64,000 nucleotides of DNA, taken from NCBI RefSeq assembly GCF_029227915.1, contig NC_079888.1, positions 5,653,001 through 5,717,000 of the forward strand, in the 5' to 3' direction. Of the stretch, positions 1 to 64,000 are shown piece by piece. Positions within the stretch are counted from its first letter, which is position 1. Each line of letters starts with the position of its first letter. This DNA is from Hydractinia symbiolongicarpus (Eukaryota; Cnidaria; Hydrozoa; Anthoathecata; Hydractiniidae). Below the pieces are notes generated by a model. That model was given only the letters and a program-made list of their open reading frames with translations, was not told the origin of the DNA and made no database searches. The position numbers and the translations under genes are program-made.

Positions 1-240
1 TAAAAGTTTGTTTATGTTTCATGTCTACCATCTTGTCTCACTGTGTTGTCTACCATCTTTGTTCACATCAGTGCTTGTTGTCTCATTCATCTCTGTAACA
101 TTGTCTCAGTTATCCATAATGTCTGAATGTATATATATATGGGATGCTATATCAAGAATAGATACTCTATGTAAGCAATGCTACTTGTTACTGAACACAA
201 CACATGCCTTAGCGAATGGAGATTAATGGGGTCGAAAAGC
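1..240. other. Unassigned sequence left of the polB fragment
   Basis: AT-rich sequence. The last ~40 bases (about 203-240) read in a third frame as a weak upstream continuation of the polymerase B domain that follows, so the polymerase homology probably begins before the first in-frame codon at 244. Nothing else was recognised here. Confidence 0.3.
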
Positions 241-243
241 TAA

Positions 244-1210
244 CTCCATGCCTTTCTGACAGAAAAAAATTATGTTATTCACATCCGTGCGCTTGATCAA
301 GCGTTGAAACATGGTCTTGTTCTTGATAAGGTTCATAGGGTGATAGAATTTGAACAAAGCGCATGGTTGAAACCGTATATCGATTTTAACACCGATTTGC
401 GTACAAAATCAAAGAACGACTTCGAGAAAGATTTTTTCAAGCTGATGAATAATTCGGTCTTTGGTAAAACTATGGAAAACCAACGTATACACAAAGACAT
501 ACGCTTGGCTACCAAGAAACAACAATATGAGAAACTAGTGATGAAGCCCAACTTCAAAGGCAGCATCTGTTTCTCAGAAACACTGATGGGTGTTGAAATG
601 CAGAAAATCAAAGTCGTGTTGAACAAGCCAATCTATCTAGGACCTGCAATTCTCGACTTGTCTAAGATAGTTATGTATGAGTTCCACTACGACTATATGA
701 GACTAAAATATGCTGACAATCTAAAGCTTTGCCACATGGACACAGATTCATTCGTTTATCATATCAAAACCGACCACTTCTACAAAGATATCGCTGACGA
801 TGTAGCTTTGAGATTTGACAATTCAGGATATGACAAGAAAGATAACAGACCTTTACCCATAGGTTTGAATAAAAAGGTCATCGGTCTAATGAAAGATGAG
901 TTAGGGGGTAAGATAATGAGGGAGTTTGTCGATCTTAGAGCAAAGACTTATACGCATAAACAGTTAGACGGAACAGAGGACAAAAAGTGTAAGGGAGTAA
1001 AGAAAACCATGGGGTTTGACGATTATAAGAGATGCTTGCTTGTTCGATGGTGTGAACATTTACAGGGAGCAGATGACCTTCCGATCGATTAAACATGATG
1101 TTCACACCATAAAAACAAACAAACTCGCTTTCACTGCAGATGATGACAAAAGAATTATCCATAATGATGGAATAAGCACCTATGCGCGAGGACACTATAA
1201 GGCTACATAA
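244..1210 (+). pseudogene. Protein-primed DNA polymerase B (Polinton-like) C-terminal fragment, frameshifted
   Basis: This is the polymerase-domain end of a family-B, protein-primed DNA polymerase (pfam DNA_pol_B_2 type), as found in Polinton/Maverick elements, adenoviruses and linear plasmids. Visible motifs are the motif-B region with NNSVFGKTMEN (about 448-480) and the catalytic motif C MDTDSF (about 736-753), both intact. The main frame is open from the codon after a TAA at 241 to about 1035. The reading then moves to the next frame, which carries the conserved C-terminal part (SIKHDVHT, KRIIHND, ARGHY) and stops at 1210. A second frame change lies in the A-run near 267-273. The N-terminal exonuclease domain, integrase, ATPase and capsid genes of a full Polinton are not seen, so this is an isolated broken fragment. 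Family call is firm; the exact element type is inference. Confidence 0.8.
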
Positions 1211-1339
1211 GATAACAAAGAGGTAAGAGGTAAGAGGCAAAAAAAAATCAATACAAAAAACACCTAAATTCACGCTTTTTTCGCGTGAGTTTTAAACGAG
1301 GGATAATGCAATTTTGAGCAGAAAAGATGAATTGTCCCA

Positions 1340-1640
1340 ACATAGGCATATTCCTATCTTTCGTCACAAAAGGAACAAAATGGCAGCAAAATTTTTCTTA
1401 AAGCTAAATAAATGTTATTTAACATATTTTCTGATTTTTACATGGATCGCATGAAAAATTGCCAAAAATGCCCCCAAATCCGTTTTTTCCGAATTTCGGG
1501 TTAAATCTGAAAAATGGGGAAATCGGATAATCATGTGTCCAAAACATGCAAAAATTATTCTTTCTGGTTAAACAAAGTTGTGTTGTAAGTTTCAAGTTTT
1601 AAGGATAATCCTAAAAAGATCCTAGGAAATTCGAAATTAA
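1340..1640. repeat. Partial copy of the interior of the 2504-3253 MITE
   Basis: This stretch shares long near-identical blocks with 2625-3020, for example the segments around GGAACAAAATGGC, TTACATGGATCG and GTTTCAAGTTTTAAGGATAA in the same order. It lacks the CCCTA...TAGGG termini of the second copy, so it is a truncated copy of the same element family. Confidence 0.75.
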
Positions 1641-1739
1641 AACCTATTAAACCTAAAAAATTGTAACTTGCGAAAGGACTTCATAAGGTTACTTTATTGT
1701 AATAAAACGCTCCCAGGTTTGTCTCTTTCACAGGTCATT

Positions 1740-3420
1740 TTAAGAACTTTGAATGAACTTTCTCTTGATAACCAGTGAGACGTATTATTGGAATAAGTGT
1801 TTTTGATGATTTATTCCTTTTAGCTACTTTTGATGAGATCGCCCCTAACCCTAATAGGGAAATTAATGTTGATACTGTATCCAACGCAATCATTCATAGA
1901 ATTGCATCAAAAGATTTAACTTTGATGTTGCAATGGTCATTACTAGACAGGCATTTGACATGACATAGGAAGTAACAAAACTATTACAGAATGAGCCTAA
2001 TGGCTCGTGTAATACTGTAATGTTAAATAATTCTTTAAAATATAGATTTTCTCACATTTGAGACAATATTGACACCTATCATGAAAATTATTTTTTAATT
2101 CAGAGGAATTAGCTAATAAAGTAAACATAACAGTTAGTGTTCCTCGAACTACTAAAAAACAAAACCGAATTAAATTTATTCTGATGTTTCAGATTACTTT
2201 AAAAAGGCTATAACTATTCCTCTTGTTGAGTATCTGATTTCTGAGCTAAACGACCGATTTGACCATTCTGACACTGCATGTCATGGTCTACTGACTGTAC
2301 CATCCAAACTGTTACATCTCCTTGTGTAAGAAAAAGAACACTCTTCTCAATTGCCATGGAGAAGTCAATTTTACACATTTGGCAATTTTTAACGACTTTC
2401 CTAACCCTTTCTTTTAAATAAGTTAGAGTTGTGAGAAACCTTTTGGCAAAAGATGAAAAAGAAATTCTGAAGCCATACCAAACTCCATTGTAGCTACCCT
2501 TAACCCTATTTGGTCCGGGGTTTTTCGAACATACTATGACTGGGGGGGGAGGGGGGCGGATTCCGCCGCCCCCCTCAATAACTTTTCATAGGATTCTTCA
2601 AATTGAATCAAACTTGGCACACTTATAGTACGTCATAAAAGGAACAAAATGGCGCCAATAAACTTTTGCTTGCGTCAGCACATTTTCTGTGACGTCATCA
2701 GAAGCTTGAAAATTGTTAAAAATGCCACTACCTGCTTCAAATATAATTACTTTTGTTCTAGAGAGAATTTTTACATTCTGTTTGAAGTTTCTGAAAGCTA
2801 AGTAAAAGTTATTTAACATATCTTCCGGTTTTTACATGGATCGGATAAAAAATTGCCAAAAATTGCCCGAAAATCCGTTTTTTCCGATTTTCGGGTGAAA
2901 TCCGACAAAATCAGGAAATCGGATTAGTCACGTGTTCAAATTATTCACAATGATTCTTCTTGATGAAACAAAGTTGTGTTGCAAGTTTCAAGTTTTAAGG
3001 ATAATCCTAACAGGAGTTATTATATTTTCCCCATTATAAGGATTTCATAGAGATTTTTAGGGGTAGTTTCGAGTAATGGCCAATATCAAAGCCTCTGAGG
3101 TATGGGACCTAAAAAATTATGCAGGTATTAGATAAATGTTGAAATCAGTAAGTATCACAGCCATATAACAAAGCAATCAGGAGTTATTAAAAAAAAAACC
3201 GTCAGGTGGGGGCGCGGATTCTGCCCCCCCCCCCCCCCCCGGACCGAATAGGGTTAAAGCTTTTCGTGCAGATGTAGTCTTGAGCACAATATAGGTGGAT
3301 GACATGACTTCATGCGAGTGTGAAAGATCCTTTTCTGCCATGAGGAGACTAAAAAACTATTGCAGATTCACAATGAAAAAGGTGTAATGGCCTGGTCTAT
3401 GTCATGTTCATTTTGGTGTT
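1740..3420 (+). pseudogene. hAT-family transposase fossil (ZMYM1-like), interrupted by a MITE
   Basis: Fragments of an hAT transposase of the type related to zinc-finger MYM-type / '52 kDa repressor' proteins. Around 2145-2330 one reads PRTTKKQNRI, then SDYFKKAITIPLVEYLISEL and RFDHSDTACHGLL in shifting frames, matching the mid-region ('YFRR..IP.LD..I..L..RF') of that group. Around 3300-3370 one reads SCECERSFSAMRRLKNY, the C-terminal hAT dimerisation region. The two parts are separated by a 750-bp TTAA-flanked MITE (2504-3253). The coding sequence has many stops and frame changes and cannot be active. The reading at 1775-1963 lies in the same interval but I could not place it in the domain. 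Confidence 0.7.
2504..3253. mobile_element. piggyBac-like MITE with TTAA target duplication
   Basis: The left end begins CCCTATTTGGTCCGGGG directly after TTAA (2500-2503). The right end is the inverted repeat with one mismatch, CCCCGGACCGAATAGGG, followed directly by TTAA (3254-3257). TTAA duplication with CCC...GGG ends is the piggyBac signature. Long G and C tracts sit just inside the two ends (about 2541-2575 and 3215-3240). No open frame resembles a transposase. It lies inside the hAT fossil. Confidence 0.85.
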
Positions 3421-3775
3421 CAAATAAACAATGAATATATAACTCTGACAAGGGACCACGCAGGTTATATTTTGTCTAATCATTTTCTGTTTTAACTTTT
3501 TCGATTAGTGACCATCTTAATCTTTATTAAGATGTATATATATAAAAAAAGTTAAATAAGTAAGCAACTCACCCCCTCTTCTAGCCTAATACTAACTAAA
3601 CAAATACACTATTTTATAAACAATTGATTTTTTTACAAACATTGTTTAGTAAATTATGAAGAACGCCCCAAAAATTGTTTTGTCGTTGTTTACTTTAATA
3701 AGGTAATACAGGACAAATTGTTCCAAAATATTGTTTGTTATTAGACTGAATACCTACAAAGCAAATTGCAGAAAT
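3421..3775. other. AT-rich spacer
   Basis: Non-coding, AT-rich sequence between the hAT fossil and the DIRS-like gag region. The first ~60 bases may still be hAT tail. No other feature was recognised. Confidence 0.4.
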
Positions 3776-3899
3776 TTTGACCATTTATTCATCCTATGCA
3801 AACTTGAAATTGTTTATAAAAAAGTGTATTTCTAAATCAGTTTCAACCCCACTTTTACTTATAGCTATAGATCTAAAATTTATGGTTAGCTGCAACGAA

Positions 3900-4877
3900 A
3901 TGACAGACACCTCAGCTCCAAAACAGGGTGGTGTACCCATAGTGCTAGAAACTCCAACGGATTTTTTAACTAAGCTCCTCCTAGCCATGCAACAACAGCA
4001 GCTGGAAGCAATCACAGCTTTAGGAGAAAAAATTTCCACTTCATTAAACAGCCTCCAAGCCGATGTTCTAAACAATGATAATAATTTCCATGAGGACCGC
4101 AGTGGAGATTCTCAAGGTCCAAGTCATGGTGCATATAAACAAAATGAAGCAAATGCTTCAATATCTGTAGATCATCCTAAAGGAAGGAAAAGCTCCTGTT
4201 CTTCATCATCAGAAACTTCTAGCCTCAGTCATGTAGAATCTAGGTTTTCTACTAGGAGTCCTAGTAAAAAAGATGTTGATGCCATAAGTACATCAGCATC
4301 CAACCAATTGTATGATGGTTTAATTAATGAGATGCTGTGTCAAGAAGAAAACCAGTTAGAGGACCCAGACCAAGTTGTCTGGCCTGACCTCTAAGAATAT
4401 AACGATGAAGACTCTTTGGCACAGAAGTAGATCCACCTTTAGCATCTATGGCTAAACTCATCTGGTCGAAGAAGCTTACCAATGAAAAATTGAAAGGCCG
4501 ACTAGAAAATTTCCAAATTCCCACGAATTGTCGTTTTTTGTCTGTAAAGAGCTGCAATAAACCTATATGGGCCAAGGCAGACAGCAAAAGATCAAATGAT
4601 CTGGTATTGCAAAAACTGCAAACCAATATTTCGAAAAGCCAAGTGCATATCTTACAATTGGCACACCAAATTATTAAAGGCACCCAAACGAGGAAACCTT
4701 ATTGCAATGGAATCATATATTTTATTAAATTTGGCTAAAGATGCCCTCTGTCTAATCGGTAACGCCAACCAGCATCTAAATCAGTATCGAAGAGTAGGAT
4801 TTATCGGTGCAATGCCTCACATAAAAGGATTGGCAAAGGGAATTGGAGTAACTAGATCGCAATGCAGATATCACTAG
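3900..4877 (+). pseudogene. DIRS/Ngaro-like retroelement ORF1 (gag-like), frameshifted
   Basis: The first part (3900-4394) is an S/T/Q-rich open frame starting MTDTSAPKQGG and ending WPDL. The second part, after stops and frame changes (4448-4877), carries LAKLIWSKKL-like, NCRFLSVKSCN, IWAKADSKRSNDLVLQKLQ and then, in another frame, AKDALCLIGNANQHLNQYRR. This order (charged 'A..I.+.W.....', 'P.NC..L..P..N..IW', then 'DALALLG.AN..I...RR') is characteristic of the ORF upstream of reverse transcriptase in DIRS-like elements of marine invertebrates. The RT follows on the same strand from about 5490, which supports the assignment. No tyrosine recombinase was seen downstream. Confidence 0.6.
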
Positions 4878-5489
4878 CCTTTTAAGACAGGAACTTTTGT
4901 TACACGTTGGAAAAAGAAGAGTGGACAACTACAAATCGTATCGTTGTTGCTTTTACCTACTGACACAGAGCCCAGGGCTAAGAAAGGCGAATTTGGAACC
5001 CAGCCCTTAGTCACAAAGACTGAAAAGCAGCACACCTGGAAACAAAAAAGTTTTCCGACCTTAGACATAAACACTTGAGAAATCGTATCGTAATGCTTGG
5101 GCTGACCAAGAACCGCCCCTTAGAAAGGTAGACTTGGAACCCAGCAGCGGCAACCCAGAAAACCATTACATATCGTCTCGAACTTAAACAAGAAATTTAC
5201 TTCAACACCCACTCAACTTTTATGCTTCGAAATCTGCCACGCTCCATTCTTTGGAAAGAGTTACTCGTCTCGAGATTGCATTTGCAGACTCATCCAAACC
5301 AATAAAGAACACGCACTCTTCGGTCACCAAAATCAAAAAACCTTCACGATATATGGTCTTTCCCACAGTCACTAGTCTTTCCCAGTGTCAACCAGTTTTT
5401 CCTGGCAGTCAACTGCATCTGTGTAAGAAACAGGAAATGAGAATATGAGTAACTACATCGCAATGCAGAAATAACTGTAAGATATCGCC
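4878..5489 (+). other. Degraded segment between DIRS-like ORF1 and RT
   Basis: Contains short frames with no clear domain. It includes a 30-base stretch (GAGTAACTACATCGCAATGC near 5446) that recurs near 4842, 13524 and, inverted, near 52330. It probably holds the remainder of the DIRS-like ORF1 plus small insertions. Confidence 0.4.
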
Positions 5490-6400
5490 GTGTTTAAATG
5501 GGAAGTATTGACTTAAAGGACGCATACCACAGCATCCCTTTTCATATTGACTTCCTTAGCTTTTTCTTGGGATGGACAGTTTTACCAATTTTTAGCTTTA
5601 CCCTTTGGGTTTGGTCCAGCTGTTAGGATCTTAACCAAAGATCTTAAAGCCCCCTTTAAAGTACTAAGAGGGCGGGTTATGTATCTGTTGTATATATAGA
5701 CGATTCTAATTTGCAGGGTGATACTTATGAATCATGCCAAAGAAACATGGCAACTGTCTCACTTTTGAGCAGCTAAGGATTTACTGTACATCCAAACAAG
5801 TCAATTCTAGCGCTACCCTATGTATAGTGTTTTTAGGGTTTTTAGGGTTAAACTCTGCTCAGATGACTATATCCTTAAGCGAAGAAAGGGTCATAAAATT
5901 AAAGTGTCTATGTAAGAACGTTTTGTGCATGCCTTACCACACAGTTAGGTTTGTTTTCAGGGTTATTGGAACATTAGTTTCTGCCTTTGATGCCGTGAAA
6001 TATGGAAGTTACTTTACAGGTCCTTGGGAACAGATCTACGACTTAAACTAGGCCATGGAAATTTTGATTTAAAAGTCTATCAGAGTTTTCTATTAAGGAT
6101 TTACAGTGGTGGCTCACAATGGCTCAGTTTAACAGACCTTTACAATTGCCTAAAACTGATCTAATATTATCCTCTTATGCTAGTCTTCAAGGCTGAGGTG
6201 GCACTGATGAAAACTCTGAAATAGAGGGGCGTTGGTCTGAAGGAGAATTACCTGAGCATTACAAAAGTTACGGTGTGATGTTGACCCTGAATACCTCAAA
6301 AAATTGCACGATTTGTTAGAAAATTTGTCGACATCTGCTGATCTTGTGTTCAATCGACTTTATTGCTTGAAGGATGAGAATCATTAAGTTGCATGGCTTT
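5490..6400 (+). pseudogene. DIRS/Ngaro-like reverse transcriptase-RNase H fossil
   Basis: Reading across several frames, the RT palm is recognisable: SIDLKDAYHSIPF (motif A, about 5503-5540), then a phrase like 'ALPFGFGPA.RI.TK.LKAP', LRGRVMYLLYI-DDS (motif C YIDD, about 5680-5710), and VHPNKS followed by FLGFLG (about 5785-5850). Further on, LQWWLT and SYASLQG-GGT with GRWSEGELPEHY (about 6105-6265) match the RNase H region of DIRS/Ngaro pol proteins. There are many in-frame stops, so this is a fossil. Order and strand agree with the ORF1-like segment upstream. Confidence 0.7.
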
Positions 6401-6409
6401 TCCGATGTA

Positions 6410-8290
6410 TCATGAGGTAATGGTTGTTTCATGTAATAACGACTTCGATACTTGTCTGAGAAAGAGAAAACGACTTTAGTGGCATCAAAGTCTCGTGGTA
6501 AAACTTTATCTAATGTTAGTACACCACTTAAACTTCTTTGTGCGTTGTTATTATCAAGACTTATGTCAACTATGAAAGAAGAATTCTCACATGTTTTGGG
6601 TATTAATGACTGTTTTTAAAAGACAGATTCGTTTATTGCAATTGACTGGCTTACCAATTAAAAGAGGGAATATAAAACCTTCGTTCAACACCGAGTTTAT
6701 GAACATGAAAACCTAAGTAATGTGAGCTAAATTCTTGTGATTTGTGTTCAGACGGACCTACGTTTCTAAATTTACCTGAAACCCGTTGGCCACTTCTTAA
6801 ATCAGGTGATACTTTTATTGAAAAAGAAGCAGTTAAAAAGAAGGAAAAGTTAGGAAAGACAACACGTGTTTGTTTAGTGTTGTATATCATACAGGAAATA
6901 GTTCTACCCACACTTCGTATTTGTTAAAAAGTGTTGAAGGTGTCGACGATCCCAGTTTATTGGAGATCATTCACATTCATCGTTATAATTCTTTGATAAA
7001 ATTAGTTCGCGTCACTGCTTGGATAATCAAGTTTATACGTAATTTAAAAAAGAAGATGGAAGAAAGAGCAGCCACAGATATTAATAAAGGGGAATAAATA
7101 ATATAACAATTGATAGTAAGGCAGTGCCCGAAGATACGTTAAACAGTGAAGAATTAACTAAAGCAAAAAATGTGTGCATTCAATCTTCACAAATATTTAT
7201 AAAAACACACAAGAACATTGTTAATTTGGTGTTAATTCAAGTCATTTATTGACTAAAATTCTCTTTTGAGGTATAGGGGTAAGCTTGGGAACGCATCATT
7301 CCATACAAAGCATACATTCCATACAAAAGTTATTAACGACAGAATCTTATTTCAGATTAATAATTCTTGATGCACACAATAAGGTAGTCCATAATGGAAC
7401 TGGAAAAACGTTCGTCCAGGTTCGTCAAGAATAATAGATACATCGAGGAAGAAATTTTGTAGTCAGTATTTTGAATGTAAAACATTTCTTTATCCAAACC
7501 CACCTGACTTACCTGAGAGTAGACTAACAGAAGATCGTGCATCTAGACTACGCAGGTCCAGTGTACGTGAAAAATGTTAATGGTGATTTAACTGGCATAT
7601 TTAAATTTCGGATTGCATTAATTATATGTGCAAGTACTGATGGGGTTTATTTAGGTTTAGTTATTAACTTTTCAGTACAAAGTGTATTGGAATGTTAAAA
7701 TAAATTACAAGATTTGGAGCCCCATCATTAATCATATCAGACAATGCGAAATCCTTTATTAGTAATGAAACGCAAGACTTTGGAGCATGTAAGAATATCA
7801 CATGGAAGTTTAATCTCAAAGCTTTACCGTGGAAAAAAAGTGTGAAGAAATTATTATTAAATATTACTGACAACGAGTTACTACCACTGTTGAAAGACAT
7901 TAAAACTGTCTTGTATAGTCTACCCTTAGCATACGTATATAAGAAGAGTTAACGAATGTTATCGCAAATGAGAAGTTAAGTTACATTACTACGTTATTGA
8001 AACATTTTTAAGAACGCTGGAGATGTAAATACGTCAATGAGTTACGTTAACATAGTCGACAACGTCACACGAACGACGAGGCTTCTATATCGATCAACAA
8101 TGTCGTATTAATTGTAGACGACAAACAACCACAAATTAACTGACGAGTTGGTCGAGTGATCAAATTTATTACTGGTAACGATAATGCCACGTGGTGCGAA
8201 ATTATTAACACACAGCGGACAAGACTTACTTCACTCAGAAGCCCTAAAAACAAGTCGGTCCCACTTGAATTAAATCCGAAAAACGATTAA
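6410..8290 (+). pseudogene. BEL/Pao LTR retrotransposon pol fossil (RNase H, integrase, C-terminal domain)
   Basis: Motifs in order on the plus strand: LKLLCALLLSRL, then KTDSFIAIDWL and FVQHRV (RNase H with the 'TDS..AL.WI' block, about 6525-6705); GPTFLNLPETRWP (about 6745-6790); SLIKLVRVTAWIIKFIRNLK (about 6990-7050, integrase N-terminal region); a Pao-type integrase core with LPESRLTEDRA, DYAGPVYVKN and ISDNAKSFISNET (about 7505-7780); and finally ISINNVVLIVDDKQPQIN with GRVIKFITGNDNATWCEI (about 8090-8210), which matches the domain that follows integrase in BEL/Pao polyproteins (DUF5641 type). Numerous stops and shifts make it non-functional. I could not define paired LTRs. Confidence 0.75.
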
Positions 8291-8540
8291 AAAAATAAAT
8301 ATGATACAACTGACATTTGTAGACGACTAAGAAGTGACAGACATTGTACGATGTTGACGCTCGTCAACGGGGGGAATGTGACGTTATTTGTAACACTCAC
8401 CTCTGTATTTCTTATTTCCACAACGAACCGTGTAGCGTTGTTCATTATTACTATACATGTATATTATACAATGCTTTAACAGATCGGCCCCAACAGTATA
8501 CGTCCCTTTAATGTGTTGTAGGAGTTAGATATAAAATCAT
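8291..8540. other. Possible BEL/Pao 3' region
   Basis: AT-rich sequence after the BEL/Pao pol end. A GGGGGGAATGTGACG stretch near 8370 resembles the way a polypurine tract meets an LTR starting TGT, but no second LTR copy was found, so this is only a suggestion. Confidence 0.25.
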
Positions 8541-8599
8541 TTGCAGTGCTTTTTAAAACTCATTTTTCGTGCTTGTTTACATTTTAAGCTACCGTTTTT

Positions 8600-9600
8600 C
8601 TTGACAACGGGCAACAACGCTCCATATAAGTCCGTCGTCAAAAATGCTAAGCCAATCAGAATGTCTGAAAACCCATATTGCGTGCTTGCAAAATCCCGAC
8701 CGTTAGCAATGGAAAGTAAACAGCGGAAAAAGAACCGGATCCGTCAACATCTCTGCTAGCTTTCAAATGATTCAATCATGCGGTCTTCTTGAAAAGCAAA
8801 AAAAGTTTTGCCAAATAGTCCTAGCACAAATAAAGCCATTGTATCGAGTTTAGCGAAAAAGTTTCAAGTAAAAATTGCACCACGCACAGAAAATAAAGGG
8901 TTAAAGAAAGATGAACTAACCGTCGAAGAGAAATCCTGGTTGAATGAGTTTTTGAACTGACCAGATATCACTTATCCAACTCCATGCAAACACGATAAGG
9001 TGTAAATTGGGAAAACTGTCGGTGAACAAATCTTCAAGCAGAAGAAGTACCTGCTTTAGAAACTGAACGACATATTTGATATTGCAAACAGATAGATGCA
9101 CAGCAATGAGTACTGCGCATGAAATTGACGATGCTTTTGTGAAAGTACTTAGTCGAAAACTTCATTGTCGTCAGGTTTATGAAAGAATTAACGTTTAATA
9201 AAGAATACAATTTTAATAAGAAAATTCTGCATGCGACCTGCCTGTGCGAAAAATGCAAAAATTTCCCAAAAGATTCACAAATGCCAACTAATCCCTACGA
9301 TATGATTGCTTTCAACTCTGCCGTCTGCTGTCTTAATGAATCGATAGAGCCTGAAACGAGCTTCCAAACGCACATAAAAACGACCTAATTTCGATGATCC
9401 AGTCAAGAAATACGACTTTTAAAGTTTGAACCATTTTCGATATAAAGTCATAATAATGCTGTCGAAAGGTGCATGACTTCAGAGTATCGTGTGTGAAACA
9501 ATCGAACAAGTCGATGAAATATTATGCGTTGGTGAGTACTATTTAATCAATAGAAGAAAAACAACGATAAAGTTTAGAAGGTTGAAGGTTTTACTAATAA
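8600..9600 (+). pseudogene. Unassigned repeat ORF fossil
   Basis: Scattered frames on the plus strand read KSVVKNAKPIRMSENPYC, then LAKKFQVKIAPRTENKGLKK, ELTVEEKSWLNEFLN, DITYPTPCKHDKV and, at 9180-9390, FNKKILHATCLCEKCKNF with NAVCCLNESIEP-like text. The combination looks like one degraded protein of a repeated element with a Cys-rich segment (CLCEKC). I do not recognise a named family and assign no function. Several stops and frame changes are present. Confidence 0.4.
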
Positions 9601-10000
9601 TGATGAGTTAACTGTTAATTCCCTTTTTTTTAAACGGTGTTTGCCGAAAATGCTGTGAATGGTTCTCTTGTTAACATCCTATGTTATAGGAAATGATGTT
9701 CAGATATCTTTATATGGTAGGCGATGGAACTACCTTCTAACTCGATTTTCATGATGTGTTGATTAAATAATATCAAACAGCCTTTGCAGAAGGTAAAAGA
9801 TAATTTACTTACATTTCTGCGTTAAAGTACAACAACAAGTTGTATAACTAATATAAAAAGGTAATATATAAAGACTTGACGATGTCGATTCTGTCCTTCC
9901 CTATACATTATTATGAAAATATGCTTTTCGCCATGTATTGAAGTTGTATATTTCAGTTATGGGAAAGGACATGACTGCCAATCAGGTCGGTATTAATAAA
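9601..10000. other. AT-rich spacer without recognised feature
   Basis: No coding, repeat or RNA signal was recognised in this stretch. Confidence 0.4.
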
Positions 10001-10004
10001 GTAT

Positions 10005-10130
10005 GGAACTAGCCAGAACCACCAAGAATCAGCCCGAACCACCTAAAATCAGCCAGAACCACCCAGGATCAGCTAGAACCACCCAGAATCAAACAGGACC
10101 ACTTAGACTCAGACAGAGACAGCTAGCTAT
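10005..10130. repeat. Minisatellite, ~20-bp unit (AGCCAGAACCACCCAGAATC-like)
   Basis: About six imperfect head-to-tail units of the form (AG/AA)CCACC(T/C)AGAATCAGC. The reverse-complement version of the same unit occurs at 12893-12975, so the two arrays are in opposite orientation. Confidence 0.75.
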
Positions 10131-11337
10131 AATTGGTAACTAAAAAACGCATGCTTCATGCCTTGAGACGTGTACTGCGATATGCTTTCAAAACTTGTAT
10201 ATGTACGTTCAGCAGGTTGATTGTCAGGAGGTGATGGCTGTTGACTTAACTAGAACTGACCCTAAACGAAAGACCTTTCGGAAGTGTATGATGCTACGAC
10301 GCAAGGCAATCCATAAAATGGTTACAAGGTATTTTTAGTCCGTGTAATTCTTCAATGTATTGAAACTGTTAAACTCTCTGTCTAAAGGTTTGAGCTCTAT
10401 CCGTTAGAATAGATGCTATATCGTATGTTCTTGAAACAAACTGTTTTAATATGGTATAAATGTGTCTCACCTACCATGAGAATTACGCCGCAAAACTTTG
10501 TCATCATCAAGCGTACCGGCGTCATTACATTCACCGACAAGAATACGAAAGTGCAGAAGAGAGAAGGTCCTTTCTACGTCTATTTCCTCAAAGAATGTTT
10601 GAAGGGCTACTTGAGAATTTTAAGTACGAAAACGCTCACTACTGCGCAATGTAACTTTTTGATTTCGCTAGAAATACCCATTACATTGAAAATATGTTTT
10701 TCATTCAATTACAGTAACTAAGCAATGTTACTATTACCATTAAGGTCAACAATACAGTGCGTGAAGTTTGTGTACGTGTGTTTCAACAATCTTGTGGTTG
10801 TAAATAATGACTTTTTAATACTGGTTATATTGTTTTACATGTAAATAAAAACATCTAAATAAAAATCCTCTTTCTTAACCCTAAGCGATTATAGCTACGT
10901 TTTATTCTATTTTACAAAAAACGTTAGAAGTCCAGCATTTTATTTCCCCAAGGATTTAGGAGCAAGACGTTTTATGAAATCGCGCACCTGACAATACCAA
11001 ACTAATAAATTAGTGCATGATTTTGTTACACGTGTTAAGCCTTAATTCGTCTGACCGTCATGACAGAGGAGCAGGGCACCAGGACTTAGACTGGCAACAT
11101 TACCGCTGCTGTATATTAGAGTTTTATCCACAGAAATAGAGGCAGATTTACTAGAGTGGCGGATTTACTAGAAAGGCGGAATATTAGAGATATTTTTTCA
11201 TCAAAGCATTGAAATTGCTATGCTACTGCTGGATTTACTTGAGAGGCGAAACAACGGTTACGCTCAATTTTTATACTATGTACAAGTCTAAAAAGTATCC
11301 TAAAAAGAGCATGATGTGATACGATCCTCACACATGA
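10131..11337. other. Mostly non-coding stretch with a low-confidence ORF
   Basis: A 102-codon plus-strand frame lies at 10413-10721 and overlaps a second frame (10460-10654, YRRHYIHRQEYESAEERR) that has a more protein-like composition. Together they may be a decayed exon. No family was recognised. The rest is AT-rich, with an imperfect GATTTACTAGA(G/A) repeat near 11145-11245. Confidence 0.3.
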
Positions 11338-11689
11338 AGAATGAAAATAGCAAAGTGCACGCACAATGATAAACTCGACCAGTTAAGTCTTAAAATTTAA
11401 ATTCTAGAGGTTTTTCTCCTCTAAAGAATATGCTCATATAAAAGAACATAATTCTTCCTTTTTCCAAGGAGATAATTGGCACAAAAATTAAACAAAAAAA
11501 CAGACAGAGAGAATAGGACAGGACTTCTGTAAAGGGTACAAGGGTTTCGACTCATAGTCCTGAACCAAGGTACCCAAAATGACTAGCTGAGTCACATTAA
11601 AAGAGGTCCTGCGAACAGTCCTCAGCAGGAACTAGAGATTGCTTTAACCATAACTTTCCATCTCTCCCATCTGTACACTTTTGTGTGAC

Positions 11690-11985
11690 TGGGGTAAGAA
11701 GTGCAGTCGTCATTTTCCAAAGATAAGACCAGCGCAGTCAAACCCCCTTGCTGTCATAATTTTTATTTTTATTTTTGTTTTTTTCTTTTTGTCTGGGGTA
11801 AAAGTGGAGTCGTCAGTCTCCAAAGTTTGGACCTGGTACAGTCAAACCCCCTTGCTGGCGTAATTTTTTGTTTTGTTTTTCGCTCTTATTTTGACCGGGG
11901 TAATCAGTGGAGTCGTCACTCTCCAAAGACAGGACTACAAAATAAATAAAAAATAAGAATAGTCAAACCCCCTTGCTGACATAAA
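11690..11985 (-). repeat. 3' UTR tandem repeats of the USP-LINE (copy A)
   Basis: Three to four units of roughly 85-120 bp, each with GGAGTCGTC(A)CTCTCC-like and AGTCAAACCCCCTTGCTG-like blocks, separated by A/T-rich runs that vary in length. The array sits between the USP stop region and the 3' fold, as in the other three copies. Confidence 0.85.
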
Positions 11986-11989
11986 CCGG

Positions 11990-12720
11990 AAGTTGTGGTG
12001 CTGACTGCAATTTACCTAAGCTTTCAAGGATAAGGATGTAAGGTTGTAGACCATTTAGCAAGCTTTGTTTGCAAGGGACCAGTGCTCTTTTGTTGCAATG
12101 AAACCACTTACCAGAGTGGTTAATTACAGCCCTTACGTTGTAGTGCTTGCGACAAGAGACTTCACTGTCTACAGTGATAGGTATAGAAACGGTGCCCGGG
12201 TAAGATGTGACAGGAGAACAAACCTTAGACACAAGAACTTTGTTATAGGCAAAACGCTTTAATTGCAGAACCAAAATTTAACTGCACTCTGTGACCTCTT
12301 TTTCAACTGTTGCAGTTTGGTAACTATTGCAGTAGTGACAGAAGTACCAGTTGACACCTGACAATTCTTCGCTCTCCAAAAAGTTATCTATTGAAAATTG
12401 TACAGTTGATGTCAAGGGCAGTTGAAGAAATGGATGGTCAGAGGTGCTAATATTATTGCAAGCGCTGCAAGTAGTGCAGATTTTCACACGAGTGTTAAAT
12501 AATTTACCAAAGAAAGGAAAAGCTAAGGCTAAGGACAACTCTGGTATGAGATACTCAAGAATGCTGAGAGAACGGATTAAAAACAGCGTCCCTTGCATTA
12601 GAAACATGGCCTTTTAATGCATTTTGAAATAAAGAAGGGTTCACGGGAACCTTGGAGGAGGATATATTGCGTAGAATACTTACAAAACTTTTACCTATTG
12701 CCATATTGGAAACTTTTGCA
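11990..12720 (-). pseudogene. Ubiquitin-specific protease (USP) domain fragment, copy A
   Basis: Minus-strand fragments of a C19 (USP/UCH-type) cysteine protease. The finger/zinc part reads ICTTCSACNNISTS and YFCHYCNSYQ (paired CxxC). It is followed by LQLKRFAYNKV, the 'L.LKRF' signature before the His box. The His-box region reads YNVRAVINHSGKW with the GHYT segment deleted, then FHCNKRALV and PYILILE. The Cys box is missing because the copy is 5' truncated. Relative to copy B it lost ~45 bp around the catalytic His. It is not functional, but it preserves the finger region that copy B lacks. Confidence 0.75.
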
Positions 12721-12892
12721 GAGATACTATTTGCGACATACTTGGTTCATTAAAAATTTTAGAAAGGGTTAAATTTCCCCTGCACATATATATTTAACTC
12801 CAAATCTTCTGTGTATACGTCATTCTCACTTTATTTAAGTTTTGTGGCATAGACATCTAAAAGGCAAGTCAAGCGCGCGGTTGCGCATGTCC

Positions 12893-12975
12893 TTTAAAAT
12901 TGGCTGGGTGGTTCTGGGTGATTCTGGGCGGCTCTGGCTGATTTTGGGTGGTTGTGGCTGATTCTGGGTAGTTCC
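12893..12975. repeat. Minisatellite, reverse orientation of the 10.0-kb array
   Basis: Imperfect units of GGCTGATTCTGGGTGGTT. This is the reverse complement of the unit at 10005-10130, so both arrays probably derive from one family of element-internal minisatellite. Confidence 0.7.
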
Positions 12976-13038
12976 ATAGTTTAGTAATACCAAAATCAGG
13001 TGACTGATAGTACTTTGTTCCTCTACAAATATTGCAGA

Positions 13039-13176
13039 ACTAATCGTTAGCCCGTGGAAAAATCCACGGTTTCGCCCGTCCTTTTTATACCGCATTGCGT
13101 GCATCTCGATACCTGCACAGCTAAGCTGACAGACAGACGGACGGACGGACAGACGTATAGGGGTATTATATTGCAG
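13039..13176 (+). mobile_element. Helentron-like (DINE-1/pearl-type) non-autonomous repeat
   Basis: Starts with CTAATCGTTAGCCCGTGG and has the palindrome CCGTGGAAAAATCCACGG. Then come TTTCGCCCGTCC, a short spacer, and a tetranucleotide microsatellite (GACAGACGGACGGACGGACA) followed by GTATAGGGGTATTATATTGC. A hairpin near the end plus an internal tetranucleotide (GTCY/ACGG-type) tract is the hallmark of DINE-1/HINE and bivalve pearl elements, non-autonomous relatives of Helentrons. Related copies occur at 58.6, 58.7, 61.6 and 63.2-63.4 kb. Confidence 0.7.
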
Positions 13177-13523
13177 AATATGTGATCAAAATGCAAAATA
13201 CTACCACAATCACCACAAAACATAGCTTTTTTCACCTACTTTGACGCGCCCTTGACACTATCATGGATTAACACTGAATTCGAGAAATCATTTCTTGATT
13301 ACAAACTTTAGACCCGATTTTGTAACTTGCAAAAATTGATTTGCACACTCGATTTTAAAAATAAATTGTTGATGTTGAAAATAAATGTCGATTTTGAAAA
13401 TAAATGAGAATTTAAAAAAAATGTCCATTTTAAAAATAAATGTCGATTTTGAAAACAACTCTCGATTTAAAAAAAAAAAAAGTTCGACTTCTTAAATAAA
13501 TGCCGATTCGGAAAAAGAATAGG
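13177..13523. other. AT-rich spacer with a degenerate GATTTTGAAAATAAATG repeat
   Basis: Between about 13335 and 13515 a ~27-bp unit (TGTCGATTTTGAAAATAAA and variants) recurs about six times with many changes. No coding signal was recognised. Confidence 0.5.
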
Positions 13524-13760
13524 AGTAACTACATCGCAACGCAGATAGAATTAGTTTTTTAAGACGGAAAGTTAAATGAAAAAGTGATGTTTCTCATCGA
13601 AGATTAGGAAGCCGCTAGAGAACTTCTGTATTCTCCCCCTTACAGGGATGGTCAAAAAGCTAATAGTTTTTAGCTGTACTGTAATGAACACCTTAGCATG
13701 TGGAAACATGAGGATTGACGAAACCCACTCACGCTGTAGGCCATAACTCATGACTCTGGC
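13524..13760 (+). repeat. Dispersed repeat shared with 52140-52335 (inverted)
   Basis: Both copies start with a block like TAACTAGCCTTTTAAGACAG and continue through TTCTGTATTCTCCCC, TTACAGG, AAAAGCTAAT, GCTGTACTG and TGTGGAAACATGAGGATTG in the same order. The start block also appears near 4842 and 5446. The repeat may have coding ancestry but no domain was recognised. Downstream to about 14030 there are only short frames of unknown origin. Confidence 0.65.
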
Positions 13761-14118
13761 AGTAGCTTTACACCTGTTAATGGGCCAAACACTCAGCCTT
13801 ACACAAACGATAGCCGCCTTGGACCACTCTAGTCAGTGTACCACCCTTCCTCCAATATCACTGGTAATTTGGCCTTGTTTTGTGCCCTAACACATAGAAA
13901 CAACACTGATACAAAGGAGAGGAAAAGAGAAACAGTATTTTGAGAAACTTTACACTATACGTTGCCTAGGATTGTCCAAGAAAAGTTTATACTGCGTAAA
14001 TGAAGACAACAAAGATTCTGAAAACTTGTACTTTCAGATATAAGATATATACAAAATAAAAAAATGCAACAGCAACACAAAAACACAAAGAAGATCAGGA
14101 CTGAAATGTCGACGAACT

Positions 14119-14945
14119 TTGAGGTACTGCATCAACAAAGTAACAGCTCCAAAAATGTTTCCTCAATTTGCTCTTTGCAGCACACACTTACACATGAAAC
14201 ATAAGCTTGGTCGTGGAGACAAGCGACACAACCCTGGAAGACCACGAAATTTTACAGTTCGCGAAGAACACACCATACTTAAAGCAAGAACAAAACTTTG
14301 TGAGCAGGGCAATCATATTTCCTCCAAACGCATTCAAGAAGAAAAAACACTATCACATGTATCAACTAGAACAGTACGTCTTTGCTTACATAATAAGCAT
14401 TGATATCGTTATCGTTAAACTCAAGAGAAAAGTGTCACCACCAAAAACGACAAGGTGAAGAAACTTGTATTTGCCAGGGAAATTTCTGGAAGAATAAAAT
14501 TGCGTTTTAGTTTGATGGGGTGAGTTTTGGTCATAAAAGCAATCCAGACGAAGAGGCTCAAGGAACTTTTGCAATGGCTTGGAGACTGCCAAAAGAAGTT
14601 TTTAGCCGAACCACAAAGGTAAAAAGAAAGGGAGTGGTGACAAAATGGCTTATTATTAGTTGGAATAGCATGCGATCGCGGCGTAGTACTCTGTGAACAT
14701 ATGAAAAAATACAATTTTTGCTGTATTTGTAAAAAAGCATTTTCCAAAACCATTCATACAGACTGCCAAACCTCAATGTCTCACGTTTTTACAAGATGGA
14801 TACCGCAATAAGTTTTTAAGGCTGCGAAAGACGTAATAGTTTCTATAAATTGGACGCTGTTTGGAGTTCCAGAAAATGTTTTTACCTTGTCAGGAAGCAG
14901 CTTCATGATGATGTCTACGATAAAGTAACACGAAAAAATTACAAG
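14119..14945 (+). pseudogene. Tc1/mariner-like transposase fossil
   Basis: In shifting frames: GRPRNFTVREEHTILKA, SSKRIQEEKTLSHVSTRTVR (helix-turn-helix / paired-type DNA-binding part, about 14235-14385), then KLVFAREISGR, a block reading roughly 'KLRFSLDGVSFGHKSNP', EEAQGTFAMAWRLPKE, KRKGVVTKWLII (about 14460-14665), GVVLCEHMKKYNF and FGVPENVFTLSGSS (about 14680-14900). This order matches Tc1-like transposases. There are several frameshifts, so it is inactive. No terminal inverted repeats were defined. Confidence 0.65.
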
Positions 14946-15763
14946 CAATTGTGTAAAACAAACAATTAAAAAATTTATATTTTTATTATAAACATAAAGA
15001 TTGAATTTATACCGAAGCGACTGAAACTAAGTATCGCCACTAATAATATAAAATATACAAATACTTATTCATAATACTGTTTAAAGGCATGTTTTGACTT
15101 TTTATGGCACTGACAGAATGTAGGCAGCTATGAGATTGTTAGAGATGCCTTTCCTTGCCATTTTCCAATACTACTGGTGACATGTCATTGACTCGTTGGT
15201 AACATGAGACAAAACAAGTTTTGCAGACGTTTTCGAGTATGTTAAAGAGTGTAACATTTATGATGCAGTAATTGATACTTTGAACTGTACGTGAAACGGT
15301 CAATACTACATTTGCTCGTTACCAGTTAGCTACTCGCAAAACAGGGAATCCCTTTATGAATACTTAGAATAATTAAAAAAAGCTCAGTAAACATTGTGAA
15401 TTTGTTGCCGATTTTGCAAAAATGTAGCGCAAAGAAATGATTGTAGACTTTTTTATCAATGGATCAACATCACAAGGTTGTTACAAACATCAATGATGAT
15501 ACGTACAAGACTGAACAATATAAAATCCTGCTTTATTAGTAAGCGATTCTGAAAAAACACATTTGCCCAAGGTTTAAGGCTTCATGACCAATATAGAAAA
15601 GTATTAAAGTACTTCACTATGATGTAGAACTAATGATTACACATTTCATTTTATATTTTTTGACTGAAAATTGCTTTAGTCTACAGTTTCTAAATTTGTT
15701 TTCTTTATTATAAAATATCGAAATAATATACTTCCGTACTTTATTTCAGCTGTACCCTACGCC
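14946..15763. other. AT-rich stretch without recognised gene
   Basis: Only short frames with many stops; nothing was assigned. Confidence 0.4.
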
Positions 15764-15793
15764 GATATTATGAAGTATTCGCTTCATAATATC
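15764..15793. other. Perfect 12-bp inverted repeat (hairpin)
   Basis: GATATTATGAAG, a 6-base loop TATTCG, then CTTCATAATATC. The arms pair perfectly. No function is inferred; it may be the end or centre of a small foldback element. Confidence 0.7.
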
Positions 15794-17694
15794 CGCGGTC
15801 ATTGCAACTTTAGTAAGTATGTTCAATTTGCATATAGCTAATGCGCACATCGCGACCTTTATTTTTCAATCTGGTCTAAGTACACACTTCTTTATAAGAA
15901 AAATGAAAAGGAACTTCTGTGATCGCGAGGAGTTTGCTCGGACACTTTTCTGTTGGGCAGGTGAAACATGTTTCACAGAAACAGGGAAAAAGCGGTACCT
16001 GCTTGAAGGCCGTTTTGGCAAACTGATCATTCTCGTTGTTTCGACAGTCCGCTCCATTCAGGTTTCTTCCATTCTGTTTCATTGTGTTGTTGATCTCAGC
16101 AATATTATTATATATATTTTTGGCACAGCTAATGTCGCAACATACGCCAGTCAGGGAGATATAAAAAGACAGAAATTTTCTTTGGCAATCTTAATAATAG
16201 CAATATTCAACAAATATGCAGCGAAATTTATTAAAGTCTATAAATGGTGACAGCTCTTTCCCAATACACATATGGACTTTAGATATGCAGTTATTGTTTA
16301 CTAACCTTCCCCTATCCGATTTAGATACATTTAAATTAATTTTATTCATGTTTGGAAATGGTTGCATTTGAATACAACACATTTTAAGTAACCACTTTAA
16401 CAAAAACGCTATGAAAACAATAAAACGCATCCACCAAATTAGATGAATTACAACCAATTTGGAACAAAAATTAAACACATGGTATTATTTTGACATATTT
16501 GAAAACAAAATGTTGTCTTTGAGTGGGATAACCAGGGGATCACAACAAATGTTATAAAACTATTTTAGATGCACCTCTCTTTTAGTTACCCCTTTTTAAG
16601 CCCTGACAAAATAAATGATAAAGTGTTGTTCGCAATTTTTTGCTTTAAAATTTTAGTCCTTAATCATGGACTGCGATCAAGGCAGTACTGGCGTTCTAGA
16701 AGACTTTGACATGTTTGCTCCTCCAAAAGACTACCCTACCTTCGTGCACCAAAAACACTTCGAAAAAAGAAAAAGACAAAGCTAGAACATGCTCCTAAAA
16801 GATAAATAAAAAAAACAGAAATCGAGAGTTTGGGCTATGCATAAATATCGACCCCACCATTTTCGTACTACCCAATGGAAGCAGATGTGTGAACATACAG
16901 CCACCTCCCTTCACCATATTCTCTGGAAAAGTCAATGAAAACATCACACATACAATCTAAATTAAATCAAATTGAATTACTAATACAGTACACCCATATA
17001 CCTGCACCCATACCAGACACATTAACGTGCAGCCAACCTTTCCAGGTAAGTAAGGTAGGTATCCCTCTAGACCTCTGTCTCCACCTGTAACCACCAACAA
17101 GAAAAATTCAATAACTAAAAGAACTACACTACTCCAAAAAGAAGAAATTGAGAATCAAATGCAGCGACCAGTACCACTCATTAACCTCAAAATCCGTCCA
17201 CCTAATTTACACTACAAAAACACCAACTGTAATTCCAATCGAAAAAACACACAATCCAATGACCACCATAAATGTCAAAGAAAAACAAAACAAAACAACA
17301 ATCAAACCCAACATAGAGAATATAAACCAACAGCACCAGAGAGCACAATAAAATACAGAGATTATCGCTGTTTTTAGTGATATATCTCTCACAGACATAC
17401 ACGTCCCCACTGCAATGGTACGCTCATTCAAAATTATTTTTGTAAATACGTAACAGATTTTATCCAACCTATGGTCACGAAACTACCGTCCCACATTAAA
17501 GACACAAAACAGAGGATCGCAGAAGCTCCCACACAAACATCCCCCATGATGAAGTAATAAAATAAAAAATAAAATAAAATGTCTAAGATTGATGAAAAAG
17601 GTTTACAATAGAGCTAGTTGCACTGAAGTATCTGTCTACAGGGACGGTGGTTGTCAAAACTGGAGTTAGGCTCCCAGAAGAAGGTGCTGAATAC
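15794..17694. other. AT-rich stretch, low-confidence frames only
   Basis: A 143-codon plus-strand frame (15819-16250) and a short frame at 16664-16785 (start MDCDQGSTGVLEDFD) are the longest. Neither resembles a family I know, and the region is rich in A/C runs (16850-17340) that generate spurious frames. I do not call a gene here. Confidence 0.35.
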
Positions 17695-17749
17695 ACTTTC
17701 TGTAAAGGGTACAAGGGTTTCGACTCATATTCCTGAACCAAGGTACCCA

Positions 17750-17813
17750 AAATGTCTAGCTAAGTCACCTCAAAAGAGGTCTGCGAACAGTCTTCAGCAG
17801 GAACTAGACATTT
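17750..17813 (-). ncRNA. Conserved 3' UTR fold of the USP-LINE (copy B)
   Basis: The outer arms AAATGTCTAG and CTAGACATTT pair perfectly and enclose two hairpins, one with a TTCG loop next to CAGAC and one with CCTC-TTTT-GAGG. The same three-way design occurs at 39189-39252 and 51578-51639, and decayed at 11577-11640. By analogy with R2, whose protein recognises a folded 3' UTR RNA, this is a candidate template-recognition structure. Confidence 0.6.
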
Positions 17814-17869
17814 CTTTCATCCATAACTTTTCATATGTCCTACTCTGCACAATCTTGTGTGACTGGTGT

Positions 17870-18175
17870 AAGAAGTGGACTCGTCACTCTCCAAAAATAA
17901 GACCAGTGCAGTCAACCCCCCTTGCTGACATAATTTTTATTTTGTTTTTTCCTTTTTGATTGGGGTAATAAGTGGAGTCGTCACTCTCCAAAGATAGGAC
18001 CTGGTACAGTCAAACCCCCTTGCTGGCGTAATTGTTTTTGGTTTTTCGCTTTTATTTTGACTGGCGTAATAAGTGGAGTCGTCACTCTCCAAAGGCTACA
18101 AAAAAACAAAAAGAAAAAAAAGAAAAAAAAAAAAGAATAGTCAAACCCCCTTGCTGACATAACCCGGAAGTTGTG
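17870..18175 (-). repeat. 3' UTR tandem repeats of the USP-LINE (copy B)
   Basis: Three units with GTGGAGTCGTCACTCTCC and AGTCAAACCCCCTTGCTG blocks, spaced by variable T-rich (plus-strand view) runs. The last unit contains a long A-rich tract near 18095-18135. Confidence 0.85.
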
Positions 18176-18187
18176 GTGCTGACTGCA

Positions 18188-19234
18188 ATTTACCTAACTT
18201 CTTCAAGAAAAAGGATGTAAGGTTGTACACCATTAAGCAAGCTTTGTTTGCAAGGGACCACTGCTCTGTCGTTGCAATGAATCCACTTACCATGCACTTG
18301 GTTATAAGCAACAGTTGTGTAATGGCCATTGTTCAAATTTCCGGAGTGGTTAATTACAGCGCTTAAGTTGTAGTGCTTGCAACAAGAGACTTCACTGTCT
18401 ACAGTGATAGGTATAGAAACGGTGCCCGGGTAAGATGTGACAGGGGAACAAACCTTTGTTATAGGCAAGACCTTTGTTATAGGCAAAGCGCTTTAATTGC
18501 AGAACCAAAATTGAACTGCACTCTGCGACCTTTTTTTCAACTGTTGCAGTTTGGTAACTATTGCAGTAGTGACAGAGTACGAGTCTATTTAAGACTGTAC
18601 AGTCGATGTCAAGGGCAGTTGAAGAGATGGACTTACTTGCTCAGAGGTGCTAATATTATTGCAAGCGATGCAAGTAGTGCAGATTTTCACACGAGTGTTG
18701 ATAAATCTAGCAAAGAAAGGAAAGGCTAAGGACAACTCTGGTATTAGATACTCAAGAATTTCTAGGGCATCTTGCTGAGAGAACGGATTAAAAGCAGCAC
18801 CCCTTGCATTAGAAACATGGCCTTTTAATGCATTTAGAAATGAAGAAGTGTTCACTGGAACCTTGGAGGAGGATAGTTTGCGTAGAATACTTACAAAACT
18901 TTTACCTATCGGCATATTGGAATCATTTGCAGAGATGGCGGTGGCGACTGCAGGTAACACAAAAACATTGTAAGATGGAATTGATGTAACATGTGTTGCC
19001 CAAATTTAGCAAGCCGCTGTTGCTGCCTAGTGATTCTTGTGCAGGCAAGGTAGTGGAGCTCTTTGTTACTCCCTGGGGATTCGTGTCCTTAAAGCTAGTG
19101 GTCGAAGTTGCTTGTGACTTGGATGATTTCTTTGAAACAGTTAGTATCAATTGAGCGGTATGCTGTGGATCCCTACCAGGATGAATCCAAGACAAAGAAT
19201 CTCGAGATAGCCAGATGTAAAACGACAATCGCAT
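18188..19234 (-). pseudogene. USP (C19) deubiquitinase domain at the C-terminus of the LINE polyprotein, copy B
   Basis: The Cys box reads LLNLGNTCYINSILQCF with the catalytic Cys codon at 18991-18989; GNTCY.NS.LQ is diagnostic of USP deubiquitinases. A frameshift just after it leads into ANDSNMPIGKSFVSILRKL and FSQQDALEILEYLIPEL (the 'Q.DA.EFL..L' USP block), then CTTCIACNNIS (zinc CxxC). After a deletion removing the LKRF part, the His box is intact: YNLSAVINHSG, NNGHYTTVAYN, WIHCNDRAV and YILFLEEVR, followed by a stop at the edge of the 3' UTR. N-terminally the domain is preceded by SFYIWLSRD, which in the RLE-LINE protein is the end of the endonuclease region. The USP therefore reads as a C-terminal extension of that protein. 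A likely role is processing of the polyprotein or removal of ubiquitin, but no activity is shown. Confidence 0.8.
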
Positions 19235-19239
19235 AGATG

Positions 19240-19796
19240 ACTCAGAGATTTCAGAGTGGAACGCACAGACATGTTAGAAACGCCGAGGCGATGGAGGCAG
19301 ATTCTAACTGTTTCGGAACAAAATCCTCTAGCTCCTACTTCAACAGCAAAGAAATGCACAGACCAATTGTTTAATCTCATGACGGAACAAAGTGACGAGT
19401 ATTTATCAACCTTAACTCCATGCCAAGTCTCCATGTTCGGCAAGTTAATTCAAGGATAATTACAGTTTTGGTCATGGCAGAAGTTAAAAGTATGTCCGGA
19501 CGAAGTTGCGTTACAGCAAGATAAGGTGGTACTATTAAGGTTGAATCTAAGTCTGACAATAATCTCCAATCAGAGGCCAGGTGAAGGATACCTTGAATTT
19601 TTGAACGCCTTTTGGTGAGAAGACGTTTACCAGCTGGAACAAGGGATACTTTATGACATCTAGATGGTTTTGCTGGCTCATAATCGGATAAGAACTTCTG
19701 AATGGCTGTCACTGACACACGTAGAACAGTATCGTGGCGGTACGTAAATGAAAGAAAATAATTTACAAAGAGGTGGCAAGCCACCGCAATGATCAA
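19240..19796 (-). pseudogene. Restriction-like endonuclease region of the LINE (copy B)
   Basis: This minus-strand frame begins at the recombination joint and reads YRHDTVLRVSVTAIQKFL, then KIQGILHLASDWRLLSDLDS and TQLRPDILLTS...KTVIILELT. The RHD motif and the RPD...E(L/V)T pattern correspond to the restriction-like endonuclease (PD-(D/E)xK type) found C-terminal of RT in R2-group LINEs. An overlapping frame (19147-19443) continues with VEVGARGFCSETVR, the conserved post-endonuclease helix. The CCHC knuckle expected just before YRHD is replaced here by the inserted tail segment at 19797-20012; copy C retains that part. Confidence 0.65.
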
Positions 19797-20012
19797 CTCA
19801 ACCTGTTAGGTCTTTGGAAACAAGCTAGAGGTTGTGAGAACATGCCTCTAAAAGCACAATTCTCCCTTTTTACAAAGAATTAAATAAAAAAATATAAAAA
19901 ATAAAATAAAAAGGACACAACACATTTGAAAAGATGAATAGAACTTTAACCAAGGGCAGGTAGGTTTCGACCCATATTTCTAAATCTAAGTACCCCGGAT
20001 GTCTAGCTGGGT
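19797..20012 (-). repeat. Fragment of LINE 3' tail embedded within the coding region of copy B
   Basis: Reading on the minus strand, GAGGTGACCCAGCTAGACAT...GGTCGAAACCTACCTGCC...CCAAAGACCTAACAGGTTGA matches the tail of copy C (51616-51840), not coding sequence. It replaces about 75 bp that in copy C encode the HILGACRTSLTQGRY segment. This is best read as a later rearrangement or nested tail. Confidence 0.75.
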
Positions 20013-21622
20013 CACCTCGAATTTTGAATTCTCCACTTGACAAGATTTGTAGGAGAAGGAAGCGTGTCATAGGTTGCGCTGATGCAAAACGAAGATAAAC
20101 TTTGCGGCAGAGACAGTAGGTTCTTCCAAGAAAGATCGTATTTAATAAACGAGCACCATTTAGTCCAGTTACCTTGGACATGAAGCTGAACGGCTCGAGC
20201 ATAATAGATGTCTTCCTCATTGTCCTGCACAACATCTGATACAAGTTCGCGGTAAGAATGGATACCAATTGCTGGGACACTCTTATGGCTTACCAGTCCC
20301 AAGCCTGCTCTACCAAGCTGGTGGAAACCAAGTATTTTCATGAACTCGAGTTGACTCTCTGCTGATTTTCCTGTTTGATCTACCTTCCAGTGTTCAGCCT
20401 TTAAGTCTGGAGGAGAGTCTGAGACTAGAGGATCAGCCGAATCTCGGAGGAGAAGATGACCACTGATCTTGGCAGATTTTATTACAGAGGATTGACATTT
20501 TAAAGATAACGGGCATGGCGATGAAGCGGAATACAAACTTATGTTAGAAATAGAGTGATGGAGTCTCAGCCACTTTCTTATGAAGAAAGAAAACTTTTGT
20601 TCCAGTGAAACAATACGAGATATCGGAACTTTGTAAATTAAAAAAGGCCATCGTATTCGGGGAATTAAAATATGATGCAAAAACCACACTTTGTGAATGC
20701 CTCTATGGGAAGACTTATCTATGAGTTTGACTTGCTCTACAGGGTTAACAATAACCTGTTGGACAACAGTTGAATCTGACAATGTTGAATTTATCGTCCG
20801 GCCAAGAAACTTAACTGGGTTTGCGTGAATAAATGGGATTGGTTCTTGCAGGACACCAAAAGGAGACTGATCTAAAACTTTTCCATTAGCTATAAAAATG
20901 CTTCGTGATTTTGAAGGTCTAAAGCCCATTCCAGCCCAATGAAGTGCTGTTACACAACGATCCAACAAGTTTTGAGTTTGAGGGACACTTGAAGACATTA
21001 AAAATATGTCATCCATAAAGGCCTTAACCGGAGGATGGTCTGAATCGCCAGGCGGAACACAACTTTCTAACTCTTCTTCGGCGCACACATATTCAATGAT
21101 TACACTTATAGCTGCCAAATGATTGATAATGTACATCCAATAAAAATACCTCTAAAGTGTTGGTGCCAGCTGGATGAGGCTGTAAAAGAGAATGACTTGC
21201 TCCAGAGGCTGCCATAGTAGGCGTTAATAAGCCTTATCCAAGACTCTGAAACACCACAGCGACGAAGGGCCATGAAAATGAGTTTATGCGGTATAGTGGG
21301 ATACGCATTCGCCACATCAAGCCATATTGCAGATTGTGCATTTTTTCTAGACTTGGCGTTTCTCAGAGCAGCCCAGACAAGAGACATATGCTCCCAGCAA
21401 CCAGGAACTTTTTCCATACATCCTTTTTGAATGGATTTGTTAATAAAGAGGTTTTTCTGAATGATGTGGTTTTCTAGGCGCTTTGACACAAGACTGAAAA
21501 AAAGTTTTCCCTCCACATTGAGAAGAGTTATTGGCCGAAAGTCCTTAATGGATGATGGAGATGAAGGCTTGTTTTTAGGGATATAAACTTCTGAAGCGAC
21601 CCTCCACTTAACAGGAATGTAG
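20012..21622 (-). pseudogene. Reverse transcriptase of the R2-like (RLE) LINE, copy B
   Basis: In minus-strand order: VYIPKNKPSSP, IKDFRPITLLNVEGKLFF (RT motif 1/2), LFINKSIQKGC, AIWLDVANAYPTIPH (motif A with Asp), RGIFIGCTLS (motif B) and, after a frame change near 21120, VKAFMDDIFLMSSS (motif C FMDD). Then GMGFRPSKSRS, NPVKFLGRTI (thumb start) and a long downstream region to TNLVKW. The set FRPI.L.NVEGK / LDVANAY / (F)xDD is typical of R2-type RTs common in cnidarians. The segment is mostly one open frame of 374 codons plus a second of 210 codons whose first ~37 codons are Tigger terminal sequence. The catalytic Asp residues are present, so decay looks modest. Confidence 0.8.
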
Positions 21623-21639
21623 TACTTTAAAGGAAGAAA

Positions 21640-21830
21640 TTTTCGCGAGGCCAAAAAATCGCGAAATTTTTGGAATTTATTTTCGCGGATAGCCTCTCCT
21701 AAGATTTTTCGCGGGAATATATTTTCGCGAATGAACACTTTCGAAATTTTTCGCGAGAAAAAATTTTCGCGAATGGCCTATTTTTAAAATATTTCGCGAG
21801 AATAAACTTTCGCGAACGAAGACATTTTTG
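21640..21830. repeat. Left subterminal TTCGCG repeat array of element 1
   Basis: About ten occurrences of the CGCG core in contexts such as TTTTCGCGAATGG and TTTCGCGGGAATAT, alternating in orientation. The matching array lies at 25040-25200. Such arrays are plausible transposase binding sites. Confidence 0.85.
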
Positions 21831-22029
21831 ATTTTTTTATACGTACCTAATTTATAAAAAACGTGTTTTTTATACAAAAAGCAGTTATATAAATGACAGC
21901 TGATTTGAGAATGTAAGTTTTTCTTTCGTTTGCACTCTTTCAAAACACAAAATAAACTATATATAAACAAGTTTTACAGGGTAAAGCTTTTCGTATTAAC
22001 GAGTAACAAAAATATTTGTTCTAACAGTG

Positions 22030-23867
22030 TCATTGTTCATCTTCCATGCTTTCAAAAGCGTCAAAAGCAGATCTTTCCCACACAAAATCACAATCCTCAT
22101 CTTCGTCGTCTTCACCGCTATCGTCATTTTCGTCGTCGTCGGCTCTTTCAGAGTATCCAATCTGCTTTTCTTCCAAGGTCAAACCACAAACCGATTGAAG
22201 CTGCTGGTTCTCCACTGGACTGCTTTCACATAACGGGTCGATCTCTTGAAATGGGTCGATTGGAGGGAGATTCTTGCTACCCAGCTGAATCGCATCAGTA
22301 ATTCCCGCTGCTGTCCATCCACTTTCAATGATACTTTTTCCTTTGCTGGTAGTCATCTCATCATAAAAGTCGACAACCCATTGAGCATGTAGGGGTTTGA
22401 GAGTAGTTAAACGCAGCTTAACATCTACTTTATCAATTTTGACCCCATCATTAAGCTGCTTTGAAATTTGATCAGCGTACCAGGTGCTGAATTTATTTGT
22501 TAAGAAGCGCTTTGCATGTCCATTGACAGTTAAATCTAATGGTTGATAAAACTTGGTCATATTTGCTGGTACATTGACGACACATATGTGGTTTTCCTTG
22601 ATCTTATTGAGGACTTCGCTCGTCATTTGGCCAGTAAATACATCCATGATAAGCAATCCTTTTTGATCAGGAGGTAGCTTGAGTGTTGCTCGTTCTTCTT
22701 TTAGGTAGGGCGAAATGATTTCTTCAATTATTTTGATTGACTCTGTTGTGTTAGAGTAGTGAGTGGGGTTTGCACTCAAACTGAAGCCGTCTGGAAACTT
22801 GAAGCGAGGTAGACTCTGTTCCGTCTTTCCCCCGTAGATCAGCTGGATAGGCAAAAACTTATTTGTAAACGTTATTCCAAATGTTCCAGTAATCGATCGT
22901 TTGTCGCTAGCAGCTTCCATGACTACGGACGCTGAACCACGTTTGGCTAGGGTGAAATTACCAGTTGGGACATATTTTAGGGGTGTTTGGTCAATGTTGA
23001 TGATCATGGAGTGTGGTATGTTATGCTTTTCAATAAGGGTGACGATCTCATGGTGAAACAAAAATTCCATTTCTTTCCTGGCACCGTCAGGAATATTAAC
23101 CTTCGAAGAAGTCTTCATCCGCCGAACGAACCCCATACGCTTGAATAAGCTTTTTGCCCAACTTGATGAATCGACATCAATGTTTCCAACGGCGCCCGGA
23201 TACCTTGACATAAGAGCTTTGGCTGTAGCCTTGGCCAAGCTTGAAGTTACGAGGGCTCCACGGGAGCTAACAGCCTTGATGTAAGATTGAACCATTCCAT
23301 CAATTTCTCCAAGTAGCAGTGGACGACCTACTGGCTTCGAGTATTTGGACACAGATTTCACAACTTCACGTTTTTCTTTCGAAGCGATTTTTATCTCCTT
23401 CACGACTTTCTCTTTGAACGATCGAATTGTGCTCTCTGTGAGCCCAGGAAACTGCGACTTGAACTTCCGTAGCGCAGCACTGTTGCCATTTTTACGTGCG
23501 TAGTCGCCAATCGTAAATCGGTCTTTAGGTTGCCATTTTACGTAAGTCTTTCTTTCCTTCGCCTCCTTAGCTTTTTCCGAGATTGCTTGCACATCAACTA
23601 CACCGAGGCCATCGACTTCAGGCAAGGATTTAGAGGTAGTACCTAAAAATAAAAATAAAGGATTTTGTAGAATAATTTTTTAAAATATACCCTGCAATAA
23701 TTTCATGATAATTCATTTGGTACAAGAGCTTTTTGCTGGCAACGAAAAATATAACACTAACCTGCAAAAGGTTCAGGAGGAGCAATGTTCTTTTCTGCAG
23801 GACTGTTTTCTTTAAGCTTATCTTCTAAAGCTTTTTTAAGCTTTTGACTTTTTCGAAGGAAAGACAT
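22030..23867 (-). CDS. Tigger/pogo transposase, two exons (join 23867-23762, 23642-22030)
   Basis: DDE transposase of the pogo/Tigger group, 572 aa by this model. Exon 1 starts at ATG 23867-23865 (MSFLRKSQKLKKAL) and ends in a GTTAGT donor. Exon 2 follows a T-rich tract ending TTTTTAG; the 119-bp intron (23643-23761) joins in frame. Exon 2 alone has no ATG at its head, so the upstream exon is needed. An N-terminal helix-turn-helix region (about residues 75-115, RFTIGDYARKNGNSAAL) and a CENP-B-like region with SSWAKSLFKRMGFVRR precede the catalytic core. Catalytic Asp residues lie in MIINIDQTPLKY (~253), GLLIMDVFTG (~369) and MTKFYQPLDLTVNG (~405), so DDD with about 35 residues between the last two. 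The C-terminus is very acidic. No stops or shifts: probably recently functional. Acts in the nucleus on the element's own termini. Confidence 0.9.
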
Positions 23868-24268
23868 GGTTGATCCTTCTCATCCAAAAAACTGTTTGTT
23901 TCCTTTTTCAAATCACACAGAAACAAAACACAACAAAAAAAATTATGTGAAATACTTTTTCGATTGCAAACCGGGGGTATTGATAGAGTGAAAATCTCTT
24001 TTGAAAATATAGTTTGCATCTCTTATCTTAATAAAAAAGAAGAAAAGCTCACAAAAACATTTCGAAACTAAATTTAAAACGTCTTTGATGTTTATATTCT
24101 AAAGAATTAAGATTTAGAACAACATAACCCCCGGCATAAATTGACTTATCCTTTTATGTTTGGATCGAATCAGTCTAGACGGTTTCGAATTTAGCAGACA
24201 CCTCTTTTAGACAAAATCGAACGACAAATCATCTTTGTCATCACTTATGTGTACAACTTTCTTGCATC
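23868..24268. promoter_or_regulatory. Divergent promoter region between transposase and HIRAN genes (element 1)
   Basis: About 400 bp separates the two start codons, which point away from each other, so the segment must hold both promoters. It is AT-rich. No defined operator was recognised. Confidence 0.55.
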
Positions 24269-24883
24269 ATGTCTTCGACAGAAAAGATTTTAAAATTTTC
24301 TTCAGCTGTAAGAGGTTTTCATTATTATCAGAGATTATGGTTCCCAAGAGAAGAAGAAACACTTAATTGCTATTATGAACAAGACAACGTATTTGATCTG
24401 TTTGCTATAAAAACCGAACAGTGCGATTCTGGAACAACAGTGGGACACTTACCCAGAAAAATTTCTAGGATAACAAAGTTTATTCTAGACAGGGGTGCAA
24501 GGATTACGGCTACTCTAACTTCAACAAATTATCGTCGATCTCCATTGGTTCAAGGAGGATTGGAAATCGCATGTGAAGTCACTGTGAGAATGCCAGCTAC
24601 AATAAAAAACCACATGATTTTGGATCGTTATAAAGAATTGCTGAATGATTATTATATCGAACCAAAAGATGAGGAAATTCTCGGAAATTTTCTAGCACTT
24701 TCAACTACTAATGCTTCGCCACCAGAAAAAGAAACTGCTCCGAAAAGAAAGAAGAAAAAAACCACAACAAACGTCAATGAGAATATCCCGGACATAAGGG
24801 TTATGTTCCGTCGCCAACAAAAAAATCACAATAAACAAAACAGGGACGACGCCAAAGCCGAAACAGTAATTGTAATAGATTAA
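24269..24883 (+). CDS. HIRAN-domain protein carried by a Tigger/pogo transposon
   Basis: A 204-aa protein. Residues ~8-110 form a HIRAN domain: FSSAVRGFHYYQRLWFP, LNCYYEQDNVFDLFAIK, then TTVGHLPRKISRITKFIL and GGLEIACEV. HIRAN domains in HLTF/Rad5 bind 3' ends of single-stranded DNA at damaged or stalled sites; free-standing versions are known. The C-terminal tail has a basic nuclear-localisation-like run (PKRKKKK, 158-164) and ends in ETVIVID (198-204), a hydrophobic stretch resembling a SUMO-interacting motif. The gene is head-to-head with the transposase within one TIR-bounded element. A plausible job is helping the transposase at DNA ends, or steering repair after excision; this is inference. 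Single exon, good ATG context (GCATCATGTCT), stop at 24881-24883. Confidence 0.85.
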   Translation: MSSTEKILKFSSAVRGFHYYQRLWFPREEETLNCYYEQDNVFDLFAIKTEQCDSGTTVGHLPRKISRITKFILDRGARITATLTSTNYRRSPLVQGGLEIACEVTVRMPATIKNHMILDRYKELLNDYYIEPKDEEILGNFLALSTTNASPPEKETAPKRKKKKTTTNVNENIPDIRVMFRRQQKNHNKQNRDDAKAETVIVID

Positions 24884-25039
24884 ACAAAACAAAAAGAAAA
24901 TTTTTAAAAGATATCGAAAAACTGTTTACGTTATTACTTCCTAATGCTTTCATTTTTTAGAGTGAGAAGTGCCATATATAAAACCTTGCACATTTTTCTC
25001 AAACTTTTTCCCAATAAGGTATTTGTTATGTTGCAAAAA

Positions 25040-25200
25040 ATTTTTTTCGCGGGAATTTATTTTCGCGAATCAAGCATACTTGAAAATTTCGCGGGAATTT
25101 ATTTTCGCGAACGACCCCTTTTGATTTTTTTCGCGGGACTTTATTTTCGCGATTTTGGCCAAAATTCGCGAAGTCGCGAAAATTTCTTCCGCGAAAATTT
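25040..25200. repeat. Right subterminal TTCGCG repeat array of element 1
   Basis: About nine CGCG cores in units such as TTTTTCGCGGGAATTTATTT and TTTTCGCGAACGA, mirroring the left array and ending in the terminal inverted repeat. Confidence 0.85.
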
Positions 25201-25214
25201 CTTCCTTTAAAGTA

Positions 25215-25880
25215 ATTCTTCAAACAAGATTGGAAAAGGTAAGGTATTTAGTTCAATCCGGGTGACGATGCATTCCGCCGAGTATGAAGGATGGTTTGAA
25301 AGTCCTTGAAATTAAACTTGGAGGAATCAAATGCAGATGTGACGTTGTGAGTATAGGCAAACCAGGAAGAGTCGAAAGCGGTATCTCGTCTAAGGGATCA
25401 ACTAACACGGAAGATTTGTGGGCATCTAGGGATTCTTTAGGAACATTAAGCCTAATAGAGCATTTGGATCCAGCAGATCTTTACCAGCCTGATAAGGATT
25501 CTTACCAAATGCACGGTTTGCATTGCAGATCTTCCATCGCTTTTCTCTGTTCCGTTCTCCCCGGCGTAATGTTGTTAACTTTAATTTAACATTGCCTAGC
25601 GAAGTTTGTAAATTTTCCCTCTGCATTAAGTCCGACACGCTTTCCAGTTGTTGAAGAAGAGAATTTTTTTCTTTTACCAACGAGATGGACTGTAAGGCAC
25701 GTCAGTTTAAACCAGATGGGGCATGTGTGGGTTGAGCCTTAAATCCAAAGAGAAGGGAAGCATGATGGTAAATTGTGGATTCCCGAATTTCCATTCTCAC
25801 TGACAAAGGGTGAGATCCTAACAGGTTGTGGAAAACAGCGGTGGTGAAGAGCGACTAATTATATTAAAATCGATATCTAA
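25215..25880 (-). pseudogene. 5' part of LINE copy B (region upstream of RT)
   Basis: Continues copy B on the far side of element 1. The sequence next to the insertion reads QSCLKNYYIPVKW across the joint. Further upstream are SSPGLN-IPY (the 'SSPG.NGIPY' block before RT motif 1), then RAFGKNPYQAGKDLLDPNA and a coiled-coil-like KEKNSLLQQLESVSDLMQRE. Stops and frame changes are present. The true 5' end of the element was not found; homology fades at about 25880. Confidence 0.65.
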
Positions 25881-26639
25881 AGGGGTAGTCCTAATACGGT
25901 CTGGGTCAATAACATTTGGAAAATCCTGGTTAAAAAGATTTGGATTTTTTGTAGACCAAAATAAATCCCACGGGCCGGCCTAAGCTTGGTGGGTGCGACA
26001 GATAACAATTGGGTCGGGGCTGCCAACTTTAGTAGCAATTCCGAACTGACGTTAAAATTTTTGACGTCGTCACAAAAATGTTGATTTTTTAGTTAACTTT
26101 ATCCTTCTGTGTATTTTTCCTCGTTTGGGCTGCGTCGATGCCGTTTTTTTATCGTTTAGCTAAATTTCCGTTTTTTAAATATATCTTCCTTGCACTAATT
26201 ATATTCCACGAAATACTCATAATTTTCTTGTAAACAAAAGTCATTTCGCGCGAAAATGTCCGAATGGCACGGATCAAATATTGGGTGATCGGAGTTCAAG
26301 TCAGATGCCAGTGGTGACTCGATAGAAAAAAATCTTTGAAAATTTCAAAATTTGTTATTTAAGGTACAAAAAAAAACGATGGGAAGGCCGGTTTTATGTA
26401 ATTAATAGGCTAAGTTAGTGTTTAGTTCCTTTTTATAGTTCAAATAAGTCTGTTGAATGAATAAAAAAAATCGCTACCGGATTCACGCGCGTCTCCCGCT
26501 GTACCATAGCTACCAATTTCAGCTCTATTTTTTTTTTTTTAATTTACTCCGAGTCATGGTCGGAATTGCGTTTTTTGGTAACCTATGTTTTATAAAATCA
26601 CCTAAAACTAGAATTTTGAAAAGAACCTTTCTTTGTCTG
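25881..26639. other. Stretch without recognised gene
   Basis: Possibly more of the LINE 5' region, but no motif was recognised. The longest frame (26457-26660) is driven by T-rich sequence. Confidence 0.35.
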
Positions 26640-27240
26640 TCTTACAATGGACTATTCTAAAGGAATAAAACAAAAATATAAATTTTACACATTCTATACA
26701 AAACAATAATATCACTTGTACTGATTATAGTAATACTTAGCTGTACAATGAGAAGAATAACTGGGTCAACATAGATTTTAGCTTGGGTGGGGTGAAAGAG
26801 ACTAATTGAGTAAAACGGGGGGTGTTTTGAACAAAATTCCATGAATGAATGGACTGTAGTCGAATAGAATTTGAGCCAAAAGATTTGGTGGACACAGTGG
26901 GGGATTTATCAGACCAAGAGAAGATCCACGAGTCCGATGAGAATGGGAAAAGTCAAAATTGAAAGTATAGAGAATTGCCTTAAGAGGATTCTCATGAAAT
27001 AGATTGTAAAGAGAAGGTAAATTTTTATATGAACCAAATCAGGTAATTTCAAAATGCCAAGATTAAAGAAAAAGAGGGTGGAATGGGATTGTTGCTGTTC
27101 AAATGAGATGAGTCTCACTGCGCAACGTTGAAGACAGTAAATACGGTCAGTTGGCCACAAATTTCATTGCAGTAACGTATGTTACTACCAAAAATAGCAT
27201 GGTAGACAGATTTTGTGGAACAAAGTGTTGAAGTTACGCT
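26640..27240 (-). pseudogene. C-terminal fragment of a different LINE (CR1/L2/jockey-like) RT protein
   Basis: Minus-strand reading gives RIYCLQRCAVRLISFE, then LFFFNLGILKLPDLVHIKIYLL and, further downstream, TRFGSNSIRVQSIHSWNF. This follows the post-RT C-terminal pattern of APE-type LINEs ('LQ.RA.R.I', 'LF..L.IL.L.D', 'R....S....G...WN'). The frame is interrupted and the fragment is short; clade not assignable. Confidence 0.55.
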
Positions 27241-27678
27241 GTAGCTCTATTAGCCTTGAGTTTGATGGCAAATATATAATGTATTAATTTTTTTCAGTGC
27301 TTCGAAATTATCGTGAATTTCATCGAGATTAAAAATAAGTTTACACATGATTTATGCAAAATTATAGGTTTGCAATTTAATTTTTATTTTATTAAATTTT
27401 TTAAATATTTTATGTATATTTTTATGTATATTTGTACTTTACTTATACAAGTATATTGAAGTTCATTTTTTTAAAATTTTTAGTTTCTGAAGATTTACAC
27501 CAGAAAACGTATATTTATTTAGTACAAGAAAAACTCTAGGTTTGCTCATTTACAAGATTTTTATTCGTAAATAATAGTCAATCATAATATGTCCAAATTT
27601 CAACATACTTGTTAGAACATTTCATATAATATTATTCATTTGACATTCACTATGTAGGTTACTCTGCTTATTGTCAAC
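27241..27678. other. AT-rich stretch without recognised feature
   Basis: Very AT-rich (27350-27500 nearly all A/T). Could be promoter region for the exon starting at 27679, but no motif is claimed. Confidence 0.35.
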
Positions 27679-27888
27679 ATGGCCACTAATTTTTCTGAAG
27701 GGAATATATTTAGTGAGAATGGTAAGCATATTTTAGGAAATGTTTACATATACACGCCATTAAATTTGCCAAAAAAATATGGTAATTTCCTCAATAGTGT
27801 TGAACATTGGAACTCCACTTGTTAGCAGCTCACCAGCAAAGGAAAAACAAGAAATATCCTCCGAAATAAAATCCCTTGACGGTGATAA
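27679..27888 (+). pseudogene. 5' exons of a spliced gene interrupted by the Harbinger-type element
   Basis: Exon 1 (27679-27721) starts ATG and reads MATNFSEGNIFSEN, ending with a GTAAGC donor. Exon 2 starts at 27798 after TTTCCTCAATAG and continues in frame as VLNIGTPLVSSS, AKEKQEISSEIKSLDGDK, until the 3.7-kb element begins at 27889. On the far side, from about 31594, a matching-style frame resumes (FSSEEWPLSIDTEISYAIF), one nucleotide out of phase. Product unknown; it may be the accessory gene of the Mutator-like element that follows. Confidence 0.5.
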
Positions 27889-28126
27889 ATTCACCGTTCC
27901 CATAAATAGTGAGATGCGCAATGCATTGTTGTACTTTAAGTCAAGAAAAAAAGCCGAAATTATAACAATTAAATAACCGTAGCAATATATATGGAGAATA
28001 ATCATGTTTTGTTACAAAATAATTATCTCCATGATCATAGCTCTTTGTAAAAACTTTATCTCTGTAATAGATTAATCAAGTGTTTAACAAAACAAAGTAG
28101 AAAAAGGCTTATTTGAGGGAAGGATA

Positions 28127-29800
28127 GTGAAACGACAACTTATAATGGATATTAATGAAGATTTAAGTATATTTTTTACGGATAATGATACTGCCCTTGA
28201 GCCTAGCTTTTCTCAAAGCTCTAGCACGGTATCAAGGCCAGTTTTCAGAGAAATTTCAAATCAGGAAATTGAAAGAGACGAAGAAGAGGAACTGACCTGT
28301 AGTATAAAAGAATGGTATAAAGACTTATCTCTTTTGCCTGCCATTTCTCATAAAAAAACTACAAAAGTATATGGTAGAAGATACTTTAGAAGTGGATAAT
28401 AAATCTAGAGGTGCAATTAAGCACAAAATTCTGGGATACAGGTTATTTAAAGAGCATTTCGTGAAGGTCAGAGTAAAACCAAATATGGTTGCAAATACAA
28501 GTTTGTTTATTGTTAAATGCCTGGTAACAGCCTCCATGAAGAAAATTCAATACAGCGTGTACATTCACCTTTGTCAAAAATCTGGAGATGTTTTATATGC
28601 TAAATGCAACTGCAAAGCTGAAGCAGGGGGTTGTTGTAAGCATGTCGCTGCAGTCCTTTACCAGCTTGTAGATTACAGGGAACTAGAACTGAAAAGTGTT
28701 CCTGATGATAAAGTATGTACAGATGTTTTGCCACAGTGGCATGTACCTGGTGAAGCTGCGAACTCTGAGGCTATTTTATTTTCAAACTTGCAGTTTGAAA
28801 AGGCTGATTTTGAAAAGGACAAAAATAAAAGTCGCAAAAGACCAATAGTTACTGGTGACCGAAAGCACTGTTCGACACCGTTATTTGCAAGAGAACCGTC
28901 AAGTGAAAAAATGAAGCAGCTTAGTGGGAACTTATTAAAACTTAAACAAGGAGTAACAATGGCTACTTTGCTACAAGGAAATGACTATGAGCCTTGCTCT
29001 TTTTTAACAACATCTGAGATGGAAGCAGAGGAAAATGCACCAGTTAGAAAACATATTAATGAACTCATTGAAAACTTTAATTTTGATATTGAAAGTACCC
29101 TGCTGACAGAGCTTAATCTTAATTTCGTGAAAAATCATTTGAGTGTAACATGCAAAGAAATTAAGACTATTGAAGAGAAAACGATAAAGCAATCTAATAG
29201 CAAAGCGTGGTTTGCAGAACGAAAAAAAAGGTTAACTGCATCTAATTTTGGTAGTGTAATAAATAGGCGTAAAGGGGTCTTTCCAACTTCATTGTTGAAA
29301 AAGATTTTGTGTCAAAATAAGTCTTTTTTTTCAGAAGCCTGTAATTATGGAATTTCTACGGAAAGCATTGCAGTAAAAAAATATGAATTAACAAAAGAAG
29401 TTACTGTGGAAAAATGTGGTTTTTTTATAAATCCTAAATGGCCTTGGTTGGGTTGCAGTCCAGATGGAATTGTTAGCGAAACAAAAGCAATTGAAGTTAA
29501 ATGCCCTTTTTCAAAAAAAGATTTGACGATCGAAGAAGCATGTGGCGACAAAAGTTTTTTTTTTTGCAAATGTGTGATGAAGAACCCATATTTAAACGGA
29601 GTCACATATATTACTTTCAGTGCCAAGGTGTCATGGCAGTAACTGGAATTAGTGAATTGGATTTTATAGTTTATACTGAAAAATTTATGCACATTGAAAC
29701 TTTAAAGTTTGAGAGTGAAAAATGGAACACGAATTGGTTACCATGTCTGACAAAATTTTATTTTGACTTTATATCCAACGAAATATTTAAAGATACATAG
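28127..29800 (+). pseudogene. SWIM zinc-finger / YqaJ-like nuclease gene, two homopolymer frameshifts
   Basis: The second gene of the ISL2EU-type element. After an acidic N-terminal part, the frame moves at an A-run near 28354-28360. The next frame has a SWIM zinc finger (YAKCNCKAEAGGCCKHVAA, CxC...CxH, about 28600-28655). It is followed by a linker and a YqaJ-type exonuclease domain: WFAERKKRLTASNFGSVI, NYGISTESIAVKKY, WLGCSPDGIV and AIEVKCPFSKKD (catalytic D...ExK), about 29205-29520. A second frame change at a long T-run near 29555 leads to the conserved YYFQCQGVMAVTG and a C-terminus at 29800. YqaJ proteins are lambda-exonuclease-fold nucleases; in these transposons their role is unknown but may be end processing. 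Apart from the two homopolymer shifts the gene is intact. Confidence 0.85.
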
Positions 29801-29845
29801 CATATATATTTTTATATACATTTTATATTCGTATATATATATTGT

Positions 29846-31518
29846 TTATTCCTCATTCTGTGCTATAAGTGGTGGAAGAAAATTGACTAAATAACAGCAA
29901 ATTACCCAGACTTTATTTAAATCAGGTGCCATTGACAATGGAAATATTGACTGTAAAATTCTAAAGTTTTTAACTCGATTAATTGCTCTCTCCACATGAA
30001 CTCTTACAGAAGCAATTCTTCTAGTTTCAAGTTCTTCTCCCACATCTAGTTGTGTTTTACCTTTTAGAAACGCAGGTATATTAAGAGTTACTCCATCAGG
30101 TAAATCCTCTTCAATATCGAATCCTCGATCAGCCATTAACGAGTCACCATGTTCTAATAAATTTAAAATTCCACTGTGTCGAGTAATTTTTTGGTCACTA
30201 CTTCTTCCAGCATATAAATCAGATACGAATGTAACTGCTCCACTTGGTGCAATCCCTACCAATCCTTTAGCAGTGTTGTGATGTTTATAGCTGGAAAAAG
30301 TAGCTGATTGGCTGCGGTATGAAGAAGGCATCTCTGTAAATATTTCTGTACAGTTTATTATAACACGTGTTGTGGGATATAAATCTTTAAAACATTTTGG
30401 CATTGTCTCTGCTACTGTTTGTTTTGAAGCCCATATAGGAAGTACTCTCAGTTGAGTGTGCAAAAAGTCTATCCAAGTAATGAATATTCGACTTACATTA
30501 CTAGTCGGCATGTTAAATCGTATTGCCATATCTTCAATAGGAAATCCACAGCGAAGTCTAATAAGAATCATAAAAAATTCTGTTTCAGCTGTTGTAGCTC
30601 TGGATCGCCCACGTTTACCATTATAGGTTTTTGTGTTTTCAATGTTAGTATTTGATCCCTAGTATATTAGAGAGTCAGCAGCTGGTTGTAAATATTCAAG
30701 TACAAGTTTAAACATTTTGTAGCTTTCAAAACCAGTGTAAAATTTAAAATGTGCAGTGTTGTGTTTAAATCTGTCCACTGTAAATTTATTTTCATCAACT
30801 TCTGTTTGTAAAGAATTTATCTCTGCTAATAAAGAGTTTTCTTTTTTTGTTATTTCAACTTTCATATTAGCTATGGTTGCTTCCAATTTTTGAATCTCTT
30901 GCTGTAATGCCTCTTCTACAGTCAGCTCAGGATCTTTAGGTTTTTCAGGGGAAGGTAGCTTTCTTTTTAAAACAAGACTAGTCATGGTGTTTCTTTTTTT
31001 AACCGGTGTAGGTGCTATAGTTTTTGGTACAATCGTTGGAATATTGTTCATGTACGTTTTTTTACCACCTTCAAAATGAGCAGAGCATACTCTATGGCCT
31101 GATGTTGGTTTAGAGTTTTTTCTACTTATTTTTGAAAGCCAAGTCTTTCTTAAACCTTCATCTTTTGGAATGACGTAAAACGACAATTCTCTGTTTCTTT
31201 TTGAGTTGTTGTAACATAAAGGTTTAAACCTTCATCTTTTGGAATGACGTAAAACGACAATTCTCTGTTTCTTTTTGAGTTGTTGTAACATAAAGGTACA
31301 CAACATGTAAATCCTCCCCCAGCTGCAGCGTTTGTTGTTGAAGTTCCTGGCAAATTCCCAATGTGTGTAGCATTCTCTACGGTGAAATCTGTAGATAAAT
31401 TGTCTAAGGAAACTTCGATGTTGTTTGGTGAAATAAAGCTTTGAAAAAAGCTGTTTTTAGGTGTTGAACAAGCTGATAAAATATCTGTATTAAGTGTTTT
31501 TTCTCCTGACGCCTCCAT
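29846..31518 (-). pseudogene. THAP-domain DDE (Harbinger/ISL2EU-type) transposase, inactivated
   Basis: The N-terminal part starts MEASGEKTLN (31518). It contains a C2CH THAP zinc finger: CCVPLCYNNSKRNRELSFYV, then KTWLSKISRKN and HRVCSAHF (about 31310-31075). A 74-bp tandem duplication (31151-31298) cuts the domain. A coiled coil (about 30790-30930) follows. At 30661-30659 a TAG replaces the Trp codon usual in the LIYWGS-type segment. The DDE_Tnp_4 core continues in the same frame: FFMILIRLRCGFPIEDMA, VSDLYAGRSSDQ, SLMADRGF and VHVERAINRVKNF. The first catalytic Asp position reads VIINCTE, an Asn (AAC) where related proteins have Asp. Duplication, nonsense codon and D-to-N change each make it inactive. 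Convergent with the YqaJ gene. Confidence 0.85.
31151..31298. repeat. 74-bp tandem duplication within the THAP coding sequence
   Basis: Two adjacent, essentially identical 74-bp copies beginning TAAACCTTCATCTTTTGGAA. Since 74 is not a multiple of three, the duplication shifts the frame. The high identity indicates a recent event. Confidence 0.92.
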
Positions 31519-31591
31519 GATTGTTTATGTTTTTGACTACATTTACCACAATGCATTGCGAAAACTCTCTTTTACGGGAACGGTGAATTAA

Positions 31592-32644
31592 GATTATTCT
31601 CATCTGAAGAATGGCCATTATCAATTGACACAGAAATTAGCTACGCCATTTTCAAAATTCTATTAGAAATAGCTGAAAATAGTTGCTCTAATAGGAATCG
31701 TGCATTAATGTATATGCTCAAAAATTTAAACTGCAAAATCGAAAAAAAAGAAACTCAAATTAATAATGTTGTCCGAGCATTCCGAAAATATATGAACAAA
31801 AATGAAAACCAAGTCAGTGAAGAGTGGCTTGAAAAAATATTTATTGGTGAAAGTGGGCAAAAAATGGCAAATTGTTTAGGTGTATTCAGCAAGCAAAAGT
31901 TATTGTAGGGTGAAATTAAGGAACTATGTGAGTTTGACTTAACAAATGAGATTTTTCTTGAACTTTGTCGCTTAAAGTACAAAACGGAATCGTTAGCATG
32001 GAATGAAATATGCCGTTTCATTGCATCTCACCTAAATTTAAAAAATGTACCACTGACTCAAACAATTATTTCCAAATTCCAACAATTGAACAACAAAGTT
32101 AAATGGTTCATGACTAGAAAGGACAACCTGTCCCACAAAAAATTACTGAACGAACAGGTTTCTTTTAAACCTGACGGAGAGCAGGAAATAATAAATAATG
32201 ACACCTCTGAAGTTGACATGATTGAGACATATAATGTTACGATAAATCAATTGAATATAAGTTTATTGAACTTGTCGACATCGTTTGATAGGCTGACTGA
32301 GGAGAACCAGAGGCAAAGTTCAAGTCTTGAAGACAAGGACATCAGAAAAGGATAGAAAAAATATGTTGCAAAAACAAATATTATTTAGAAAGGTAGTTTT
32401 AAACCAGACCGTGTTAAAAAAAAGGCTCTTGCAGATGGGAGAATCGGTGGAAAAGAGGTATTGTCAGTTCAGTAGTGAAATTTTATATGAAAACATTCTT
32501 AAATTAATTGAGTTTTCTAATAAATCACCAGAAGAGAGAGTTGCTCAGAAAGGAATATGCTGCACAGTCAGATCGGATGCTGTTAGGAAAAATCTCTTGG
32601 AAAAGGTTAAGGTGGTAGTAAACACTTCTTGGCGTAAATTTTAG
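31592..32644 (+). pseudogene. Continuation of the interrupted gene; unassigned, coiled-coil rich
   Basis: From about 31594 the plus strand reads FSSEEWPLSIDTEISYAIF and ALMYMLKNLNCKIEKKE in one frame with a stop near 31906. It then continues in frame as LCRLKYKTESLAWNEICRF, LTQTIISKFQQLNN and EVDMIETYNVTINQLN to a stop near 32353, and a shifted frame goes to 32644. The Lys/Glu/Gln-rich C-terminal half is likely helical. No named domain was recognised. It lies directly upstream of a Mutator-like transposase on the same strand, so an accessory role in that element is possible. Confidence 0.4.
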
Positions 32645-33011
32645 CGAAAAATTTTATTGACTTGTTTTATTCAAAATTTATCGTAGATTTCAAAAATATA
32701 TAGCTTTAATACCATAAATATTGTAAAAGTATCAATAAATAGGATTTTACAGGCCATGGTATTAGGATTGAAAAAAAAACTCCTTAAAAAAGTATTTTAT
32801 ACCCTCTCTTCTTTGCGTCATTTGGGGGTTTAAACAAGTAAACAAGTGTGTATGGGCCTAATAGAAAAACAAAGTGTAGACTAAATGGCAACCACAGATC
32901 CTAAAGAAAGTTGATTTACTGTATCAGAAACGTTTAGTTAACAAGTAAAAAGTTTATTATTGGATGTATAACATTATCATCTGCCTTTTTGCTGGATAAA
33001 ACTAATATAAG
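32645..33011. other. AT-rich spacer before the Mutator-like transposase
   Basis: No feature recognised; may contain promoter sequence of the downstream gene. Confidence 0.35.
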
Positions 33012-34703
33012 ATGCCTAGAGACAGAGCAAGAAAAAGAACACGAAAGTTCCAAGGCAACAAAAAATTATGTGAATCTGCTTCAGCGAAAAAGACCGACTT
33101 GTTATGTGCTAGTGCAAACAAAATCAACATCCCTGAAACCTCTTGTGGCAATGACAACTATAATGTAATTTTAAACTTTGGAATTTTGAAACAGCTGTTA
33201 GAATTGTTTTTACAATGCCCTTGGTGCAAAAATAATGACGTATGTTTACTGAACAATCTTTCAAAGCGACAGGGATTTTCTTATCAGCTGGTTATCAACT
33301 GCAACGATTGTTTATTTGAAAAGTCCTTATACAGTTCTGAAGTGTCTTCTGTGAAAGCACTTACTGGGAGAGCTCCTTTTAAAATAAATCTTCAGACTGT
33401 ATTGTCTTTTCGAGAAATTGGAAAAGGCTATCAATCCATTGAATTGTTTTCAGCGCTGATGAACATGCCACCGGCTTTTTCTAAACCAACTTACACCAAC
33501 CTAAATGACATTTTACACACCACTTACAAGAAAGTTGCTAACAAATCAACTGCCTCTGCTGCTGAATGTTTTAGAAAAAAAGCAGGCGATGTAAATGAAA
33601 TTCAAAATTGTCAAGTTTCGGTTGATGGCACGTGGCAGAAAAGAGGTCACGCATCTATAAACGGTGTCGTGACTGTAATTTCTACTGACAGTTTAAACGA
33701 TGATTGGATAATGATTGGAAGGCAAATCTTGTGTGTCAGGCAAATCATATTGGCAGTTCAGGTTCAATGGAAGCTGCTGGCGCTAAGGAGATTTTCCATC
33801 GCTCTGTTGATAGAAACTTAGTGTCTCCATCACCTATATACTGAGTATATAGGTGATGGAGACACTTCATCGTTCTCTGTAGTGTCAGAGTCAAAGCCCT
33901 ACGCCGATTACATCATAACAAAATTGGAGTGTGTCGGTCATGTGCAAAAACGACTTGGGACACGTTGTCGTAATCTGTGCCAAAAATTAAAGGGAAAAAT
34001 ACTTTCAGATGGTAAACGTATCAATGGGAAAGGTAGATTAACGGAAAAAGCCATTAAAACCTTGCAAAACTATTACGGTATGGCAATTAGGCAAAATGTT
34101 AATAACCTATATAAAATGAAAAAGTGTGTATATGCTGTGTTATATCACATAAGTAACATTGCAGATTTGATTACTCGTCATCAATTCTGTCCTAGAGATG
34201 TCAACTCTTGGTGTTTGTGGCAATCTGATCAAATTACTGGTAAAAGTACATAGAAACCCAAACTTAGTCTCCCATTAGCGTTGAAAACTGAACTGACTGG
34301 CATATTTAGAGATTTATCGAGTGAAGAATTGCTTTCAAAATGCACGCATGGAAAGACACAGAACAATAATGAGTCGCTGAATGGAGTAATTTGAAAAAAA
34401 TGTCCAAAGTCAGTATATGTGTCAAAGAAGATACTTGAATTAGGTGTCTACTCTGCAATAATCGAGTTCAATGATGGTTCCTGTGGTCTAAAGCCTGCTT
34501 TTGATTTACTTGGTTTCAACAATTTGTGCTTTCTACAAAATCGGTTAGCGAAACGCGACACCAGCAGAATTAACGCCATGAAGAGGAAATCAAGTAAAGC
34601 CGGGATTTCTCAAAGAAAACACCTAAGAGCTGTTCGGAAAGGATTCATAGACACAGAGAAAGAAAATGAACCCAAACCATCATACTCTACAGGAGATTAC
34701 TAG
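33012..34703 (+). pseudogene. Mutator-like transposase, broken
   Basis: Starts MPRDRARKRTRKFQG. A zinc-ribbon-like segment follows (LQCPWCKNND and VINCNDCLFE, about 33210-33320). Then comes the catalytic part of a Mutator-like transposase domain (Pfam Mutator, PF20700 type): QVSVDGTWQKRGHASINGVV (Asp, about 33620-33670), a frame change near 33720 into ANHIGSSGSMEAAGAKEIF, YIGDGDTSSFSVVSESKPY (about 33850-33905, GDGD), and KLECVGHVQKRLGTRCRNL. It ends in TGKST*, then CTHGKTQNNNESLNGVI and the C-terminal frame 34419-34703. It is disrupted by one frameshift, an inserted palindrome (33820-33866) and two stops. Terminal repeats were not defined. Confidence 0.75.
33820..33866. other. Perfect 22-bp inverted repeat with 3-nt loop inside the transposase ORF
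   Basis: The right arm GTATATAGGTGATGGAGACA is genuine coding sequence (YIGDGD). The left arm is its exact reverse complement, and the loop is TGA. The inserted arm introduces a stop. This is the signature of a template-switch (snap-back) mutation. Confidence 0.92.
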
Positions 34704-35204
34704 CTTTTTAGTTCTAGTTTTGTAATTTTTTATTTGTATTTATTTTTAAAGTTTGATTATCTCGCTTTTAAAATTTGCTCGTATTTCGCTTAGTTTTTAC
34801 GTCATTTCTCTTCGTAGCTTTGACCAAATTGCTTCAAATTTTCAGGATAGGTTCAGTAGATATATGGCTAGGAGACATAGTATAAAGAGGTTGATTCAAC
34901 TGAGCAAAGCAGAATAAAATATCTCTGCTTATCATATATTATTAGTAAAAAATAGAATTTTGAATTTTTTGTGAATATCTTTTGATGGGTTAGTTTTATG
35001 CCAATGATTTTACTATGTCTCCTAGAGCATACTGCAAGGAAAAGATGTGGAAAGTTTGAGCTACAAAACTTTTTCTAATTATAAGATATCCTGTAAAAAC
35101 TTTTGAACTTTTTGACCTGTTTCCGGGTTAAGCGAGACAAAAATATATGTTTTTTTAATATTTTTTCATGGAAATGTATTTTCCAGTTCTAAGCTATCTT
35201 TAAA
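34704..35204. other. AT-rich 3' region of the Mutator-like element
   Basis: Non-coding. A GGTTAAGCGAGAC stretch near 35126-35140 could be an element end but no inverted partner was located on the left side. Confidence 0.3.
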
Positions 35205-35615
35205 TTGCAGAAAGATAACCAATATATTAATATTTTAAAATTTGGTTTTAAAGGTTTATATACTACCACCTTAAAAATAATTGGCAGGAAACAAAATTTT
35301 TGGTCAGCGAAAAAAAAAATGTGGAAAAAAGAAAAAAAATGCAAAGTACCCAAATTCCTTGGTCGGTATATTAGACACAAAATGATAGATGATGGTATGG
35401 AAACATGGTACAGAGGATTAGTCACTGCTGTGTTAGATGAAGACGAATCCAATATTGCTTGTGAGTTTTGTGTAAAGTACGATGGATTTGAAGAAGGAAA
35501 CGATGTATTATTGGTAGCAGAGTGGCAAAGTAAGTGTGTTGTAGTGGAAGGAAAAGTGAAGGGATTGATGGAGGTGGATGTTGATGGACCTGTGGACAAA
35601 AAAAGGAAAGAGTAG
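35205..35615 (+). CDS. Small basic protein with possible Tudor-like fold
   Basis: An open frame of 136 codons. After a basic N-terminal run (WSAKKKMWKKEKKCKVPKF) it reads FLGRYIRHKMIDDGMETWYR, GLVTAVLDEDESNIACEFCV and KYDGFEEGNDVLLVAEWQS. The pattern 'G..I.H......WY.G.V......... V.YDG' resembles small Tudor/agenet-like barrels that appear as add-ons in mobile-element proteins. The true N-terminus is unclear; the conserved part starts at about codon 50 and may be a separate exon. It follows the Mutator-like gene on the same strand and could belong to it. Confidence 0.4.
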   Translation: MQKDNQYINILKFGFKGLYTTTLKIIGRKQNFWSAKKKMWKKEKKCKVPKFLGRYIRHKMIDDGMETWYRGLVTAVLDEDESNIACEFCVKYDGFEEGNDVLLVAEWQSKCVVVEGKVKGLMEVDVDGPVDKKRKE

Positions 35616-38089
35616 TGCTTTTAAATTTCATGCATGTATATATGCGAGATATTTTTGTTTCAAAATGATTGCATTTAACCTAAGAGGAGTTACAAGTTTG
35701 CAAATTTTGGGCAACAGCCAAAAATAAATCTTTGTAATTTTTATTTTGTTTTATGATTGCCATGTTACTATAAAGTACTTATGTGACTGCTTCTACAAAT
35801 ATATATAAGTTTAGCATACTAATAAAATTCACTTATTTTCCTCAAATAATTATTTTTTATAGAAAAATCCTGTAATATCATAGTAGCTGTTCAGCCTCCT
35901 TCCCTTTCCCTTGCTAGAAATTATCTTTATAATTATACAACAGGCTACTTAATGTTCTCTTGTTATCTGGTACCATCATTGTCAATATCTTCTAAAACAA
36001 GAAATAAAATAAGAAGTCATTTTAACTTTCTGCTTATATTTTGATTCGTTTACATCTAATTTACATGTAAACAAAATGTTAAATACACCTGTATCTGTAG
36101 TTAAGTTTGTGAATTTTGGACAATTATTGTAGTGAATTGATTTCAGGTTGCTGAAACAATTGCAATGAAATAATACTATGTAGAAAATCTACATATTTTA
36201 TCTCTGCTTTGTATAAATAGTAATTTTGAAGTTCCTTGATGTTTCCTCAAATAATTATTTTTTACTGAAACTTATTGTAGTAAGTATTGTAGCTGTTCAG
36301 CATGGTTCCTTGAGATTATCTTTATAATAAAATAACAGGCTAATTATTATTGTCGTCTTGTTATTTAGTACCATTATTGCCAACATCTTTTGAAATAAGA
36401 AATTACATTATACTTATTCTAACATTTTTGTTTTATTTATGATGTACATTTGAATTAGTTTATTAATAATTGCTAATGGTACTCAGTTTATTGTTTGGTG
36501 TAATTTTTCCTTGTATATGGATATTTCTTATTTATTTGGCAAGGTTTCGTATCTTCGATAAGTATGCAAAAACAGTTTACAGCCTAAAGTACAAGTAGAA
36601 TTATGCTAATTGTTTGATTTTTAGTTGAAAGTGGAAAATTTAGATATCACAGAAATTTTCAGTTAGTAAAATCAGACAAAGGCATGCATCGAGTAAAAAT
36701 TTCAAAAGGTAGAAATCTTGATGTTCAACTCATGTAAGAAAATAATTATACAGTCTTTAGTGTGAAGTTTTTGGTTGCTAAGGTGGTAGCCTTGTTGCTA
36801 TGAAATATATATTGTACCATGTGAGCAAATTTTGAGTTAGTTTGAAAAAGTTTTTCTTTGTTTTCTCAATAAAATTATTATTTTACATTAACCTAGCTTC
36901 CGAAAACAATCAATATTTAATGTGCAATATTAAATCTTCGTCTGTAAATTTTTGGTCTGTACTTTATCCATGTTATGTATAAAGAGTTTACAATAAAAGC
37001 AGGGAATAAACATTAAGAACATGAATCATTCTGCCAAATAGCAGAGCAAAACCATCAAATTTGATGAAGTTGTGAACGTTTTTCTTTGTGGTCAGTAAAT
37101 TACTGGTCTGCATTTTACACAAATTTAAAGGTTAATATCTCAGTATTGACAGATTTAAAAGATAAGTTTCTTATATATTTTTTGATCCACTCGAAATTGC
37201 CTTTCCACCCATATATAACATTCCTATCTTAAGCAAAAATTATGGGGACCAAAACCTCAACCGCTATTTTTTTCTTCTGTAAATTAGAGTTAAATGATTC
37301 ATATCAATTGAGAAATTCACTTTCAGAAACAATAAAATGTTCTGTTAAACACAGCATCTATCTAAAAACACTAAAAATGTGTCTTTTCCTGTTGCTATGG
37401 TATTTGGCCTTGTTGCTAGGAGAGTCAGCCATTTTGAAAAGTAATATAATTTTCATGAAGTCCACTTACATATCTGACTATGACCAAAATTTTAAAGCTC
37501 TACCATTAATAGATTTTAAATAATGTCCATTTGAATATATACCAATTTTCTATGCAATTGCACAATTAAAACGGTGCCACTGTTTCCAAAATACAATTCC
37601 TATACCTAAATGTCAAATTTTGACCGATTTCCAGGATATTCAAATGCGAATAACTTTTGAACCACTTATTTTCAAGAGTTGAGTGACCCATCATTTTTTT
37701 CTGTCATTGTGCTCTTTCAAATCAGCCATGTTTCATCAACATAATCAAAAGTTAAATTTTGGGTGTGGAAATGCTAACTTTAGTGCGGGCTCAGCAGGCA
37801 TGTTTTCAATGCCATCCCACAACTCAACCTATTGGCACCTTGCGTGTAAGTACTACCTGTCTATTGCTGAATACTTCACTTATAACTGGTAACTGTCAAT
37901 AGGGGGTGATGTTTAAAGTAACACAAATGCATGCGAGACAAACAGCACAAACATACACACACACAAACGTACACACACACAAAAAAAGAAAGACAAACAA
38001 ACAAAAAACAAAAAGAGAAATAGTCTTTCCCAATGTCTATCTGTCTTTCCAGATTGTCATTTGCCCTCCTTTCAGAAACCTAGCATAAG
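35616..38089. other. Long AT-rich region with an internal ~170-bp direct duplication
   Basis: Two diverged direct copies, 35840-36010 and 36242-36415, share blocks such as CCTCAAATAATTATTTTTTA, GTAGCTGTTCAGC, GATTATCTTTATAAT and AACAGGCTA. Further on are weak repeats (ttggtctgtactttatcc-like at 36950 and 37100). ORFs at 37242-37523 and 37683-37892 have no recognisable similarity. A CA/AAAC-rich tract lies at 37950-38010. Confidence 0.5.
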
Positions 38090-38639
38090 AATGAAAATTA
38101 CAAAGTGAACGCACAATGATAAACTCGACCAGTTAAGCCTTCCGGAACAAAACGCAATCCGAAACGTGTGAACATGGTCCACATGACAATTATACTGATA
38201 TGTTTTGCTACACGAATTTTGTTATTTTATTAAATTTTCACAAAGAAAGAAGAAACTGAATGGCGCCTGTTACTGCTTAATCAAATTTCCAAAGTTGGAA
38301 TTGAGTTTATAGTTGTCCTAACACGTTGCGTCGTTGCTTAAAACATGAAGAAAAGTACGGTCACAATATTTAAAATTGATCTGAATAAAATGAGGTCAGT
38401 TCCACTTCAAACGAAGCTCGATGCATGTTCCATCCACTAAGCCTCAATCATCCCGAATGGGAGTTGCAAGATTACACTTCAACGATCTTTTCACAACAGC
38501 TGTCATGGCAGAATAGCACATCTATATGGTATTTGTCGTGGTTCTAGACTTCTCCTTGTTGACCAAAATTTCAATTAGCAAGCTTTGTTACCATACCTGT
38601 CAAACAAACAAATTTTTCCAAACTTTTAAAAAACGTGTT

Positions 38640-38840
38640 GACAGTTTGTTACACCAGTTCCCAACCATGTGTGATGAAATTTCCTTTAGCAACAAGTACA
38701 GATTAGACGCTATCATTAACGACCGCTGCGTTTCAGAAGTCAATTCATCTCCCTTGAACAATTCATCCTTAGCAGTGGTCCCTTGCTTAATGGTGTACAA
38801 CCTTGCATCCTTTTCCTTAAAGAGCTTCAGCAAGGGGGTT
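38640..38840 (+). pseudogene. USP C-terminal fragment, copy D
   Basis: Reads EISFSNKYRLDAIIN, then after a deletion NDRCVSEVNSSPLNN and, more downstream, LAVVPCLMVYNLASF. The first phrases follow the USP His-box neighbourhood ('Y.L.A.I.H.G...CND..V') and the last is the degraded equivalent of the VVPCKQSLLNGVQPYILFLE segment of copy B. The GHYT core is deleted. It is inactive and more diverged than copies A and B. Confidence 0.5.
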
Positions 38841-38844
38841 TGAC

Positions 38845-39150
38845 TATTCTTATTTTTTTAATTTTTTTTTATTGGAGTCTTGTCTTTGGAGAGTGACGAC
38901 TCCACTTATTACCCCAGTCAAAATAAAAGCGAAAAACCAAAAAAATTACGGCAGCAAGGGGATTTGACTGTACCAGGTCCTATCTTTGGAGAGTGACGAC
39001 TTCACGTAATACCCCAGTCAAAAAGGAAAAAACAAAAAAAAAACGGAAAACAAAAAACAAAATAAAAATTATGCCAGCAAGGGGGTTTGACTGCACTGGT
39101 CTTATCTTTGGAGAGTGACGACTCCACTTCTGACCCCAGTCACACAAGAT
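38845..39150 (+). repeat. 3' UTR tandem repeats of the USP-LINE (copy D)
   Basis: Three units of about 115-120 bp with GGAGAGTGACGACTCCACTT, ACCCCAGTCA and AGCAAGGGGGTTTGACTG blocks; unit starts lie near 38880, 38990 and 39108. Confidence 0.88.
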
Positions 39151-39188
39151 TGTACAGAGTAGGAATGATGAAAAGTTATGGATAAAAG

Positions 39189-39252
39189 AAATGTCTAGTT
39201 CCTGCTGAAGTCTGTTCGCAGACCTCTTTTGAGGTGACTCAGCTAGACATTT
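39189..39252 (+). ncRNA. Conserved 3' UTR fold of the USP-LINE (copy D)
   Basis: Outer stem AAATGTCTAG / CTAGACATTT; first hairpin GTCTG-TTCG-CAGAC; second hairpin CCTC-TTTT-GAGG. All three stems are perfect, making this the best-formed copy of the fold in the window. Confidence 0.65.
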
Positions 39253-39475
39253 GCGGTAACTTGGTTCAGGAATATGAGTCGAAACCCTTGTACCCTTTAC
39301 GGAAGTCCTGTCCTATTCTCTCTGTCTGTTTGTTTGTTCAATGGAAAATGGAAGAATGGTGTTCCTTTATATGAGCATATTCTTTAGAGGAGCAAAACCT
39401 TCAGAATTTAAATTTTAAGACTTAACTGGTCAAGTTTATCATTGTGCGTGCACTTTGTAATTTTCATTCTTTCTA

Positions 39476-40340
39476 CTATTTTTTACCAGGACTTAACTTT
39501 TTCCATGCCTTAAAAACAAATTGGGGGAGACAATAAATTTCCCTAGCGGTTCCAATTTACCCCAGCTAATCAATCCTTGGCGTGTTAGTGTACCGTGATA
39601 TAGGAGTTTGCTCACTCCCTTCTCTCTTGAGATACTGTAAGAAGCATAGCAAGGGGGCTAGACTTTTTGTCTTGTCTTTGGATTTGACGGTCCCACTTGT
39701 TAACCCAGTCCAGTAAGGAGGCAGAGTTTGCTCACTTTGCCTTTAGGATTGACAATCCTGCTGCCCTGAGTCATTTTAGAAGCTTTGCATGAGGGTTCGA
39801 TGTTCTTATTTTGTCTTCGTGGTTTGACACCCACGCACTGGCTGGCACTGTCATTAGGTTGACCCACTGCTGCAATGATCTGTGTAAGGCTGAGTGTTGG
39901 GCGCCCTTAAAACGTGTAAAGCTACAGCCAGGTTCACAAGTCCTGGCGCACAGATCGTTGCCTGCTTTAGTTTACATTTGTTCCGTTAGGAATTATTCTA
40001 AGATTTACCCGTTTAACGATAGTTTCGTCATAATAAGTTTTATTTATTTTACGTGTGCCTATTAATTCAGTTCGAATTGCCTAATTGTTTTTTTTTGTTG
40101 TCTTTTTATGTTTTTTTAATAGTGTTTTGTGCTTTACCACTGTTTTACGCATCCTGTTTAATGGTCAATGTATTTTTTCTGAGAGAATCCTTGTTAAAAG
40201 GGAGGGTTTTGCTATTATGCAGAATCTTCGTAGAGTTACAACCTCTATAATATCGAACCAGCCGTCATTAGACAAGCTATACCACAACAGCCAGCTGTTT
40301 TGTCACTTCATCATCAATTAAGTTGTTACCCTTAACTTTA
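39476..40340. other. Degenerate relative of the LINE tandem repeats, then AT-rich spacer
   Basis: Between about 39645 and 39840 there are blocks AGCAAGGGGGCTAGACTTTT, TCTTTGGATTTGACGGTCCC and CGTGGTTTGACACCCACGC that echo the 3' UTR tandem-repeat unit with different sequence, probably another subfamily. From 39850 to 40340 nothing specific was recognised. Confidence 0.45.
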
Positions 40341-40344
40341 TCAT

Positions 40345-41525
40345 AAGAATCAACACAATACTGTTAAAGTTTCTTACCAGAATGAATAGGGCTAAAATTT
40401 TCCCGATCGTCTACACGATAAGTGTCATACTTCAACATTGTAGTAGTATTTCTAGTCCGGGTTGCACGTTCGGCAACATGGGGTATCCCATAATACCAAC
40501 CTTGCTCACCCCTTGGAAAAAATAGAGGATAAACCATCGGATCTAAATTTGCAGATAACTTAGAAATATTTTGCAAACAATATCACTGTTTCAAGGAGGA
40601 GCTCCATCTTGGCCAACAAACACTGTGGCTGCTTCGTCCTGATGTGGCAAGTTATATTGCCTTCGATCACTGCCAACCCTCATGTACATGCGTTCTGATG
40701 AAACACGGTTTTCGGCTGCTGCCCGAGCTTTTTCGTCAGCATCAATGCAGCATCAAAAGGGCTAACACTGTTCATTACATCTTGAACAGTTTGCATTACA
40801 GCCATTATTTTCAGGACCATTCTTTCATTGAGTGCTCTACCTGCTTCATAAATATAAAGTTGGTTAAAAACAGAGTATGTCCCTCAGTAGGGTGAAGATC
40901 CCCAACACGATGCCATATTTGACCACAGTTACGAAAGCATGGTGGTCCACGGCCAGGGGGAGGATGCAGATTTGCTCCAATTGAAGCAAACAAAACTGCA
41001 CTATTATACTTACGTATATTTGCTTGAAAGTTTCGTGCCTGAAAAATATCGTTATTTGTTAACAGTTGCCTAAACTGCTCAGGGTAAGGAGACAAATTAT
41101 TGAGTGCGAACTCTTCATTTTCAAACTTTACAGCTTGACAATACTCACATTTTTTGTCCATAACATCTAAATAACAAAAACATTAGGCAATGCATGTTGA
41201 CGTGCTACATTATAATAACGGGCATTTCTGCGACCACGAACAACAAGATTTCCTTGTGCATTTAATTGTCTTCTATTTGCAACCAGCTCAACATTCTGCC
41301 TTTTTCGAGCAATAGCTTGCCTTTCAGCATTTTGAGCACGTCTACTCACAGCATGATCAGGATTTTCTAAACGACGTACAGCAACATGCCTTTCAGCATC
41401 TCGAGCACGTCTATTCGCAGCTTGCTCCTTACTTTCAGCATAACGAACTGCTGCCTGCCTTACTGCATCACTATGACGCCTGCTGTTAACTAACCTCTGA
41501 TTATTTCCAGATAGTATCAATATGC
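40345..41525 (-). pseudogene. Helitron Rep/helicase protein, N-terminal fragment
   Basis: On the minus strand: Arg-rich repeats (RRARDAERHVAVRR and similar, about 41480-41200), then CEYCQAVKFENEEF, FQANIRKYNSAVLFASIGAN, GRGPPCFRNCGQIWHRVGDL (41161-40850), a shifted frame with MYMRVGSDRRQYNLPHQDEA and TVFVGQDG (about 40715-40610), and LDPMVYPLFFPRGEQGWYYG (40530-40470). This is the order of the helitron-like N-terminal region that precedes the Rep domain. The Rep catalytic HUH and helicase motifs are missing because the fragment ends at about 40345. Its 5' part is cut by the TTAA-flanked element beginning at 41530. Several frameshifts. Confidence 0.75.
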
Positions 41526-41641
41526 TTAAGGACACGTTTTTTTTGCGTGGCAAATTTATTCGGTTGCAAAATTATGGAAAATCACATAAATAAACATTTC
41601 TGGAGCTACAAAATTTATGCTGCAGATGTATTTTCATAGCA

Positions 41642-41769
41642 TGATTCGACACAAAGACGATTATTTTTCAGAATATGAGCATGATTGGAGTGAATTGTCA
41701 TTTTACGAAAAAGATCTTGCAGTGCTCATTAATGCTAAAATACTTCAAATTAGTGATTTGGAGTCGTAA
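41642..41769 (+). CDS. Small ORF in the TTAA-flanked element (left side)
   Basis: A 42-codon frame starting MIRHKDDYFSEYEHDWSEL and ending ISDLES before a TAA. Charged, aromatic-rich and protein-like in composition, yet too short to assign. It may be an exon or remnant of the element's protein. Low confidence. Confidence 0.3.
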
Positions 41770-42134
41770 AATAAGAGTTACTGATGGGGAAATTTGAAAG
41801 AGGAGCAAGTTTGAACAAATTTTAGAGTAGATATTGAGTATTAAAATTCATTTTTTACTTAACAATTAATCCGATACATACAATTTATTAACATTTTAAA
41901 TAGTGTGGACTGTAATATAACACTTAATATGAGAAAATAGACTAAAATAAAAGCAATTTTGGAGCAAATACCGTATTTCCTCCAATAAGCGCCGCCCTCT
42001 ATTAAGCGCCGCCCTCTAATAAGCGCCGCACCCTCAAATGCGAATTTCGAAATAAGCGCCGCCCTCTAATAAGCGCCGCACCCTCAAATGCGGCGCTTAT
42101 TAGAAAATCAAGAGAAAATGAGATTTCAATGCTT

Positions 42135-42896
42135 TTATTCGAACTCTATAGTCTTCTTATTGCAATATTCATTTACATTAAGTTCTAAATAGCTAAATTT
42201 ACATTTCTTCTTATTAAGTTCCTCATAAAGAATGTTTGCAATTTTACTGTTGGTTGAACAGCAAAGAAACTTGGCAGGGACGACCAAGCCAAGCTCTCGT
42301 TTCCTTTTTCCCGTTACTTTTGCGATCATCGTGTTGTTTTTATCAGATTTCAAAAATTGTTTCGTTAGTTTGGATAGTTCAATGGGTAAATGTCCGACTA
42401 AAAACTCATCATCCTTTTCTCCCAGATCGTCTGAATCTATTTCGACAACTTCTTTATTGACCTCTTTAGATACTGGTTCGATCGCGACCTCAGTTTCTTT
42501 GACTCCTTCAGTTTCCTTTGCTGCTTTACTTCCTTTGGTTGATTTTCTTCCTTTGGCTTTGGTTACTTTGTTCGTTTTGTTTGTTTCGCTTGGTTCACTT
42601 TTCTCGTTTTCAACCGCTGGTGTAGTACTTGATTCTGATTCTGTCTTTTTATTTTCTTCTGTAGGTTTTTTGTCGGATTCATCTTCACCTTTTACTGTAA
42701 CCTGTGGCTTTAGTTTGTATACACCTATGGCGTTTTGATCATATTCTTTGGCCTCTTCTCTTTCGTCTGGTTTGCAGTTAAGTTTCTCTCCCAGAGTTGG
42801 AGTCCAAACATCTTTGTAGACATGGTGGCCTCGTATGTTTGTTTCAAACTTCACAATAAAGGCAAATGAAAAGTTTCTTGGAATAGTTCTAGCCAT
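42135..42896 (-). CDS. HIRAN-domain protein with a long internal insert, carried by Tigger element 2
   Basis: A 253-aa protein starting MARTIPRNFSFAF. The HIRAN domain is split: the first half FETNIRGHHVYKDVWTPTLG and YDQNAIGVYKL (residues 18-62), then a ~100-residue K/E/S/T-rich insert, then FLVGHLPIELSKLTKQFLK and a final strand LGLVVPAKF (165-210). The fold halves match HIRAN ('RG..+Y...W.P..GE.L', 'D..A+.V', 'VGHLP..+S'). The insert contains EVVEIDSDD (149-157), a strong candidate SUMO-interacting motif with acidic flank, and basic patches (KAKGRKSTKGSKAAK) that could direct nuclear entry. It is head-to-head with the transposase, about 175 bp apart. As in element 1 an accessory role at DNA ends is plausible but unproven. 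Confidence 0.82.
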   Translation of the reverse strand: MARTIPRNFSFAFIVKFETNIRGHHVYKDVWTPTLGEKLNCKPDEREEAKEYDQNAIGVYKLKPQVTVKGEDESDKKPTEENKKTESESSTTPAVENEKSEPSETNKTNKVTKAKGRKSTKGSKAAKETEGVKETEVAIEPVSKEVNKEVVEIDSDDLGEKDDEFLVGHLPIELSKLTKQFLKSDKNNTMIAKVTGKRKRELGLVVPAKFLCCSTNSKIANILYEELNKKKCKFSYLELNVNEYCNKKTIEFE

Positions 42897-43072
42897 GTTT
42901 CGCCCTCTCTTGAATGTACAGCGAAGTCATTGCATTGTTTGTTTACCTTTTGAAAAAATGGAATGCGGGAAGCTATTGTAATGCTTGATTTTGGTACGAA
43001 AAATGAAGTCGTTCTAGTGTATAATAAACAAAATATTTCTAGCGAGCGAGGTGTGTGTGTGTGCAAAATAAC
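42897..43072. promoter_or_regulatory. Compact divergent promoter between HIRAN and transposase genes (element 2)
   Basis: 176 bp between the two likely start codons, so both promoters must lie within it or overlap the genes. It contains a short GTGTGTGTGTG run near 43052. This arrangement ties expression of the two genes together. Confidence 0.6.
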
Positions 43073-44491
43073 ATGGCTCCAACCGAGAATTCACACAAAG
43101 GAGAAAAAATCAAATCCTATTCCTTGGATCTGAAGAAGGAAGTCGTGGAATATGCAATCAATTATTCAAATCGCCAAGCAGGAAGGCGATACAATGTTGA
43201 CGAGAGGAGAGTTCGTGAATGGAGAGCAAAAATGGAAGACATCAAAGCCAGGGTTGCTGATAAAGGTGGACTGAAAAGAAGAAGACTTGATGGTGGGGGA
43301 AGAAAGCTCACGAACGACGACTTAGAAGAAGAAGTACTCATCTGGATAATGGATCGTAGATCAGCAATGCTTAGAGTTTCTCGAAAATTAATAATGAAGA
43401 AAGCAAAGATTATCCATGACAAAAGCACCGATGACCCTGCTGTAAAAGAGAGCTTTGTAGCCAGTCGTGGATGGTTGGAAAAATTTATGAAAAGAAACGG
43501 ACTTTCTTTAAGGAGAAGAACAACTACCGCTCAAAAGAATCCTAGTTGTATGGTCGACAAACTTGTCATGTATGTTTTACAGTGCCGACGATTACAAAGA
43601 AAATTTAAATACTCCGCTGGTTCAATCATTGCGATGGATGAAACTGCAATTTGGTCTGACATGCTCTCAGGGACAACTGTAGAAAGCAAAGGAAAGAAAG
43701 ACATTCCTTTAAAGACCACTGGCCATGAGAAAGTCAGAGTTTCTGTGTGCCTTACAGCAAAGGCTGATGGAACACGGCTCAAACCATTCATCGTTTTTGG
43801 GGGTGCAAAGCGGGAATGTAATGCTCTAAACGAAGAATACAAATCTAAATGTATTATCGCTTCATCTTCAAATGCTTGGATGAATGAGGAATTGACATTA
43901 GAATACATTAAAACAGTTATTGGTAAATTTTCTTTTCAAAAGCGATTGTTAGCTTGGGATTCCTTTGAATGCCACATGATGCAAACAATCAAGCAACGTT
44001 TGAAAAGTTTCAATGTTGATTCAGTTATCGTCCCCGGTGGTTGTACTCCGTATATTCAAGCCCCCGATGTTTCGTGGAATAAGCCATTCAAAGCTCATGT
44101 TACCGAAGCTTACGATACATGGCTTAGTGAAGGGATCCACGAATATACAAAAGCAGGTAATATGAAGCCACCTCCGCGAAGGAAAGTAATCGAGTGGATC
44201 TTAGAAGGTTGGAAAAAGCTGTCAAGTGAGCTCATCGTGAAATCTTTTAAAACATGCGGTTTAAGCCTTCCAGTCGATGGTAGTGAAGATGACAAGATCC
44301 ACTGTTTTAAAAAGGAGGGAGCTTGTCCTGATGGGGCATCACGGCTAAGAGAATCCCTGAATATCTTGCAAGAGGAAGAGAGTCAAATAAATCCTTTTGA
44401 GAACATAACAGATTCGGATGTTGAGGATGCATGCGGGCCGTTTCATTTGATTGACTCTGATCAAGAAAGCGACGAAGAAATTGATGTTTGA
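43073..44491 (+). CDS. Tigger/pogo transposase (element 2)
   Basis: A single-exon 472-aa DDE transposase; I use the ATG at 43073 (MAPTENSHKGEKIK) because its context is better than the upstream in-frame ATG at 43055. N-terminal psq-like helix-turn-helix (SLDLKKEVVEYAINYSNRQA, VDERRVREW) is followed by a CENP-B-type DNA-binding region (WIMDRRSAMLRVSRK, SRGWLEKFMKRNGLSLRRR). The catalytic core has Asp in SIIAMDETAIW (~189), RLLAWDSFECHMM (~296) and CTPYIQAPDVSWNKPFK (~332), i.e. DDD with about 35 residues between the last two. The tail is acidic (SDVEDA, SDQESDEEIDV). No stops or shifts, so it is probably a recently active copy. It differs greatly from the element 1 transposase. Confidence 0.9.
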   Translation: MAPTENSHKGEKIKSYSLDLKKEVVEYAINYSNRQAGRRYNVDERRVREWRAKMEDIKARVADKGGLKRRRLDGGGRKLTNDDLEEEVLIWIMDRRSAMLRVSRKLIMKKAKIIHDKSTDDPAVKESFVASRGWLEKFMKRNGLSLRRRTTTAQKNPSCMVDKLVMYVLQCRRLQRKFKYSAGSIIAMDETAIWSDMLSGTTVESKGKKDIPLKTTGHEKVRVSVCLTAKADGTRLKPFIVFGGAKRECNALNEEYKSKCIIASSSNAWMNEELTLEYIKTVIGKFSFQKRLLAWDSFECHMMQTIKQRLKSFNVDSVIVPGGCTPYIQAPDVSWNKPFKAHVTEAYDTWLSEGIHEYTKAGNMKPPPRRKVIEWILEGWKKLSSELIVKSFKTCGLSLPVDGSEDDKIHCFKKEGACPDGASRLRESLNILQEEESQINPFENITDSDVEDACGPFHLIDSDQESDEEIDV

Positions 44492-44794
44492 AATTATCTT
44501 TGTTATATTTGATAGAAAGAGAACAGGAAAAGACACGATAATTCACCCGTTATTTCTTTCTCGTACGTTACTTACCCCTCTATAGAACCCCAAATCTATC
44601 AAAAAAACTTTTACTAAGGATAGCATTCAACCAACGGATTGAATTTGAAGAATAGGCAAAAACTTCAGAAACTTGAAATCTGAAATTTCGAAATAAGCGC
44701 CGCCCTCTATTAAGCGCCGCCCTCTAATAAGCGCCGCACCTAAAATCACAAAAATTAAATAAGCGCCGCGGCGCTTATTAGAGGAAATACGGTA

Positions 44795-45955
44795 GTCATT
44801 AATGATAATACGCTTTATGCTTTTGCACAAATTAACATTTACACATCAGATTATAGATATTCAAATACCCGAAAAATGCAGAATAGTTTAACATAAAGTA
44901 AAAGTGCACTTCTGGACCAAATTCTCAAACAGTATTCAGTATTGTTTTTTTTATTATATTGTGTTATGGAACCTGATCCAAAAACTTTATAAAAACTTTA
45001 ATCGTTAAAATAAAAACGTATAAACTTTAAAATTTATTGAAATATTTTAAGTAAACATCATTTTCTATAGTTAAATCCTCTCCAAATTCTACAAATGGCT
45101 CGTATATTTCATCTGGGCTGATATAAACAGTGTCATTACGAATAAAAAATTTCTTCTTACTGGGATGACGCGAGCGAGATTTCTGTAGATAACGGCCTTT
45201 AAAATAAAATTCGCCAGTTATAATAGTTAAAATTATCCAATCTAGTGACTATATTGCTCCATATCTGCTCATTTTTTATTTGCTTTGCTTACCATCTGGA
45301 ACATTAAGTGATATGAAACAACTTTGAACAGCGCTTTCATCCATATTTTTTCAATAATAAATGTTTTATAAAATACTTTATGTCTTGTGCTAGGTTATTA
45401 ACACCAAGCCAAGCCAAAGTGGCAGTTTAAAATGACTATTTTGCTCCCAATGTGCTCGTTTTTTTATAAAACAAGGTAATTATTTTTTAAATCAAGCTAT
45501 ATGTAACCGCAATAATCATTTTTGTATCTGTAAAAAACGAATTTTTGTAAGATACCATTCTATACAGTTAGTCGCTAAATTTATTGCTAGGGACTATTAG
45601 CTCCAAACTTGCTTTTTTTTTCGTATATTTTTTTGGAATCAAAAACAGTAATACCTAATAAACCTATATCAATAAAAAATATTTAGCAAAATTGGGATTA
45701 AAATGAAAAAAAATGGAAAGATTTTTTACCTCAAATCTTATGAAAGACTTTTTTGCTCCAGTCTTGCTCCGGAAAAGAATGAGTTAATACTCCGAAACAA
45801 AATATTGTTTTAAAAAGGGAAAAAACACGACACGACATACTAATTATGTCCATATTTTGAAAAAGTTGTACGCTACAAGTTATATTTCTCAAGCCACGTC
45901 AAACTTAGTTATCCAAAATCTTGCTTTTTTGTCACGCAAAAAAAAAAACGTGTCC
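44795..45955. other. Right part of the TTAA-flanked element: repeats and an exon-like ORF
   Basis: On the minus strand, 45246-45027 reads (after a CAATATAG acceptor-like site) LDWIILTIITGEFYFKGRYL, QKSRSRHPSKKKFFIRND and TVYISPDEIYEPFVEFGEDL to a TAA. Its composition is protein-like and it may be a last exon of the element's protein; no family was recognised. The rest consists of the spaced TTGCTCC-type subterminal repeats described for the element. Confidence 0.4.
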
Positions 45956-45959
45956 TTAA

Positions 45960-46929
45960 AAAGTTTAAAGATAAATTTTGGCATTTCTTACATTTTATAC
46001 TGTCCTCCTAGCTAGCCATAATGTTGATATTTGTTGATCGTTTCGTATTTTATCCTTCACAACGAGAGACAAAGAAAAGTATAAGCTGGTTAGCTAGCCA
46101 CCTATATTAAATATTGTAGCAAGTCTAACTGTTGTAAAAAATGGTTACTACTAAATGAGGGCTCTATAAACTTAATTTTGTATATAATCTTTCTAGCTAT
46201 AGCTATATTTTATATCTTCCTGCACTTCAAACTTTCTGTGTAAACATTAAAACATGTAATTTATGTTTTTTCTGATTGTAGTTAAATGTATATAGCAAGC
46301 AACCTACTTCCTTCTTTCGCCTTCCCAAAATTAAAAAACTTACGGCTGCCTTGGTCGTCAAGGGAAACTTGGATTTTCGGACGAATAGAATTACTATATT
46401 TTTATCACGTGGTCCATTTCAACAAATGAAATTGCTTTATATTAATCACATTATTTAAGATGTAAACTTTTTCTGTTTAAGAATAACGCTTTGTAAGAAT
46501 ATGAGACTGTGATTTTAGGTAAAAAACAATAGGCCATTTGTTTAGAATAATAGAAAGTTATAATGAATGATGGTTATTTTTGTAAAAAAACAATGTAATA
46601 TTTTCGGCCACATCAAAGGAAAATGAACACATATACTTTGCCTGTTACGGAAAGACACATACAGTCTCCGTATTATTATAAGAGATATACATAAAACTAT
46701 AACCGTTAACAGGATTATAATTGTGTCGCCTATTGACTCTGGTAGTTAAGATTTTTTCTCCAACGCGTGCAACCCTTTTTTGTTTCCATGTTTACCTTAA
46801 GTTAAAATACCTTTTCTGTCTCGCAAAATAGGCCTTGCTTGCGTCGCAAAATTAGTTCTCGCGAAAATCAATTCTTTTAAGGCATGCCACAATCAATGGA
46901 CTCGAAATACCACAAAATCAAAATCAAGT
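45960..46929. other. AT-rich region without recognised gene
   Basis: No coding or repeat signal that I can support. Confidence 0.35.
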
Positions 46930-47155
46930 TCTTTGTTTAAGCTGTGATTCTTTTTCCGAATCGCCTGACTCAAGCAGCACCCTTCTCTTATTTTTTAAGT
47001 TTTTGTTACTTCCTATTAATCCAATTTTTTCAAGTATATTTTTCTTCCTCCTTCCAACACCACCTTGATCTGGAGTATACCGAAGGAAACGTTTAATGTG
47101 TTCCTTGATTTTACCAACGGTGCAATCCTTGTGATTTGCCCTTAAGGAAGTTTAT
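46930..47155 (-). CDS. Exon-like ORF, function unknown
   Basis: The minus strand reads ANHKDCTVGKIKEHIKRFLR, YTPDQGGVGRRKKNILEKIG and LIGSNKNLKNKRRVLLESGD without a stop. Basic, helical composition; could be a real exon of a host or element gene because it is longer and more complex than surrounding frames. No start or splice sites were resolved and no family was recognised. Confidence 0.3.
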
Positions 47156-48774
47156 AATGTTGAGATTTACATTACATGTTCGTTATAGGTAATTTCAGTG
47201 GCTTTCCATCGTTTTGATTCTTCTAGTCCTCTAGGTTGTCTAGCTAACTCTAAAGGAATCTTATTCTGGAAATTTTTGTAATTTGCTGGCTTGAAATTTT
47301 GCATAGACGAGGGTCTTCTTTCAGAAAAGACAAAAATATTTTGACTGTTTCCACCAATACTAAAGTATATATTTTAATGGGATTTTTTAGTACAATAAAT
47401 ATTGGTATCTATAAAGGAACTTCTGCCAATGTGATTCAAGGATGTGTCATTGTATTAAAATTTTCTATTGTGCGGAGGCTTTTGGGCGATTTCGCCTGAA
47501 AAAGTTCGCAACGAGTTAGAAATTAGAAGAACCTTCTTTTTGGTTGCAGTAACACACCAATCTCGTATCTTGAAACCCTAAGTAAACTTACTCAGTCAGA
47601 AAAAAATAGAATTTATGTCAACATTAACCTCGTCGAGCAACATGCCTTTCGCAGTGACAGGATTGTTTATTAACGGCAGGGGATCGAGCTTTGTATTCCA
47701 AAATTCCTGCGCATAACCTTCACGAAAAAATATAATGTCGAGCATGCTGTGAATGGGATCATGAACAAACTTTGTTGAAAGTTATTGGCGTACAGTTCTC
47801 AAAAAGGCTGCATTTCGTACAATAATATAGTGTAATATAATTAATGAAGTCCCACAGCTCTTTTTAATTTAAGAGTTGTCTTTTTATATGTTACAAAAGT
47901 CAAAGTCAACGGAATTGAGAGAGCTGGTTGCATTTTGGGAATGATACGGGCGAGTTCAGAAAAGTTCGTGAGTTATCGGACGAAAAGCGGAACTTGTATT
48001 CGAAAAATTGCCCGAGCCCGCCCTCGTATAAATTTATAAATGCGCCATTTTTTTGCGAGTGGGCAGCTGGTATTTTTGAAGATAAACTTTCATGATTTGT
48101 GATTCATAAATTTCCCGTTTTTCACCTATCGTCATTAAATTAACAACTTGCTTTTTTGTTCTTTTCAAATTAACTATCAACAAGAAAACCCTCGTCGGTT
48201 TTAACAATTTCCTTCGCCTTTTTCTGTTTTGTGTAGTTTGTTAACAACCCGATATGTGGACTTGAAATCATGCTGAATCATTTACCCGGTTCTCAAGGAG
48301 ATATTTCCCATATGAATAGCCCCTAAAAAGTTTTAACCAACGAGTGTCATGCGTATTTTTATTTTTGCAGAGTTCAACTTTCAAAAACTTGACTTAACCT
48401 CTAGACTTCATACATTGGGTTTGCTAACACGTGAAAAAAGGTCAGGTACATTCTATTCAGGTTGCGACTAATTGCGTAAGTGACTAACATTTTTACCGAC
48501 TAAAAATGGTAGCCAACATCTTCTTGATGTCGGATTAATGTATATAATGGCCTAGTTAACTAGGCCAGTCGCCCTCCTACAGAAAAGCAAGACTAGCTTT
48601 TTGCGTTTTAGAATGGAGAAAGAGTTAATGTATGGCGCGAGTAAACTCACTTTCTATACGTTTTTCACCGTTGTATCCCCCGACAACTGAAGTTTCAAAA
48701 AATGGTATCACTTTGTACATAAACGCCGAGAAGGCTTTAAACTTGGCGATTATTGTTAATAGGTCCGTTTTTTA
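47156..48774. other. AT-rich region without recognised gene
   Basis: A 66-codon frame at 47299-47499 has no recognisable similarity. Nothing else is supported. Confidence 0.35.
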
Positions 48775-48799
48775 GATGGGGACAAAACGAAATCTAAAA

Positions 48800-50310
48800 T
48801 AACTTAAGTGTGGTAACCTTTCAAGGTGAAAGTTTGTCTCTTGATGGGGTGGGCATGGCGTTTAGGCCTTCTAAATCACGCAGCATTGTTATTGATAAGG
48901 GAAAAGTCGTCCAAAGTTCACTGTTTACAGTTGCCAGCGAAAAATTCCATCCATTCATTCTAATCCAATTAGGTTTTTAGGCAGAACAATAAACTCATCC
49001 TTGTCTGATTCTGCTGTAATAAAAGAATTTCTAAATGATGCCGAAGACAAACTTATAGCTATAGACAGGTCCTTTCATAAATGGGGTCCATAGCGTTTGG
49101 TTTTTACACCATCTGTTAATTCCCAGAATCCGCTGGCCATTATTAATTTATGAAGTTTCTCTATCTACTATCACAAAACTAGAGCAAAGATTTACTGTTT
49201 TCATTAGGAAATGGTTAAAATTACATCATTCAATATCCAACATTTCCTTATATTCCTCGACATCGCCTTGTCCTCTTCCCCTGAAAAGTCTTGCATCTGT
49301 TCTCAAATCTGCCAAAATCAGTGGACATCTGTTACTAAGAGATTCTGTCGACCCTTGTGTGTCTAAGTGCGTACCAGATTTAAAAACTGGAAATTGGAAA
49401 GTTAGTGAGGCAGTTCCTTCGGCGGATAGTCAGCTCAATTTCAAAACGATTTTAGGTTTGCATTAGACTGGTCGAGATGGCTTAGGGCTCTTAGACCACA
49501 AAAATATACCACTAAAAGGCACTTATGCTTACCGAAAGCTTGTTTCCAATATCACTGAAGAAAATGAAGAAGATATTTACCATGCCATAGCTGTGCAGTT
49601 GCATTTGCAAGGTAATTGGACAAAATGGTGCTCTTGTGTGAAAAATGATTTATCTTGGAGAACAATTCTTTCACTGCCACAATGTCTAACTTCCTTTTGT
49701 ATAGGGGCAACGTACGACACCCTTTCCCCTCCAACCAATCTTGTGGGATGGGGAATTGAGAAAGACAAGAAACCATCCTCAAATGTCTCTCACATATTGG
49801 GTGCCTGTAGGACCTCCCTTACGCAGGGTAGATACACATACCGTCATGACTCCGTTTTAATAGTTTTAGTTAAGGCATTAAAAGAGTTTTTGGTATCATA
49901 TGAACCTTTTAAGGTTTCCAAGTGCAAGAAAATAATTTAATTCCGGCCTGTCAATCACCATCTAAGAAGAGGCATACAAAGTCTCCAGGCCTTCTTCGCC
50001 TTGCTTCCGATTGGAAAATACTGTCAGATTTAAATTCCGTTTTAGTTGTTCCATTGCATACATTGCAATAACACAACTACGCCCAGACGTGTTATTAATA
50101 TCCAGTTCTTCCAAAACTGTAATTATGGTAGAACTGACTTATCCATGTGAAGAGAACACGGAATGCACAAACGAAAGCTTAACAAATATTCTTCACTTTG
50201 TTATGTTATAAAAAACAATGGATGGATCGTGCATTTCCTTGCCATGGAGGTGAGTGCAAGGGGTGTCTGTTCAGAATCAGTGAGGACCTAAGCCATTACG
50301 TTCCCTATTA
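48800..50310 (+). pseudogene. RT C-terminal and endonuclease region of the LINE, copy C
   Basis: Reads GVGMAFRPSKSRSIVIDKGK (the text just after motif C of copy B), WFLHHLLIPRIRWPLLIYEV and FIRKWLKLHHSISNISLY, then SAKISGHLLLRDSVDP and the open frame 49593-49940. That frame includes HILGACRTSLTQGRYTYRHD, where the zinc-knuckle His/Cys and the RHD motif are retained, and is followed after a stop by ITQLRPDVLLISSSSKTVIM and VELTYPCEEN (RPD...E endonuclease motif). Then MEVSARGVCSESVRT. Several stops and frame changes make it non-functional. The polymerase catalytic motifs themselves lie upstream of the truncation. Confidence 0.72.
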
Positions 50311-51240
50311 AAATCCCTAACTTTTACCTCCATGAGTGCTTCTTTTTACATCCGGATGTCTCGAAATTCTGTCACTTGGGTTGAGCCTGAAAAGGCCCCA
50401 ATTATTCCGGAAGTTTCTTCTGTTACAAATATGGAATGTAAGAAATCAAAAACCCCTGAGAAATCTTCCGCAAGTCACACAAAATCTTGTAAAATCAAAA
50501 AACCCGAAAAACGTGCTACAAGGTCTTCCAAAACAACAGTCGCATTGCCATCTAACCTTGATTTTAGGAATAGCGGTCTAAAAAACTTGGGAAACACATG
50601 TTATGCTAACTCAATCTTACAATGTTTTTATAACCTTCCAAAAGTTAAAGAAGCCATTTCTGTCAGCAAAACAACCCAAAAGTTAGGCAAAGCATTTGTA
50701 GGTGTTCTTCAAAGTTTAACTGTTTCTAGAAGTCCAGTTGATCCCTCCCATTTTTTGCGTGCTATGAAACATCATATCTCAGCTGCGAAGGGAAGTGCAT
50801 TAAATATCTTTGCTCAGCACGACGTCCCTGAGGTTCTTGAATATCTCCTACCTGGTCTGTCATTAGACTTTCCATTTCTTGGAAGTCTTTTTAGTATTGC
50901 CATCAAGTCATCAACCACTTGCAATTCATGTCATATTACCAGCTCCTCAGAAGTTATAATTTCTTTGAAAGCGAGGAGTTGTCAGAGACCAATGCCTACT
51001 TCTGCCATGTTTGCAACGCTCATCAAACTGCTCTAGTTGAAAAAGAGGTAGTGTCGTGCGGTTCCCATCTCATTTTACAACTAAAACGTTTTGCTAGTGC
51101 CAACGGCCTTGGGTCTACACAACCATAGCCTTCGACCAAATGGTTCACAGGTGGATACATTGCAACGATAGAGCAGTAATTTTCTGTGATGACCGCCTTA
51201 TTAACAGTCACGAGTCATATGTTTTCTTTTTAGAAGAGCT
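50311..51240 (+). pseudogene. USP (C19) deubiquitinase domain of the LINE, copy C
   Basis: In one frame from RSLLKSLTFTSMSASFYI (endonuclease-region end) through a K/S/T-rich linker directly into LKNLGNTCYANSILQCFYN (Cys box, catalytic Cys at 50599-50601). It continues with LGKAFVGVLQSL, FAQHDVPEVLEYLLPGL and CNSCHITSSS to about 50950, then in a shifted frame FESEELSETNAYFCHVCNAH, HLILQLKRFASANG and, after a deletion that removes the GHY of the His box, YTTIAFDQMVHRWIHCNDRA to YVFFLEELR and a stop at 51240. The continuous frame from LINE sequence into the USP Cys box is the best evidence of fusion. Domain length and box order fit USP, although it is compact. Confidence 0.82.
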
Positions 51241-51269
51241 GAGGTAAGAATATTTTAAACAGAATGAGT

Positions 51270-51530
51270 CAGCAAGGAAGCTTGACTACACTCAGTCTTG
51301 TCTTTGGAGAGTGACGACTCCACTTATTACCCCAGTCAAAAATAAAATAAAATCAATTAAAAATTAAGTTAGCAAGGGGGTTTGATCATACTAGGCCTTG
51401 TTTTTGCAGAGTGACGACTCCACTTATTATCCCAGTTAAAAAAAATATATTAGCAGCGGGGTTTGATCACACATGATCTTGTCTTTGGAGAGTAACGACT
51501 TCACTTTTTACCTGAGTTAAAAACAAAGAA
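51270..51530 (+). repeat. 3' UTR tandem repeats of the USP-LINE (copy C)
   Basis: Three units containing GGAGAGTGACGACTCCACTT, ATTACCCCAGTCA and AGCAAGGGGGTTTGATCA blocks, period roughly 85-100 bp. Confidence 0.88.
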
Positions 51531-51577
51531 TAGTACAGTTGAACAGAAAGTGGTCAAAGTTTACTTTAGGAAGATAG

Positions 51578-51639
51578 GGATGTCTAGTTTCTGCTGATGA
51601 CCGTCCGGGTCCTCTTCGAGGTGACCCAGCTAGACATCC
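51578..51639 (+). ncRNA. Conserved 3' UTR fold of the USP-LINE (copy C)
   Basis: The outer stem is GGATGTCTAG / CTAGACATCC: compared with copies B and D both sides changed (AA/TT to GG/CC), keeping pairing. The inner hairpins are GACC-(GTCCG)-GGTC and CCTC-(TTC)-GAGG. Compensatory changes support a selected RNA structure. Confidence 0.65.
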
Positions 51640-51844
51640 AGGGTACTTAGGTTCAGAAATATGGGTCGAAACCTACCTGCCCTTGGTTAATGTTCTGTTC
51701 ATCTTTTGAAATTCCTTGTACAAAGGGAGAATGGTGCTTTTTAGAGGCATTTTCTCTAGAGGAGTACAGCGTCTAGCTTATTTCCAAAGACCTAACAGGT
51801 TGAGTTCATCATTGCGTTGGCTAGCCACCTCTTTGTAAATGATT

Positions 51845-52655
51845 TTCCTATCCACCAACATTTTTCTGTTACAATACGTACGCGATACTTTTGTTTCACC
51901 AAAATATAGCGTAACCTTCTTTCTGCAAGCAATATTGACACACTTTTTGTAGTTTTCAGTGCGGCAAGAAACAATAATTGATGGCTGGAAAACTTCTCTT
52001 GCTTTTGTTTCAATATATGCTGGTGAGGTGTCGCAATCTATATCGATGGCATTGTCATGCAGATTAATGACAGTTGAAGAAGTTGTTGCCAAATTTAATC
52101 CATTGAAACAGAGGGGCCGCACCAGATCCCAAGCATGAGTGAATTTCACCAATCCTCATGTTTCCACATTCATAGGTGTTTGTTTCAGTACAGCCGAAAT
52201 CCATTAGCTTTTCGATCATGCCTGTAAAGGGGAGAATACAGAAGTTTTCCAGTTGCTTCTTATTCTTCGGAGAGAAACCTCTTTTTTCAGTAACATCTCT
52301 GTCTTAAAAGGCTAGTTATATCTGCCTATCCTATTCTCTTGACTACAAAATTTTTGAAGTGGTAGCAAACATCTTGCTCGACGCTGTCAATGACATCTCC
52401 TCAAAATGACATTTGTAAAAATGCAGTACCATCGGATATGACTGCGTTGCGGACTTTTCTATCAACCTTTTTGGGTCCAACAAGGCGAACAATCGCAGGA
52501 CCGTTCCAGTTGATTATGCCAACTACGGATATAGCACCTGCTATTGCAAGAGTGCTACCTTTTAACTTGGTGAGTATGTTTCGGTGAATGCAAAGGAAAC
52601 CGTTTTGCATTCTCGATTCTGGAGCCAATGTTGCTGTTAAAAAACTAGAATCCAT
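51845..52655 (-). pseudogene. RPA-like OB-fold protein fossil, split by a repeat
   Basis: On the minus strand, 52655-52340 reads ILTKLKGSTLAIAGAISVVG, KVRNAVISDGTAFLQMSF and DSVEQDVCYHFKNFVVKRIG, which follows the OB-fold pattern of RPA-like proteins ('+.A.+.D.TG...+..+...++.+..G..Y.F.N..VK...G'). After an inserted repeat (52335-52145) the domain resumes with LNLATTSSTVINL and a Cys-containing segment CRTENYKKCVNIACRKKV (52120-51860), similar to the zinc-binding tail of such proteins. RPA-like genes are often carried by Helitrons/Helentrons; Helentron-like repeats are frequent nearby. In-frame stop after QMSF. Confidence 0.5.
52140..52335 (-). repeat. Dispersed repeat inserted in the RPA-like fossil (copy of 13524-13760)
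   Basis: Minus-strand copy of the repeat described at 13524, beginning with TAACTAGCCTTTTAAGACAG and ending near CATGAGGATTG. The OB-fold reading is continuous once it is removed, supporting insertion. Confidence 0.6.
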
Positions 52656-53091
52656 TATTGCTTTGTGACAACGATGTCAATCTTATTGGCCATTTCAACT
52701 CACACTTGCTTTCGAAAATGCATCTCTTTGTCGTGGCATTGGTCATGACATGAATTTTGTTTGTTGTGAAAAATATCCACGTCGAAATGTTGATTATTTT
52801 TCGTTGAGGTTTTAATCGGCGATACCGCTGTGACGAAGCCAAGCACCTCTAAGATAAAACGAAAAACAAACAAATGAACATCACGACCAACATTTTTGTA
52901 GCTCAGCGATGCAGAGAAAATGTTTATCTGTTTATCTATTTTGTTCTTAATTTGCAAAGGTATTCACGCTGAATGTTTTTGGCAAGGTCTCAACGTTCTT
53001 ATAAAGAAAGGTTTTTAAAAAATCTACTTTATCTGGTTTTGCTTGCATGCTCATTTTTGACTTTTGATGTACTAAAATATTTTTGAGTTTT
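52656..53091. other. Stretch without recognised gene
   Basis: Short minus-strand frames only; may contain more of the RPA-like fossil upstream but no motif was seen. Confidence 0.3.
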
Positions 53092-53516
53092 TATCAGTTT
53101 TCAAATGGTCTTTATATCTACTAGAAATGTGCCTGGTGGTTTCACCCACATAGCTAGCATTACAACTAGCACAAACAAATTTATACACAAGTCCAGATTT
53201 AAAAGATTCAGGAACTCTGTCCTTGAAAGAAAAATAATCTTTAAAAACGAGGCATGCTTAAATATTTGTGAGTTTTTATCAGTTTTCAAATGTTCTTTAA
53301 CTCTACTAGAAATGTGCCTGGTGGTTTTCACCCACATAGCTAGCATTACAACTAGCACAAACAAATTTATACACAAGTCCAGATTTAAAAGAGTTTAAAA
53401 GAGGACCGAGTTCCTGAATCTTTTAAATCTGGACTTGTGTATAAATTTGTTTGTGCTAGTTGTAATGCTAGCTATGTGGGTGAAACCACCAGGCACATTT
53501 CTAGTAGAGTAAAATA
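53092..53516. repeat. Penelope-like GIY-YIG endonuclease fragments, tandem and head-to-head
   Basis: Three near-identical fragments encode GLVYKFVCASCNASYVGETT, RHISSRVKEHL (GIY-YIG endonuclease start with the CxxC typical of Penelope-like elements). Copy 1 is on the minus strand (about 53200-53100), copy 2 on the minus strand (about 53395-53270) and copy 3 on the plus strand (53403-53516). Copies 2 and 3 form an imperfect inverted repeat centred near 53400. Direct and inverted partial repeats are a known feature of Penelope-like insertions. Confidence 0.75.
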
Positions 53517-54897
53517 TTTTTATAAAAAAAACTGAAAAAAGTACGAAAATTAAAAAAGGTATCCAGTTATAAAAACATGCTTTTTTCGATTTACGGAAGA
53601 ATAGAAGTTCAAGGATCACAACTTTTAAAAACAGATATAAATTATTAATTTAAAATATTAATTCTCGGTTTCGGGTTCACATGCATAAATTTTTGGAGTT
53701 TATACATTCTGCCTCTATAGTAGCCAACTTTTGAAAATATTTCACTGCAGTTCAATATTACGGTCACTCTTATAAAATTTAGAAACTTTTAGTTTTCCTA
53801 TCTTATATAATTTTTGCTGATAACTTCGAATATGGCCATCATTATACTCAAAGGTTTCTTGTTTCTCTTTAAAAGATTTGATGACTCTAACCCGGAACAG
53901 AGAACAACACTTACCACAGAAACAACTTTCAACTGTGTCGGTGCAGATGACGGAGTGTAAAAAGTGGGCTTGACTCTACTATATAACAACAACAGGTGAC
54001 CACGTTACCTATATATTGAGTAATATTTTTTTTAGTAAAGCTAAATTTTTATTTGGTGCTAACACTAGACACTAAGTTGGTTATTTGTGTTTGTTAATCA
54101 AACTGCACCTGTTTGCACGATATTTTGATCGGTCTGCTATGAAACGTGCCGGCTACGACGTCTTCTTGAAAAATTGCAGCAAATGCAGATGTGAGCTTTG
54201 ACACGGATTAACAAAACAAATTGGAAAACAAAAAAATATCGAGGACCTTACATGATATTTCACTTTTAAAAGCAACTGAAAGATAAAATAGCGAAATTTT
54301 AAGTGGCTGTAATAAAACACCCTTTTTGTAAATGTTTTTAAATTTCTTTATTGCAATGCAACGTATTTGGGCCAGATCTCTATTGTATACCCGGAATTTC
54401 CAAACAAGATTACTGTTGGAAAAAAATACATTATGAACCAAAATTTTCAGATGAAAAAACTTTCCCGTCCGAAATTTGCGTCTGTTGAAAGTTTTTTCGT
54501 CCAAAATTAAGAATTCGTTCGAACATTCTTCCACCGACACTTTTCCAGACTAAAATTTTGTTTTATAATGTATATTAAATACGGGGAGGTGTTTGACTTA
54601 TTCTGGATGGACTCTTCAGAAACTTTCATAGCGCACCCTCTACAAAGAGGAATTTTTTTAATTTTTTTTATTAATTTGTTTCTAAATATTTGTATAACTA
54701 ATGGTCAACCTCGTTGTCAGGGCATTGCCGCTCCGCAATAACGGTTCAGGGGGCAAAGGCGTCTGGAGATGAAAATGCTTTGCGAATGAAAACTCGTTTA
54801 CAAGCACTAAAGCCCCATCTCCAGTGTCAAAATTGGTCTTGGATATAAAACAGCCTGTGATCACGTATGCAAACCATTGAACTGAAATTATAACATA
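53517..54897. other. AT-rich region without recognised gene
   Basis: No frame with recognisable similarity; ORFs at 53798-53992 and 54208-54540 look random. Confidence 0.35.
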
Positions 54898-55003
54898 CCG
54901 TATTTTTCGGTGTATAACCCGCGGGTTATATGTTGATTTTTACAACTTCAACTGTTGGTGCTACCGTTTTCTCTATTTCTCCGGGTTAAGTGAAAACATA
55001 GGG
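54898..55003. mobile_element. Small Tigger/pogo-like MITE
   Basis: Starts CCGTATTTTTCGGTGTATAA directly after TA (54896-54897). The right end CGGGTTAAGTGAAAACATAG(GG) is an imperfect inverted partner followed by TA (55004-55005). The CCGTATTT start is shared with element 2. At 106 bp it is a non-autonomous remnant; the right end is poorly matched. Confidence 0.5.
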
Positions 55004-55005
55004 TA

Positions 55006-58000
55006 TCCCAATTAGGGTAGTATTTGGGGTAGTTAGTGAGGTAGCTAAGTTTGATATTTAATGCGTATATTTTGTAATTATACATTACATATTCAATCTG
55101 ACTTCTATACAACGGCTCTGAGCTCGCTCAACATACTAAATTTAGCGTCAATTTGTTAAAAAGATGTTTCACTTTAACCTTCGGTTTACAACGCGTTGCT
55201 CCGCCATATTTAAATTTAACATAATAATTTGCTGACCAGATGCCTTAGCCAAACTGAGCCGCTGTGTGTGAAGTTGAACACTTAAAAAAAAACAATGTTC
55301 TATGGCGCGGTTCTTAAAGGATGGTTGCCACATGTATAATGCAACTAATCTTACATACCTGTAAAGATTCTACTGTATATTTATTGTATGTAACGTAGTA
55401 AAACTCTTACACATCTATAGCCTCTTTTCCATGTTTTTGATCATTGTAAAAACAACTTTGTAAGGAGAAAATTTGACATAAAAGCCTTATCGGGGAAAAG
55501 CCTGCTTTCCAAGTTTTTTACATTCGAGAAGAATTACTTGTCTTGTTTCCATGTTATTTGTTAATGGACTAGAGAACATTATAACCAGAAGATGACTAGA
55601 GAACATTATAACTAGAAGATTTGCTGTGAGAACCTTGCATGGGGGAAGCCTGTTTTTTGAAATTGTCGCTAACAGAAACCATTTAGTCCGAATCTAAGGG
55701 GACAGTTTCCATCTGTGAATCTGCTCAGCAGCAAAGGAGAGCACATAATTATCTGGTCTGTGAAAAAACTACTGGCCCCGAACACTAATTGGGGTACCTC
55801 ATGGTTTCAATTAATACATTTTTCATATTATTAGCAACAATGGAGATCATACGTTCCTGAGAAAATTGGGAAAACTACAGTATTTTTAAATTTTACGGAA
55901 ACGATGGGAAAACTCTCAATTATCGCCTTACTTTTTACTAGGTTATTTTTGAGGTATTTTTTACCACTTCCAAAAAAAAGGAAATGGTGTTCGTTCTCCT
56001 ATATGCGTGTATTATTCAATATTGCTGTTAAATAGGATGAAGAAGCTGTTTTTGTTCAAATGACCCAATCCCCTTTCTTATCTTCAGTGCATTCCATTTT
56101 ATCTTTCTTCGCTCGTGTTCCGTCTTTATATTTGTAAGTAAGAAAATAATCGTGTCGCGGCTAAAAAAAATTTTTAAAATGCGCAGAATATTTTACCATT
56201 TTCATTTTGAAAGTGGTTGCGTTTATTGCTATGGTTTGCAGGTCTCTGTTTAATTTATTTTTTGTCTTTTAAAGCTTTTTATTATGTAATATTTGCTTTC
56301 TGTATGTTTTTACATGTTAAGGCAAATATATTGCCACGTTTTTAGTCACGTATTAATCTCACGCTGAAACAGAGCATGCTTAGTATTTAGGCGAAGCATG
56401 ATGTTACTGAAGCAAACTTTTAATTCAAGTAAAAATTTGGAAATAAAACGTTATCCACAATCATATATAGCGCCCATCAAATCAAATCACGTTAGCTGTA
56501 ATGAAAAAGAGTTTTGTCACCGAACAACAAGAGTATAAATTTATCTCCTCTTCTTTGTTTTTTAACTTCAAATCAAAAAAAAGGTATTACCCTGCGTCAA
56601 ACTTTGTTTCTCTTTTATTAGGGAACTTCCCGACTTGACACATTTCAAAGTAAAGTAAATTCCCGGACATATAAAAAAACGCGCGCTGTGTTTATAAAGA
56701 CGCCACATAAATAAGAAAAAAAATAAAAACAATTGAGGCTCGAATTATAAAAATTAAGAACATCGAAGCTCACTGAAATTGGACTGGTTCTTTTAAAAAA
56801 AAAAGAAAGCATGCAGCCATAAACCATCTCTATTAATATCTCATTACTGAAACACTTTATATTTTGGGAAATTCCCTTACAGTTATGTTTGCCTATGATA
56901 CACAAAACTTAAAATTTGACAGGCAAAAAACAACCAACAGTCATGGGAGCGCAAGAGTCAAAACAACGTAACGTTTTGAATTTGTTTTACTTACTTTAGT
57001 GACGTTTTTGTCACATTAAATAAAAAAATTATTATTACAAATAAAGTGAATACACTTGCTTAATATATTTTTTTGACTTTCCTCCGTTTTTTTTCATGTA
57101 TAGAAATCTGTGCTTTATCACCAGCCCACATTGGGTCTAATCGACAAGAAACACAAAATAAACAAACACACCACACCACTCAATACGAACAACAACAGAG
57201 ACAGCAACAACGAAACAGGTAGGAAGTTCTTTTTTTGTCCGCCTTTAAAATTGTCGTTGTCGCTATTTTTGTTTTGTTTTGATTTTGTTGTTCTTGTTTT
57301 CTATTCGATTGCGTCGTCGGGGTTTTTGTTTTGTTGTTGTCATGGTTTTTGCTGTTGTTTCAGTTTCCACATGTTTCTATTTTGTGTTTGTTTGTTTTGC
57401 ACTTGTTCTCCATAGTTACTTGTCGATTTGAAAATTTTGTAATACAATTAGGCTCCGGAGGAGGGTGATTTATTAAAACACACTCCTGCCTGGTCATGCA
57501 TAGTTATGTAGAGGTTATTTTCCTCTAGTATGGGTGTTTTGTTAAGCTAATTTCTATTATTAATTTGTTTCATGACTTCACTTTAAATTTTTTTTGTTCT
57601 TACGTTTTACTTTCCCGTTTTGGTTAATGATTAATAGTTTGTATATTTACATTGTGCTTTGTCATTCGTTTAGAAATTTGACCAATAAGTTGGAAAGAGG
57701 TTAGTCTCTTTATATAAACACACACTAGCTAGCAAGGAAATATCTGATCTCAATGTGATTCCGATGCATATTGCTTTGTTTTAGCAATAAACGAACCTCG
57801 AACTGCTCCAGTTTTTATGGCACAAGGATTGGAGTAGTTGCAAAGGGTATATGCTATGTATACGAATTTTCTCTTTAAACTTTATTATCTTATAATACAA
57901 TATATTGTCTATATTTTTCATTTCCATGGCATGCAGAAAAATCAAACTTGTATATCTAGCAAAGGTTAACTACATTTGGTTACATTTTTAAAAAGAGCAA

Positions 58001-58575
58001 CTCTGTTCTTGAAATTTGCTATATAGAGATAGAGCCAGAAACAGAAAAGAGAGAATGTGATGCAAGAAAACATTAAGGCGAGATCATCGAAATTTTGCAG
58101 CTACATGTTTAATCTTAATAAATCTATGAATGTCCGAGCAGCAGAAACTTTTAATATCGTGTTCAGGCTTGATCAAAGTAGTAATGATAAAGGAATTAAA
58201 AGAGGAATTTTCGATAGCTTAGATAGGCCTAATTTCACAATGATTTCGTTTTTAATTAATCGTCTTTATTTCCTTGACTAAAGTCTCTGTGTAAAATTAA
58301 AAGATATTCCGAAATCCAAAATGTTGGAAAGAGGTTAGAGCAAGCTTTATTTTGAAATCGTTTAGCTTTTATTGATAAAATCAAATTTTAATGTATGAAG
58401 TTTTAAACAACAGAAATAACGGTGACTGAATTATAATTAGTCGATAGGCTATACATTGAAACACATTATAAAAGATGTAACAAATACATCCTTAAAATTT
58501 ATATTATAACACCCGTATCCGTGTGCCTTTAACGTAAAATGGTAACCAGGGTAGCGAGACACATAAATACGATTA
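55006..58575. other. Long AT-rich region; small tandem duplication, no supported gene
   Basis: A 28-bp unit (GACTAGAGAACATTATAAC) is tandemly doubled at about 55568-55625. ORFs at 57110-57415 (Asn/Thr-rich then Phe-rich from a T-rich run) and 58057-58281 are not convincing. No other feature. Confidence 0.4.
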
Positions 58576-58768
58576 GTAAGGACGGGCGAACCGGTGGATT
58601 TATTAACGCGCCACCGACTAGTTAAGTGATATTTCTTAAACAACAAAAACTCTCTTCAGTCATAACTTTTTATACTAAACTTGATAACAGCTGTCTCACA
58701 CTTCGACAAAAAGCGGTATAAAAAGGACAGGCGAACCCGTGGATTATTTCACGGGCCACCGACTGGTC
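58576..58768 (-). repeat. Two Helentron-like hairpin fragments
   Basis: 58576-58622 (AAGGACGGGCGAACCGGTGG ... GCGCCACCGACTAG) and 58720-58768 (AAGGACAGGCGAACCCGTGG ... CACGGGCCACCGACTGG) are the hairpin end of the DINE-like family in minus orientation, about 145 bp apart. Confidence 0.65.
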
Positions 58769-59235
58769 TTATAGATCAGCCTACTAAACGGTACCCTCTT
58801 GAAATGCTACGAAATTCTGAGGTTTTATAGAACATGATAACTTATGTTGTTCTCAAGGTTGTAACTAACACCTTGTACTCAGCTCGTTAAAAAGGAATCA
58901 CTTAACAAAAACTTTGTTTCCAAATATCTTTTAATTTTACACAGAAACTTTATTTGCGCCATTTTTACCTTTTTAGTTGTACTTTGCCTCTGATTTAGAT
59001 TTTTTAAGTAGCAAAAATCTAATAAAGTTATCAAGTCAATAAATAACAAGAAGCCCTGGGGGCTCTAAGAATTTCCACTTGCTACCAAAATATTTGATAA
59101 CAACCTGCTAATTCGTTGTGTTATCGTGCCAAACATTCGAAAAAGTTTGGTGCATGAAGCTCTGAAGATAAAGCACACAAGCGACATTATGTCTTACAGC
59201 AAACGCATCATTCAAAGTCTTGCGAAACGGTATTT
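58769..59235. other. AT-rich spacer
   Basis: No feature recognised. Confidence 0.35.
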
Positions 59236-59725
59236 AGTTGACAAAAAATCAAAATTTTGATGTCACCATCATTATCAGTATATTTTTTATGTTAACTTTG
59301 CAAATTTTTGTTGAAAATGAAGTAGTTTTAATTTTTGGAACAATTTTGGCCTAAATTGATATTTAAGGTGGCAAAATACCAAAATTTTGATGTCACCAAC
59401 ATGTTCAGCATACTTTTTTTGTTAACTGTGCCAAATTTTATAGAAAAAAAGTAGTTTTAATTTTTGGACCAATTTTGGCCTAAAATAACATTTAAAGTGG
59501 CAAAAAACCAAAATTTTGATGTCACCATCATGTTCAGCATACTTTTTTTGTTAACTTTGCCAAATTTTATCGAAAAAAAAGTAGTTTTAATTTTTGGACC
59601 AATTTTGGCCTAAAATAACATTTAAGGTGACAAAAATCAAAATTATAATGTCATCATTATGTTCAGCATACTTTTTTGTTAACTGTGCCAAATTTTGTCG
59701 AAAACAAATACCAATTTTGACCTGA
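59236..59725. repeat. Tandem array, ~130-bp unit, nearly four copies
   Basis: Units begin around AAAATTTTGATGTCACCA at 59251, 59381, 59510 and (diverged) 59640, so the period is 129-130 bp. Each includes TTGTTAACT(T/G)TGCCAAATTTT and TTTTTGGACCAATTTTGGCC. Adjacent units differ by a few substitutions. No coding frame runs through it. Confidence 0.9.
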
Positions 59726-61604
59726 AACGTACTTCCCAGTACTTAGGGAGCTTGGTTACGAAGGTTAAAACTGTGACATCGCAATTGACCATTTGGGACG
59801 GGTTAGTTAGTTGTCAGTTATACCAATACTATCCTGAACGTGAAATCCCAGGGTCGATTTTTTCTCAAAAAATGCTCCGAAAGAAAAAAACGACGGTTTT
59901 AAAGAATTCCCTACGCCTTCGGGCGCAGAAATTCAATTAGAGTAGGATATTTCTAATGCGTAGGTAGCAATAAATAACAAGATAACTCTGCAGCTAAGAA
60001 GCCGCGAACGCGATGTATGAAACGTCTTGCGAGCGAATGAAAAGCACAATTGTCGCTCTCCAAGCAGTTGCATTTGAATGTTAGTGCTTTACAAGCTAGA
60101 GGTGCAAGACTACACTGTTTTTTATCACTTAGTTTACTCCTGCGTATTACTAGTGATATGTAAAACAACTTGTAGGAAAGCCTAGTTTACATATGTGAAA
60201 TAAAACAGTTACTAAAGAAACAAAGAAACAAACCCAAAAAAATATTTTTATGTTTAAAAAGAAAACACACGTTAGCAATTTAATCGTCTTTGTGACGTAG
60301 ACAATTATTAAACAAACAATAACTTAACTCTAAGAAATTCCCAATGGCAATGGGAATAAAATAACAGGCATTTTGTAGAAACAATAACTTCAGTTAACAG
60401 CAAACTCGAAAAATATAAAGATAACCTTGATGATAGTTGCTTTCTTTCCGATTCCTTATTCGGACAGAATAAATAAAAACATCCGTTTTTTGGTATTTGT
60501 TGGTATTTGGAATTTGAGGACAGCACGCACGGTTTTATATTTACAAATGTCACTTCACGTCAGAACGCTTGCATTCTGTTAATTTTTAACCGTTATGTTC
60601 TTTGACAACTCATATTTTACATTATAATTTTTACAAGAAACTGATGCAGTAAAGCCGGAAGCGAAACCAAAAACAGATATCTGTGATGGAACATCCACAC
60701 GATCCATTCAGTACTGCTACCCAATCGTGCACGGGTTCCTTAAACTCGTTTATACATAGATTATATTAGTTCTGTGGAGCGTTGTGCGTCGTTTGAATAA
60801 TTTGACTGGTTGCTCTCCTTCTCTTCATCGTGCTGAACGCGCTTGTTACCATGGACACATGAAAGAAAAATATATTTTAGTTAAATAAAAAATAAAAAAC
60901 GACTGTATTTGATGCTGTCCGAACAAACCGAGGTCTCACAAGTTTAAAAACGCCCTTTTTAAACGCGTCTTCACGGCACATGCGAAGATGCGAAGCTTCC
61001 TCCCGCGGAAACGGAAAGAAACTTCATTTCCTGCGCAACGAAGGAAATTTCGCATATTACGTAAGAATTATTATTTAACTAGTTGTAATGTGGACCATTC
61101 GTGGATGAATAAGCAACATTAAGGTCGGCCGTGCACTTAATTATAACAAATGAAATCATTCCGTGTAGTTTATAATAGCATAATTAGACCCAACTGCTAA
61201 ATTATTCTTAGCTAATAAAATTGCTTCATTAAATCGCAACACTTGTTCTAAGCTTTTAGAAAATGTAAACAGAAGTTTTACAAATAACAGATTCGTTTCA
61301 AAAGGAACAAATATTATCTACCTTTCTCTCTCACACACACGATCAGACGAAGGGCTTTGTTATAAGAGATTTAAATATAAATGAACTTAGGTTTTATCAA
61401 TGTCTGATTAAACTGAAGCTTTGTCTTAATCCAATTCCTACCAAATTCCTTATGATATATGAATAAGAATTGGTTTTACAATAAAACTCTGCATGCCTAT
61501 AGTTCTTTATCTTTAATATATGTATCTATTTCCCTATAATATTAACTGTATTTTCTCTGTCTGGTCCGCAAGAAAAGTGTCGTGCAAGGGTCACATGAAA
61601 TAGC
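59726..61604. other. Region without supported gene
   Basis: Short frames at 59953-60168 and 60308-60553 (minus) show no similarity I recognise. No RNA gene seen. Confidence 0.35.
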
Positions 61605-61656
61605 GTCTAATTTAAAGACGGACGACCCTGTGGATTCTCCACGGGCTAACGACTAG
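61605..61656 (-). repeat. Helentron-like hairpin fragment
   Basis: AAAGACGGACGACCCTGTGG ... CCACGGGCTAACGACTAG, the hairpin end of the same family in minus orientation. Confidence 0.65.
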
Positions 61657-63224
61657 TTTTTATATATTACTTGATGTAAAAACATCACGGTGTTGGTCTG
61701 AAAAAATGCAACAAACGACCATGAAAAATATGTGTATCTTTTATAATGATGATACAGCATCTGTATCCAACTTTTTCCCCTTGGCAATGGTTTAAACTTT
61801 TCAACTAAAGCAGAATTGTTTGAGCAACTCCACAAAGCATTGAGGGTATGGAAAGGGATAAGCTTGTCCGGTTTATAGTGTAGCGTACAAGTATTTTTTG
61901 GAGTTGAGGGTTCGTTGAGTGTTTGTGCAGTGGATCAAGTTTCTTTCGTCAACATTAGCAACAATTAAAGTTTTGTTTACACGGCTCATAAAATTATGAA
62001 TTTATGAGTAGAATAGTTTTACATCTTGAGCTATCGATTAGCTTAGAAATGCTCGGACATTTTAGAGAGGGACCTTTAAATCTTTTTCCAGCTGAATAGA
62101 GTGTAATGTTCTCTCTTAATTTTATTTCAATAATTTAATCTTATCTTAGAGAATCATCCCTGTTTCGTGAAATAAATATACGTTTGAGTTTTATTTGTTT
62201 CCTGAATATTTAAATAATTTGTCGTTTAACCAATAGATAATATACTTTTGCGCACTGGAGTATTACATTTATTTCAAATCGATTTGTTAATTTTATTCAA
62301 ACGACGGGAATAAAATGGAGAACATAAAGAAAGTTCTTAAAACTTATTGTTATGCACATCATTAAGTTATTGTTTTTTTGTTAATAATTGCGTTAAAATA
62401 GGGAAAGAGTTAAAATCGACAACAAATTCAAAAACTAATTTAACTGCAGACAATAAAATCCTCTCTGCTCAGCAGCAAACATAAGAATAGGATTCATATC
62501 TTAGTTGAGCGGTTCTTGTTCTTTATGGTTCGATAATGGTATCAATAGAGACTGAAGAGGCTATCTTGTGAAAAGGATTGTGACAAATACCATATGGTTA
62601 ATTTATTCAAGCTTAAAACGATAAAAACGATAAAAACGCATCGGTAAATTAAAGTCATTGCTCAAACTCAAATTGGATTCATTACTTTATTCAAAATACA
62701 CAACCTAACAAGCTATGTGAACGCCATTATTAAAACTCGATTTTGAAAAACAAACAAGAACAGTTTGAACAAGATAGCTGACCAGCTATGAAGCTGTGGA
62801 ACGGAGATTCTGAAATACAACTGTTATTTCGCTTATCTGCCACGGTCAAAACGTAACCCAGGCTACTTCGTCGTTCTTAGCTTTTTTTTTTTTCTTTTTC
62901 AGTTTGCAATATTAGCAAAGCTTTCTTGACCGACGTTCCAATTTTGAAAAGTCCTGCGAACACGGCGGATTCCTACAACAGTGACTTTGGGCGAACCGCG
63001 CCAGCACGCATATCAAGAAAGCGAAAAACCTAGGGGAATAAATTGCTGGGAATTTTAAGAACTGGGTGCTAGTTTTGCTTATGCCAGATTAGGGGCTTGC
63101 ATTAACAATTATAATACATTCCCGCGTTACCTCTAGGTTGAAACGAATCATAAAATGCGTTCTGTAAAATATTAACTGTTATAGGTTTTCTGCATAATTA
63201 GTTCGCCTTATGTTTTTTTTTAAA
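61657..63224. other. AT-rich region without recognised gene
   Basis: A pyrimidine-rich run ending in CAG near 62879-62902 resembles a 3' splice site, but no exon could be supported after it. Confidence 0.35.
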
Positions 63225-63405
63225 CTAGTCGTTAGCCCGTGGAAAAATCCACGGGTTCGCCCGTCGCAGCTAAGCTACCATTTTGCGTGACAGACAGACA
63301 GACGGACGGACAGACGTATACGGGCATTATAATATAGAAGTCGTTAGACCGTGGAAAAATCCACGGGTTCGCCCGTCCTTTATATATCACATTTCGTGTT
63401 TCCGT
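63225..63405 (+). mobile_element. Helentron-like (DINE/pearl-type) repeat, two units in tandem
   Basis: Unit 1 (63225-63337): CTAGTCGTTAGCCCGTGG, hairpin CCCGTGGAAAAATCCACGGG, TTCGCCCGTC, a GACAGACGGACGGACAGACG microsatellite and GCATTATAATATAGAA. Unit 2 starts immediately (63338) with GTCGTTAGACCGTGG and the same hairpin, and runs into the OB-fold gene. Head-to-tail arrangement and internal tetranucleotide tract are typical for Helentron-derived non-autonomous elements. Confidence 0.72.
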
Positions 63406-63988
63406 TACGGGACGCGGTAACCCTTTTGAACAGACAGACTGCTTCGTCGTTTATTTCTAATGGATCCACAGTTCTTAGTTTGGTGAATGGGGTGGCTTTC
63501 AAGAACCGATTGTTCATATATTTTGATACCCTTAGTTCTGTTAAAATATATGTTTCCTTGTTTTTCACTTGCCCACATTGTTCATTATAAAACGTGATTG
63601 GCAGTTTTTCGCTTGTTTCGTCAATAAGAATGGCATTGCGATATGACATATTTTTTCCATTCTTGTCTGTCAGCGCCTTAGTTTCACTCAGTTCATATAG
63701 ATATGCTTTTGTGTTTACGATTTCATACAGCATCGATTCATTAAGAATTGCTGGAATAGTTTTGAGAACAACTTCAGGGGTCTGCAGTTCAAAAGATGGA
63801 GCAAGCTTTTTCACAGATGAAAAATCTGTTATAATGATGTCATTAGTGTCGCTCCTTTTGTATTTTTTTATTTCACATCCAGTGAGATCTTTGTGAACTT
63901 CTGATACCAGTTTATGTTTTTCAGGGGAAAAACAAACTGTTCGTTCCATTTTGTCCTCTGTGTTTAGAAGGAAATCAAAGTATTTCAC
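63380..63988 (-). CDS. RPA-like OB-fold protein, probably Helentron-encoded (partial at window end)
   Basis: An open minus-strand frame of about 202 codons that has no ATG at its upstream edge and likely continues past 64000. It reads YFDFLLNTEDKMERTVCFSP (N-terminal OB-fold start, 'YF...L........R.VCFSP.KH'), then a central linker and a second OB-fold: SYRNAILIDETSEKLPITFY, NEQCGQVKNKETYILTELRV and SKYMNNRFLKATPFT. This matches replication-protein-A-like proteins carried by many Helitrons/Helentrons, where they may bind single-stranded DNA during rolling-circle transposition. The stop lies inside the hairpin repeat of the DINE-like family (63338-63405), linking gene and repeat. No stops in the visible part. 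Confidence 0.6.
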   Translation of the reverse strand: MKYFDFLLNTEDKMERTVCFSPEKHKLVSEVHKDLTGCEIKKYKRSDTNDIIITDFSSVKKLAPSFELQTPEVVLKTIPAILNESMLYEIVNTKAYLYELSETKALTDKNGKNMSYRNAILIDETSEKLPITFYNEQCGQVKNKETYILTELRVSKYMNNRFLKATPFTKLRTVDPLEINDEAVCLFKRVTASRNGNTKCDI

Positions 63989-64000
63989 CTTTGGATTGTT

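Follow-up and report, generated by a model that had tools for sequence, protein, structure and literature searches.

A HIRAN gene lies head-to-head with the transposase in pogo/Tigger-type transposons of Hydractinia symbiolongicarpus

Few DNA transposons of animals are as widespread as pogo/Tigger, which is also the source of CENP-B-type host genes. Two-gene eukaryotic transposons include ISL2EU, which encodes a YqaJ protein plus a DDE transposase, and PIF/Harbinger, which encodes a Myb-like protein plus a DDE transposase. The pogo transposase binds PCNA and a PIP box is conserved in Tigger, with a relevance described as unclear in the part of a review drawn upon here (PMC5371812). The HIRAN domain of HLTF binds 3′-OH, and an isolated HIRAN fragment inhibits the removal by HLTF of the Cas9 post-cleavage complex and also resection, according to the sections of PMC11237066 used here. 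An earlier note on this DNA knew of no described pogo/Tigger system with a HIRAN partner, and we found none in the literature searched: no paper was recovered that deals with HIRAN together with either pogo or mariner, and a term search of the main text of two pogo surveys (PMC7386202, PMC7325037) did not return the word HIRAN.

The window, i.e., the whole 64,000-nucleotide stretch of H. symbiolongicarpus DNA analysed, contains two such elements, element 1 (21625-25212) and element 2 (41971-44792), each with a TA duplication on either side (Table 1). The terminal inverted repeats (TIRs) of element 1 are 23 nt long plus the TA, 100% complementary, and start with CTTTAAAGGAAG; those of element 2 are 96% complementary and start with CCGTATTTCCTC. 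The coordinates, TIRs and divergent layout of both elements match those given in the earlier note. A DDE_1 domain scored above the curated cut-off of 22 bits in both transposases: 33.6 bits (E=3.8e-8) for the element 1 ORF (22030-23625, minus strand) and 60.9 bits for element 2, scanned in Pfam as the ORF 43055-44491. HTH_Tnp_Tc5 reached 47 bits in element 2 and only 12.6 bits, under the cut-off of 22.2, in element 1; it was also found in the transposases of loci L063, L065 and L079-L081, the last three of which carry CENP-B_N as well. Candidate catalytic (DDD) aspartates were spotted by eye in the window transposases. With its predicted first exon the element 1 transposase would comprise 572 aa, the splice pair used being one of several that preserve the frame. 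At the 23 element-2 loci fetched, TA precedes every element end found (23/23) and the flanks differ; the HIRAN-side end was located in 22 of these loci and only the opposite end in L045. These data confirm elements 1 and 2 as pogo-type transposons flanked by TA, in each of which a HIRAN ORF lies head-to-head with the transposase.

Table 1. Positions of the features of elements 1 and 2 in the window
Feature	Coordinates	Strand	Basis or remark
Element 1 including TA target duplication	21623..25214	.	25-nt perfect inverted repeat including TA, both ends; ends checked
Element 1 left TIR	21625..21647	+	inverted-repeat match
Element 1 left subterminal TTTCGCG array, 42-43 bp period	21637..21828	.	
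Element 1 transposase, main (predicted second) exon	22030..23642	-	ORF, DDE_1; predicted acceptor at 23643
Element 1 transposase, predicted first exon	23762..23867	-	donor CAG|GTTAGT, prediction only
Element 1 HIRAN gene, 204 aa, divergent from transposase	24269..24883	+	ORF, Pfam, profile, fold
PIP-like motif DIRVMF, element 1 HIRAN tail	24791..24808	+	motif class in 62/75 non-redundant tails
SIM-like VIVID, C-terminal, element 1 HIRAN	24866..24880	+	relaxed terminal motif in 50/75 tails
Element 1 right subterminal array	25040..25205	.	
Element 1 right TIR	25190..25212	-	inverted-repeat match
Element 2 including TA target duplication	41969..44794	.	27-nt inverted repeat, 96%; further copies
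Element 2 left TIR	41971..41995	+	inverted-repeat match
Element 2 left subterminal AATAAGCGCCGC array	41979..42104	.	
Element 2 HIRAN gene, 253 aa	42135..42896	-	ORF, Pfam, profile-profile, fold
Element 2 transposase, 472 aa	43073..44491	+	DDE_1 1.5e-16, HTH_Tnp_Tc5 2.5e-12, BrkDBD 4.3e-5
Element 2 right subterminal array	44692..44784	.	
Element 2 right TIR	44768..44792	-	inverted-repeat match

The proposal of the earlier note that the ORFs facing the transposases are HIRAN genes was borne out by profile, profile-profile and fold evidence. The Pfam HIRAN profile (PF08797) matched both window ORFs, but both scores (20.5 bits for element 1 and 16.4 bits for element 2) lie under the curated cut-off of 24.7; it also scored under the cut-off in L063 and L079-L081 and over it in L061, L065 and L068. 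Such low scores of the window ORFs would fit host genes, neighbours by chance or spurious HMM matches, against which stand the other comparisons. The profile of family 1 matched HLTF in the PDB (E 1.7e-6) and the 12 best Foldseek matches of the element 1 HIRAN were all HLTF HIRAN (best E 4.1e-6). The element 1 ORF is thus firmly a HIRAN of the HLTF type by profile and fold, although weak in Pfam. The family-2 profile gave no match to HLTF by sequence; the six best Foldseek matches of the element 2 HIRAN, which contains a low-complexity, low-confidence insert of ∼95 aa, were HLTF HIRAN, but only at E 2.6e-3 to 2.2e-2. Profile-profile comparison found the family 1 and family 2 HIRANs to be homologous (probability 98.6), and the probable HIRAN identity of the element 2 protein rests mainly on this homology to element 1. 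All 20 transposon HIRANs aligned have an aspartate at the position of D94, one of the DNA-binding residues of HLTF. An asparagine occupies the N91 position in three of four HIRAN lineages, but not in the element-2 lineage; Y72/Y93, which border the DNA cavity in HLTF, are replaced in several lineages.

The HIRAN gene of element 1 is present in 8 full-length copies (96-100% identity) and that of element 2 in 13 (99-100%), which rules out capture in a single dead copy. Pairing was counted in one genome, that of H. symbiolongicarpus, the counts from the transposase side covering matches to the element 2 transposase (T2-like) and DDE_1 matches. A HIRAN lies within 1.5 kb of 38 of the 43 near-full T2-like matches, always antisense and on the 5′ side; among the DDE_1 matches listed, 110/150 have a HIRAN match within 2.5 kb, compared to 0.34 expected by chance, and the other 40 have none among the matches listed within that distance. 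Three DDE_1 loci picked as HIRAN-less controls all carry a HIRAN within the predicted transposase intron; the 2.2 kb fetched 5′ of one further DDE_1 locus contain no HIRAN, and two of the first 16 T2 matches, one of them a full-length open transposase, lack a HIRAN nearby. A lack of the gene in most other full-length copies, which would have refuted the earlier note, is thus not observed. Its view that the pairing is not random capture holds, and the pair recurs in copies and families of multi-copy, TIR-bounded elements. Nor is it peculiar to two elements: the HIRAN pair is present at most DDE_1 matches listed for the genome, and is broader than the earlier note had described. Fold, copy number and co-location counts rule out the host-gene, chance and false-HMM readings, whose probability we regard as negligible. 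Two candidates were set aside: the 676-aa frame of L078, considered as a HIRAN fusion, is a HIRAN piece beside an ORF that looks THAP/DDE-like by eye, and L073 encodes another HIRAN protein but matches none of these transposases. Scans of viral_contigs (A1 and A2) and genome_contigs (A1) yielded no relatives; since both collections consist of viral and prokaryotic sequences, the null scans are uninformative on other animals.

The position of the HIRAN gene is almost invariant: among the matches listed, all but one of the 110 pairs (109) have it antisense to the DDE_1 match and on the upstream side. This would suit a gene kept mainly for transcription control, in which a divergent or intronic antisense promoter dampens the transposase and the protein is secondary. 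Such a role is quite improbable, as the HIRAN protein shows purifying selection comparable to that of the transposase, and 433, 181 and 1266 related proteins came up in the database searches. The pN values are 0.29-0.40 for HIRAN and 0.27-0.36 for the transposase, with a mostly saturated pS of 0.73-0.86; judged from these substitution patterns, both genes appear to be under purifying selection. Co-phylogeny, for which the earlier note had proposed a test, is seen as a distance correlation: HIRAN and transposase distances over ten families gave a Mantel r of 0.935, the p of 5e-5 being the lowest attainable with 20,000 permutations.

Some derivatives retain HIRAN without the transposase; the HIRAN-only L070 family has 10 equal-scoring matches, with a transposase remnant in L070 only. 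Amplification of such derivatives is what one would expect if the HIRAN protein acted in trans on replication or checkpoint signalling, regulating the host response or the transposase, e.g., by competing with HLTF/Rad5 or PCNA signalling, and played no direct part at the ends of the transposon itself, and the isolated HLTF HIRAN fragment is indeed dominant-negative against HLTF in the part of PMC11237066 that deals with it. We consider this unlikely, since a purely trans benefit would not alone explain the frequent linkage to, and co-divergence with, the transposase.

The transposon HIRANs share a conserved hairpin that lies outside the HLTF fragment match (TGKxxN..GxGxxVPC / RRSPLVQGGLEI / GKRKREVGLVVP) and includes basic residues. 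Together with the subterminal repeat arrays of both window elements, the family-specific subterminal repeats that appear as additional inverted matches at the termini of L061, L063, L065 and others, and the retention of the gene in HIRAN-only derivatives, it could point to a sequence-binding helper, which would bind the double-stranded subterminal arrays or TIRs and recruit the transposase or aid assembly of the synaptic complex. The Myb-like second protein of PIF/Harbinger plays a helper role of that kind. However, hairpins resemble each other within a lineage, and to some extent between lineages, even though the end repeats of these lineages differ, which would be the wrong way round for array-specific recognition; the helper is a minor possibility, albeit one to be taken seriously.

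PCNA- and SUMO-type motifs were found on one or the other partner. A C-terminal PIP box is present in three of eight transposases: QTVITDFF in L080 and QTSILSFF in L081 fit the consensus Qxx[I/L/M]xxF[F/Y] as given in the relevant part of PMC5371812, and QSSIKDYF in L065 has Y for F. The five others (element 1, L061, element 2, L063 and L079) have no terminal PIP box. In the element-1 lineage, none of the transposases examined has a PIP box, and in the HIRAN tail a PIP-like motif precedes a SIM-like motif at the C-terminus. Among 75 non-redundant HIRAN tails, shuffles gave a mean of 1.16 (max 5) for the PIP-like motif and 0.37 (max 3) for the SIM-like end, well below the counts in Table 1, these shuffles ignoring relatedness. 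A full PIP, even in a slightly looser pattern, occurs in only 6/75 H1-type tails, and element 1 has only DIRVMF. The element 1 HIRAN ends in VIVID and the HIRANs P0009 and P0015 end in IIVID; in the section of PMC4030836 concerned, the five C-terminal residues of Srs2, IIVID, form its SIM, and its PCNA motif is separate. Neither a PIP nor a SIM-like motif is present in the element-2 pair, and the H2 family HIRANs have the PIP pattern in 3/120 and a strict SIM-like end in 0/120.

Taken together, the architecture of the pair, its recurrence, the HIRAN identity, the correlated divergence and, for both genes, signs of purifying selection are established in this genome. They suggest that these transposons encode a DNA-end-handling tool of their own. 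We tentatively favour, with a confidence just short of even, two-gene pogo/Tigger transposons in which the DDE transposase is accompanied by a dedicated, co-evolving and PCNA-coupled HIRAN end-capper. The HIRAN gene, antisense to and upstream of the catalytic exon, either diverges from the transposase gene or sits within the predicted intron of the latter. After cleavage by the transposase, the HIRAN protein would bind free 3′-OH DNA ends, either those of the transposon or, while the donor gap is being repaired, those of the gap and of nascent DNA. Host HLTF/Rad5 would locate 3′-OH ends through its own HIRAN domain, and capping may keep this remodelling machinery from dismantling the post-cleavage complex. 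PCNA would tie the pair to replication or gap repair, through the PIP box of the transposase or the element-1-type HIRAN tail. Counting against this reading are the replacement of Y72/Y93 in several lineages, the missing asparagine at N91 in the element-2 lineage, the five transposases with no terminal PIP box, the small number of full PIP patterns in H1-type tails, the lack of both motifs in the element-2 pair, the transposase matches for which no HIRAN is listed or lies nearby, and the derivatives that retain HIRAN alone. A bolder form of the end-capper reading, possible yet rather doubtful, is that HIRAN is an ancient and normally obligatory second gene in a large part of animal pogo/Tigger, acting as end cap and HLTF/Rad5 decoy with PCNA, and that the PIP module moved between transposase and HIRAN; such a gene would have been overlooked because it is antisense in an intron or upstream and often under the Pfam HIRAN cut-off. 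Should a second protein of the HIRAN end-binding class be needed by most autonomous members of several lineages, transposase-only reconstructions and tools may miss a partner. Such a need would also offer a way into the question why pogo-family transposases bind PCNA, which is unclear as far as the cited portion of the review goes (PMC5371812), and opens the question whether transposons shield cut ends from HLTF/Rad5-type remodelers.

The elements share with Drosophila pogo and mammalian Tigger the TA duplications, short TIRs and DDE_1 transposase, the latter with HTH_Tnp_Tc5 in element 2, L063, L065 and L079-L081 and with CENP-B_N in the last three, and differ from known pogo/Tigger by the second gene, a HIRAN antisense on the 5′ side or within the predicted transposase intron. 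Like ISL2EU and PIF/Harbinger, they combine a transposase with a dedicated DNA-processing or DNA-binding partner, whereas both the transposase superfamily and the partner are different. As a separate observation, the window also contains a YqaJ plus DDE_Tnp_4 neighbour pair. With the HIRAN of HLTF/Rad5 the transposon proteins have in common the fold, the sequence profile (family 1) and the aspartate at the D94 position; in contrast, they are standalone proteins without helicase or RING (135-253 aa among the intact ones examined), carry the extra conserved hairpin and often have Y72/Y93 replaced. The C-terminal PIP box of the L065, L080 and L081 transposases resembles that reported for pogo/Tigger in the part of PMC5371812 consulted. 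The element-1-type HIRAN tail, with a PIP-like motif and then a hydrophobic C-terminal SIM-like end, recalls the SUMO-PCNA receptor at the C-terminus of Srs2, as described in the pertinent section of PMC4030836; here the motifs sit on a transposon HIRAN protein, and as the proteins are unrelated, the resemblance is in motif order and conservation only. Finally, the clamp-binding transposition proteins of Tn7 and IS families, as covered in part of PMC5371812, likewise couple transposition to the replication clamp, but these are bacterial and without HIRAN.

Both pogo/Tigger transposons of the window, element 1 and element 2, have exactly the limits and the TIR/TA ends assigned to them in an earlier note made from the sequence, and an ORF and Pfam scan identified in each a DDE_1 transposase with a second ORF head-to-head to it. 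The earlier note had taken these second ORFs for HIRAN genes. Their Pfam HIRAN scores are weak (20.5 bits for element 1 and 16.4 bits for element 2; cut-off 24.7 bits), but the assignment is upheld by other comparisons: a profile of 30 element-1-type sequences matched the HIRAN of HLTF in PDB at E 1.7e-6, the two HIRAN families prove homologous in hhalign (98.6%, 33% identity), and HLTF HIRAN is the best structural match for both predicted structures (mean pLDDT 83.1 for element 1 and 73.5 for element 2). For element 2, the structural match has an E of 2.6e-3 and weaker, the profile gave no HLTF match by sequence in PDB, where its only two matches are synaptonemal complex protein (E 0.05 and 0.12), and an insert of ~95 residues is predicted with low confidence. 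The ~95-aa insert of this HIRAN (window 42135-42896) is rich in lysine/glutamate; the listed relatives are mostly only ~140-165 aa long and lack it.

The genome of the window (480.9 Mb) was then searched for HIRAN/transposase linkage. A search with DDE_1 alone listed 150 matches (150 of 778 candidates scored), at least 110 of which have a HIRAN match no more than 2.5 kb away, versus 0.34 expected by chance. In 109 of these 110, HIRAN is antisense to the DDE_1 match and upstream of it; in the remaining one it is downstream on the same strand. For the other 40, there is no HIRAN within 2.5 kb among the matches listed. Three loci chosen from this list as intended HIRAN-less controls (L079, L080 and L081) all carry an antisense HIRAN; it occupies a predicted intron that separates an HTH exon (CENP-B_N and HTH_Tnp_Tc5) from the DDE_1 exon. 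The reverse test goes against the refuting condition named in the earlier note, that most other full-length copies lack the gene: HIRAN was found within 1.5 kb of 38 of the 43 near-full matches to the element-2-type transposase (T2), always antisense and on the 5' side. It is nearby in 14 of the first 16 T2-like rows (the element-2 family) and in 54 of all 70 rows entered, once on the 3' side. At a single DDE_1 locus, L082 (664-aa open frame), no HIRAN is present in 2.2 kb on the 5' side. A full-length open element-2 transposase match at C10:20064754-20066169, with no element-2 HIRAN nearby among the matches listed, is possibly a natural HIRAN-less copy. We consider it nearly certain that this is a true pairing, one that is widespread among the pogo-type DDE_1 matches listed in this genome.

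Comparison of the window proteins with fetched loci (tblastn) and an analysis of TIRs and ORFs brought out additional families in which HIRAN lies antisense and 5' of the transposase (see the table, where H1, H2, T1 and T2 denote HIRAN and transposase of element-1 or element-2 type). The L061 HIRAN shares its start and end with a protein of Hydractinia symbiolongicarpus LOC130657458. Derivatives with HIRAN and without transposase occur at L067, L068, L070, L071, L072 and L077. The 2.1-kb L070 has lost the catalytic part of the transposase and keeps an open HIRAN ORF carrying QKDIRSFF; its HIRAN match (C3:22643709) is one of 10 equal-scoring genome matches. A different HIRAN protein, above the Pfam cut-off (35.7 bits), is encoded at L073:670-1221, around which no match to the pogo-type transposases studied was found.

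Features of the window and families sharing the HIRAN/transposase layout
Feature	Position or locus	Ends	Remarks
Element 1	21625-25212	TIRs with TA duplications at both ends
Element 1 subterminal arrays	21637-21828 and 25040-25205		TTTCGCG/GCGGGAA
Element 2	41971-44792	TIRs with TA duplications at both ends
YqaJ exonuclease ORF	28371-29642 (+)		faces the next ORF
DDE_Tnp_4/HTH_Tnp_4 transposase ORF	29846-30571 (-)
Mutator-like transposase ORF	33012-33821		PF20700, E 1.3e-25
Tandem repeat	59232-59708		129-bp unit, 3.7 copies, 88% matches
Family	L061/L062	TIR TACCTTAAGGGAAC	H1-like HIRAN with T1-like transposase
L061 subterminal arrays	L061 ends		TTTTGGCGGGAA
Family	L069	TIR TACTTTAATTGGAG	H1-like with T1-like; transposase frameshifted in this copy
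Family	L063/L064	TIR TACCGTATTTCCTCTAAAG	H2-like with T2-like
Family	L074	TIR TACCGTAAATGCTC	H2-like with T2-like; transposase ORF of this copy stops early
Family	L065/L066	TIR TACAGTGGAATCCC	third lineage; L065 DDE_1 E 2.2e-38; L066 transposase split
Decayed	L075, L076		HIRAN antisense on transposase 5' side

In the co-phylogeny check proposed in the earlier note, the HIRAN distances between families track those between their transposases over ten families (Mantel r=0.935; p=5e-5, the lowest value that 20,000 permutations allow), with partial transposases for L069 (one piece), L074 (403 aa) and L079-L081 (DDE_1 exon). Both proteins give the same groups: element 1, L061 and L069; element 2, L063 and L074; L065; and L079, L080 and L081. 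Between element 1 and L061, pN is 0.358 for HIRAN and 0.346 for the transposase, with pS saturated at ~0.8; such similar rates of change fit purifying selection on both genes. Database searches returned 433 and 181 proteins related to the element-1 and element-2 HIRAN (E up to 0.01) and 1266 related to the A3 query (E up to 1e-5), sets that may overlap.

Full-length HIRAN copies number at least 8 for element 1 (stop-free, 96-100% identity; 150 of 784 candidates scored) and at least 13 for element 2 (99-100%; 150 of 597); copies so alike suggest recent movement of both families. In all 23 element-2 loci fetched, TA precedes every element end found and the flanks differ; 22 of these loci show the end on the HIRAN side, and L045 just the opposite end. 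The insertion site of element 1 is in a retroelement, within its reverse-transcriptase ORF on the minus strand (RVT_1; window 20012-21738 around 21623). TTTCGCG occurs 21 times in the window when both strands are counted, and 17 of these sites lie in the ends of element 1. The subterminal arrays of element 1 and L061 resemble E2F sites, and could tie element expression to S phase.

The earlier note's statement that it knew of no described pogo system with a HIRAN partner agrees with the literature searched, Repbase and subscription literature being outside its scope: a whole-word search found no paper on HIRAN together with pogo or mariner. Papers combining the HIRAN domain with transposase, or HIRAN with transposable element or transposons, number 4, 2 and 11 respectively and include, as judged from their listings, none on eukaryotic pogo elements. 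By term search, the word HIRAN is absent from the main text of two pogo surveys (PMC7386202, PMC7325037), one of which describes pogo elements as having one or two ORFs encoding transposases.

HLTF and the transposon HIRANs share the aspartate of the D94 position (20/20 aligned), but the Y72 and Y93 positions, which flank the HLTF dinucleotide cavity (PMC4666394), vary among the aligned transposon proteins. The latter have in common GxHxYxxxW and a C-terminal hairpin outside the HLTF stretch matched by the profile. HLTF is reported to read, through its HIRAN domain, the 3' ends exposed after Cas9 cleavage in the post-cleavage complex, and both HLTF action and resection to be inhibited by the HIRAN fragment on its own (PMC11237066). 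By analogy, a standalone transposon HIRAN could play such a part at a transposase complex. Pogo transposase is reported to bind PCNA, an interaction whose relevance was called unclear, the PIP box being conserved in Tigger (PMC5371812). Three of the eight transposases examined end in a PIP box (L065 QSSIKDYF, L080 QTVITDFF, L081 QTSILSFF); those of element 1, L061, element 2, L063 and L079 have no terminal one. The element-2 HIRAN has neither a PIP-like nor a SIM-like motif, and the element-2 transposase lacks a PIP. For the element-1 lineage, 24 of 121 HIRAN proteins were set aside because their tails are shorter than 60 aa; removal of 22 near-duplicates from the other 97 left 75 tails. A DIRxMF/DIRxFF-type motif is present in 62 of these (shuffles: mean 1.16, max 5 in 1000) and a SIM-like C-terminal end in 50 (mean 0.37, max 3), the patterns having been defined after the tails were seen and the shuffles ignoring relatedness; the full PIP pattern fits 6. 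An end-capping, PCNA-linked mechanism is our best current guess, held tentatively.

Among the other features of the window, the YqaJ/DDE_Tnp_4 pair (28371-30571), which may be an ISL2EU-type two-gene element, is like the HIRAN elements a possible transposon with a recombination-type partner. A parallel for the tails is Srs2, reported to bind SUMO-PCNA via a PCNA motif and its last five residues, IIVID (PMC4030836): to its PCNA motif and C-terminal SIM would correspond the PIP-like and SIM-like motifs recognized by sequence in the element-1-lineage HIRAN.
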